Source: a virus. From it: DNA of 40,207 bases. Every line of letters begins with the position of its first letter. Within the stretch, counting starts at the first letter, position 1. The stretch covers positions 1-40,207 of the IMG/VR virus record IMGVR_UViG_3300009788_000184; one strand, given 5' to 3'. The notes beneath the pieces were generated by a model that did no database searches, was not told where the DNA came from, and worked only from the letters and a program-made list of their open reading frames with translations. A program made the position numbers and the translations under genes. Of the stretch, positions 1 to 40,207 are shown piece after piece.

Positions 1-90
1 ATGTTGTATATGATGCACACACACGCACGTTTTTGAAGGATATATGACAGCGGAAAGTTTGAAAAGAATTAAATAAATTAAATTAAAAGA
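1..90. other. Non-coding window edge downstream of terL
   Basis: I see no gene in these 90 bases, which follow the terminase stop codon in the direction of transcription. If the map is circular, this stretch joins the 147 bases at the other end to form a gap of about 237 bp between the terminase operon and the portal operon. No strong terminator hairpin or cohesive-end-like site is visible here. Confidence 0.4.
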
Positions 91-1611
91 TCACATGATA
101 CGATCAGGTATGAACCCAGGTGTTGACTTCATGCGATTGATGTACATACCAACCAGGATACTATCAAGGGCATCACTGAAGTGAGTAGCATGCTCCTGGT
201 CTACGGTCTTACTGCGCTCGCTGCTCTTGTCTTTCTTTATGGAGTCATTGGCTCCTGCCTTGGCTGGAGCATTGTTCATGGAGATCCAGAGCTCCTTACA
301 ATTGGACCGGTTGAACCTCATGTTTGGGTATTTATCATCACCTTTGAGTATATCGATCATGAGGTAGTATTTCAGCTCATGCTTGATGTTAATGCTGTCC
401 AGTGTCATGAGATACACCGTCCATCCATGGCTGATGAGCTTATCCTTAGCCTGTTGAGCATAGGTCTTACGTGAGTTAGCTACCCCCACGTTACCCGATG
501 GATCATACCACATGTACACTTCTTTCTTACGGTGAGGCTTATAGTAAGGAACGAACTCATCATCAATCAGGTCATCGAGTATCTTAGGGTATAGCACATA
601 GTGGTTCTTTAGTATCTTATGCTCTATGTCATTGGCCTGTGTGACCACCATACAGTTGATGTTCTTGCCCCAATCGATGCCGATGATCAACGGCTCATCA
701 CGGTCCAGATCAGCGTCACCTAAACAGCTCATACCTGTGCCGGCCACTAACTGCTCTAACTGATCATAATTGAAGTCGTTATAGGTATGTACGTCCTCGT
801 CTAACATAGGGTAAAAGCCGTCCTCTATGCGCTTCATACGTATATTCAGCACCTCTGCATTGTAGAGGAAATCAGGCATGGTAGCCTTAGCCTCTTCAAA
901 GTAATCATCACCTAAGTTGTGCCGGTTACATTCAGCACTGGCCCTAAGGAATGATACCCTATCAGGGTGTAATACAGCCTGCTCTTCATACTTCAGTATC
1001 CATTTACCTTTAGCCGTTACCGGTGTCGATGTAGCTAAGGTGACTGAATGGTGTAAAGGACAGTCCTTAAAGTATTTCTGAGATCCATCTGGATAGTGGG
1101 CCACACGGTATAAGTTACCTCTATTAGTCAGTAATACATCTGTTTGGAATTTCTTCTCATCTAATAGAGCTGCTTCATCACCCACTATCCAATCCACGTT
1201 TAATCCTCTCCCTGAGCCTGCAGAACTATCCTGGCTAACCAGTAACATGGTAGCACCATTCCAAAAAGTAACGGCTCTCTTATAGTCCAATGGTGGCTCA
1301 TACGCCTCAGGCCATTTCCATGATTTAGGTGGCCTGGATCCAACAAAATAATGCTGATCTTTGATGTATCCCAGCTTCTCTAATCCTGCTATGGTAGAGG
1401 GTAGTGTTCGGGTTAAAATTTGCGCATAAGTGGCAGCTGGCATTACTCCAGTGGATCTAGGCATCTGCTCCACACAATCGATGATCGCTTTTGCTAAAAC
1501 AGTCGATTTACCGGTTCCACGGCCCCATTCTAAGATCCTTATTCGTTGAACAGCTATTAAAAATAGGAGTTGGGCAATATTATACTGAAGATATTTAACT
1601 AATTTCTTCAT
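91..1611 (-). CDS. terL: Terminase large subunit (TerL)
   Basis: This is the packaging motor, an ATPase plus nuclease that drives phage DNA into the prohead through the portal. The 506-residue protein shows a Walker A motif GRGTGKST at residues 30-37, a Walker B-like VDWIVGDEA with D145 and E146, a possible coupling motif (TSTP near 195), and RNaseH-like nuclease acidic residues in GIDWGKN (D313) and FSDALDS (D480). It overlaps the preceding small-subunit candidate by 17 bp, the classic TerS-TerL pair. Most of the gene is richer in G+C (sampled lines 42-57%) than the rest of the window, while its 5' end is AT-rich like the neighbours, which suggests a mosaic or recently acquired allele. Confidence in the function is high. 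Confidence 0.95.
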   Translation of the reverse strand: MKKLVKYLQYNIAQLLFLIAVQRIRILEWGRGTGKSTVLAKAIIDCVEQMPRSTGVMPAATYAQILTRTLPSTIAGLEKLGYIKDQHYFVGSRPPKSWKWPEAYEPPLDYKRAVTFWNGATMLLVSQDSSAGSGRGLNVDWIVGDEAALLDEKKFQTDVLLTNRGNLYRVAHYPDGSQKYFKDCPLHHSVTLATSTPVTAKGKWILKYEEQAVLHPDRVSFLRASAECNRHNLGDDYFEEAKATMPDFLYNAEVLNIRMKRIEDGFYPMLDEDVHTYNDFNYDQLEQLVAGTGMSCLGDADLDRDEPLIIGIDWGKNINCMVVTQANDIEHKILKNHYVLYPKILDDLIDDEFVPYYKPHRKKEVYMWYDPSGNVGVANSRKTYAQQAKDKLISHGWTVYLMTLDSINIKHELKYYLMIDILKGDDKYPNMRFNRSNCKELWISMNNAPAKAGANDSIKKDKSSERSKTVDQEHATHFSDALDSILVGMYINRMKSTPGFIPDRIM

Positions 1612-2179
1612 GATCGATGTCCTGAGTAACTTGCTGCATTAATTTGGTAATATCTACAGCTCCAGTGCTCACTAATTTGGTAAAAAGTGTTAAAACTTCC
1701 TCTGGTACATCGATTTTGACCTCATGAGGCTCAAACATCGCAAAATCGGGTAAATCCAGATCATCTTTACCAATTCCTTTGATAATTATCATATTTGCGA
1801 TCGCTTTATTCATTTGATTCAAATTACCTCCTTTTTTTGCCTTTGTAAAGGTTGTCATGGCCATTTCAAACAAAATATGAGCAAAACCTTTGTTATCTGA
1901 TGCTCCAACATCACCAAAAAGTGAAACTGAGGCCCTAATATCCCGATAAGCTTGTGCCTCGGAAATATTATGTGTTTTGATCAAAAAATTCTTCACTTTT
2001 TCTGGACTTTTGTGATTACACATCATGGTGTATGCCGTGGCCCATCTTTTTTGAATTTTCACCTCTTTTTCACTCAAAACGATGGATTCAGTCGTATCCA
2101 TGTACCAGGAAAAGATTTTATCCCTAGTAGTGAGTTTGTCCTTTGGAATTAGGTCCAATTCAGTGTTTTTTTCGGTCAT
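1595..2179 (-). CDS. terS: Putative terminase small subunit
   Basis: TerS recognises phage DNA and recruits TerL. The 194-residue protein is largely helical and soluble. Its middle (around residues 60-90) reads like a helix-turn-helix, with KVKNFLIKTHNISEAQAYRD. The main support is position: it lies directly before terL, overlaps it by 17 bp, and starts 3 bp after the previous gene stops. I recognise no TerS family signature with certainty, so the name rests on synteny plus the HTH-like segment. Confidence 0.7.
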   Translation of the reverse strand: MTEKNTELDLIPKDKLTTRDKIFSWYMDTTESIVLSEKEVKIQKRWATAYTMMCNHKSPEKVKNFLIKTHNISEAQAYRDIRASVSLFGDVGASDNKGFAHILFEMAMTTFTKAKKGGNLNQMNKAIANMIIIKGIGKDDLDLPDFAMFEPHEVKIDVPEEVLTLFTKLVSTGAVDITKLMQQVTQDIDHEEIS

Positions 2180-2182
2180 TTA

Positions 2183-2947
2183 TTAATTTTCGGCCTGTTT
2201 TTGAAGAATAATTAGCTCTTTTTCATATTTATCGACAATTCCTTGGTGATGGTCCCTTTTTTTGATGCTTTCAGCGTTTTTTACCAATAATTTGTACTTA
2301 GTAATGTACTTTTTCGTGTTTTGGAGCTTCTTTTCGAGCTCAAACCATATATTTCTATCCTGAAGAGCTAAAGGAATGGAATTATTCGCTTCTAATTCAC
2401 TCATTTGTTGATTGTAAGTCGTTATCTCATCCGTTAACGACCTAATTTGCCCTGCCAACTCAAAACGCTCTGTATTGCTCTCTACAATGCTTAATTTAGG
2501 GTGGAGATGATCTCTTTGAGCATAACAATCATTTCTTTGTCGCTTGATTTCATCAAGCTTGCGTAATACCAAACCAGATAAAGGTGAGTTATCACCGCTA
2601 ACACCTGGAATATAAACATCGCTATGCACCACACCAGAACTCTCTTCCCTAGGTTGGTTGATACTCTCATCGCCTGCTCCAGCGTCATTTTCTTTCCTTG
2701 GAATGGATCCACTCCTGATTTCCCTTGATTTTTGTCGTTTTTTTTGTTGTTTCCCATAAGAGGCTGATTTTAAATGTTTTTCAAGTTCATAAATGATTTT
2801 ATTTTTGTTAAAATTGGATTGTGAAACCAAGAGCGTGTTAATGAGAGCTCTTTTTTTACAAACCTGTGATAAGAGAGCGATTCCGACACTATAATCACCC
2901 TGATCAAAGAGCCAATCATCTATTTTGTCGTTAATACCAACCTCCAT
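2183..2947 (-). CDS. Uncharacterised terminase-operon protein with coiled-coil C-terminus
   Basis: This 254-residue protein opens the terminase operon. The N-terminal ~50 residues (DDWLFDQGDYSVGIALLSQV and onward) resemble a short N-terminal segment seen in uncharacterised proteins near terminase genes in Bacteroidetes phages. Residues ~65-120 are low-complexity and polar, and the C-terminal ~130 residues are charged and probably coiled coil. The linker-like centre coincides with an 88-codon ORF in another frame that encodes a plausible membrane protein (2491-2757). Function is unknown; a role in packaging is suggested by position only. Confidence 0.75.
   Translation of the reverse strand: MEVGINDKIDDWLFDQGDYSVGIALLSQVCKKRALINTLLVSQSNFNKNKIIYELEKHLKSASYGKQQKKRQKSREIRSGSIPRKENDAGAGDESINQPREESSGVVHSDVYIPGVSGDNSPLSGLVLRKLDEIKRQRNDCYAQRDHLHPKLSIVESNTERFELAGQIRSLTDEITTYNQQMSELEANNSIPLALQDRNIWFELEKKLQNTKKYITKYKLLVKNAESIKKRDHHQGIVDKYEKELIILQKQAEN
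2491..2757 (-). CDS. Possible overprinted small membrane protein
   Basis: This 88-codon ATG-started ORF lies wholly inside the 2183-2947 gene in a different frame. Its product has a basic hydrophilic N-terminus (about 35 residues), one strong hydrophobic helix (around residues 42-66, WCIAMFIFQVLAVITHLYLV and onward) and a short charged tail, as in a small holin-like or accessory membrane protein. The host frame over this interval is low-complexity, as expected if this frame carries the constraint. It could still be chance, and no other evidence supports expression. Confidence 0.3.
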   Translation of the reverse strand: MGNNKKNDKNQGKSGVDPFQGKKMTLEQAMRVSTNLGKRVLVWCIAMFIFQVLAVITHLYLVWYYASLMKSSDKEMIVMLKEIISTLN

Positions 2948-2956
2948 GTATCAAAA

Positions 2957-2974
2957 ATACAAAAATCAGACAAA
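2957..2974 (-). promoter_or_regulatory. Shared 18-bp upstream motif, copy 1 (terminase operon)
   Basis: On the minus strand this reads TTTGTCTGATTTTTGTAT. A 17/18 match occurs at 8444-8461 upstream of another gene. A TAnnTTTG-type box (TATTTTTG, 2952-2959) overlaps the downstream end, just before the ATG at 2947, so the element may be a promoter or activator site for the terminase operon. The TTTG-to-box spacing (11 nt) is shorter than the usual Bacteroidetes spacing. Confidence 0.4.
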
Positions 2975-2992
2975 TACGTAGTTTATTTGTCT
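2968..2992. repeat. 9-bp inverted repeat upstream of terminase operon
   Basis: AGACAAATA (2968-2976) and TATTTGTCT (2984-2992) form a perfect inverted repeat with a 7-bp spacer in the leader of the 2947-2183 gene. Its size and position fit a dimeric regulator site. It partly overlaps the 18-bp motif shared with 8444-8461. Confidence 0.4.
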
Positions 2993-3024
2993 TTTGGTTT
3001 GTCCGAATGAGATTTTTGAAAACT

Positions 3025-3056
3025 AAAAGAGCTTCTGATTACTCAGAAGCTCTTTT
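3025..3056. terminator. Bidirectional intrinsic terminator hairpin
   Basis: A perfect 14-bp stem (AAAAGAGCTTCTGA pairing with TCAGAAGCTCTTTT) closes a 4-nt loop, TTAC. The A/T ends of the stem supply a T-tract on either strand. It lies just downstream of the 3083-3427 gene, so it should end the capsid operon and separate it from the terminase operon. Confidence 0.85.
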
Positions 3057-3082
3057 GCCTAACTTAAAATATACTAAAACGA

Positions 3083-3427
3083 TTATGATTTAACTTTTGC
3101 CAAATTTTCGAACCCTATTTTAATCAATTGTTCGGCTCCTTTGATGGTTAATGTCCTAAGATTTATTTCACCAAATGTGCCATGTACAAATCGAGTGGAT
3201 CTTCCAGTTTTAGGCCAGTTGACAACCTTAAATTCCTTAGCGGTCTTTTCAGGAAGTGCTTTATTCGCTTCAGTCTGAGAAACTGGACCAGCTTTGATGT
3301 CTTTCCCTGCTGTTTGCTTATCCGTATAAGCTTTTTGAGCTATAGCTCTCACTTTATCATCTGCAACTTTTCGCTGCTCATTACTCTTGTGCTGAGATTC
3401 TCTTATTTTTGTTAAAACGTCTGTCAT
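3083..3427 (-). CDS. Uncharacterised head-region protein
   Basis: This is a 114-residue soluble protein with a very polar, charged N-terminal half (residues 1-65) and a more ordered C-terminus (HGTFGEINLRTLTIKGAEQL, residues ~80-105). It is the last gene of the capsid operon, 10 bp after the tube-like gene and immediately before a strong terminator. I do not recognise the family. A head-completion or joining role is possible from position alone. Confidence 0.7.
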   Translation of the reverse strand: MTDVLTKIRESQHKSNEQRKVADDKVRAIAQKAYTDKQTAGKDIKAGPVSQTEANKALPEKTAKEFKVVNWPKTGRSTRFVHGTFGEINLRTLTIKGAEQLIKIGFENLAKVKS

Positions 3428-3437
3428 GACTTAAAAA

Positions 3438-4001
3438 TTAGGTTAATGGATCTAAATCAATTACCCCCTCATAAGTGGAAGCCGTTAATCCAGTGTGATC
3501 TTTTATGGAGATTGCATACCCTCTAGTATCACCAGCAACGATTCCAGTACCACCTTCTACAGTGTCTAATGTTGCAGGGATAGTTTTAGTACCTAATACC
3601 CTCATTTGTCCACTTTTTTCTCTCACGATCCAAACTAAACATCCATTGGCATTACATTCTAACCATTCTCTAGTTGTTGCTGATGTTGTGGCCAATGTCC
3701 CATTTAAAAATGATTCATAAGCTTTACTCCCTTCAGCTCCAACCATGGTAGTTGTCACTTCACCGGTGTCAACAACCATGTCGACAATTTTAAAGGCTTT
3801 TAAAGGCAATAAAACGATATCACCGTCTAAAGTAACAGAGTCACCAGGTGCGCCAATTACCTTTCTAAGTGGAAAGATATCAATATCATCTTTTTCAACT
3901 ACAAAACATCTAACCTCAATTCCTGGAGGATTTGCAGCACCACAACCAACGATTAAATCATTTAATTGCTTATTCAGTAAAAATGGAACAAAATTTTTCA
4001 T
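3438..4001 (-). CDS. Putative structural protein, tail-tube-like
   Basis: This 187-residue, mostly beta-strand protein has no signal peptide. The segment from residue ~85 on (a small-residue loop, then REWLECNANGCLVWIVREKS, RVLGTKTIPATL, a Gly-rich turn, GYAISIKDHTG and a final EGVIDLD) matches the general plan of phage tail-tube or major tail proteins, in which a conserved 'interpret value, then colour-matched strand' beta core precedes a C-terminal strand. It follows the capsid and coiled-coil genes. A head decoration protein is the main alternative. I rely on pattern resemblance only. Confidence 0.55.
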   Translation of the reverse strand: MKNFVPFLLNKQLNDLIVGCGAANPPGIEVRCFVVEKDDIDIFPLRKVIGAPGDSVTLDGDIVLLPLKAFKIVDMVVDTGEVTTTMVGAEGSKAYESFLNGTLATTSATTREWLECNANGCLVWIVREKSGQMRVLGTKTIPATLDTVEGGTGIVAGDTRGYAISIKDHTGLTASTYEGVIDLDPLT

Positions 4002-4029
4002 ATTTATGGGTATTATTTAATAATTCAGT

Positions 4030-4734
4030 TTAATCTTCAGATAGAATATCCTCCACCTCTAATCCTGCATACTCTTTTTCAATCAAATCATCCATCACAT
4101 CAGCCATTTCCAACACTTTTACAGATGGAATTATCTCACCATTTACGCGGGTATTGATATAACCTGTTTTAAAGGTTGCTGTTACACCATGTTTTTCTGA
4201 AGTATATTTACCCTTAACCATTAATTTTGCTTCAGGGTTGTTTTTGTTAATTTCCTTCAGTTTAACATTATCCTTATGTAAAGTTTCTATTCTACCATTT
4301 GACTTTTTAAGATCAGCTTTCAGCTTTTTTACCTCTAAGGATTGATTTTTAGGATCATCTAATTTAGCCTGTAGTTCATCTCTTTCTCCCTCAGCTGTTT
4401 TCTGTGCTTTTTCTGCAGCTGTTTTTTTAGCATTAGCTGCTTTTAAATCAGCTGTTGCCTTTTCATTTTTTGGATCATCCAATTTAGACTGTAATTCATC
4501 TCTCTCACCTTCAGCCTTTTTTTGCGCTTCCTCTGCAGCTGTTTTCTGCTCATTAGATTCTGTTAAATCAGCTTCTGATTTGGATTGAAGCTCATCTCTC
4601 TCACCTTCAGCCTTTTTTTGCGCTTCCTCTGCAGCTGTTTTCTGCTCATTAGATGTTGTTAAATCAGCTTCTAATTTTGTATTTTTTTCGGTTAAATCTT
4701 CAACCTCTTTTTGTGCTTTTTCTACTGGTGTCAT
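4030..4734 (-). CDS. Repeat-built coiled-coil protein with conserved C-terminal domain
   Basis: The first ~140 residues of this 234-residue protein are a tandem array of a ~24-33-residue unit around NEQKTAAEEAQKKAEGERDE, almost entirely Ala/Glu/Lys/Gln and certainly a long coiled coil. Copies 1 and 2 are near identical at DNA level, which marks recent expansion. Residues ~168-234 form a separate non-repetitive domain (KGKYTSEKHGVTATFKTGYI and onward). It directly follows the major capsid gene behind a leaky hairpin. It may be a head fibre, decoration or scaffold-like protein; I do not recognise the family. Confidence 0.75.
   Translation of the reverse strand: MTPVEKAQKEVEDLTEKNTKLEADLTTSNEQKTAAEEAQKKAEGERDELQSKSEADLTESNEQKTAAEEAQKKAEGERDELQSKLDDPKNEKATADLKAANAKKTAAEKAQKTAEGERDELQAKLDDPKNQSLEVKKLKADLKKSNGRIETLHKDNVKLKEINKNNPEAKLMVKGKYTSEKHGVTATFKTGYINTRVNGEIIPSVKVLEMADVMDDLIEKEYAGLEVEDILSED
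4374..4680 (-). repeat. Tandem coding repeats in coiled-coil gene
   Basis: Three to four imperfect direct repeats encode the NEQKTAAEEAQKKAEGERDELQ unit. The two copies nearest the 5' end of the gene (roughly 4495-4555 and 4590-4655) are nearly identical over about 60 bp, so unit number could vary by slippage or recombination. Confidence 0.75.
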
Positions 4735-4759
4735 TAGACTATATTTTAAATGAAATAAA

Positions 4760-4793
4760 GAAGTGTGTCCAGCTTTTTAACTGGACGCACCTT
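4760..4793 (-). terminator. Leaky terminator or attenuator after capsid gene
   Basis: On the minus strand a ~12-bp stem (GTGCGTCCAG against CTGGACACAC, one mismatch, plus outer pairs) with an 8-nt loop is followed by T-rich sequence. It lies between the capsid stop codon and the next gene's start. A partial terminator here would keep capsid mRNA in excess over downstream genes, a common phage device. Confidence 0.6.
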
Positions 4794-4798
4794 ATAAT

Positions 4799-5902
4799 TT
4801 AGACGTTATCACTAACAAACATTTCTTCATGTAATCTCCATCCATAGCCACGTTTAAAGTCAGCCATGATGTTGATTGCTCTTTTTTCTGTTTCAGTAAC
4901 GAATCCTTTAGGAATAATAACCTTATCATACATTTTGATTAAATTCCTTTTGGTGGTGTGGATGAATCGATCTGATCCTTCCATGGCATTCAATCCAATG
5001 ATTTCTTTATTGGTAGCATCCACTCTCAAATTATCCTTACCAGTGTAATTGCTATTGGTTCCAAAGTTTGCTCTATAATCTCTCCAATACCTGATTTCAT
5101 TTGTTTTGCTCATTAAAATCGGAGTTCTTAATTTTTTGTACTTATTTGGTAGTCCATCACAAAACGTTTCTACTCCATCTAAAATATTGGTAGGAGTTAC
5201 CGCTGGAACTGCTATCGGTACTAAATCACCACTACCAATGAATGTAGCTATTTGTGTACCTAAACCGTCTGTAGATGTTAAAGAGGCTCCTGGAGTACCT
5301 GGAATTGGAGCAGCAAATACACCATTATAACTCATATCATCAATTTCTTCTCTAATCTGAGGAATTAAATGATTCGTAACAATGAATTTTACCAATGGCC
5401 AATCCTTCCTTGATTTTCCTTCATCCGCTAAAAAACCTATCCATGAGCGTTGTATGTCATCGATACAATCCAATACATAATCCATTTTAATCTGTCTCAC
5501 TTTGTTCAATCTACCTTGGAATTGAACTTCACCTTTAGGTGTAAAATCACACTGGAAAGGTTGAAGTAATTCTGAAGATGTAGAGGTCGCGAATTCATAT
5601 TCATCCTGAATATCTGGAACAGAATTCATGAAGTTTTCCAGCTCTATGTCCTGAAACAAGGCGGTAAAAATTTCATTTTTCTTTTTCTTCATGAACGCAC
5701 CTAATTCCAGGTTCAGTTGAGTTATATCGACACCAGTTAATGCCATGGCATAAATCGGTTCATGGTTTTCAACCACATATTCGGTATATTTTTCAATAGA
5801 GGCACCTTCAAAATCGTTGGAACCCATTAATGCATTGCAAGTGAATACGGCTATCACCGTCATTAATGCAATTATCCAGTTTACTAATTTCATTTTTTTC
5901 AT
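4799..5902 (-). CDS. Putative major capsid protein
   Basis: This 367-residue protein sits directly after the S49 head protease, the standard place for the shell protein. Its centre has mixed alpha/beta sequence with a Gly/Pro-rich loop (around GVFAAPIPGTPGA), and its C-terminal third (KYKKLRTPILMSKTNEIRYW, then a KGFVTETEKRAINIMADFKR region) resembles the end of Bacteroidetes-phage HK97-fold capsid proteins. Unusually, the N-terminus (residues ~7-25, LVNWIIALMTVIAVFTCNAL) is hydrophobic like a signal or membrane anchor; it is probably part of a pro-region removed by the neighbouring protease. A leaky hairpin follows. Confidence 0.8.
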   Translation of the reverse strand: MKKMKLVNWIIALMTVIAVFTCNALMGSNDFEGASIEKYTEYVVENHEPIYAMALTGVDITQLNLELGAFMKKKKNEIFTALFQDIELENFMNSVPDIQDEYEFATSTSSELLQPFQCDFTPKGEVQFQGRLNKVRQIKMDYVLDCIDDIQRSWIGFLADEGKSRKDWPLVKFIVTNHLIPQIREEIDDMSYNGVFAAPIPGTPGASLTSTDGLGTQIATFIGSGDLVPIAVPAVTPTNILDGVETFCDGLPNKYKKLRTPILMSKTNEIRYWRDYRANFGTNSNYTGKDNLRVDATNKEIIGLNAMEGSDRFIHTTKRNLIKMYDKVIIPKGFVTETEKRAINIMADFKRGYGWRLHEEMFVSDNV

Positions 5903-5933
5903 TGTATCTTATGTTATGTTAAAATTTTAATTT

Positions 5934-6329
5934 TTATCCAGCTAACATTTCATCAGCTGACTGATTGTGAGTACTGTTAGGATCATTCCATGGCTCAGAC
6001 CCATCTTCACCTTCAGCAAATTCCTCAGGGTTCGGCTCGGTTGTAGCTGCTGCAGCTCCATCCTCATCTTCCAACTCAGTAATTCTGGCCTCATTTTCTT
6101 CAATAGTGGTATTAGCTGTCGCTAATTCAACCCCTATTTTAGTCACCTTTTTATTGGCTGCCTCCAACTCTGAAACGGTTGTTTCATGTGTTGTTGTAGC
6201 TTCTTTAGCGGACGCTAATGTTGACTCAATTAAAGCTATATGCTCATCACTTAATGACACATGTCCTTCCTGAGATTGAATTTCCGTTTGTAAGCCTAAT
6301 AAGGCCATTAATACTGGTAACTTTTTCAT
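5934..6329 (-). CDS. Probable nested scaffold protein (internal in-frame start in the protease gene)
   Basis: Codon 301 of the protease gene is an ATG that starts MKKLPVLMALLGLQ, typical of a true N-terminus. It is preceded on the minus strand by an A-rich, SD-less leader (AAACTCAAACATAAATAAT) like those before other genes here, for example the capsid gene. The 131-residue product would be the helical, acidic scaffold region alone. The arrangement matches lambda C/Nu3, where the scaffold is made from an internal start in the protease gene. The leader resemblance is seen directly; expression is inferred. Confidence 0.55.
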   Translation of the reverse strand: MKKLPVLMALLGLQTEIQSQEGHVSLSDEHIALIESTLASAKEATTTHETTVSELEAANKKVTKIGVELATANTTIEENEARITELEDEDGAAAATTEPNPEEFAEGEDGSEPWNDPNSTHNQSADEMLAG

Positions 6330-7229
6330 ATTATTTATGTTTGAGTTTGTGTTGCTTGTGCTTAAATCGTTGTCCGCATTTATTAATTCGAACGCTCTTT
6401 CGATTACCTGATCAAAAGATTTTATTCCATCAATTAATCCATTTTCAATGGCCTCTTCTGACATATATGTGTTTCCCCTAAAGACATCCTTATCATTAAT
6501 GTCTCTATTTGTTTTTACTCTATTTATAAAGTTCTTAGCAAATGGATTAAGAATATCCTGCTTCAATGGACCAGCATCTTTTCGATCAAACAATGCTCTA
6601 ATTTGTTTGTTTTTATCAGAGCTTTGATCAGCATAAATTTCAAATACATCAACACCCTCTTTTTCAAAAAATCCTTTGAAATTCATAGCACTCATCATAG
6701 TGCCTATAGATCCAACGCGATCTGTAGATTCTGACGCATAAATTTCATCTGTATTAGATGCTAAATAATAAGCAGCTGATGCGCATAATGAATTAAAAGA
6801 TGTTAATGTTGGTTTATCTATTGACTTGATTACATTACTAAATGTTTCTAAAAAAGAAGCCTGGCCTCCTGGCGAATCAAAGTCGAACACTATTGCTCCA
6901 ACTTGCTCATTTTTAGCAATTGCCTTTACATGAGCTAATATTGATTCCATACCTTGTGGACCACATTCCTGATCATCTTTCATCATTACGCCTCTAATGG
7001 GAATAATTGCCACAATTTTATCTTCAGTAGCAGTTGTGGTCGGTTTTCCTGTAGTATGAACCGACTCAACTTTAATGTTTTGGCTATTCAGTAAATAAGG
7101 TGAAATATGATGTTGGTTAAAATCAACCTTTTCACCAGCTGCTAATTTGAAAATTTTAGGAATCGATGATTTAACATAGGATGCATCAATGCACCATGGA
7201 GAATTAAATATTTGATTTGCTAAACTCAT
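5934..7229 (-). CDS. S49-family (SppA-like) prohead protease with C-terminal scaffold-like domain
   Basis: This is the prohead maturation serine protease, 431 residues. The ClpP/SppA fold is visible: DFDSPGG (residues 116-122), the catalytic serine in SLCASAAYYLAS (Ser151), RVGSIGTMMS (171-180), and a lysine ~55 residues later in DQSSDKNKQ (K206 or K208), which fits the Ser-Lys dyad spacing of SppA. Residues ~300-431 are a different region: helical coiled coil (TVSELEAANKKVTKIGVELA and onward), then a Glu/Asp-rich tail, as in phage scaffolding proteins. An in-frame ATG at codon 301 may express this part alone. It is the first gene after late promoter 7255-7292. Confidence 0.92.
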   Translation of the reverse strand: MSLANQIFNSPWCIDASYVKSSIPKIFKLAAGEKVDFNQHHISPYLLNSQNIKVESVHTTGKPTTTATEDKIVAIIPIRGVMMKDDQECGPQGMESILAHVKAIAKNEQVGAIVFDFDSPGGQASFLETFSNVIKSIDKPTLTSFNSLCASAAYYLASNTDEIYASESTDRVGSIGTMMSAMNFKGFFEKEGVDVFEIYADQSSDKNKQIRALFDRKDAGPLKQDILNPFAKNFINRVKTNRDINDKDVFRGNTYMSEEAIENGLIDGIKSFDQVIERAFELINADNDLSTSNTNSNINNMKKLPVLMALLGLQTEIQSQEGHVSLSDEHIALIESTLASAKEATTTHETTVSELEAANKKVTKIGVELATANTTIEENEARITELEDEDGAAAATTEPNPEEFAEGEDGSEPWNDPNSTHNQSADEMLAG

Positions 7230-7254
7230 AAAGAAGTGTGATCACTAATTGATA

Positions 7255-7292
7255 CAAACTTCCCTATATATACATAATTAATAAAGGACTAA
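7255..7292 (-). promoter_or_regulatory. Candidate late promoter P-cap
   Basis: On the minus strand GTCCTTTATT is followed by 18 nt and then AAGTTTG, in the same geometry as three other sites. It lies 26 nt before the ATG of the protease-capsid operon. The upstream trinucleotide differs (TTA instead of GCT). It probably drives head gene transcription. Confidence 0.75.
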
Positions 7293-7299
7293 AAAAATC

Positions 7300-7794
7300 C
7301 TAAGGTGCGTAAAATGGTGCTTTAAAGGGATTTTGTGAGACAAATTTGAATTTATGGCCCGAAAATGTGCCTGGTTTTCGGCCCGAATCTAAGTTCGCCT
7401 CAAATTTAAAAGGGTATTCGGGAGATCCTAATAATTTTTGCTGGCCGTCTGGATAGGTGTAAACGATAATGAACCTATAATCAGGCATGATGTTAAATTG
7501 ATTGCTGTTTACCGGAATATCTTTAGCAACATCACCAATTAGTGTTTGGTTATAAAGTGGACGTTGTGGGCCTGATCGCTGCCTTTCTTTAAAGTTAGTC
7601 GTTTCAACTACAGCTGCCAGCGTTAAAAAATTTTTGCCTGGTATAATAGTGATTGCATTAGTAATCGTGTTATTGCTATTTATAAACTCAGGAAATGTTA
7701 AAATCCATTGTAATGGAAGATAGGTTAAAACGGTAATTCCTGCAATATTTGGCTGATTACAGTTTGGTGAAATACTCTCTAATTGTTCTGACAT
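7300..7794 (-). CDS. Putative tail or head structural protein
   Basis: This 164-residue beta-rich protein starts SPNCNQPNIAGITVLTYLPL, an opening I associate with structural proteins of Bacteroidetes phages. Its C-terminus (SGHKFKFVSQNPFKAPFY) has the pattern of a tail-tube or baseplate protein that ends in a strand packing on neighbours. It is followed by the late promoter of the capsid operon, and the next gene upstream is the unknown 7899-8369. It is a second candidate for the major tail protein besides 3438-4001; I cannot decide between them. Confidence 0.6.
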   Translation of the reverse strand: MSEQLESISPNCNQPNIAGITVLTYLPLQWILTFPEFINSNNTITNAITIIPGKNFLTLAAVVETTNFKERQRSGPQRPLYNQTLIGDVAKDIPVNSNQFNIMPDYRFIIVYTYPDGQQKLLGSPEYPFKFEANLDSGRKPGTFSGHKFKFVSQNPFKAPFYAP

Positions 7795-7898
7795 GGTTTT
7801 ATTTTATATAATGGACAAGGTTGTTTTTATTATTTTATCAATACAATAATATCTAAAGGCTCTACAGGTTTTTTTTGATGTCAACTGCATTTTTATGC

Positions 7899-8369
7899 TT
7901 ATTTTTTCTTTATTTTCTCTCGATGCCTGAAATACATTTTTTGCAATCCTCCAAATGAAATATCATTATCATCCAAATTATAAAAATCCATAAAATTGAG
8001 GATGTTGTCTTTTATATTCCCATTAGAATGCGTTCCTTTTTTTTCAATATTATAGTCTAAAAAATTAACCAATTTTTCCTCAAACATTCCCCTGAGTAAT
8101 TGATCAATTTTATGAATTCGTTTATTGTCATAACGAAATCGATTCTCCCTCATCTGCTCATTGCTGATTTGTATTTTTAACGAATCGTTGAATGACCTTT
8201 CTTTTCGGTAACTCAGTTTTATGTTTTGCCTGGTAAAATTGTAAAAGATAATCTCTGAATAAACGCACTTTCCAATGGATATTTTAAAGGGTTCAATAGT
8301 CTTATGCATGGCTATCATTTTCTTAATGTGAGAATGAATTGGCATTTCTATAATTAACCCTTTATTCAT
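7899..8369 (-). CDS. Uncharacterised basic protein next to iteron region
   Basis: This 156-residue protein is rich in Lys/Arg and aromatic residues. Its C-terminal DNDISFGGLQKMYFRHRE has the look of an uncharacterised protein family found in Bacteroidetes phages and conjugative elements. It lies alone between the repeat-rich non-coding region 8370-8877 and a 104-bp gap, inside the late block but apparently with its own promoter (a TATATTTG box at 8436-8443). A DNA-binding or replication-initiation role at the repeats is an attractive inference, but no known DNA-binding motif is evident. Confidence 0.65.
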   Translation of the reverse strand: MNKGLIIEMPIHSHIKKMIAMHKTIEPFKISIGKCVYSEIIFYNFTRQNIKLSYRKERSFNDSLKIQISNEQMRENRFRYDNKRIHKIDQLLRGMFEEKLVNFLDYNIEKKGTHSNGNIKDNILNFMDFYNLDDNDISFGGLQKMYFRHREKIKKK

Positions 8370-8443
8370 TCAATAAGATTATAATAATGAGGTGTATAAG
8401 CAACATTTTTTTTGAGATTTTTTTTAAGAATCAGTCAAATATA

Positions 8444-8461
8444 ATACAAAAATCGGACAAA
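8444..8461 (-). promoter_or_regulatory. Shared 18-bp upstream motif, copy 2
   Basis: On the minus strand this reads TTTGTCCGATTTTTGTAT and differs by one base from the copy upstream of the terminase operon (2957-2974). A TATATTTG box (TAnnTTTG) follows at 8436-8443. It probably belongs to the promoter of the 7899-8369 gene, giving a leader of roughly 60 nt. Confidence 0.45.
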
Positions 8462-8463
8462 AC

Positions 8464-8768
8464 TGCTCAACCGGTCAACCCTGATTTTATTTTTTAATTC
8501 AACTAATTGTAAATGAAATAGTTGATTGATATTTTATGCAGTTGACCACTTTTTAGAGAATAAAGTAATCGACTCATTTACAAATAATTAACAAAAACGT
8601 GTTTGGCTCAACTGCTCAACTTATCTCAAATTTGCTCAACTGGTCAACCTTAAAGTAATATTTAGATAAATAGTATAAGTAATTGATAGTTAATATATTA
8701 TATCTATTAATTTATATTAAAGTTGAGCAGTTGACCAGTTGACCGTAATTTTACGATAAACGGTCAAG
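8464..8768. repeat. Iteron-like cluster of 8-bp TGSTCAAC repeats
   Basis: Plus-orientation copies lie at 8464-8471, 8472-8479, 8605-8612, 8613-8620, 8633-8640 and 8641-8648. Inverted copies lie at 8541-8548, 8722-8729, 8730-8737 and 8738-8745. A diverged copy (CGGTCAAG) sits at 8761-8768. Copies abut with an exact 8-bp period in blocks of two or three. The core TCAAC or its complement occurs 12 times in about 280 bp. The forward and inverted blocks face each other across an AT-rich segment. Confidence 0.8.
8650..8720. other. AT-rich candidate DNA-unwinding element
   Basis: Only 7 of 71 bases are G or C. It is flanked on one side by forward TGSTCAAC repeats and on the other by inverted ones. 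Iteron-flanked AT-rich DNA is the typical unwinding site of a replication origin. Confidence 0.45.
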
Positions 8769-8877
8769 GCTTTAAATGACTCGAAAACCGTCAAAACAAC
8801 ATTCGGACCGCATGCATGCATTTAGACATAAAAATTTTAGGAGTACAAGAGTGTAATGGAATGAAGAATAAAATTAA

Positions 8878-10629
8878 TTAAGCGATTGATGTATCACTTT
8901 GCTCTTTAGCAACGAATAAACAGGTTGATTTTGATGCCTTATTTCCTTTTAATGTAATGGAGAGCTCTTTTAGAATACCTCTCATTTGTCCAGCTGGTGA
9001 CTGTATTTTATAATTAGGAAATCGAAATCGTGACATTTCAGATACTTTATGGACTGGTAGATCTAACAACCTGGTAATTTCTTTAGATTGATTAATGGCC
9101 TCAATGAATGGCTTATAAAAGGTTTCCACCAACCCATCATCACCATCCCAGGTTAATGACAAATCACCCACTTTTCCAATACTAGGTTCTGTAGAGAATG
9201 GTGTGGCCAATGGATACGGATTACCTAAATTATTCAATTGTTTTCCTCTATAAAATGTCAGTACTAAATTATCTAAGTGATCATCTGGTCCGGAAACATC
9301 AACGAAAGGAAGTCCGAAAATATCCAATAATGTTGATGGGTAAGAATCTCCTTTTAATGGGCCTCTATACACGCCAACGGTATTGAGTGATCCTATTGGA
9401 TCAGCTGCAACAATTGGCAGAGTCGGAAAGGATGCCCATAAAGCCCAATTTACAGAAACATACTGCTGTGTAACAAACAAATACCTGTCTGGTGAAGTGA
9501 TATCTGTTTTTCCATCTCCTATAACCACTTTAGCTGGCGTATATTCAGGATTTTTAAAGAGCACATCCTTACTATCATCTGCATAACTAAAGGAGAAACC
9601 TTCAGAAAATTTTCTGGAATAAGAATACTTTGGATTTGTAAACTTGGTTAGATCCTCTTCAGGAGTGTTCAAAATTTCAGTAACAGATCTAACTTCAATA
9701 CTATTTTTATCAATGAATAAAATTTGGTTAAAATTCACCTTTAACAAATTTACAATGGCTAAACCACTCACATCAGGCAAATGGTCCTCCAGTTTAAGAT
9801 CTCTTTTTAAGGGCTGAAAATCACTCACCGGTGGATCAGCATCAACGGTATTATTATTAAACATGCTGAGCTGTTTAATGTCTGTCAATTCTAAGAAATC
9901 ACCAATAATTGTCAAGTTAACTACCTTAAATATCTCCTTTAAAACATGGGTGTATTTAATAAAAGGTATATAGGTAACTGACCAGAATATCTGTTCAATA
10001 TTAGTAGTGTCAAATGGATGGTTATATTGATAACTACCGTCTGTAAAAGGATTAATAAATCGAAACGGCCAATTGAAATCAGGAAAAGATTGCTGATCAC
10101 CCTCGTTGTATCCATAAGACTCAGACAGCACGGTTGGCCATGAATGGGTTGCGTCAATATCATCTTCATTAAATGGATCGTTTTTAAATGCCTGAAAAGA
10201 ATCCTCCTGAAAATTCCATCGATCTTCTAAAGAGGCAAAAGAATCAGGATGAAAATCATATTGGTGAATCGATTCTAAGTCCAAATCTCTGATCCTAAAA
10301 TCCTTCAATCGCTTACTGATTGCTAAATCCTCATTATTGATAAAACATGAATAGGAGTCGTTATTTGGGTTCTTAATGGACAATACACCCTGCAGCATCA
10401 AAATGCCTTCAAAGAAGATCTCACAGGGCAAATTATTAGATTCAGCCGAACTATCAATTCTTTCAACATTGTCAAAAATCGCGCTGTTTCTAGGTGTAAC
10501 TGGCAAAGTAAAGCTATAAGAGAAAGCATTGTTTAATGGATTCTGCCTAAACATTGGGTTCTCAAACTTCAATGTGATTGAAGCTTCACCAACATCTACA
10601 AATTCACCTTTTACTTTGATCTGAAGCAT
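8878..10629 (-). CDS. Tail-tip/baseplate-type protein
   Basis: This is a 583-residue beta-rich protein. The N-terminus (KGEFVDVGEASITLKFENPM, then SYSFTLPVTPRNSAIFDNVE) matches a conserved opening of large tail-tip proteins in Bacteroidetes phages, in which a short beta domain with FTLP precedes long divergent domains. It is the third large gene after the tape measure, so it is placed in the distal tail/baseplate. No enzymatic motif is seen. It is the last tail gene before the 508-bp non-coding region. Confidence 0.7.
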   Translation of the reverse strand: MLQIKVKGEFVDVGEASITLKFENPMFRQNPLNNAFSYSFTLPVTPRNSAIFDNVERIDSSAESNNLPCEIFFEGILMLQGVLSIKNPNNDSYSCFINNEDLAISKRLKDFRIRDLDLESIHQYDFHPDSFASLEDRWNFQEDSFQAFKNDPFNEDDIDATHSWPTVLSESYGYNEGDQQSFPDFNWPFRFINPFTDGSYQYNHPFDTTNIEQIFWSVTYIPFIKYTHVLKEIFKVVNLTIIGDFLELTDIKQLSMFNNNTVDADPPVSDFQPLKRDLKLEDHLPDVSGLAIVNLLKVNFNQILFIDKNSIEVRSVTEILNTPEEDLTKFTNPKYSYSRKFSEGFSFSYADDSKDVLFKNPEYTPAKVVIGDGKTDITSPDRYLFVTQQYVSVNWALWASFPTLPIVAADPIGSLNTVGVYRGPLKGDSYPSTLLDIFGLPFVDVSGPDDHLDNLVLTFYRGKQLNNLGNPYPLATPFSTEPSIGKVGDLSLTWDGDDGLVETFYKPFIEAINQSKEITRLLDLPVHKVSEMSRFRFPNYKIQSPAGQMRGILKELSITLKGNKASKSTCLFVAKEQSDTSIA

Positions 10630-10632
10630 TGA

Positions 10633-10824
10633 CTATTTTTTAACAAGAGTTTTAGTGAATGCTGTATAATCAACATTATTAGTATCCAAATAAGCAATAG
10701 CATCAGCAAAATCATCCGCTATATATAAGGAATAGTTGTCAGCATCCATGCTGACATCATGCTCTCCATTAACGAATTCATGCAATAAATTACCGGCTGT
10801 TTTAATTATGATCGTAAATTTCAT
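10633..10824 (-). CDS. Small uncharacterised tail-region protein
   Basis: This 63-residue acidic protein sits between two large tail genes with only 3-bp and 10-bp gaps, so it is surely co-transcribed. It begins MKFTIIIKTAGNLLHEFVNG and ends in a Lys pair. There is no membrane segment. I do not recognise it. Confidence 0.6.
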   Translation of the reverse strand: MKFTIIIKTAGNLLHEFVNGEHDVSMDADNYSLYIADDFADAIAYLDTNNVDYTAFTKTLVKK

Positions 10825-10834
10825 TTTATATGAT

Positions 10835-13300
10835 TTAAGTTATTAATATCCATCCAAAATCTGCCACCAATCCCTCACCAACAAATTCACCGGTCCCATT
10901 TAAAATATCTAATGCGAAAGCTGATAATGGCAAATCAGGATTACCGGACACATTTAATACGGTACCAGAAAAAGTGTAACGATTTCTAAAATTCCAGAGA
11001 TCTAAAATAATCGTATCCAGGTTATCATTTGAAATGTTATTGGATGATATGTCAATCGACTCTAGAGCAGGATGATACCCTACAATTACATTATCTAAAC
11101 TATTTCCTGCAAAGCTGACCACTTCTAATTTAATGAACTCTGAAATATCTAACTCTCCAGTGATCATGTTTCCAAATAAGCTTAAAGTAGCCACATTCCT
11201 GAGCTCACTAATGTCTATTTCTGTCACCACCTGAGAGGCTAACGTAAATAAACTGATCTCTTCTGGACATGGTAGATTATAGTCAATACTTATTGTAAAA
11301 ACACTGAATAAAGTGTCACTGATCACATTGGCACCTATAGCAAGTGGCTCTAAGGTTTCATTATTTCCAGCCTTAAAATCAACCCAACTGTCCTGTACCA
11401 CATTGGATGAAATCACAAATAAATGGCTGCCAAAATCATCCGTTTTCCAGGTGATGTGTTTATTTCTTAGGGTGACATTAAAATCATAATCCAGTATTTC
11501 ACCAGTATCCAGTGTTAATTGTGCCGTCACCCTATAAACATCCTCCTGAGTAATCTTAGGAACAATGTCCCACTGTAATGTTGGGAAAGGAGAAACCACG
11601 GTGATGATCAGATTACCGGAAGAATCAAAAACTTTTAAAGAACCCATGGCCGTAACCTTTGTTTTATTTTCATCAACAATGAAAGCAGTCATACCACAAT
11701 TAAACACCACATCTATAAGCGGTTTTCTTTTTAGATCACTCAGTTTATTTTTCAATATGGATTTCTGCAGGGTGAAAGAAAGCGAATGTAAAAATTGACG
11801 ACATTCTGTAATTTTATAGGATCCCTGATCAATAAACACTGGAATATATTCATTATCCTCAATTAAGAAAGAATTAGATTCAATCAATAGATCCTGCAGG
11901 GCAATAGCATCAACCTGTCGCATGAATCCACTCCTGGCTTCAAAATTATTTCGACTGTTTTGATCAAATTGATATTCCTGGCCATTAACAATCTGATAAC
12001 CTTTGTTTAAAATTCGATCAGAAAAACTTCGCTCTATTTTTAAATTGGTGATCCATTCTCCCCTAGTTAATAAACTCTCTGGAGAGCAAAAAGAATTTAA
12101 ATACACAATTAAACGGCCACATTCATGCACCCTACAATCCAACAAAAATGTTTTTATCTCGCTTACGATATCTAAGTTAGCATTGATGATCCAAACCTCC
12201 CACTTAAACACCTCTTTTGCCGGATTGATTGCTGCAATATTTAATTGGGTGTAACCAATAGGAAGGACCATCCTCTGCCACCTATCCAAATTCGTGACAG
12301 CTGACAGCTGATCAGCTGATGTGGTTCCATCTTTATAGTAAGCTTTGTGAACCACCTTAAAATCATCTAATTTGTTGGTATAATTTATCCATGTCAACCA
12401 ATCCGGTTGATCAACATGTAATGTTTTAAAATTAGGCGACCAAGTGAGGAATTTACTTTTTAATGAAATAAAGGAGAATGGATCAATTTTAGGAAAATCC
12501 TCCACACTCACACCACCACAATGAGCCAACCTCAGGCAATCATATTTCCATTCACTGTTTTTACCATCGGTCGCTTCAGCTACTCTGATATAATAAGTTA
12601 AGGTTATATTTTCCTCAATGGGTAAACCGGCATTTATATCAGCTGGCAAAGGTGGCTCTAAAAAACTATTGGTTAGCTCTGCATGAAGCGCAGCTGAAAC
12701 ATCTATTTCTAATTTTCCTGCATCATCTGGAGCAGCTGAAGCAGACATTATTTTTTCAAACACATCAGGATCATTAAAATCCTGCTTATACAATTCAGCC
12801 AGAATAAAAATGTTATTGCGATCAGGTTTTAAAAAATCAGTTGATATTATTTCTGATACCCGACCAGAATTATCAGCGTATCCCGTTGGAACCAAATCAG
12901 CAATCGCCTCCTTAGCAGTCGCTGTGATTACTGTTGGACTATCTAAATTTAATGTGTAATGTGTTTTTAAAATAGGGTTTTTTTGCATCTCAGCTAACAC
13001 ATCGATTACCCAATTGGCCAGTGTAGGATTTGGTCCACCTGGTACTTCAGATTTTAATTCGGATCCCTTTCCATCAGGATTGAGCACATAGTCAAATTGA
13101 ACGTTAATTGATAGTTTACTGATGGGATCAATAAAACTAAAAACCATGTACTTATCTACCTCTACTAAGTCGGTAAAAGTGAACGTGATGAATGGAAAGA
13201 CAAAAGGAGTATCGTATAATTTATTTGTTTGTAAAGAATAGTTAATTGGGTTCTTTACAAAAGATATTTCAACCGGATGTTCTATAATTTCTACACTCAT
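10835..13300 (-). CDS. Large tail protein with C-terminal leucine-rich repeats
   Basis: This 821-residue protein has a beta-rich N-terminal ~250 residues resembling tail-tip proteins of Bacteroidetes phages (opening VEIIEHPVEISFVKNPINYS). The last ~140 residues form an LRR stretch: TEIDISELRNVATLSLFGNM, LDISEFIKLEVVSFAGNSLD and LESIDISSNNISNDNLDTI follow the LxxLxLxxN pattern, and a final NVSGNPDLPLSAFALDI closes it. LRR domains bind proteins or glycans, so this part may contact the host surface. It sits two genes after the tape measure, with 3 bp separating it from the gene before. Confidence 0.75.
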   Translation of the reverse strand: MSVEIIEHPVEISFVKNPINYSLQTNKLYDTPFVFPFITFTFTDLVEVDKYMVFSFIDPISKLSINVQFDYVLNPDGKGSELKSEVPGGPNPTLANWVIDVLAEMQKNPILKTHYTLNLDSPTVITATAKEAIADLVPTGYADNSGRVSEIISTDFLKPDRNNIFILAELYKQDFNDPDVFEKIMSASAAPDDAGKLEIDVSAALHAELTNSFLEPPLPADINAGLPIEENITLTYYIRVAEATDGKNSEWKYDCLRLAHCGGVSVEDFPKIDPFSFISLKSKFLTWSPNFKTLHVDQPDWLTWINYTNKLDDFKVVHKAYYKDGTTSADQLSAVTNLDRWQRMVLPIGYTQLNIAAINPAKEVFKWEVWIINANLDIVSEIKTFLLDCRVHECGRLIVYLNSFCSPESLLTRGEWITNLKIERSFSDRILNKGYQIVNGQEYQFDQNSRNNFEARSGFMRQVDAIALQDLLIESNSFLIEDNEYIPVFIDQGSYKITECRQFLHSLSFTLQKSILKNKLSDLKRKPLIDVVFNCGMTAFIVDENKTKVTAMGSLKVFDSSGNLIITVVSPFPTLQWDIVPKITQEDVYRVTAQLTLDTGEILDYDFNVTLRNKHITWKTDDFGSHLFVISSNVVQDSWVDFKAGNNETLEPLAIGANVISDTLFSVFTISIDYNLPCPEEISLFTLASQVVTEIDISELRNVATLSLFGNMITGELDISEFIKLEVVSFAGNSLDNVIVGYHPALESIDISSNNISNDNLDTIILDLWNFRNRYTFSGTVLNVSGNPDLPLSAFALDILNGTGEFVGEGLVADFGWILIT

Positions 13301-13303
13301 AAT

Positions 13304-13876
13304 CTAAGGATTAACTAAAATTGACCAATCATTTGGATCTTTTGGACCAGCCTGATCAGCCCATTTGGTATCATCTAATGTACAATCGAAAAAGTTTTTA
13401 AACTGGAAAAATACTTGGACACCTACATATTCAAAATTTGGACCGCGAGCAATTGAAACATGGAAATCTTTAATTGCATTTTGACTTTTATACCACATTG
13501 AATTTTCATCGGCTGCCTGCGTCTGACTATCAAACTTTATTCGCTTAATGATCTCATTAGCAATTTTTTCACATTCAGTTATTTTCTCTTTTTCATCTTC
13601 AAAATCTTTGTCCTTAGTTTTATGTACAATCATAAAACCACCATCATAATTGTTCAAATTATCTGCTCCCTGCAGACCAGGAGAATAGGCATAATTTACC
13701 AGGATAAAATTGAATGTTTTTTCAACGGTCAAAGATCTCAAACCAGACAAAACTTCCTCAATGTTAATCCGAAAAAAAGCTTTTTTCTTAGGTACTGCAT
13801 TTAGATCATGATCGATGTCCACATGTTGAGTGGCAAGATCTTCAAAGTAATCCGTATATGATGTATAATCTGACAT
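13304..13876 (-). CDS. Putative tail protein following the tape measure
   Basis: This 190-residue soluble protein begins SDYTSYTDYFEDLATQHVDI and has alternating beta and helical segments, with a Trp/Phe-rich C-terminus. Similar short proteins follow the tape measure in Bacteroidetes phage tail modules, where they are usually left unnamed. It is 15 bp after the tape measure and 3 bp before the LRR tail protein. A distal-tail or initiator role is inferred from position only. Confidence 0.65.
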   Translation of the reverse strand: MSDYTSYTDYFEDLATQHVDIDHDLNAVPKKKAFFRINIEEVLSGLRSLTVEKTFNFILVNYAYSPGLQGADNLNNYDGGFMIVHKTKDKDFEDEKEKITECEKIANEIIKRIKFDSQTQAADENSMWYKSQNAIKDFHVSIARGPNFEYVGVQVFFQFKNFFDCTLDDTKWADQAGPKDPNDWSILVNP

Positions 13877-13891
13877 AGTTAATTTTTATAG

Positions 13892-16800
13892 TTATTCAAC
13901 ATCTCCTTTAATCTCTTCAATTTCTAATTGTTTCGCAGTTATTTGGTCCACATCTTCATCGCTCATAACGATAAAAATACCTTTGGCCAAAATAGCATTC
14001 AAGTTATTTACAGCTGCAGTTAATTCAGCTTTTATTGCTAAATCTGAGCTGGTTGCTGCGTTTTCTTCTACCTGATCAATGTCTGGTGTTTCAGTCTGAT
14101 CAATGTTACCTGTTTCAGCTGTAAATCCACCTTGCTGAAATTGTCTACCGGTTCTAATGGCTTCAATAATATTTACCTGATCAGCGACCATAGGATTTCT
14201 TAAAAGGTGTCCAGGTATAAAATACTCAGGTTCCGTTTCATTCATCAACATGATCCGCGGACCTCCTTTCATGACTCCTCCTGATCGATCACTACTAAAT
14301 TTTGCATTGTATGACTTTCCATCATCAGCTCCTATAGCTTTCATGGTACCACCACCACCTTTAAATTGAGGAAGTGGCTGAGAGGAAATGATGGCAATTT
14401 GAGCAATACCTTCAGCAACGGCTAAAGCAATCAAAGGGATATTTGCTGGAGGGGGTGCTGCTCCTGCAGCTTTTATCACAGCTAAAGCAGCATCAATAGT
14501 GGCTTGAATAATAGCAGCCTGTTGCTGATCCTTAGCTGCCTTTGTTTTAATTTTAGCTTCCTTTTTTTGCTTTTTCTCTTCTAATTTTGCTGTTGCTGCA
14601 TCAAACTCTTCCTGGCTGATCAAACCAGCGTCCAATCTTTGTTGAAGGATTTCTGCCTCTTTTTTTGCTTTCTTATCTAATTCAGCTAGCTCTTTATCAG
14701 CTGCAATTTGCTGGAATTGTGCAATGGTACCAATCCCATTTTGAACAAAACTAATCGCTGCATCTGCCACTTGTTGCCGTAATGCTTTTTGTTTGGCTGC
14801 CTGTGCTGTATCTAGATCTAGTTCCTGTTGCCTGAATTCTGCATTGACTTGGGCCACACGTGCATCAAATTCATCCTTTGAGATCAAATCATCTTCACGC
14901 TGTTGTTCTAATGCTAACAACTCAATTTCGCGCTGAGCTTCAATGTTATCTTTTATGGCCTGAATAACTAGAGCCTCTTGATCTCTTCTGGCTCTAAAAT
15001 CATTTTGATTGATCTGATCTAATTTTTGTTGCTGGAGAATCACTTCAGCTTCTGCAATGGATTGAACAGTCCTCAGAACAGCTTCATTTTCCTTTCGTGA
15101 CTCTGCAGCTTGTTTTTTCAAACTCTCCTGCTGCAGCTTTAATTTTCCTGCCTGAAATTCTTTTTCTTTGATCAGCAATAAATCATCCAATTGCTCCTGT
15201 GCCTGCTTTCCAATATCTCCTTTGGTAGTTGCTAATTTTTCTGCAGCTGCTATTTCTTTCGCAAATTTCTTGTCCAGAGATTGCTCCAATTTGGCCAATT
15301 CCTTTTCATCATCCGTTTTCAGAATCTCAATGGCCTCCCTATTTTCTAATTCGATTCTGAATTTATCAACACCAGCTCGTAATTTTTCTAAATTCTTTAG
15401 GGCCTTGTCAGCATTTTTAGAACGTTCTTTTGCTGTTTTACCACTGACAGCTGCTAATTTTGCTTCAATAGCAACAATCTCATTTCCTACTGCAATAAAC
15501 TCAGCTGATCCAATCTGGAGCTCTTCCTGTGCTTTTTTTCTTTCTGCCAGCTCAGCATTTAAGGAGGCAATGGTTTCAATTTGTTTGACAGTTGCATCAG
15601 TTACATCTTCAGCGGTTTGTTCAGTTTCTTCACCAGTTTTTTGCTGAATCCCTGCTAATTTTTGATATTTTTTAACAGCTTCCTCCGCTGATAATCCTGC
15701 TTTAATGTATTCGGCAACTACTTTTTTAGCACTTTCACGGCTTTGTAATTGAGCTTTATCCACATTTTTAAAAGCATCATCTAAGGCCCTTACTTTAGTT
15801 ATTGCTAATTCCAATTCTGGAGGATTCAATGAATCAGCGATGTTGGTGCCTGCGATCTTATCCACAGCACCCAAAACAAATTGAAGCGGTTTTAGCAGTT
15901 GTGAAAATCCTCTAATAACATTATTGAGGGCTGACCTCCATAAATCATCAAAGGATAGAGCTCCATTATTTATATCAGTAATAAAGTTTAAAAATCCAGT
16001 TGCTGTTTGCACTACACCTCTAAGGCTCTGAGAAATGACTCCAGATCCATCTTCAAAACTTAGGACAGCACCCTCATAGGCTGATTGTGCGATTTTAGTA
16101 TCTCCTGCCAGGTTATCCAGCATGGTTTCTGCTGTTCTTCTAGCCACTCCATCAACATCATTTAAAGCTACTGAGAGTTTTTCTATTGATTCGGTTCCAT
16201 CTAAAAAAGTGGCAAAAGCAGCAACCGATCTTTTATCTGTTAATTGTAAAGCCTCACCTAAATCCGTTCCCTCAGCTTCCAACTTTTTTAACCCAGCCAC
16301 TAAACTAGGCAGATCCTTAACTGGCGCGCCTAACGATTTTGCCAATTTACCGTTACTATCTGCCAGATTTAACAAGATATTTCTGGTTGCTGTTGCTGCG
16401 CTCGATGCATCAAATCCAGCATCTGCCAAACTTCCTAAAAGGGTAGTAGTATCCTCTAATCCAAATCCTAATTTTGATGCTACCGGTGCAATGGTAGACA
16501 TCGATGCATTTAGCTTTTCGAAATCAAGCGCACTATTTATAGTTGAAGCAGACAATACATCAACTACACGACCAGTTTCAGAGGCATCTAATCCAAAGGC
16601 TTTTAATGTTGACCCGACTAAAGCAGCTGTTGGAGCTAATTCTGATCCCATGGCTGCAGCACCATTTAAAACACCTTCAGTCATTTCCAGAATATCCTCA
16701 GTTGGGAATCCTAATTTGGCTAATTCTGTCTGTAATCCTGCTACCTCTGTAGCTGTAAATGCTGTAGATGCACCAAGCTCTTTAGATTGATCAGTCAACG

Positions 16801-17218
16801 CTTCCATTTGCTCCTCAGTATCACCTAAAATACTTAGGTTGTCTCCGAGTACTGCCTGTAATTTACTGTTGGCCTCTTCATAATCTTTAACAATACCTAG
16901 GGCACTTTTAAAAGCAGCGATTACTCCACCAATAACAGCTGTAACTCCGAAAAGGCTGGCAGTTGTGGAAGATAAAGCAGATTTTATTCCACCAAATGCA
17001 CCACCGACTCCTTTAATTGATTTTCGATGTTGATCTAATCGCTTACTAACTTTTTGAAGGTCTTTACTTTTATCGATGTATGCCTGAGTACCAGGGACCA
17101 ACTGATTTAATTCATTGTTTAATTTCCTATAATCTCTTCGTAATTCCGCTGCAGTCGCCTTAGCTCCTTTAGCGTTAATGAATAAATCGATGCTTTTTTT
17201 AACGTTATTACTGGCCAT
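13892..17218 (-). CDS. Tail tape measure protein
   Basis: This 1108-residue protein sets tail length and travels down the tube at infection. The TP901-type core is visible at residues ~115-390 (KDYEEANSKLQAVLGDN, then helical repeats such as GLQTELAKLGFPTEDILEMT and AAFATFLDGTESIEKLSVAL). Hydrophobic segments lie near residues 85-105 and 940-980, and a long Ala/Glu/Lys/Gln-rich coiled coil spans ~500-920. At about 1.5 angstrom per residue the tail would be near 165 nm, fitting a siphovirus. The start codon overlaps the preceding stop (TAATG), indicating translational coupling. Confidence 0.95.
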   Translation of the reverse strand: MASNNVKKSIDLFINAKGAKATAAELRRDYRKLNNELNQLVPGTQAYIDKSKDLQKVSKRLDQHRKSIKGVGGAFGGIKSALSSTTASLFGVTAVIGGVIAAFKSALGIVKDYEEANSKLQAVLGDNLSILGDTEEQMEALTDQSKELGASTAFTATEVAGLQTELAKLGFPTEDILEMTEGVLNGAAAMGSELAPTAALVGSTLKAFGLDASETGRVVDVLSASTINSALDFEKLNASMSTIAPVASKLGFGLEDTTTLLGSLADAGFDASSAATATRNILLNLADSNGKLAKSLGAPVKDLPSLVAGLKKLEAEGTDLGEALQLTDKRSVAAFATFLDGTESIEKLSVALNDVDGVARRTAETMLDNLAGDTKIAQSAYEGAVLSFEDGSGVISQSLRGVVQTATGFLNFITDINNGALSFDDLWRSALNNVIRGFSQLLKPLQFVLGAVDKIAGTNIADSLNPPELELAITKVRALDDAFKNVDKAQLQSRESAKKVVAEYIKAGLSAEEAVKKYQKLAGIQQKTGEETEQTAEDVTDATVKQIETIASLNAELAERKKAQEELQIGSAEFIAVGNEIVAIEAKLAAVSGKTAKERSKNADKALKNLEKLRAGVDKFRIELENREAIEILKTDDEKELAKLEQSLDKKFAKEIAAAEKLATTKGDIGKQAQEQLDDLLLIKEKEFQAGKLKLQQESLKKQAAESRKENEAVLRTVQSIAEAEVILQQQKLDQINQNDFRARRDQEALVIQAIKDNIEAQREIELLALEQQREDDLISKDEFDARVAQVNAEFRQQELDLDTAQAAKQKALRQQVADAAISFVQNGIGTIAQFQQIAADKELAELDKKAKKEAEILQQRLDAGLISQEEFDAATAKLEEKKQKKEAKIKTKAAKDQQQAAIIQATIDAALAVIKAAGAAPPPANIPLIALAVAEGIAQIAIISSQPLPQFKGGGGTMKAIGADDGKSYNAKFSSDRSGGVMKGGPRIMLMNETEPEYFIPGHLLRNPMVADQVNIIEAIRTGRQFQQGGFTAETGNIDQTETPDIDQVEENAATSSDLAIKAELTAAVNNLNAILAKGIFIVMSDEDVDQITAKQLEIEEIKGDVE

Positions 17219-17646
17219 TATAAACGTTTAGAGATTTTAATATCAATTGCACTGATAGCAACATCCGCGTAGAAACTCGCTATTTGAGTAAAAAAGATTT
17301 CTATTTCTGAATTAAGTGCTGCAGCCTGCCATTGTAATGCTGGAAGGGTAACATCTTTACCAAATACATTTTTTGCACCGGTATTAAAAAAGAGGCCATA
17401 CCAATTGTAATCGAAACGGACACCAAAAACTTCCCCAAAACTCTTTTTTAATCTGAAAGTGAATGAATCAGCCAGGTGTTTTTTAACACGGTTCTGTTCT
17501 TTTATCCTGGTAAAGAGACTTGCTTTACTTTCTAAACCTAATCTAGCCACCTCAAAACCAAGTTTGGCCTGACCTTTCACAGCAAAGAGTGTTGAAAATG
17601 CTTCTAATTTTAATAGATCAAATGAGGATAAAGGTGTTTCAGCCAT
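17218..17646 (-). CDS. Tail-module protein preceding the tape measure
   Basis: This 142-residue protein is the first gene of the tail operon. Its pattern (basic helical N-terminus, then an aromatic strand RFDYNWYGLFFNTGAKNVFG and a C-terminal helix with repeated Asp/Ile) resembles small neck or tail-assembly proteins encoded just before the tape measure in Bacteroidetes phages. It overlaps the tape measure by one TAATG. Its ATG lies 4 nt from a late-promoter box and inside a palindromic operator, so the mRNA may be leaderless. Confidence 0.6.
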   Translation of the reverse strand: MAETPLSSFDLLKLEAFSTLFAVKGQAKLGFEVARLGLESKASLFTRIKEQNRVKKHLADSFTFRLKKSFGEVFGVRFDYNWYGLFFNTGAKNVFGKDVTLPALQWQAAALNSEIEIFFTQIASFYADVAISAIDIKISKRL

Positions 17647-17664
17647 ACTACAAATTTGTAGTAT
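17645..17664. promoter_or_regulatory. Palindromic ACTACAA operator at the tail operon start
   Basis: ATACTACAAATTTGTAGTAT is a perfect 20-bp palindrome built from two ACTACAA half sites, the same element as in the arrays at 26299-26361 and 30614-30640. It covers the AAATTTG box of the late promoter (17651-17657) and touches the ATG at 17646. A protein bound here would block tail-gene transcription directly. Confidence 0.65.
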
Positions 17665-17688
17665 AACTGTGAGGTAATAAAGGACAGC
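17651..17688 (-). promoter_or_regulatory. Candidate late promoter P-tail
   Basis: On the minus strand GCTGTCCTTTATT is followed by 18 nt and then AAATTTG, the geometry shared with three other late sites. It stands at the border between the early and late blocks. The -7-like box is embedded in the palindromic ACTACAA operator. Only 4 nt separate the box from the ATG. Confidence 0.8.
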
Positions 17689-17705
17689 ATTATTGGTGTG
17701 TATTA

Positions 17706-17728
17706 TTTACTGCAGAAAATACAGTAAA
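17706..17728. terminator. Weak hairpin at end of early block
   Basis: TTTACTG and CAGTAAA form a 7-bp stem with a 9-nt loop downstream of the last early gene. The T-tract is poor, so this may be a weak terminator or a structure that protects mRNA ends. Confidence 0.35.
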
Positions 17729-17748
17729 CTAAAAAATGGAGATAAATT

Positions 17749-17973
17749 TTAATCCCTGGAAAACAAGGCATGAATAACTAAAAGAATTAGGATATCACTT
17801 ATTTCTATTTGTGATAATGGTGTTTTGGTCCAATTTATAATTGAATCATTCTGAAAAATGCTGTAAAAGATGTAGACTATACCCAACAAAAGAATGATTA
17901 TCAATGGTTTCCAAAGCCAGATCATCTGTGTAATGGCCCAATTGATGAATTTTAGTTTTAATTTTTGATACAT
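17749..17973 (-). CDS. Small two-helix membrane protein
   Basis: The 74-residue product has a strong hydrophobic helix (residues ~17-38, MIWLWKPLIIILLLGIVYIF) and a second weaker one near the C-terminus (ISDILILLVIHALF). It is the last gene of the early/middle block, 40 bp after its neighbour. It is not in the lysis cassette, so holin is only one possibility; superinfection exclusion or membrane remodelling are others. Function unknown. Confidence 0.6.
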   Translation of the reverse strand: MYQKLKLKFINWAITQMIWLWKPLIIILLLGIVYIFYSIFQNDSIINWTKTPLSQIEISDILILLVIHALFSRD

Positions 17974-18013
17974 AATGTTATTGAATTTTAATAGTTTTTA
18001 TTATTGATTAACA

Positions 18014-18346
18014 TTAGAAAACATCTAAATCAGGGTTCAATCTCTTGTACTCAATTACTTTAATTTCCCTAAAAATACTCTCCCTTTGAGAAACTGCGTT
18101 GTGATTTTGATCGTTTGACTCTTCAGTTTCTCTTATTTTTCTCATTTGTGTTTTAATCCTATTTTCAGAAAGCATCCTTATTGACTTTATTCTATTTTCA
18201 CAGTCATTAATATAATCATTATTCTGTTGGATCTTCTCTTTCATTTCATTGATTTCATCAGAAAAATCCTGAATATTATAATGATCTTCCCATTTAAAAT
18301 TGAGTGATTCAATAGCATCTTTTAATATTTTCTGTTCTTCAGGCAT
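18014..18346 (-). CDS. Uncharacterised coiled-coil protein
   Basis: This 110-residue protein is highly charged and predicted to be almost entirely helical (ENRIKSIRMLSENRIKTQMR at the centre). It begins 2 bp after the stop of a 26-residue membrane microprotein. I do not recognise it; it may act as a partner of the neighbouring small membrane proteins. Confidence 0.6.
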   Translation of the reverse strand: MPEEQKILKDAIESLNFKWEDHYNIQDFSDEINEMKEKIQQNNDYINDCENRIKSIRMLSENRIKTQMRKIRETEESNDQNHNAVSQRESIFREIKVIEYKRLNPDLDVF

Positions 18347-18348
18347 TA

Positions 18349-18429
18349 CTATTGTTTATTTCTATATTTATTTAGATCATATAGTGGCCAAACCACAAAT
18401 AATAAAAGCCATATAAGAAAACCAATCAT
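18349..18429 (-). CDS. 26-residue membrane microprotein
   Basis: This is MIGFLIWLLLFVVWPLYDLN followed by KYRNKQ: one hydrophobic helix and a basic tail, consistent with a single-pass protein with an inside C-terminus. Its ATG overlaps the upstream gene's TGA as ATGA, the same coupling seen elsewhere in this operon, and the next gene starts 2 bp after its stop. The tight packing argues for a real gene although it is very short. Confidence 0.5.
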   Translation of the reverse strand: MIGFLIWLLLFVVWPLYDLNKYRNKQ

Positions 18430-18710
18430 AGGTTATTTTTTAACACAATTTCACGGCCAAATTTCCCCGCAATTCTAACTAATCCTAAATCAGTATAAGG
18501 GTTTCTCTTTTTGGAAATAACCCTAGTATAATTATAACCCTTATAAAAGAATGAGAAACTACTTAACATTGGCTCATCGTAAATAACAACATCACCATGC
18601 TCAAAACTAAATGATCCATTTCTATATTCTCTATGAGTATTTTGATTAATAGTAGATATACATCCGTATCCTTTTTTCTCTGCTTTTGTTTTTCTGTTAA
18701 ATATTTCCAT
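18426..18710 (-). CDS. Uncharacterised small protein
   Basis: This 94-residue protein has a basic N-terminus and a beta-rich, Tyr/Phe-rich centre (SFSFEHGDVVIYDEPMLSSF). It has no signal or membrane helix. It lies 8 bp after 18719-19144 and is ATGA-coupled to the 26-residue membrane protein downstream. Unknown function. Confidence 0.6.
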   Translation of the reverse strand: MEIFNRKTKAEKKGYGCISTINQNTHREYRNGSFSFEHGDVVIYDEPMLSSFSFFYKGYNYTRVISKKRNPYTDLGLVRIAGKFGREIVLKNNL

Positions 18711-18718
18711 GATTCATG

Positions 18719-19144
18719 TTATTTATCTATTTCGTTTTTAAATGAGATCTCAGCTGTTGTTAGTTTCTCCTTTCGATAAGAGACTATTTTCCAGCCTTTA
18801 TCTATTAATTTATTAAAAACTAATGGTTCATTCTGTTTTTTTTCTGAAGCAGCTCTGATTTTAAATGTTTGGTAAAGTTTACTTTTTTCCCTCTTTTCGC
18901 ATAAGCATATATAATCGCCAATTGCCTCAGGAGGGATATCCGATTTTTCCCATTTTAAAAACTCCAGTACTGGAAAAATTTTTGATTCTTTTCCCAGGTG
19001 AAACCTTAAAATTGATATAGCGGTGAACAGCTGATCATTGACTCCTCTCAAATAATTAACGTGCTTTTCCTCCTGAGTGCTCTCAGCGATTTCTTTAACC
19101 CTATTATCATAAGCTTCCTGTAAATTATCTATAATCCATTTCAT
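18719..19144 (-). CDS. Uncharacterised protein
   Basis: This 141-residue protein has a helical N-terminal half (IIDNLQEAYDNRVKEIAEST) and a basic C-terminal half. It overlaps the upstream gene by 20 bp, a spacing also seen at three other junctions in the early block. No domain recognised. Confidence 0.6.
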   Translation of the reverse strand: MKWIIDNLQEAYDNRVKEIAESTQEEKHVNYLRGVNDQLFTAISILRFHLGKESKIFPVLEFLKWEKSDIPPEAIGDYICLCEKREKSKLYQTFKIRAASEKKQNEPLVFNKLIDKGWKIVSYRKEKLTTAEISFKNEIDK

Positions 19145-19430
19145 CCTCTTCAGTATTGGTTAATATTTCTATTTCATTTGTGCAATACATGCAGCACTTC
19201 ATTTTTCCCTCCGTTCGATAAAAGTGAAATGATCGACAACCGATAGGATCTATTGATAAGGTTTTAATGATTTTATTTCTGAGAGCGATATCAGCTGCAG
19301 GGACTCCAAAACTATTCATGGCCCTGACTAATTTATTAATTTGTTCACTAAATGCTTTATTCGCTTTGATCTCTCTATAAGGGATATAAAAAAAACGCTG
19401 ATAGTAAAAATCTGGATTAGTCATTTTCAT
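19125..19430 (-). CDS. Small cysteine-motif protein
   Basis: The start is placed at MKMTNPDFYY (19430 or 19424) because the longer reading frame upstream would lie inside the previous gene and encode an unlikely hydrophobic leader. The ~101-residue protein contains a KCCMYC motif near the C-terminus, which could bind a metal, although only one CxxC pair is obvious. It overlaps the zinc-ribbon gene before it and the next gene by 20 bp. Confidence 0.6.
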   Translation of the reverse strand: MKMTNPDFYYQRFFYIPYREIKANKAFSEQINKLVRAMNSFGVPAADIALRNKIIKTLSIDPIGCRSFHFYRTEGKMKCCMYCTNEIEILTNTEEDEMDYR

Positions 19431-19806
19431 AAACTTTTTGACATTTATTACATGGACTTGTGAAAAATAAATGAGGCAAAGAGCCATTAATTTCATCACC
19501 TAGATCAAATTTTCTGGTCGAACTATTTACAATATTACATAATGTAATACCACTCCTAATGATATGAATTTTTCTATTTTGATTATACAGAGTATTGGTC
19601 ATTTTGGCTAAATGTAGTTTTTTCGTATCCTTTATTTTTTTACCATATTTCTGTTGTAGCAGCTCTTCACTTAAAATTTCATCATCAGCATCAAATCCAC
19701 AACCATAACATAGAGAATTCTCAATACTTTTCATTTTTCCACAATCAGGACATACGTGAATTCCTAATAGTTCTAAATGCTCCGGTGTTGTGTATCTGTC
19801 TTTCAT
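19417..19806 (-). CDS. Zinc-ribbon protein
   Basis: In this 129-residue protein, cysteines C19/C22 (VCPDCG) and C33/C36 (LCYGCG) form a compact four-cysteine zinc ribbon, and a further CxxC (C119/C122) lies at the C-terminus. Such ribbons in small phage proteins bind DNA, RNA or host proteins. It overlaps the upstream gene by 4 bp. No precise role can be assigned. Confidence 0.65.
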   Translation of the reverse strand: MKDRYTTPEHLELLGIHVCPDCGKMKSIENSLCYGCGFDADDEILSEELLQQKYGKKIKDTKKLHLAKMTNTLYNQNRKIHIIRSGITLCNIVNSSTRKFDLGDEINGSLPHLFFTSPCNKCQKVYEND

Positions 19807-20141
19807 GATCTGAATTGATTACCGAGCTCATCCCTTAAAAATGAATCTTTTGGAGTGAGTATATAGGTGAATTTTTTACTTTCTCCAATTTGATTTCCAG
19901 TTTTTATCAAAACTCGATTGTTATTTAAAAGCCACTGCATGAAGTTTCTATTTGTATTACAAGTAAACCAATATTCCTGAAGCTTAAACTCTCCCATGCG
20001 CACAAAAATGGTCAATTCTTTAATCCTACAATTACCTTCCATAAAGTCCTTAGATCTTGCAAAACGGAATCCCTCCGGAAGCTTAAAATCTAATGATAAA
20101 GCTGTGGCCTGTTTGTTGGATAATTTGAATATTTCAGGCAT
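19803..20141 (-). CDS. Uncharacterised protein
   Basis: This 112-residue mixed alpha/beta protein contains FKLPEGFRFARSKDF. A similar LPEGF phrase followed by basic residues occurs in the first early gene (30244-30594), hinting at a distant relation. It overlaps its neighbours by 4 bp (upstream zinc-ribbon side) and 1 bp (ASCH-like gene), so it is translationally coupled. Function unknown. Confidence 0.6.
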   Translation of the reverse strand: MPEIFKLSNKQATALSLDFKLPEGFRFARSKDFMEGNCRIKELTIFVRMGEFKLQEYWFTCNTNRNFMQWLLNNNRVLIKTGNQIGESKKFTYILTPKDSFLRDELGNQFRS

Positions 20142-20920
20142 TACTTATTTGGATTTTCAATTTGTTCAAAACTTATTACCCAAACCCATGGATTAATATT
20201 CCATGAACCTGGACCATTAACAGTTTGCCAAAGGGTTTTAAAAGAAGATGTTACTCCTGTGACAGCGTTGTATGATTTATGTTTATAGTCATACCAACAC
20301 AAAGGGCCTGATTTTCCTTGTGAATGTTTTATACCCTCTTCTACACAATCAACATCGGAAATATCATGTAATCTCTCAACTCTAATATCACTAATTTTTA
20401 ACCAAATTCGAGCCACTTCTTTTGGCATGTGAATCGATGGTTTCCAGGGGACATCTTCTTTATTCCATGTGTATCTTTCTTCCTCATCATTTTCTTCAGC
20501 TAATCCTTTTTCTAAAAGATTTGCACATAAATCATCAAGTTTTTTAACCCAATATTCACACCTATCATCATCACCGTAAAAATCAATATGCCTATCTTCA
20601 CCATCTTTATATTGAAAATGAAATTCAGTGTGATCATCTTGTGTATGGCCAATCATTTTCCATGTTTCTCTTATCCAAAGCATATCACCTTTTTCTCCAT
20701 AAGGAGATTTAATGATTCCTTTTTCAAACCATGATTTGAGATCTACTTCATCCACATCTTCACACCATCTACGATTTTGTTTTACAATTCTCCTAGTTTG
20801 TGATTTTGTGTTATTCAAAATAGCTTCTACCATCTGAGTAGAAAACAATATTGGGGATTGTTTTTTTGATTTGATATCAGCTAATTGCTGATCATCTAAA
20901 TTTTCTCTTTGTTTATGCAT
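20141..20920 (-). CDS. ASCH-like (PUA-fold) phage protein
   Basis: This 259-residue protein follows a well-known phage pattern: PILFSTQMVEAILNNTKSQTRR near residue 25, GDMLWIRETWK near 80, PWKPSIHMPKEVARIWLKIS near 165, then RVERLHDISDVDCVEEGI, a WQTVNGPGSW segment and a final NPWVWVISF strand. This is the ASCH-type family, which has a PUA-like RNA-binding fold and is widespread in phages of many hosts. The biochemical role is not known; RNA or modified-nucleotide binding is inferred from the fold. Confidence 0.85.
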   Translation of the reverse strand: MHKQRENLDDQQLADIKSKKQSPILFSTQMVEAILNNTKSQTRRIVKQNRRWCEDVDEVDLKSWFEKGIIKSPYGEKGDMLWIRETWKMIGHTQDDHTEFHFQYKDGEDRHIDFYGDDDRCEYWVKKLDDLCANLLEKGLAEENDEEERYTWNKEDVPWKPSIHMPKEVARIWLKISDIRVERLHDISDVDCVEEGIKHSQGKSGPLCWYDYKHKSYNAVTGVTSSFKTLWQTVNGPGSWNINPWVWVISFEQIENPNK

Positions 20921-20931
20921 TTTTCTCAGTA

Positions 20932-21117
20932 TTAATTAATACAATAATCATGAACGTCAACTATTAAATGTGAGATCTGCTCATCTAATCCTTCAATTCT
21001 AATGGTTAAATCAGCCTGCTCCAATTTATTCTCATTTTTAATCGCTTCCTTTAATTTCTTTGTTAATTGTGCTCGATGCTTATCGATTGCATTTAATAAA
21101 TTTCCAAATTTTCTCAT
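20932..21117 (-). CDS. Small coiled-coil protein
   Basis: The 61-residue product is charged and helical, with KLKEAIKNENKLEQADLTIR forming a likely coiled coil. It starts 1 bp after the stop of a 34-residue membrane protein. Unknown function. Confidence 0.55.
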   Translation of the reverse strand: MRKFGNLLNAIDKHRAQLTKKLKEAIKNENKLEQADLTIRIEGLDEQISHLIVDVHDYCIN

Positions 21118-21118
21118 G

Positions 21119-21223
21119 TTAAAAGTTTTGTACGGTTTGTAATGTTTTTGCTATTGCGTAAATAATGCCTACTACTATTGAGTAGCCAATAAGTATTTTA
21201 TCTGAAATGGTTAATTGTTTCAT
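21119..21223 (-). CDS. 34-residue membrane microprotein
   Basis: The product has one hydrophobic segment (ILIGYSIVVGIIYAIA, residues 10-25) between short polar ends. Its ATG overlaps the preceding TGA as ATGA, and its TAA ends 1 bp before the next start codon. The exact packing into the operon is the reason to call it a gene despite its size. Function unknown. Confidence 0.5.
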   Translation of the reverse strand: MKQLTISDKILIGYSIVVGIIYAIAKTLQTVQNF

Positions 21224-21627
21224 GGGTTCAATTTATTAAGTGTAGATACCATTTGAATCTCCGTTTTAGCCAATTCAATAATGGATTTTACATTATTATT
21301 AATCTCTGTAGCCTGAGGAATGTAATCTTTGTTGTCTTTTACCTTGTTAATGTTGTCCAATAATATATCCTTTAAATCTTTCACCACTGAATTATCAATT
21401 GATGGTTGGAAATTTGATATAATCATTGGAGTAGAATCTAGAGGCAGGAATTCATTTAACTCTTTTTTTGCAATTGTAAATCCCAATTTTATTTCACCTG
21501 TTTCGGTTTTTATGGTGATTATATCATCATTCGTATTGAGATGATAATCGATAATTTTGATTTCATTGGTTTTATACAAAAATGATTTTCCAACCATTCC
21601 ATCGATCTTAGCTTTTAAGGTGCTCAT
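21220..21627 (-). CDS. Uncharacterised protein
   Basis: This 135-residue protein has a beta-rich N-terminal half (IDYHLNTNDDIITIKTETGE) and a helical C-terminus (ATEINNNVKSIIELAKTEIQ). The C-terminal helix pattern is one I associate with a small protein common in Bacteroidetes phage replication regions. It overlaps the HNH gene by 20 bp. Confidence 0.6.
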   Translation of the reverse strand: MSTLKAKIDGMVGKSFLYKTNEIKIIDYHLNTNDDIITIKTETGEIKLGFTIAKKELNEFLPLDSTPMIISNFQPSIDNSVVKDLKDILLDNINKVKDNKDYIPQATEINNNVKSIIELAKTEIQMVSTLNKLNP

Positions 21628-22477
21628 TTATTTTCCGATTTAGTAAAATTGATTGCCTTTTCAACTCAATTAGATCAGGCTTTTTCATTAGTTCCGCTTT
21701 CATATTTTTATCCTTTCTAGACATTAAACTGGCAACATATCCATCCAATAAGTGAACTTGTCCGCTATTTCGCTCCATATTTTCCTGCATTGTAATCAGT
21801 TCTAAATTACTTGGCCTACAATCCATAGTATTTCCATTTTTAAAGGCAATGATTCCTTTTTTAGGAATTGGTCCATTTTCTCTGATCCAAATAAATCGGT
21901 GTAATTCCATATAATTATAGACTGAATGGACTCCTTTATCAGCTTTAATTTTTATATGATAATAATACCTACCGTTTGAATCAATCCTTTTAGTGATATC
22001 TCCTACCTGATTGTAGTTTGGTGGTCTATCTCCTTTTTTAAACCTGGTACCCTTAGTCTTTTCAATTTGTTCAGCTGACATGTAATCAGCTTGTTTTAAT
22101 CCCTTATTTGCAGGCACATGACCAGAGCCATATTGAGTTGCCTTAACCCTCTCATCCATTATTTTTTTGGGAATAATTAAACCAAGTTTTTTAATTCTCC
22201 GTGGAATCATACCCTTTGATTTATTAAGCGCAGATCGAATTTCCGAATAGGTCATTATTAAATAATTCTCCCTAATGTATTTATCATCTTTTTTAGAAAA
22301 ATTTTTATTGGTATAACTGGATTTCCATTTTAAAATAGTCTCTGGAGGAACAATTAAGTTGTTATTGTTTTTAAATCTCTGGACCACTGTCTTACTTAAA
22401 CCAATCTTTTCCCCAATTTTTTTAGAGCTCAGCTTCAGATAATTATTCTTAATATATTTTTGTTCTTTCTCAGTCAT
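21608..22477 (-). CDS. HNH homing endonuclease
   Basis: This 289-residue protein begins with two helix-turn-helix/SANT-like units (residues ~5-45 and ~62-102), each with a Yxxx(N)Y and SxxxIGxx-type pattern. The HNH_3-like core follows near residues 170-235: YYYHIKIKADKG, ELHRFIWIRENGPIPKKGII with H193, then FKNGNTMDCRPSNLELIT with N216 and N224. The middle position usually His or Asp is replaced by Phe/Lys, as in many Bacteroidetes members. It sits just after the primase-helicase gene, a common site for mobile endonucleases. Confidence 0.9.
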   Translation of the reverse strand: MTEKEQKYIKNNYLKLSSKKIGEKIGLSKTVVQRFKNNNNLIVPPETILKWKSSYTNKNFSKKDDKYIRENYLIMTYSEIRSALNKSKGMIPRRIKKLGLIIPKKIMDERVKATQYGSGHVPANKGLKQADYMSAEQIEKTKGTRFKKGDRPPNYNQVGDITKRIDSNGRYYYHIKIKADKGVHSVYNYMELHRFIWIRENGPIPKKGIIAFKNGNTMDCRPSNLELITMQENMERNSGQVHLLDGYVASLMSRKDKNMKAELMKKPDLIELKRQSILLNRKINEHLKS

Positions 22478-22483
22478 CTTTTA

Positions 22484-25400
22484 TTAATCAAATTCTAATT
22501 CTCCTATTTTTGGTCCATCTTCTCTATCTGGATTATCTGCAGGCGGTCCAGGTGATGATTTTTTCTGTTGAGTTTCTAATTCAATTCCTAACATGTTGTA
22601 ATCAAACACAAAAGCACTCGATTTAGAGCCGTCAAATGAACTCGCTGGAGTAAACCCCACAAAAGCTTTATTTGTCTTCATATACTGCTTAATGGATCCA
22701 TCTCCAATCCCATTTTCACCATTTTGTTTCCTATGCTCAGCCATATACAAAGGATGAATTTTTGTGAATCGAACAAATAAGCACTTTTTAGGCTGTTTAA
22801 AACTCTGAACTTCATTCTTATTTCGAGCAACACGAATATTCAGATCATTAATAGTTTCAATTTTAAAATCAACGTTGTATTGTACCTGATGAGTGGCATA
22901 TAAAAACTCCAACATTTTCCAGAATGTTTTTAAAGCATCACTATCATGGATTTGATCACTTTGAGACATGATCATTTTAATGGAATTTTCAAAAAGATCA
23001 TCATAATCAAATGGTAACTTTAATTTATCTGATAAAATTTTGAATGTTGTAAGTATTAGTGAAAAATTTAATCCAATTCTTCCCTGATATGCTTCATCTT
23101 TTAAACGTTTTTTAATTTCTGATTGTACTTCAAAATTTACTTTATTAAAATCCTTCAGAATGAGATCCCTATAACTCAATATTTCAATTATAATGTCTGA
23201 TAGGCCAGCATCTTCCATCGCATTTAGTTTAGTGGCTTCAGCAAGATCTTCCGTGCTCCTGTCCTCATATTTAATTTCAAAAGACAGTAAAATACACCGT
23301 GTAAATAATGCATTTGCATCCCTTGTGGGTAAATATTGACCAGAAATTATAGAGGCAGAATTAACCTCTGTTTTTTTAGTCCGATTATCCTGGCTCATTA
23401 TTCCTTTTTCATGTCCTAAACCATCATAAGAGGCTTTTATACGATCATACCTGAGCTTATCTAGATCATTATCATATTCATCAAACCAGATTAAAGCATT
23501 TCTAAATTGTGCCAATTTTCGATTCATTCCCACCATGGTTCCAGTGTTTAAATTAAACCCTGGCTCACCACCGTGAAAGATTGAATTTAAAGACCTGGCA
23601 CAAAAAGATTTTCCAGTACTGACATCACCAAACATGAATAAGTGAGGAAATATTTTTTTCATTGAAAAAATATAATCTCTAAAAAGAGAGCAGATGAAAA
23701 AAGCAATGGCCATTTTACCATTATTTCCAAATACTCTAATGAATTGATTGGACCATTCTTCAAAACTCACATCACCCTTTCGATAAACAAAATGTCTTTC
23801 ATTCTCATATAAATCATCCTCTCTCCTAACATCTTTGTAAACACTTGAAAAAGCTGGTAGGAAATATTGATTTTTATCAAACTCAACAATTCCGTAATGG
23901 TCCACTTTTTTAAATCTACCATCAACGATACCATTTGCAAATGAATAAAATCCTTCATCTTGCCAGCCTAGTGTTTTAATCTCTTCACAACGTGGGAATT
24001 TTTCTAATATTTTAACCATCACACGCTGAAAGTTTGGTTTAGTTCCATGAAAATAAAAGAATCCCTCCTTTATAATTGCAGCTTCAAATTGAGTTTGGCC
24101 AACAAATCCCTCACTAGGAATATCAATGATTTTTGATGTCCTGGCATTAATAATTTCAATCAGCCTTTTGTTATCAATTTTGCTATAGATGTGAAAAAGA
24201 GGCTTAATAATAAAGTTAGATCTCTGCTCAGGTTTTCCACTTTGATTAATGAAATAGTAACCGGTGTTACGATTACCCTTTTCCTGAACTTCATAAAATC
24301 CAAATTTTTCATACTCTTCACGATCAACACTAGCCGGTAATTGTACATGGCCTTTTTCTTCCTGGTCCTGAGCCTTTTCAGTATGTATTCGTTGAATGTT
24401 TTTTTCAATATCAGCTCTACTTAGTTTATATTTTTTAGCCAACTTCTTTACATAACCATTGCGGATTCTCACCATGGAAATTGATGAAAGCAATGATTCT
24501 AAACTACTCTCTGCAGCTGCGATGTGATGAATACTTTTAGCATTTTCAAAAAACTTTGCAGCGATCCATTCAATTCCATCTTTTTGATTTTCTTCAATGT
24601 ATTTATCTAAATCACCATCAAAACTATCAGGATCCTCTCCATCAGGAAAAAATAAAACATCAGACGTGAAGCCTAAAGGCGTTACCATCAGAATGGATTT
24701 TTCAGCTGCTTTTATTCCTGCAGCATCAGCATCAAACATAAAGGATAAATGATTACACCATTTTTTAAGAAGCTCTGCCTGATCTTTTGTAAATGCGGTC
24801 CCTGAAGATGATACAGTGTTTTCATGATTTTGTTCATGCATGGCAATAACATCATAATAACCTTCCACAATTATAGCATTACCAGATTTTATAATGTGTT
24901 TTTTAGCTAAATGAATACCATAAAGAGCAACTTTTTTCTGAAATAAAATCGTGTCTTTTGTATTGATATATTTTGGAAACTTATCACCTTTTGTCCAGGC
25001 TTCATCTCTCCCTCCAAAACCAACTATTTTATTCAAATGATCAATGATGGGGAAAATGGTCCTTTTATTAAAAAAATCATAAACCTTTTTTTCTTTTTTA
25101 GTGATCAATCCAGCTTCTAATAAGTTTTTCTCACTCACCTTATTCTCTAATCCCTTATGGTATAAATATTTAAAATCATCATTGGAATAACCTAATGAAA
25201 AAAGCTCCACCATTTCCGGTGAAACCCTATTAAAATCTTCTTTTATATCCTTAAAACTTTTTTGAAAAATATCCAGCGCGAATGCATTAACATCAGATAA
25301 GTAATCCTTTACCTCTTGTTTTTTTACATATTCCCTAGCATCATCTGAATCATCTTTTTCTATAAAAATGTTGAATTTTTGGCCGATGTCTGTTATTGCT

Positions 25401-25642
25401 TCAGGGAATGAATAACCCTCTCTAGTCATTACAAATGATATGTGGCCATTTCCACCCTCACCACATCCAAAACATTTATAGATTCCTTTTGATGGTGAAA
25501 CAGTAAAGGATGGAGTTTTTTCTTCATGGAATGGACATGGAGCCTCAAAGTTTGCTCCCTTTTTTTTGAGTGAAATATACTTTCCAATTACTTGTTCAAT
25601 AGATAGATCCTTTACCTGATCAATACTTTTTTTCGATATCAT
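22484..25642 (-). CDS. Fused DNA primase and AAA+ helicase
   Basis: This single 1052-residue replication protein makes primers and probably unwinds the fork. The CHC2 zinc finger has C36, H39, C57 and C60 (CPFHEEKTPS...YKCFGCG). The TOPRIM domain shows IIVEGYYDVIA (E260) and FMFDADAAG (D304, D306). A C-terminal AAA+-type ATPase shows GDVSTGKS (672-679) and LIWFDEYDND (D721, E722), not the DnaB-type helicase. The final ~60 residues are polar. It overlaps the upstream gene by 4 bp. It fits the phage-type primase-helicase architecture in which the helicase is not RecA-like. Confidence 0.93.
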   Translation of the reverse strand: MISKKSIDQVKDLSIEQVIGKYISLKKKGANFEAPCPFHEEKTPSFTVSPSKGIYKCFGCGEGGNGHISFVMTREGYSFPEAITDIGQKFNIFIEKDDSDDAREYVKKQEVKDYLSDVNAFALDIFQKSFKDIKEDFNRVSPEMVELFSLGYSNDDFKYLYHKGLENKVSEKNLLEAGLITKKEKKVYDFFNKRTIFPIIDHLNKIVGFGGRDEAWTKGDKFPKYINTKDTILFQKKVALYGIHLAKKHIIKSGNAIIVEGYYDVIAMHEQNHENTVSSSGTAFTKDQAELLKKWCNHLSFMFDADAAGIKAAEKSILMVTPLGFTSDVLFFPDGEDPDSFDGDLDKYIEENQKDGIEWIAAKFFENAKSIHHIAAAESSLESLLSSISMVRIRNGYVKKLAKKYKLSRADIEKNIQRIHTEKAQDQEEKGHVQLPASVDREEYEKFGFYEVQEKGNRNTGYYFINQSGKPEQRSNFIIKPLFHIYSKIDNKRLIEIINARTSKIIDIPSEGFVGQTQFEAAIIKEGFFYFHGTKPNFQRVMVKILEKFPRCEEIKTLGWQDEGFYSFANGIVDGRFKKVDHYGIVEFDKNQYFLPAFSSVYKDVRREDDLYENERHFVYRKGDVSFEEWSNQFIRVFGNNGKMAIAFFICSLFRDYIFSMKKIFPHLFMFGDVSTGKSFCARSLNSIFHGGEPGFNLNTGTMVGMNRKLAQFRNALIWFDEYDNDLDKLRYDRIKASYDGLGHEKGIMSQDNRTKKTEVNSASIISGQYLPTRDANALFTRCILLSFEIKYEDRSTEDLAEATKLNAMEDAGLSDIIIEILSYRDLILKDFNKVNFEVQSEIKKRLKDEAYQGRIGLNFSLILTTFKILSDKLKLPFDYDDLFENSIKMIMSQSDQIHDSDALKTFWKMLEFLYATHQVQYNVDFKIETINDLNIRVARNKNEVQSFKQPKKCLFVRFTKIHPLYMAEHRKQNGENGIGDGSIKQYMKTNKAFVGFTPASSFDGSKSSAFVFDYNMLGIELETQQKKSSPGPPADNPDREDGPKIGELEFD

Positions 25643-25974
25643 GTTTTTTCTGTAATAAGATTTAGAACAGTATTAATTTCAATTTTTAGGATCCTGGCTA
25701 TACTAACTTCCTGCAGTGTTTTTTCACAAACATCCCAATCAGGAAGTGTATAAATTTTCTCACACACTAACATTAATTTTATCCTCTCCCTCATGATTTC
25801 CTGATCAGAAATTTTCTCCTCCTTAAATGCATCCCATGGATTGATCACTTCATAACCATATTCCTCCAATTGCTTGGTCCAATGCTTAATACTTTCTATC
25901 CTTTCAGATTCAGGTGAAGCCAGAGCTCCTGTTAAATAAACCCGATTTGGTTTATATGTAGATAATTCACTCAT
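25639..25974 (-). CDS. DUF4406-type protein (nucleoside deoxyribosyltransferase-like fold)
   Basis: This 111-residue protein has the DUF4406 pattern: a starting strand with RVYLTGAL, then GYEVINPWDA, MRERIKLMLVCEKIYTLPDW and a closing helix EVSIARILKI. The fold is related to nucleoside 2-deoxyribosyltransferases and occurs in many phages, where it is thought to process or bind nucleotides. The exact substrate is unknown. It overlaps the primase-helicase by 4 bp, so it is co-translated with replication functions. Confidence 0.85.
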   Translation of the reverse strand: MSELSTYKPNRVYLTGALASPESERIESIKHWTKQLEEYGYEVINPWDAFKEEKISDQEIMRERIKLMLVCEKIYTLPDWDVCEKTLQEVSIARILKIEINTVLNLITEKT

Positions 25975-26010
25975 ACTGTAAATGTTTAGTGAGAATCAGA
26001 ATTGATGAGA

Positions 26011-26244
26011 TTATATATCATCAATTACAGCCTTGGTTTTCTTTAATTCCTCTTGGAATTTTTTCGCCTCTTCGATAGCTGCCTGAATAATATGATCATT
26101 ATTCCGGACACCATTTAAAACCAAATTGATGTACTTATCTGTAACATCAATTTCGTAATCTTCCATTAATCGTTTTTTGATTTTTGCAGCTGCTCCTTTT
26201 GGGAGTTTCTTTTTTAATTTTTTGAGCTCTGTTTTAGATATCAT
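26011..26244 (-). CDS. Cro-like HTH regulator
   Basis: The 77-residue basic protein fits the short Cro-type helix-turn-helix plan: LPKGAAAKIKKRLMEDYEID (helix 2 region), VTDKYINLVLNGVRNN (recognition helix and turn) and a C-terminal helix (IIQAAIEEAKKFQEELKK). It is the first gene downstream of the ACTACAA operator array at 26299-26361, the typical layout of a self-regulating phage repressor. It starts the replication operon. Whether it represses early, late or only its own promoter is not shown by the sequence. Confidence 0.8.
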   Translation of the reverse strand: MISKTELKKLKKKLPKGAAAKIKKRLMEDYEIDVTDKYINLVLNGVRNNDHIIQAAIEEAKKFQEELKKTKAVIDDI

Positions 26245-26271
26245 TTTTGTTAGATTTTTAAATTAATGGTA

Positions 26272-26302
26272 CAAATAAACAATAAAAAAATTAAAGTGAC
26301 AA
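26272..26302 (-). promoter_or_regulatory. Candidate promoter of the regulator-replication operon
   Basis: On the minus strand TTG (26300-26302) and a TTTATTTG box (26272-26279, one base off TAnnTTTG) are separated by 20 nt, the normal Bacteroidetes spacing. The TTG overlaps the first ACTACAA-type repeat, so binding there could block or help RNA polymerase. Confidence 0.5.
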
Positions 26303-26361
26303 CAAAAAGACTACAAAAAGACTACAAAAAAACTACAAAAAGACTACAATATTTTTGTAGT
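26299..26361. promoter_or_regulatory. ACTACAA operator array, 11-bp period
   Basis: Units start at 26299 (diverged, ACAACAAAAAG), 26310, 26321, 26332 and 26343, an exact 11-bp step. The last unit forms an inverted pair: ACTACAA (26343-26349), a 5-bp spacer, TTGTAGT (26355-26361). With an 11-bp period every unit faces the same side of the helix, as in cooperative repressor arrays. Confidence 0.8.
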
Positions 26362-26415
26362 ATTTGAAAATCAAACACTTACATGATAAATAAAAGTGAA
26401 TATATTTTAGAAAAA

Positions 26416-26589
26416 TTAAGAAAATCGAGTACAATAAATTTCATCATCAACAACGCCCCACATGTGATCAGGATTATCTTTTATTTGTTTTATTAAAAGC
26501 TCTTTTTCTGATTCACTTAACTCATAAGTTAATTGAGATTCTAATGTCCGAATCATTACCGAACACCTTATGTCAGTTACTGTTTTCAT
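26416..26589 (-). CDS. 57-residue uncharacterised protein
   Basis: This small gene begins at an ATG that overlaps the end of the 26586-26858 gene and encodes MKTVTDIRCSVMIRTLESQL and onward, with an acidic centre (ELSESEKELLIKQIKDNPDH) and a Cys-containing tail. Close coupling to the previous gene and a natural-looking composition argue that it is real. It is the last gene before the operator array. Function unknown. Confidence 0.55.
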   Translation of the reverse strand: MKTVTDIRCSVMIRTLESQLTYELSESEKELLIKQIKDNPDHMWGVVDDEIYCTRFS

Positions 26590-26858
26590 TCTTTTACATG
26601 AATTTCTATTTTATCGAGTCTAATATTTTTATCATCCGAACCAATTTTAGTAACCTGGTAAATATCTCCTTTATGCTGAATATTTATCATACAATCGTCA
26701 CCCATTGCCTCTGACATTTCTTCCTGCCATTGAGCATGTTTATGCTGATCAGTATCTCTATTGTCCCTAGCTTGTTTCAGCGCTTCCTCAGAGGCGCGCA
26801 AATCAGTATAACTTTTTAGCAGTAAATTAAACGCTCTTCTTACTTTTGTTTTTGTCAT
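26586..26858 (-). CDS. Uncharacterised small early protein
   Basis: The 90-residue product has a basic helical N-terminal half with a likely coiled coil (ALKQARDNRDTDQHKHAQWQ) and a short beta tail (YQVTKIGSDDKNIRLDKIEI). It starts 10 bp after its neighbour stops. It is not recognised. Confidence 0.6.
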   Translation of the reverse strand: MTKTKVRRAFNLLLKSYTDLRASEEALKQARDNRDTDQHKHAQWQEEMSEAMGDDCMINIQHKGDIYQVTKIGSDDKNIRLDKIEIHVKE

Positions 26859-26868
26859 AGTTTACTTG

Positions 26869-27180
26869 TTATTGATTTCTACAATATTTATCGAGTATCT
26901 GATCTATTTCAATCGTTTCTCCTTTATCACCGGCTCTATTAGAGCTAATAAAATCATCTAATGTGCTACCTAATTGGCAGGATGTTCCTTGTTTTTCTAC
27001 ACGTTGTAATCGGTCTTTTAATGTATTTATAGAGTAAACACCATAGCCTTTTAGGTAATACTTTTTAAAGGTTTCTAAATCCATTCCAGGAGTCACAGGA
27101 GCATCAACAACTGAGGACCATTCTAAATAATAAGTTTTGTTTTCTTTTTTGTCAATTATTTTTACAATATATCTAGGCAT
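26869..27180 (-). CDS. Uncharacterised small early protein
   Basis: This 103-residue protein starts PRYIVKIIDKKENKTYYLEW, a compact beta hairpin opening, and contains a helical middle (TFKKYYLKGYGVYSINTLKD). No signal, membrane helix or catalytic motif is seen. It lies 3 bp after the gene pair of duplicated early proteins. Confidence 0.6.
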   Translation of the reverse strand: MPRYIVKIIDKKENKTYYLEWSSVVDAPVTPGMDLETFKKYYLKGYGVYSINTLKDRLQRVEKQGTSCQLGSTLDDFISSNRAGDKGETIEIDQILDKYCRNQ

Positions 27181-27183
27181 AGT

Positions 27184-27627
27184 TTACTTGTTATTCGTTT
27201 CAGATAAAGGTTTTTCAGTTTCTTTTATTTGAAGCTCATCTCCTGTTAATTCAAAATATAGATTTTGGAGCTGGTGGACGTATTTTATTCTTTTGGATGC
27301 TTCCCAATGATACCGGTCAAAGAAAAAACCATGATCTATTTTAGCTACGCGCTCAGTGCCAATGTTATATTCTGATTTGATTAAATCGTTTTGTTTAAAG
27401 CCGATCTTTATTAACCATTCCTCTGTTAATGGTATTGGTGCAATGTCTGATAATGATCTTTTAATATAAACAGATTGAGCATAAAAAGGCTCATCTATTT
27501 TATATAATTTAACCTTAAAAAATTCAATAGCACCAATTTTCAGAGGAAGTCCATCAGGGATATGAACTTTATTTTCTCTGTTTATTGTATCGACATAATT
27601 ACCTATTCTTAATACTGAAGCTTTCAT
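27184..27627 (-). CDS. Early protein, paralogue of 27624-28010
   Basis: This 147-residue protein shares the plan of its upstream neighbour: an opening LRIGNYV, a middle PLTEEWLIKIGF, and near the C-terminus YVHQLQNLYFELTG. This is a recurring small protein in Bacteroidetes phages and mobile elements, of unknown function. The two genes overlap by 4 bp, so they look like a tandem duplication that has diverged strongly outside the shared blocks. Confidence 0.75.
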   Translation of the reverse strand: MKASVLRIGNYVDTINRENKVHIPDGLPLKIGAIEFFKVKLYKIDEPFYAQSVYIKRSLSDIAPIPLTEEWLIKIGFKQNDLIKSEYNIGTERVAKIDHGFFFDRYHWEASKRIKYVHQLQNLYFELTGDELQIKETEKPLSETNNK

Positions 27628-28010
27628 TTTTTTAATTTAATTTCTTTACCGGTTAATGCGAAATATAGATTTTGGAGTTGGTGAACGTAATCTAATCTAA
27701 CAGAGTCAAAAACTCCCTCATTTTTAAATTGCTTATTGACTATAGTTAATTCAAATCCAAACCACCATTCATGATGTCCTGAAAAAATTCTAATATTATT
27801 CAGCATCCAATCGTTAGTTGGTACTTTATATTTTTGAAACCCAAATTTAGCCAACCACTCAGCTGTTAATGTTATTGGTTTGATTCCTACTAAACATAAA
27901 CCCTTTATTTCATTAAAATCTTCAGCGATTATTTGATGGCAATCATCAACAATAGTATCGCCAGTATATAAAGTCACATAATTCCCAATTCGCAATTCTG
28001 TTGCTTCCAT
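27624..28010 (-). CDS. Early protein, paralogue of 27184-27627
   Basis: This 128-residue member of the same pair has ELRIGNYVTL, ITLTAEWLAKFGFQ and YVHQLQNLYFALTG. The conserved WLxKxGF and YVHQLQNLYF blocks are shared with the downstream gene. The long middle segment with HHEWWFGFEL differs. Unknown function, probably an early host-interaction protein. Confidence 0.75.
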   Translation of the reverse strand: MEATELRIGNYVTLYTGDTIVDDCHQIIAEDFNEIKGLCLVGIKPITLTAEWLAKFGFQKYKVPTNDWMLNNIRIFSGHHEWWFGFELTIVNKQFKNEGVFDSVRLDYVHQLQNLYFALTGKEIKLKK

Positions 28011-28013
28011 AGT

Positions 28014-28292
28014 TTATTTTTTCTTTTTATCGCGTGAATACCATTGCATAGTGATCAAATTTTGTTCTTTGTCTCTCCTGAGTGCCGTTATTAGATCGGA
28101 TTTATAAACCATCATGTAAAACCTTTTTCTTCTTTTGTCCTTTTGCTTTGTTTTATATCTAATTTCAGCTACATGGTAAACGGAATTACTTTGTTTCTTT
28201 CCTATTGTCACCAGGAAATCATCCACTTTTATAGACTCATCCCATGCTGGCATGTCAATATATAACTTCCTTAATCTATCTGGATCATTCAT
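28014..28292 (-). CDS. Uncharacterised small early protein
   Basis: The 92-residue product is very basic (Lys/Arg-rich C-terminus, RDKKKK at the end). Beta-type segments (DDFLVTIGKKQSNSVYHVAE) suggest a small compact fold. It overlaps the next upstream gene by 8 bp. Nucleic-acid binding is possible from charge alone. Confidence 0.6.
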   Translation of the reverse strand: MNDPDRLRKLYIDMPAWDESIKVDDFLVTIGKKQSNSVYHVAEIRYKTKQKDKRRKRFYMMVYKSDLITALRRDKEQNLITMQWYSRDKKKK

Positions 28293-28470
28293 ATATATGA
28301 TCAGTGCTGGATCCCTTTAAAGGCTCTTCAGTGCCAAAGTCTAATTGATTTTTATGGCAATTAATAGAGCTACCATTGCTAAACTGAATTAAATACCAAT
28401 CTTCATCCAGGCTGTTATCTTCATAAACTGTCACCGGCTGATTCGATTTTTTATAAATTGCTGTTTCCAT
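28285..28470 (-). CDS. Small early protein
   Basis: This is a 61-residue, acidic protein: SNQPVTVYEDNSLDEDWYLI and a single Cys/His pair (INCHKN). It starts 2 bp after its neighbour stops. No family recognised. Confidence 0.55.
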   Translation of the reverse strand: METAIYKKSNQPVTVYEDNSLDEDWYLIQFSNGSSINCHKNQLDFGTEEPLKGSSTDHIYE

Positions 28471-28472
28471 AA

Positions 28473-28826
28473 TTAACTTTTAAGCAAAGTATTTAACATT
28501 TTATTCAATTCTACCAATAAAGCCTGGTGAGCTTTTGGAAGAGAATCAAACTTTTTATTCTGTGGTCTATCTCCATTTATCCGGTAATAGTAATTTTTCT
28601 TTTGGGTTCCAATTTCATTTCCTGCAAACCCATAACCGTTCAGCTCAAAACTATCGTAAAAAAGTAATATAACTCCCACTTGTAAAGAACCAGACAATTC
28701 TTTAAACCTTTTGTAGGTTAAGGGATAAGCATCATTGGCATAGGTGGGATTATCAATCAGCCAATTTTCAAAACGCTTTGGATTTTTACCGGTGAATATT
28801 TTTTTGCTATTGTTTAATATTGGCAT
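28473..28826 (-). CDS. Uncharacterised early protein
   Basis: This 117-residue protein has a central aromatic stretch (SLQVGVILLFYDSFELNGYG) and a C-terminal helix (AHQALLVELNKMLNTLLKS). No signal or clear membrane helix is evident. It overlaps the upstream 52-residue gene by 20 bp. Confidence 0.6.
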   Translation of the reverse strand: MPILNNSKKIFTGKNPKRFENWLIDNPTYANDAYPLTYKRFKELSGSLQVGVILLFYDSFELNGYGFAGNEIGTQKKNYYYRINGDRPQNKKFDSLPKAHQALLVELNKMLNTLLKS

Positions 28827-28965
28827 AGCTCATTTTTAAGTTAGAAAATTGTTCAGCTAAATCATTAATAGCATGAGCTGATTTTAAGCCTGAATAGTGT
28901 AAAATACCCCAAATTGTTTTGTTCAATTCCTTTTTTTTCTTACGTGGTAATCTAAATTTTTTCAT
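28807..28965 (-). CDS. 52-residue early protein
   Basis: The product begins MKKFRLPRKKKKELNKTIWG and continues through a helix with SGLKSAHAINDLAEQF. A strongly basic N-terminus with an amphipathic helix suggests nucleic-acid or membrane-surface binding. It starts 5 bp before the 28970 gene's stop position is reached in the operon and overlaps the downstream start by 20 bp. Confidence 0.55.
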   Translation of the reverse strand: MKKFRLPRKKKKELNKTIWGILHYSGLKSAHAINDLAEQFSNLKMSYANIKQ

Positions 28966-28969
28966 GGTT

Positions 28970-29302
28970 TTAAGGTTGCATAAATATGAATTGATTATCT
29001 ATTGTTATTGGGATACTGAATTTATTTGAAAAAACTCCATGCCTTTTTCTCATCTGCTTAAATATTTTAAGATGTGTCTCAGTTGAAAAATCGGTCATTA
29101 ATTCTGGCCTATCATTTAATATGAGTTTAGAAATATGTCCATCAGCTCCATGAGCTTTTCCTCCTGTCATTCCTCCTGGTATAAATGACTTTATTTTTGG
29201 AAAATAAATCTGCTGGTTTTCCAAATATCTTTGTAATCTCATAATCCTGCAGAATAAAATAAAATTCTTCAATTCTTTAGTAGCTTTTTTATAATCCATC
29301 AT
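28970..29302 (-). CDS. Uncharacterised early protein
   Basis: This is a 110-residue basic protein: helical N-terminus (KKATKELKNFILFCRIMRLQ), Gly-rich centre (FIPGGMTGGKAHGADGHIS), and a C-terminal beta segment. The Gly/His-rich turn is unusual but matches no motif I can name. Confidence 0.6.
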   Translation of the reverse strand: MMDYKKATKELKNFILFCRIMRLQRYLENQQIYFPKIKSFIPGGMTGGKAHGADGHISKLILNDRPELMTDFSTETHLKIFKQMRKRHGVFSNKFSIPITIDNQFIFMQP

Positions 29303-29313
29303 TATTGCCTAAT

Positions 29314-29793
29314 TTATACTATATCATTCCTTACTTCGCCTGATTCATCGAAGTTGTCCCCCACTTTATTGAAATAAAATTTGTAAACACAAAACCCAAA
29401 ATTATATTGGAGCATATAGTGAAATAATCCTTTAGCCTCTGGAAATCCTTTTTTATGCCAGGAGTGATCAATCATTAGCAAATGAGGTGAATCAATAATT
29501 ATTTCTAACTTATCTTTAACAATTGTCGATTCAACACCTAAAGAAATGTTATGAATTTCCTGTTTTAATCTTTCAGAAAGTTCTCTAGAATCTTCAATTT
29601 TCATGACAATTTGCTCAGTTGGATCCAATCCCAATTTTAAACAATTTTCTAAATGTTTAATGGTGTTGTCCAGTGAATATCCTGAATTAATAAAGCATTG
29701 CTCAACCTCTTCTGAGCTGAATGCTGTTCTTAATGAGATCTCATCACATAGGTCCTTATATAGTCCCTCTTCTAAAATTGTTTTTTGTGGCAT
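29314..29793 (-). CDS. Early protein with UBA-like N-terminal segment
   Basis: In this 159-residue protein, residues ~18-55 (LRTAFSSEEVEQCFINSGYS and onward) fit a short three-helix UBA/CUE-like pattern, although this is a weak resemblance. The rest is mixed alpha/beta with an aromatic C-terminus (HYMLQYNFGFCVYKFYFNKV). No enzymatic motif is seen. Confidence 0.55.
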   Translation of the reverse strand: MPQKTILEEGLYKDLCDEISLRTAFSSEEVEQCFINSGYSLDNTIKHLENCLKLGLDPTEQIVMKIEDSRELSERLKQEIHNISLGVESTIVKDKLEIIIDSPHLLMIDHSWHKKGFPEAKGLFHYMLQYNFGFCVYKFYFNKVGDNFDESGEVRNDIV

Positions 29794-29799
29794 AGTTTT

Positions 29800-30000
29800 T
29801 TAGTTATTCCTCCATGTTGGTATTTTCAGACCGTGTTTTTTTAATTTGTAATTAAGCAGCTGAGTTGTAATTCCCAATTTAATAGCTGCCTTTGGTCGAT
29901 GTCCTCCTGTCTCATTAAGTGCTATTTTAATATATACTCTTTCCATTACTTTCAGATTACTAAAACCTATATAATCCTTATCAGTATATGGTTCAATCAT
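29800..30000 (-). CDS. Fis-like HTH regulator
   Basis: The start is set at MIEPYTDKDY because its ATG overlaps the previous TGA (ATGA), whereas the longer frame runs deep into the upstream gene. The 66-residue protein matches the Fis/NtrC C-terminal DNA-binding domain: LKVMERVYIKIALNETGGHR (helix 1-turn) and PKAAIKLGITTQLLNYKLKK (helix-turn-helix). No AAA+ or receiver domain is attached, so it is a stand-alone DNA binder, an attractive candidate activator of late or middle promoters. That role is inference. Confidence 0.85.
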   Translation of the reverse strand: MIEPYTDKDYIGFSNLKVMERVYIKIALNETGGHRPKAAIKLGITTQLLNYKLKKHGLKIPTWRNN

Positions 30001-30263
30001 GCACTCTGTAATTCTGATGAACAAACACAACACCGGCCATAAGTTTTCACCTGGAGGTTATGATCTTCAGGAGAGAGTTCACAGGAGCTTCCTTTTAATT
30101 TTTCCATCATAGTGGTTTCAAAAATCACACCTGGTCCTTTATCCGTGTAATGAACTTGTTTGGCCAGTAGCCTGACATAAACTGGCTCACCACCTGGATG
30201 ATGGATCTCCAGGTACACCGGTGTATCTATTTTTACAATAACTTTACTCATTGAAAATTTCAT
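29997..30263 (-). CDS. Small cysteine-containing early protein
   Basis: The 88-residue product has a beta-rich N-terminal part (VIVKIDTPVYLEIHHPGGEP) and a C-terminal CCVCSSE motif plus an upstream Cys, perhaps a metal site. An alternative start at 30251 (MSKVIV) would shorten it by four residues and remove most of the 20-bp overlap with the first early gene. It is ATGA-coupled to the Fis-like gene. Confidence 0.6.
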   Translation of the reverse strand: MKFSMSKVIVKIDTPVYLEIHHPGGEPVYVRLLAKQVHYTDKGPGVIFETTMMEKLKGSSCELSPEDHNLQVKTYGRCCVCSSELQSA

Positions 30264-30594
30264 TCAGATGTTTGAATGCATGCCAATAAGCAGCATTTTC
30301 ATCATCAAAATATTTACTATTACAAAGAGTATTTTTCATTACATCATAAGTTTCATGAGTACCTTTATTTTCAGTATCAACAATAAAACATGTGTATTTA
30401 CCAGATGAAGGATGAAATTCTGCAGTGATGATTATTCCCCTGCTTTTATAATAATCGCGATGAATAACCAATTGAAACCCTTCCGGTAGTTTATAAAAAA
30501 GATCAACTAATAAAGTGTTGTTTTCATTATCTTTAAAGGCATCCTCAGATAGGAATTTTGTAAAAGAAGTGAGATTCTTTCCGTTGTAGAGCAT
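30244..30594 (-). CDS. First gene of the early operon, uncharacterised
   Basis: This 116-residue protein begins LYNGKNLTSFTKFLSEDAFK and includes YKLPEGFQLVIHRDYYKSRG and a C-terminal helical segment. It is the first gene downstream of the ACTACAA array and early -7 box at 30614-30640, so it should be among the first proteins made. No family assigned. Confidence 0.65.
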   Translation of the reverse strand: MLYNGKNLTSFTKFLSEDAFKDNENNTLLVDLFYKLPEGFQLVIHRDYYKSRGIIITAEFHPSSGKYTCFIVDTENKGTHETYDVMKNTLCNSKYFDDENAAYWHAFKHLNEIFNE

Positions 30595-30613
30595 ATTTTA
30601 AAATTAAGTTAGG

Positions 30614-30640
30614 CTACAAATATACTACAAAAATACTACA
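30614..30640. promoter_or_regulatory. Early-operon promoter with ACTACAA operators
   Basis: CTACA elements occur at 30614, 30625 and 30636, with the exact 11-bp period of the array near the regulator gene. On the minus strand they contain two TAnnTTTG-type boxes, TATATTTG (30617-30624) and TATTTTTG (30628-30635). The nearer one predicts a start about 16 nt before the first early ATG. Operator and promoter coincide, so bound repressor would switch the early block off. Confidence 0.7.
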
Positions 30641-30651
30641 GTAATGTATGG

Positions 30652-31326
30652 TTATTTTTTTCGCTTCCGGAAGGATATCACATGTCCTAATTTGACATGA
30701 TACTCAGTGACTCTATAATCAAAATTACGTTCAACACGGCCACCAAAGATCCAATTGTTTTTAGTGGTGAAATCTACCGTACCTGAAAACTGATTGAATG
30801 CTGGAGAAACGCTCGATTCTATTCCGAAATAAAGTTTATTAGAAGTAATGTAATTGTTACGGTCAGTAAAAATACTGTCGTGAATGATTAAAGTGGTATC
30901 GATGTCCAAAAATCTGGTTTTAAATACCAGATCAGTAGACAACACTTTCCCTTTTGTGAGGCTGGTTATTTTACCAGTTAATACTACCAGGTCACTACTA
31001 TCCCTAAATTGAGTTACAAATTTCCGAATTGGGCCACAGGGTTCATTTTTATTTTCCTTTTCAATCAATTTCTGGATCCTCTTAGAGAGTTTATTCCTGT
31101 AGACAGGTTTTTCCTCAGGGATTTGATCTAAGAGCGTAAAATAAGCCTCTTTGTACGTGCTGTCATATACTATTTTGATGCTACGTTTAGTAGTTACTTT
31201 AGTGGATGTTTTTCCAACCTCAGGGCATGGATTACATTTATTTAAAAGAATGGCCAACAATACAGCTCCTAAAATAAAAGCTGCTATGTGCGTGAATATC
31301 TTCAATTTATTATTTGTAGAGCTCAT
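30652..31326 (-). CDS. Lysis-cassette membrane protein, spanin-like candidate
   Basis: I set the start at MSSTNNKLKI (31326) because it overlaps the amidase end, whereas the longer frame starts further inside it. The ~224-residue protein has one N-terminal membrane helix (IFTHIAAFILGAVLLAILL), a polar, mostly beta domain, and a C-terminus of alternating aromatic strands (VKLGHVISF, then KRKK). It follows the endolysin, the place where spanins that fuse inner and outer membranes are usually encoded. A unimolecular spanin is an inference from topology and position. Confidence 0.6.
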   Translation of the reverse strand: MSSTNNKLKIFTHIAAFILGAVLLAILLNKCNPCPEVGKTSTKVTTKRSIKIVYDSTYKEAYFTLLDQIPEEKPVYRNKLSKRIQKLIEKENKNEPCGPIRKFVTQFRDSSDLVVLTGKITSLTKGKVLSTDLVFKTRFLDIDTTLIIHDSIFTDRNNYITSNKLYFGIESSVSPAFNQFSGTVDFTTKNNWIFGGRVERNFDYRVTEYHVKLGHVISFRKRKK

Positions 31327-31945
31327 CGATCCATCGTTTAATTGCATTCACATGAACCTGAGCAATCTTGATCCGGCCATGCTTATTCATTAAATGCGTT
31401 TTACAATCCTTTTCATTAGAGTGAAAGAAATTCTCTGTCAGTACTGCAGGACAATTCGATTTTCTAATGATCAAGTAATTGGCCTCTTTATCTGGATCAC
31501 CATCTCTGTTGTCCTCTCTAAATCGCTCTAAGGACCACATTTGTGCTGCCTCTTCATACAGTATCGTTGCAAATTTATCAGAGTTGGTTTGTCCTTTGGT
31601 GGTATAAGTACTCCAGCCATGCGCTTGCTCTTCAGTGAATCCATCAGAGTGAATAGAAATCAATAAACAGTTTTTAGATCCAAATTTTTTGACATACCCA
31701 TTAACAATGTCAACACGTTCATATAAATCCATGTCAGCCTCTCCAGAATTTACAACACGGTAGTTAATGCATTCAGCATCTAATCGAATCATGATTTCCT
31801 CCCTGATCAGTCGATTACCAACACCCTCAAAATATTGAGTTTTATCCTTCCAAATTGGAGAGCGTTTCCCTGGTGTTACATATTTTCCGTTGATCATTCC
31901 TCCATGGCCAGCATCGAGCAACACTACAAATTTATTTTTACTCAT
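31310..31945 (-). CDS. N-acetylmuramoyl-L-alanine amidase endolysin
   Basis: This 211-residue Amidase_3 enzyme cuts the bond between muramic acid and the stem peptide to lyse the host. Zinc and catalytic residues are visible: DAGHGG (H14), YFEGVGN (E40), SIHSDGF (H99) and the catalytic Glu in VLTENFF (E171). There is no signal peptide, so a holin is needed for export. It overlaps the preceding membrane gene by 8 bp and the next gene by 17 bp, a compact lysis cassette. Confidence 0.95.
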   Translation of the reverse strand: MSKNKFVVLLDAGHGGMINGKYVTPGKRSPIWKDKTQYFEGVGNRLIREEIMIRLDAECINYRVVNSGEADMDLYERVDIVNGYVKKFGSKNCLLISIHSDGFTEEQAHGWSTYTTKGQTNSDKFATILYEEAAQMWSLERFREDNRDGDPDKEANYLIIRKSNCPAVLTENFFHSNEKDCKTHLMNKHGRIKIAQVHVNAIKRWIDELYK

Positions 31946-32414
31946 CTTTTAAGTTATTAAAATCGGTTACTGCCTCTATTAATCCTGAAACTAATTCCAA
32001 CCAGGCAAAAAGAATCGCATTTAAAAAAGCGACCATTAAAATCACCGGTATGATCATTAGATCAAAACCTTCCTGAAAAATAGGGTACCAGATTAATGTG
32101 TGTATTGAAGCCATACAAGTGGAACACAATATAACTGGTTTCATTAGGAAAAGTACGATGGTCCTTTTTTTATTGTCCCTAGTCAATGTTTTGATGCGCC
32201 TTTCTAAACTATCAATTTCAGATTCATGAGGATTTCCAAAATCTTTTAATTCTTTCAGGTTTCTATTAAATGATTTAATCAAATCGTTATCTTCCTTTTT
32301 ATTCACAACCATCTGATCCAACCAGGAGCGCATAAAATAAAGTACCATACCTTTTCCAGTGATGGCTCTGAATCCTACAATAATAAATGAAATAATAAAA
32401 GCAGTTGTAATCAT
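31938..32414 (-). CDS. Membrane protein, holin-type candidate
   Basis: This 158-residue protein has a hydrophobic N-terminus (residues ~2-20, ITTAFIISFIIVGFRAITG), a charged helical middle (KSFNRNLKELKDFGN and onward), and two further membrane helices (~86-105 and ~115-140). Its position immediately before the amidase supports a lysis role. The long charged domain is unusual for a simple holin. Confidence 0.65.
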   Translation of the reverse strand: MITTAFIISFIIVGFRAITGKGMVLYFMRSWLDQMVVNKKEDNDLIKSFNRNLKELKDFGNPHESEIDSLERRIKTLTRDNKKRTIVLFLMKPVILCSTCMASIHTLIWYPIFQEGFDLMIIPVILMVAFLNAILFAWLELVSGLIEAVTDFNNLKDE

Positions 32415-32417
32415 AAT

Positions 32418-32720
32418 TTATTTTTTTACGTAACCTAAAATAACATTCAGGTTTTTGTTAATTTCTTTAAACTCCTGATCGCTTTTTGTAATATATTCCT
32501 TCATGTCATTCTGCGTTTTTTCAATCCGCTTATGGATAATTAACTCAGATTCTTTTTGCTTTAATTCAGCATTTTTAAGACGAATATTCACTGCCTTATT
32601 ATTAGATCTAATGTTAAAAATCATCCCAGCAATAGTTAAGGCTATTGTTAAAATATAAATAACATCCTTTAGGGTGAACGTGACATCGCTCATTCCATCA
32701 ATTGTGGCTTGTAATAACAT
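32418..32720 (-). CDS. Small membrane protein with coiled-coil tail
   Basis: In this 100-residue protein an N-terminal hydrophobic helix (FTLKDVIYILTIALTIAGMI) is followed by a charged coiled coil (KLKNAELKQKESE-type heptads). The plan resembles phage holin accessory proteins such as XhlA, though in reverse order. It lies in the lysis cassette between two other membrane proteins. Confidence 0.65.
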   Translation of the reverse strand: MLLQATIDGMSDVTFTLKDVIYILTIALTIAGMIFNIRSNNKAVNIRLKNAELKQKESELIIHKRIEKTQNDMKEYITKSDQEFKEINKNLNVILGYVKK

Positions 32721-32723
32721 ATT

Positions 32724-32939
32724 TTAATTGTCTGGTGGTGTATCTTCTGAATCACCCATTGTTAATCCTCCCTTAGTGATTATTCTAAGAATTAAATTAG
32801 CAATTAAAGTGATCAATGCAATCCATTTTACAGGTATGTGAAAACCTAAATCAATGAGTTCCGGAAGAATTATTGAAATTGCTATTAAAATGTTGACCCA
32901 AATTGTTTTTGATTTCCAAAAAGCTTTTTTCTTATTCAT
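32724..32939 (-). CDS. Putative holin
   Basis: The 71-residue product has two membrane helices: KTIWVNILIAISIILPELID (residues ~11-30) and KWIALITLIANLILRIITKG (residues ~38-58), with a short acidic tail. The opening with a WKSKTIWVN phrase recurs in small holin-like proteins of Bacteroidetes phages. It opens the lysis cassette after the fibre gene. Function inferred from size, topology and context. Confidence 0.75.
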   Translation of the reverse strand: MNKKKAFWKSKTIWVNILIAISIILPELIDLGFHIPVKWIALITLIANLILRIITKGGLTMGDSEDTPPDN

Positions 32940-32956
32940 CGTATATCAATTTAATT

Positions 32957-35344
32957 TTATGGTACTGTTGTAACTCCTGTTAATATTCCTCCAGTAAATG
33001 TCATTGTTGCAACATCACCGGAACCACCACCGCCAAAAGTATAAGTATTAGTTTGTCCACTTGCACCAGCTACTTTATAAATTCCAGTAGTATTAATATT
33101 TCCTTGAACGTCTAATTTTTCCGTTGGATTTGCTGTACCTATTCCTACTTCATTTCCAGATTCTAAATAGAGTGTATTGTTTGCTACTCCGTTCTCCATA
33201 CAAAAAGGAGAGGATCCTCCAGTATCATCTACAATTGAAAATAAGGTACCATTATTTACAAAACGCCAAGTCCTCGCACTCGATCCGGTTCTCCTTATTT
33301 GAAGTATAGCGTTGGCACTATCTTTGTCTATAGTAAAAACAGAAGCAGCACCCTTAAACATCATAGAAATACCTTTCCCTGGTTCTGGTGTAAGTGAGAC
33401 ATTTCCTGTTTCGTCTAAAGCAAGTCTAAAACCATCCGTTGATGTATGCCCTGTACTAATATTTGTTATCTGAAATGACGGTGAAATACTATCCGATATA
33501 TGTAAAATTGATTTAGGCGAACTCTGTCTTAATCCAAAAAAATTATTGGTATCATCCCAAAATAAATTACTACTATCTGTCATAATTCCTGCTTCACTAT
33601 CTGCGAAAGTTATTCCTCCAATTTCTAAGGTTGCTGCCGTAGTATGTGTAAACCTTCGCCATGCAGTGCCGTTATAAAAATTAGGACTATTACCGACCGT
33701 TTCATAAATTGTTAATCCTGCTGGTGGTGTTGGTATTGCGTCCCTTTCTGTCGCGTTCATTCTAGGAGGCAATAGTCCCTGAGTTGTAGAGGTTAAATCC
33801 AATATAGCTGCTGCAATGGGAGCGCCTCCTATTCCTATGCTTGCCCCAGTAAATATTAAATTATTTGAGGCCATTGTAACGGTTCTTAATCCTGTCAATG
33901 TTAAATCTGTATTTCCAAGATTTGAAGTATCTGTCAAGTATGATATTGTTCCACTTTCCGCTTTAAGTGTAGCTGTAAAATCTGAGGCACTTGGAGTGTG
34001 AATTAACAACATTTCGCCAGCCAGTCCAGCATTAAATCCGATTTGATTGACATAAGCTGTGTTATTGGTTTTCCCATCAATATCAAGTCCTCCTAAAAGA
34101 ACTGAATTAATGACGCTGGTATTAACGGATCCAGACTGACTGGAGATGACAGTCGGAAATTGAACAGCCAAACCACCAGGAGTAGGACTAGCTGAGTTAT
34201 CATAAATAGCAATAGAACTGGATCCAACTGTTAAAGTGGCACTAGTGGCATTGATAAAGGAAAAATTAGCTCCAAAACCAAATTGGGCTGTTGTGTTGTC
34301 ACCATAAAACCAAGCTTTTAAAAATGCTCCATTATCATTGGTTAGATCAAATATATTATCGACTCCATCCCTTAAATTCAATTGAACGTCACCATTTAGT
34401 GAGTTAAAAGTCTGCCCATTTAGCGTGGTGTTTCCAATAGTTAATACATCGCTCAAACTTTGTGCTCCTGTAATATCAGACAATAAAGCAACCGTTCCTG
34501 GCTCATCTTTAAAGATTATGATGTTGTCTGATGTCGCTGTTGTATGAGTTAATCTTGTTTCAAAAGCAGCACCTGAATTGAAAGCAAATTGATTGGCATA
34601 AGCAGTATTATTGGTTTTAACTATTATCCCCAAACCTCCTAAGGCAGTTGAATTGATTATACCAGTATTAAATGTGGTGTTTTGAGAAGTCACATTCCCT
34701 GGAAAGTTGGGTAAATTTTGTGTCGTAAAAGAACCAGCATCATTATCATCTACTGAAATTATTCCCACTTTTGAAAATCCTCCTTTAACAAATTCTAGTG
34801 TGGCCGTGTTATCTGTTAATGATAATTTAGCGCAATCATCGACAAAGAAATTAGCAGTACTCCCCATAAAAATAGATTGCGTTGCTCCAAAATCGGCCAT
34901 TGTAAAAAAGGATTGCCCATGGCCAAATCCTATAAATCCGGATGTTAAGTCTAAAAACGATTCTGTCCCAACACCTAAAGAACCATGCACACCGGTGAAT
35001 AAACTCAGTTGATTGTTGACTCCTAAAAAACGTGGATTGAAAACAGCGGTCCCATTTAAAGCCTCTATCGTTTGACCGTCACTCATTGTATTGCCGTTGG
35101 CTATTGCACGGCTTAAACTTTCATTGGTCAACGCTTTAGAAGCAGTACTCAGATTATCTGTGCTGGTAACGAAAGTTGTCAGTGTCCAAAATCGGGTTTC
35201 TGCTTCATCAAAAATGATAGATCCTGCAGGCAATGACTTGTAAAAGAAAGTCAATGAATCAGGAACGTGTAAAATGGTTCTAGGGATCTGAGCAAAGCTG
35301 CTCACTGAAATTAATAATGCTGCTATAAATAATATTTTTTTCAT
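32957..35344 (-). CDS. Tail-fibre-like protein with N-terminal signal peptide
   Basis: This 795-residue protein begins with a textbook Sec signal peptide, MKKILFIAALLISVSSFAQ, with cleavage expected after Ala18-Gln19. Two similar ~200-residue beta blocks follow (each runs from a LNG..F..R or Q start to a FKDEPGTVALLSDIT / LKAESGTISYLTDTS end), then LLPPRMNATERDAIPTPPAG, and finally LDVQGNINTTGIYKVAGASG. The last two motifs are hallmarks of Bacteroidetes tail-fibre or surface proteins. An exported fibre is odd for a virion part; it may instead coat the infected cell. It is followed by the lysis genes. Confidence 0.8.
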   Translation of the reverse strand: MKKILFIAALLISVSSFAQIPRTILHVPDSLTFFYKSLPAGSIIFDEAETRFWTLTTFVTSTDNLSTASKALTNESLSRAIANGNTMSDGQTIEALNGTAVFNPRFLGVNNQLSLFTGVHGSLGVGTESFLDLTSGFIGFGHGQSFFTMADFGATQSIFMGSTANFFVDDCAKLSLTDNTATLEFVKGGFSKVGIISVDDNDAGSFTTQNLPNFPGNVTSQNTTFNTGIINSTALGGLGIIVKTNNTAYANQFAFNSGAAFETRLTHTTATSDNIIIFKDEPGTVALLSDITGAQSLSDVLTIGNTTLNGQTFNSLNGDVQLNLRDGVDNIFDLTNDNGAFLKAWFYGDNTTAQFGFGANFSFINATSATLTVGSSSIAIYDNSASPTPGGLAVQFPTVISSQSGSVNTSVINSVLLGGLDIDGKTNNTAYVNQIGFNAGLAGEMLLIHTPSASDFTATLKAESGTISYLTDTSNLGNTDLTLTGLRTVTMASNNLIFTGASIGIGGAPIAAAILDLTSTTQGLLPPRMNATERDAIPTPPAGLTIYETVGNSPNFYNGTAWRRFTHTTAATLEIGGITFADSEAGIMTDSSNLFWDDTNNFFGLRQSSPKSILHISDSISPSFQITNISTGHTSTDGFRLALDETGNVSLTPEPGKGISMMFKGAASVFTIDKDSANAILQIRRTGSSARTWRFVNNGTLFSIVDDTGGSSPFCMENGVANNTLYLESGNEVGIGTANPTEKLDVQGNINTTGIYKVAGASGQTNTYTFGGGGSGDVATMTFTGGILTGVTTVP

Positions 35345-35345
35345 C

Positions 35346-35594
35346 TTAAAGTTGTATAATGTTTAAAGTTGTTCCTGCTGGTGCTGCAGGATTAAATGTG
35401 ATCTGCTTATCTCCTGTTTTAGTAAATGGTCTAACACTTAACGCTTGCTGTTCAAAAATTAACAAACGATCTACTTTGACTGGTTTCAATAAATTAAATA
35501 TGGCCTGAGGAGCAGCTAATTCAACACCTGGGTTAATCGTTGGTTTTTCAACTTTATCAAAAGTCGCTGTAATTGGATTGAATTTAAAACTCAT
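35346..35594 (-). CDS. Fibre-associated small protein
   Basis: The 82-residue product (FKFNPITATFDKVEKPTINP, later LSVRPFTKTGDKQITFNPAA) resembles the small beta proteins encoded just before fibres in Bacteroidetes phages. It lies 2 bp before the fibre gene start, and is co-transcribed. It may anchor or trimerise the fibre; inferred from position. Confidence 0.6.
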   Translation of the reverse strand: MSFKFNPITATFDKVEKPTINPGVELAAPQAIFNLLKPVKVDRLLIFEQQALSVRPFTKTGDKQITFNPAAPAGTTLNIIQL

Positions 35595-35598
35595 CTAG

Positions 35599-35940
35599 TT
35601 AAGCTTTAGTTATAGTTAAAATGTTATCATTCGCGTCATAAGTCAATGTAAGTGTTGCGACTACTGTTCCGCCTGCTCCACCTAAACGATAAACCACTGT
35701 TTCGATCTCTCCATCTCCATTGCCTCCCACTTTATAGGCTAATGTAATGTGATCATGAGGTGGGATGTTAAAACCTGGTATTGGTGCCGGTCCTGCTTCT
35801 GTTTTTAATGACGGTAGTCCATCACTACCCTCTACTGCAACTGCTTCAATTATTTCATTACCACTAACTGCTTTACCGGATTGTGCCTTAGTTTTTACTT
35901 CAGTTGCTGAATTCGTGTTTAATCTATCGCCTGCTGCCAT
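35599..35940 (-). CDS. Uncharacterised structural-region protein
   Basis: This 113-residue Ala/Gly/Thr-rich beta protein with a disordered N-terminal third ends in LTLTYDANDNILTITKA. It is the first gene behind late promoter 35957-35994, which puts it in the fibre transcription unit. A fibre-base or decoration role is possible; the family is not recognised. Confidence 0.6.
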   Translation of the reverse strand: MAAGDRLNTNSATEVKTKAQSGKAVSGNEIIEAVAVEGSDGLPSLKTEAGPAPIPGFNIPPHDHITLAYKVGGNGDGEIETVVYRLGGAGGTVVATLTLTYDANDNILTITKA

Positions 35941-35956
35941 GTTTAAAAGTTTTATT

Positions 35957-35994
35957 CAAATTTAGAACCCTTAAATGAGTAAATAAAGGACAGC
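35957..35994 (-). promoter_or_regulatory. Candidate late promoter P-fib
   Basis: On the minus strand GCTGTCCTTTATT is followed by 18 nt and TAAATTTG, here a full TAnnTTTG box. It lies 17 nt before the ATG at 35940, which leaves about 10 nt of leader. It drives the fibre and lysis genes. Confidence 0.8.
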
Positions 35995-36894
35995 TTATTT
36001 TCTTTTTGTACCGCGATTTGCTTGACGGTTTTTGATTTTCTGTAAATTGGCCTGCTCTCTTCTTTTGCGTTCTAATTCAGATTTATGATCAGCTCTCCTG
36101 GACATTTCTACAAAGACGGTAAACCAGTTGGTATCAGATGTTTTGTCAAAATCACCAAATTTATCTCCAGAAAGCTCCAGTAATGATCCGGCCCATCCAT
36201 AGTCATTGCCTGTTTTCTTAACATTCGTTTTTACTTCCTGAAATAAGTTCTCAAACACCACTACATTGGTATTGCGAAAACCCCAATAAAAATAAAAGAT
36301 GGCCCATTTATACTTTACCGGTAAATATTTTTGAAAATGTTTTGCCAATAACTTAGTCCTTTTTTCATTGAATGGTTTTCGTTTGTCACCATTCCAGAAT
36401 TTATTTTTTTTGGCCTCATCCATTTCAAACAATCCCATTTTTGGACGGTACAAAGTAGCCACCAATTCCTCCAATAGATTTGTTTCACCTTTGGCAATTT
36501 TCATGTATAAGGTATCGGCCACAATCATCTCATTAAAAGAGCTACTATATAGTTTTGCTTCAGGACCAATGTATTTTCTACCAAAAAGCCTGAAATGAGG
36601 AAGGATCTGTGTATTTAGATCAGGAGCTTCATTTAAAAATCCCATCAATTCATAAAATGCCACTGCCACCTGATCTAGATCTAATTTAGCAAAAGTCCGG
36701 CCGTTTACTTTCAATAAGGATTTTAAGACAAAGCATTTAGAGATATAATAAGCGTTGGACAATTCTTCCTCATCAGTTTGGCTGTAAATCAGTGGCCAGT
36801 ACTTACCAATTGTGAGCAGCTGCTTTTTATCTAATCCATCCCAGGTAATAGGTACTAATACCTCTTTTCCATCTATCTTAACATGGTTGCTCAT
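35995..36894 (-). CDS. Uncharacterised protein of the portal operon
   Basis: This 299-residue protein has a helical, aromatic-rich centre (KWAIFYFYWGFRNTNVVVFE) and a basic C-terminal tail (RREQANLQKIKNRQANRGTK). Proteins of this sort occur in Bacteroidetes phage structural operons without an assigned role. It overlaps the next gene upstream by 4 bp and precedes promoter 35957-35994. A tail-assembly chaperone is one guess, but weak. Confidence 0.6.
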   Translation of the reverse strand: MSNHVKIDGKEVLVPITWDGLDKKQLLTIGKYWPLIYSQTDEEELSNAYYISKCFVLKSLLKVNGRTFAKLDLDQVAVAFYELMGFLNEAPDLNTQILPHFRLFGRKYIGPEAKLYSSSFNEMIVADTLYMKIAKGETNLLEELVATLYRPKMGLFEMDEAKKNKFWNGDKRKPFNEKRTKLLAKHFQKYLPVKYKWAIFYFYWGFRNTNVVVFENLFQEVKTNVKKTGNDYGWAGSLLELSGDKFGDFDKTSDTNWFTVFVEMSRRADHKSELERKRREQANLQKIKNRQANRGTKRK

Positions 36895-37247
36895 TTAACT
36901 TTCAATCGATAATTAGCGTACCTGGTAAAAATGGTCCATAGTGATAAAGTCAGCACTAAAATAAAGAGCCACAAACGTTCATCAAAAAATTGTGAAAGTG
37001 TTTCCGGAAGGTTGTAAAATAATGGTCCTAAAAAAGGAATCAAAACCATTTCTGAAAGTAACAATGGAAAACGTCCCTTTTCATAAATGGTGTAGCTAAT
37101 ATTATTCATTGCTGTTACCTGGTCCTCAAATAAAAACCATTCAGCTGCAGTGAATCTTCTTTTAGATTTATCGGCATAACGGACCACCACATAATCGATA
37201 CGAGCGATGTATTCACGTTGTTTTTCAATATCAATTTGTACTTCCAC
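36891..37247 (-). CDS. Two-helix membrane protein
   Basis: This 118-residue protein has a soluble N-terminal ~60 residues followed by two hydrophobic segments (residues ~62-80, SEMVLIPFLGPLFYNL; and ~92-110, LWLFILVLTLSLWTIF). It overlaps the next gene downstream by 4 bp. Membrane proteins inside a portal operon are uncommon; it may be an accessory or exclusion protein. Function unknown. Confidence 0.65.
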   Translation of the reverse strand: MEVQIDIEKQREYIARIDYVVVRYADKSKRRFTAAEWFLFEDQVTAMNNISYTIYEKGRFPLLLSEMVLIPFLGPLFYNLPETLSQFFDERLWLFILVLTLSLWTIFTRYANYRLKVK

Positions 37248-37289
37248 CTATAATGTTGATTAAAGACTGGACCGTTATAAATCCTATGA

Positions 37290-37297
37290 CAAACTTA
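37290..37297 (-). promoter_or_regulatory. Possible TAnnTTTG box upstream of 36891-37247
   Basis: The 124-bp gap 37248-37371 holds TAAGTTTG on the minus strand, 43 nt before the ATG at 37247. No matching upstream TTG at the usual distance is seen, and the late 10-mer is absent. Low confidence. Confidence 0.3.
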
Positions 37298-37371
37298 ATT
37301 GGCCCAGCCTAATAATTAATACATGAGTTGATAAAAATACAAAATTAATACAATAGTGTAGTGTGTTTATA

Positions 37372-38370
37372 TTAGATGTTGTGGAAACCTGTGTGTCCCT
37401 CTTTTTCAACATCACATTCCTCTGGATCTTCCGGAGGATTAACGGTGATATCATCTCTATATGTTGGATAATCATCCAAATTATTATTCAATAACTCCTT
37501 TAATTTATCGATCCATTGATTCCCTCTTTCTAAAGCATGTCGAATTTTTACAGAGATCTGATTGTCCTTTGCCGTTTTCTTTTCCTTCACCTCACTTTCA
37601 GATCCTTTTCGCTCCACATACATTACCCCCTGAGAGTTGAACTTCACCCAGCTTTGAACACTCACATCATGAATTGTGAATTGTGCGATCGCTTTACGAA
37701 TCAAATTAACTGCTTCCAATTCAGCTGTAGTGAATGCCTGTTTTGCTAAAATCTTTGCTTTTAAATGATCAAAGAAATCCCGTCCGATGCATGCCAATAT
37801 ATATAGACATTCCACATCTATAATGGTAGTTCTTAATGCATGGAAGGTTTGTCTGCCTTGGTGAATAGGGTAATGTAACTCAAATTCTGCAGCTGTATTG
37901 ATGAACAGCTCCTTATTTTTAGTATAACCAGGATTATTGTTCACCCATGTTGGATAATCTACCTCATTATCCTCTAAAAACTCTAACAGGTATTCTAAGT
38001 TATCATATCCGGTTTGAAAAGCATCTGTTTTTAAATCTTCTATCTGTCCGGAGAATGCACTTTTATAATTATCATTTTCCTTTCTGGAGATTCCTGAATC
38101 ATCTATTGAAACTGAGGCTAATGGTATATACTCTCCCCAGGCAAAATTGGCCAATGATGGTTGAATTTCATCGATTAAAGCCTGTTCCTGAGCTGTAGGA
38201 ACACCGGCATGAGCTGCTACAATACTAGTAGTTAATACAGGACCTAACCATGGTTGCAAATATTTTCTAAGTGCATGAGAAATTTTTGGAGCCAATGAAT
38301 CAATCTCCATCGCTTTGGTAACGGATACCTGTTCTTTAAATTCTGATATGTCGGTAAATAATTTTGCCAT
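37372..38370 (-). CDS. Putative head-tail adaptor protein (DUF6712-like)
   Basis: This 332-residue protein follows the portal with a 1-bp TAATG overlap. The helical N-terminal half (AMEIDSLAPKISHALRKYLQ, then WGEYIPLASVSIDDSGISRK and a KSAFSGQ region) matches, as far as I recall, the DUF6712 family of Bacteroidetes phages, which is placed at the head-tail joint. The C-terminal ~50 residues are acidic and proline-rich, likely disordered. Function is inferred from synteny. Confidence 0.65.
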   Translation of the reverse strand: MAKLFTDISEFKEQVSVTKAMEIDSLAPKISHALRKYLQPWLGPVLTTSIVAAHAGVPTAQEQALIDEIQPSLANFAWGEYIPLASVSIDDSGISRKENDNYKSAFSGQIEDLKTDAFQTGYDNLEYLLEFLEDNEVDYPTWVNNNPGYTKNKELFINTAAEFELHYPIHQGRQTFHALRTTIIDVECLYILACIGRDFFDHLKAKILAKQAFTTAELEAVNLIRKAIAQFTIHDVSVQSWVKFNSQGVMYVERKGSESEVKEKKTAKDNQISVKIRHALERGNQWIDKLKELLNNNLDDYPTYRDDITVNPPEDPEECDVEKEGHTGFHNI

Positions 38371-39740
38371 TATGTTACAGTTGGTTCTTCTTTTCCGTTT
38401 GGTTCTTTATCCGTTGTAGTAGAGAATTGATGTGAAAATCCAAAATGAATGTCTTTATCCCATCCGTTAAAATGTTTCACCATGTACAATGGTTCAAATA
38501 AGATTTTCGATTCCGCTTGCGTTAATAAAATAGAATTATTGAATGCTTCCCTTTTGTCTGATCCACTACCGGCTCCCATTTTTCCCCCTGCAGGCTGAAG
38601 TCCTGCTAGCGATGGATCTATTCCTAAAGCCCTGGTAATTTTTGCATCTGCGTGATCAGCTGCAGGAACAAAATCACCCTCCTTAAATTTACTATCGATC
38701 ACCACAATCTCAAAACCTGGAATTGGTTTTTCCGTGATGGGATCAATTGCAAAATGAGTAATTAAACTTTTGCCTGCATTTTTAATGCCAGTTAGCCACT
38801 TATCCATTTCTGCCAACTTCTCATCGATGATAGCTTGCCGTTGCTTATCATTTTTTAGATCCCATTTTGGATACATTTTCGACCAATAATCGTAAGGAAT
38901 TTTAATGTGATATTTAATGTTTAATTGATTGTTATTGATGGAATTCAAAATAATAGGGATAGAGCTCTCATAATCCAACCAACCATTTTCATTATAAAGT
39001 GCTGCATGTGGAGGCTTTGCATAAATTTGCCGTCCTGGAGATGGAAAATAAGTCTGCCAGGCAAACTTATGTTTTGATCCAGATTTCCTGGCAATTGTTT
39101 CTTTATTTCTTTCCCTGGCTGAGATGAATGGAATTAAATCAGCATCCGTTTTTTGGATACTGATGTCAGTTACAAATTTTCCAGAATAACCCAGGTTAGG
39201 AATTAAATTACTTTCTTCAGCAACTTGTAACCTGGAGAATTCTGCCTCTAAATGTAAAAGATCAGTTACTCTGGTATTTCCTTTAGTTAATAAAAATTCT
39301 GAAAAAGCATTGCCATAAAATTTTAAATCCATCAGCTGCTCAATCATGAATCGATCAATGTTTGAATTAACAAAGAATTCATCAATCTTATCATCCTGAA
39401 AAAATTCAATTATTACAGCCCCTTCAACAATTTTCTTTTTAAAATATCGAACACCATCCCCCCAAATTAGAGCCACTGCTTTTACAATTAAAGGAAGAGC
39501 GATTGCAGAATCTTCTAATTTTTTTCTAACTTCAGTTGGATAACGATTATTCAATCCCCAATCATAAAACTCATTACTTTGATCATCATCATCGACTTCT
39601 AAAAAAGCTGGTTTTGCTTGTTTGGCTGCAGCGTCTGAAGAGATCATAGTGACTAGTGCACTATTAGGAAGTAAGGCTGTTGTGGTTCTATTTCCATCCG
39701 TATCTAGACCCCTGAATTTTTGAATTTTATTATTACTCAT
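38370..39740 (-). CDS. Portal protein
   Basis: This is the ring through which DNA enters and leaves the head, 456 residues. Portal features: an N-terminal arm, YGNAFSEFLLTKGN near residue 147, and a stem/clip region with FPSPGRQIYAKPPH, YHIKIPYDYWSKMYPKWD near 290 and PSLAGLQPAGGKMGAGSGSD near 385. This phrase order is typical of portals of Bacteroidetes phages. It overlaps its upstream neighbour by 4 bp and its downstream neighbour by 1 bp. Disordered Gly/Glu-rich C-terminus. Confidence 0.9.
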   Translation of the reverse strand: MSNNKIQKFRGLDTDGNRTTTALLPNSALVTMISSDAAAKQAKPAFLEVDDDDQSNEFYDWGLNNRYPTEVRKKLEDSAIALPLIVKAVALIWGDGVRYFKKKIVEGAVIIEFFQDDKIDEFFVNSNIDRFMIEQLMDLKFYGNAFSEFLLTKGNTRVTDLLHLEAEFSRLQVAEESNLIPNLGYSGKFVTDISIQKTDADLIPFISARERNKETIARKSGSKHKFAWQTYFPSPGRQIYAKPPHAALYNENGWLDYESSIPIILNSINNNQLNIKYHIKIPYDYWSKMYPKWDLKNDKQRQAIIDEKLAEMDKWLTGIKNAGKSLITHFAIDPITEKPIPGFEIVVIDSKFKEGDFVPAADHADAKITRALGIDPSLAGLQPAGGKMGAGSGSDKREAFNNSILLTQAESKILFEPLYMVKHFNGWDKDIHFGFSHQFSTTTDKEPNGKEEPTVT

Positions 39741-40060
39741 AAGTAAACCATTTTTCCATTGAATTCAACGATCAAATCAATGTGACATTTTTTTATTAAC
39801 GCTGTTTCAATTCCATTAGCATAAACTTTTAAACTACGAGTAGCATGTTTAAAATGCTTAGGGTTTCTTGAATTTTTTTTGGGTGCTGCACCAGGTAAAT
39901 TTTCTGAAACTTTTTTTTCTTTCTTAACATTCTGCTTTGCCTGGTACTCTTTAATAATTCCACCGGTATTCCTCTTTTTATCAAAACTCACAAATTTGAT
40001 TTTAAAGAGCTCACCAGATTTCATGATCTTCAACACGTCTGTTAAGCTGATTAAATTCAT
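39737..40060 (-). CDS. Small protein preceding the portal
   Basis: This 107-residue basic protein opens with SLTDVLKIMKSGELFKIKFV and has FDKKRNTGG, a pattern seen in a small protein placed directly before the portal in Bacteroidetes phages. That resemblance includes the N-terminus and supports the start at 40060. It ends 4 bp inside the portal gene (ATGA). Only 4 nt separate its ATG from the late promoter box, so the mRNA may be leaderless. Function unknown. Confidence 0.7.
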   Translation of the reverse strand: MNLISLTDVLKIMKSGELFKIKFVSFDKKRNTGGIIKEYQAKQNVKKEKKVSENLPGAAPKKNSRNPKHFKHATRSLKVYANGIETALIKKCHIDLIVEFNGKMVYL

Positions 40061-40064
40061 AATG

Positions 40065-40102
40065 TAAATTTCTTTTAAAAACTTTTACAAATAAAGGACA
40101 GC
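40065..40102 (-). promoter_or_regulatory. Candidate late promoter P-port
   Basis: On the minus strand GCTGTCCTTTATT is followed by 18 nt and AAATTTA. Geometry is the same as at three other late sites. The box ends 4 nt before the ATG at 40060, as at P-tail. It should drive the portal operon. Confidence 0.75.
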
Positions 40103-40207
40103 AAAAAGCGTTAAAATCCACTGTCATAAAAAAAAAGCTAAAACACTCATTTTTAATGATTTAGTTTGAATTTTTTTGGACTTAAAATCAAAAACAGACA
40201 GAAAAAG
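40103..40207. other. Non-coding window edge upstream of portal operon
   Basis: There is no gene here. The stretch is A/T-rich with A9 and T7 runs. If the map is circular it adjoins position 1, downstream of terL. I see no strong hairpin. Confidence 0.4.

Follow-up and report, generated by a model that had tools for sequence, protein, structure and literature searches.

The late activators Mu C, P2 Ogr and the RinA/ArpU-type regulators are small phage proteins, each of which switches on every late operon of its phage; in Gram-positive phages the gene, like that of the candidate described below, lies just before the head and packaging genes. In phage T4, the middle promoters carry a MotA box and are served by sigma appropriation through MotA and AsiA (PMC2988021). 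The primary-sigma promoters of Bacteroidota consist of a -7 element, TAnnTTTG, and a -33 element, TTTG (PMC7366714, PMC9723704), of which the -7 box sits at -12 to -5 (PMC9723704). The analysis reported here points to a class of late promoters in Bacteroidota phages that combine the host -7 box with a phage box starting with GTC and that are read by a phage activator of about 160 aa, a reading to which we give a probability of roughly 0.6.

The window, that is, the whole stretch of DNA that was analysed, is a complete IMG/VR virus record of 40,207 bases in which essentially all genes lie on the minus strand. The gene families seen in it are terminase, capsid protein, protease, tape measure, portal, adaptor, endolysin and primase; integrase is not among its annotated families, and neither a tRNA nor an exact terminal repeat of more than 10 bases was found in the window. 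The 10-mer GTCCTTTATT occurs in exactly four copies, all on the minus strand, and exactly 18 nt separate it from a second box in every copy. This pattern count bears out an earlier sequence-only reading of the window, which had described four minus-strand copies with the same 10-mer and the same spacer, and it corrects two details. The second box, given there as AAATTTG, has this form in two of the four copies (at 36 kb and 17.7 kb), the others being AAATTTA (40 kb) and AAGTTTG (7.3 kb). The first box had been made to begin 3 nt upstream of the 10-mer, thereby covering GCTGTCC, of which GCT precedes the box in three copies. When up to three mismatches were allowed, the full pattern matched four times versus 0.68 expected, and none of 100 shuffles gave four. 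All four sites are intergenic, the intergenic share of the genome being 5.5%. Very few 10-mers of the window have at least four copies that are all intergenic; GTCCTTTATT is among them and, with its own complement, is the only one limited to a single strand.

The four sites are very probably late-promoter elements. Late promoter 1 (40065-40099, minus strand; box 40090-40099, -7 box AAATTTA at 40065-40071) heads the portal/adaptor operon (35995-40060, minus), which contains a small head gene, the portal and adaptor genes and others, and whose first ATG (40060) stands 4 nt past the -7 box. Late promoter 2 (35957-35991, minus; box 35982-35991, -7 box (T)AAATTTG at 35957-35963) heads the fibre-lysis operon (30652-35940, minus), with a 795-aa probable fibre protein, an endolysin and a membrane-anchored lysis-type gene. 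Late promoter 3 (17651-17685, minus; box 17676-17685, -7 box AAATTTG at 17651-17657) heads the tail operon (8878-17646, minus), which includes a neck-like gene, the tape measure and other tail genes; again the ATG (17646) is 4 nt past the -7 box. Late promoter 4 (7255-7289, minus; box 7280-7289, -7 box AAGTTTG at 7255-7261) heads the protease-capsid-terminase operon (91-7229, minus), which encodes the head protease, the capsid protein, the terminase and others. The early block (17749-30594, minus), with the primase, an HNH endonuclease and small genes, is without boxed promoter. Gene annotation thus agrees with the earlier placement of the sites at the heads of the portal, fibre-lysis, tail and head units and of none in the early block. 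The early block also encodes a small Fis-type HTH_8 protein (29800-30033). This protein was considered as a common reader of the box and rejected, as no counterpart was found in 13 other phage records tested.

Compared with the sigma-A promoters of Bacteroidota, these promoters share the -7 box TAnnTTTG. Unlike them, they lack the -33 TTTG with its variable spacer and carry instead GTC[C/T]TTT, or a lineage variant of it, at a fixed 31 nt; GTC-box promoters are also restricted to phage late operons, unlike those of the primary sigma. Judging from the placement of the -7 box, the box, with GTC as its start, extends from about -39 to about -30, which is the region of the host -33 element. As in the T4 MotA system, a phage box replaces the upstream host element while the host core box is intact, the distance is nearly fixed, and a small phage activator, here a candidate, would serve a whole temporal class. 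The differences concern the host sigma, the box sequence and the genes served, which are late and not middle. Moreover, the GTC box spans about -39 to -30 whereas the MotA box is centred at -30, and its sequence, GTCCTTTATT or GTC plus a lineage variant, departs from the MotA consensus (a/t)(a/t)(a/t)TGCTTtA.

The sequence-only reading had left the choice between an activator and an alternative sigma factor. A phage or host alternative sigma reading both boxes would account for two conserved boxes at a fixed distance, which are typical of sigma recognition. We regard it as highly improbable, for the downstream box is the TAnnTTTG of the primary sigma, a Pfam scan found no sigma domain among the early proteins of the window, and no sigma-like family is common to all box-bearing phages. 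Since the -7 box keeps the host consensus and no sigma-like early protein is present, an activator is favoured.

A first set of relatives was gathered by homology of terminase, protease and portal, without use of the motif. Box-bearing relatives include Leef_1, Ingeline, BT-TP2, laban6-1, 6H, Porphyromonas phages and Bacteroidales prophages, most of them obtained via protein homology. The terminase of the Polaribacter phage Leef_1 is 40% identical to that of the window, and GTCCTTTTTT stands in this phage before the portal operon (2476), the neck-tape measure genes (10521), the protease (30639) and the terminase unit (34591), and also at 1809. Four GTCCTTTT sites were found in Mea-Yong924-1, three sites in the gut phage MT835542, four in Bacteroides phage BT-TP2 and four in another gut contig, while Ingeline_1 has GTCCTTTTAA at several late genes. 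Bacteroidales prophages, found via the candidate activator, have GTCCTTCC or GTCTTTT boxes ahead of the protease and other genes, with unchanged spacing. No GTCCTTT occurs on the late strand at the promoter position in the two Flavobacterium phages laban6-1 and 6H, which have GTCACAAC or GTCTTAAA before late genes with the same or nearly the same geometry. In some promoter copies of Leef_1 and 6H the TTG is 1 nt closer, a point against the reading preferred below. Boxes mostly have CCTTT as their 3' half, with ACAAC, TTAAA or GTTTA in some lineages. The motif is therefore kept before the same late genes in relatives, including phages gathered without it, as the earlier reading had anticipated, and its interpretation of the sites as late-promoter elements in which a host-like -7 box is combined with a box of the phage's own at the -33 position gains support from this comparison. 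As far as sequence comparison goes, the window's box represents one lineage's version of a GTC-box family that is much wider, and the class is spread over many distantly related phage lineages of Bacteroidota.

When the window's portal, protease, tape measure and activator were searched singly against IMG/VR, nothing was found; matches there came via the exact motif pattern and two-sequence alignments. The exact pattern had 26 matches in IMG/VR, many of which are not demonstrated late promoters. Among the contigs with the exact motif, homologues of the protease, capsid protein or terminase of the window are encoded, and the site lies before the protease or behind the capsid gene. Eight near-identical copies (L006, L007, L009, L011, L015, L021, L023 and L029) have no protein in common with the window and were discarded as probable chance matches. 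In L031, L008 and L035, the box comes immediately after a terminator-like hairpin with a T-run (CACTC...GAGTGG-T7 in the Leef_1 example), so that the end of one late unit is the beginning of the next. The phage record L032 (MZ447863.1) was deposited with the cyanobacterium Microcystis as host; its genes are related to those of Bacteroidota phages and its promoters have a Bacteroidota-type box, and it may in truth infect an associated Bacteroidota bacterium.

The geometry was also assessed in a positional test on 356 upstream regions from 22 phages and prophages, with every TTTG near a start codon taken as an anchor. In this set of related, not fully independent sequences, in which a minority of the phages had been found by the motif, GTC occurred exactly 31 nt upstream of TTTG 36 times, as compared with a mean of 2.0 at other offsets and counts of 2 and 0 at the neighbouring offsets 30 and 32. 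GTC was the only one of the 64 trinucleotides enriched more than 1.9-fold at offset 31. With so sharp a peak and so varied a range of hosts, chance is hardly a sufficient explanation. For 69 listed sites, conditional on GTC and in some cases on TTTG, the -7 part was T59 A73 n n T89 T97 T81 G89 (percent), and the sites selected on GTC alone show the -7 consensus as well. Because of this conditional selection, the box columns of the 69-site table are not independent evidence, which the positional test is. The box, its geometry, its distribution and the intact -7 box are thus matters of observation at the sequence level, and we hold the GTC-box late promoter class to be real with high confidence.

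Searches for phages outside this sample were consistent with this. With the candidate activator as query, tblastn retrieved 18 Porphyromonas phage records, and the two phages examined have four GTCCTTT-N24-TT(T/C)G sites each versus 0.04 and 0.07 in simulation, and these sites lie ahead of late genes on the late strand. A terminase-based IMG/VR scan yielded seven new contigs, of which six encode the activator and the seventh is a 14-kb fragment. Clear boxes are present in five of the six activator-bearing contigs and a single plausible one in the sixth. G014, G015, G016 and G018 have GTCC boxes, located at most about 160 nt from the activator match in the first three; G017 has four GTCGTTTA sites, one of them just behind the activator, and G019 is the contig with one plausible GTCGTTTA site. 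No GTC-31-TT(T/C)G site was present in the upstream regions of four Bacteroidota phages without the activator.

In nine host genomes (Bacteroidales, 29.7 Mb), GTCCTTT-N24-TTTG had 30 matches versus 31 for the reversed control. The boxed promoter is therefore not a general host promoter class. This result weighs on two explanations in which the host alone supplies the reader. If the box were an extended or strong host element used by the host sigma without any activator, timing would be set via copy number or derepression. The host-consensus -7 box fits such an element, as do the TTTG or TTT held by some boxes at the -33 place (GTCCTTTG in L040). It is nevertheless unlikely, as the motif is not enriched in the host genomes, all lineages retain GTC, the TTT part being swapped for ACAAC or TTAAA in laban6-1 and 6H, and the box is used neither for the activator genes nor in the early block. 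Exploitation by the phages of a host-encoded transcription factor would be in line with a GTC core common to phages of many Bacteroidota hosts, yet the boxes differ between the two Flavobacterium phages and the GTCCTTT version is not in excess in host genomes, which makes this possibility very unlikely.

The candidate for the phage activator is encoded at 7899-8369 on the minus strand, inside the stretch covered by the sequence-only reading. It has 156 aa and a pI of 9.7 and belongs to no Pfam family. The family to which it belongs (about 155-195 aa) was first recognised from gene order, and a search with a 7-member profile found it in the other four complete box-bearing phages (E-values 1e-15 to 3e-6). 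Wherever the contig of a box-bearing phage extends over the head region, a homologue is encoded, and the family is absent from the four unrelated Bacteroidota phages examined. L040 and G003 have the box and lack both the activator and the protease-capsid segment; their contigs are therefore probably incomplete there. No member matched Pfam, NCBIfam or the PDB. In PHROGs, two members fall in a family of unknown function, and the BT-TP2 member was deposited as a 'transcriptional regulator'. Pfam, PDB sequence and fold searches gave no MotA match for the candidate, no counterpart of AsiA came to light, and the candidate has no family match with Mu C, P2 Ogr or the RinA/ArpU-type regulators, whose binding sites and positions are also different.

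A confident structural model of a prophage homologue (pLDDT 85.9, pTM 0.80) shows a strand, two helices, strands and three C-terminal helices. Its only significant match among viral models is a Leef_1 protein (TM 0.62, 16% identity) of the same length as gp39, and this structural agreement with the Leef_1 member speaks for the family. Against the PDB, matches were insignificant, with weak homeodomain-like ones, and no recognised DNA-binding family was found. The model of the window protein is poorer (pLDDT 65.5), its C-terminal helices being mostly at 85-93. None of 22 activator genes has a late box at 31 nt upstream, the head operon behind the activator gene usually has one, the activator lies near the primase instead in L032 and L033, and nearly all members are basic. 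The missing late box, the position near the primase and the basic character suggest a regulator rather than a structural protein. It should be kept in mind that a gene common to box-bearing phages need not be a regulator, since a core of structural genes is common to all of them, and the sequences are too few for a covariation of activator residues with the box to appear. On balance, the family has probably been correctly identified as the reader of the late box. Ahead of the activator gene, the window and a few prophages have a GTC that precedes a TTTG by 19 nt; autoregulation via this operator-like site was rejected, as only 4 of the 22 activator genes have it.

A different phage regulator could read the box of real late promoters, for instance the LuxR/GerE-type protein that many of these phages encode near the primase. 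GerE-type proteins are encoded by contigs L008, L028 and L014 and by L032, L033, laban6-1, 6H, Ingeline and G017, with a homologue in Leef_1. However, no GerE match was found in the window, BT-TP2, G014, G015, G016, G018, G019 or either Porphyromonas phage, each of which has the box (a plausible one in G019). In addition, the GerE-type proteins have at least two unrelated architectures, and their recognition helices differ among phages with the same box. The LuxR/GerE type, for which the window and at least seven further box records have no match, was rejected as box reader on distribution, and reading by another phage regulator is on the whole quite unlikely.

The preferred reading is thus activation by the 7899-8369 family. 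The protein of about 160 aa would be produced ahead of the late genes, its own promoter having no box. It would then bind the GTC box and assist host RNA polymerase, loaded with the host's primary sigma, in reaching the -7 box, so that all late operons would be switched on together. The simplest model would be a class-II activator or a sigma-appropriation scheme as in T4 MotA. The role of this protein as reader, its contact with sigma and the late timing are what we infer. It is about an even chance that the class is ruled by a new-fold activator family that appropriates the host primary sigma, with a box specificity (GTC plus CCTTT, GTTTA, ACAAC or TTAAA) diversified between lineages.

In the open full-text literature, no paper was found that combines GTCCTTT, phage and promoter, nor any description of a late-promoter class or late activator of Bacteroidota phages. 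The word 'promoter' does not occur in the paper describing Leef and Ingeline (PMC8776804). The host transcription machinery is unusual in Bacteroidota, and the single-base precision of the spacing allows late operons to be recognised in the sequences of isolated phages, prophages and metagenomic contigs. A testable function is gained for a family so far labelled hypothetical, also in Porphyromonas and Bacteroides phages, and promoter/activator pairs with several box versions are possible genetic tools for gut Bacteroides.

A start codon was scored for 52 boxed promoters. In 12 of these, including two of the window, the ATG lies exactly 4 nt past the -7 box. This position is the expected +1, and many late mRNAs should therefore be leaderless. 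In F. psychrophilum, only 5.5% of mRNAs are leaderless (PMC9723704).

Several other sequence elements were observed. Upstream of the activator gene, a noncoding region of about 500 bp (8370-8877) contains repeated GTTGACC/GTTGAGC units in both orientations, ten of which were counted. These repeats are iteron-like and could possibly mark a replication origin. Gaps of similar size precede the activator gene in Leef_1, G001 and G002, and GTTGAGA repeats are enriched in the noncoding DNA of laban6-1. A noncoding gap of the early block has four TTGTAGT repeats at 11-bp steps (26305-26362), and one further copy lies at 30623-30631, at the probable early promoter. In the region of 17646-17663, a perfect 20-bp palindrome, ATACTACAAATTTGTAGTAT, covers the -7 box of late promoter 3. 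The TTGTAGT repeats or the palindrome may possibly be the operator of a second phage regulator. Finally, in BT-TP2 and its prophage relatives (L058, L060, L064-L067 and L035), the activator gene is directly followed by a conserved GTCCTTTTTT that has no TTTG at 31 nt.
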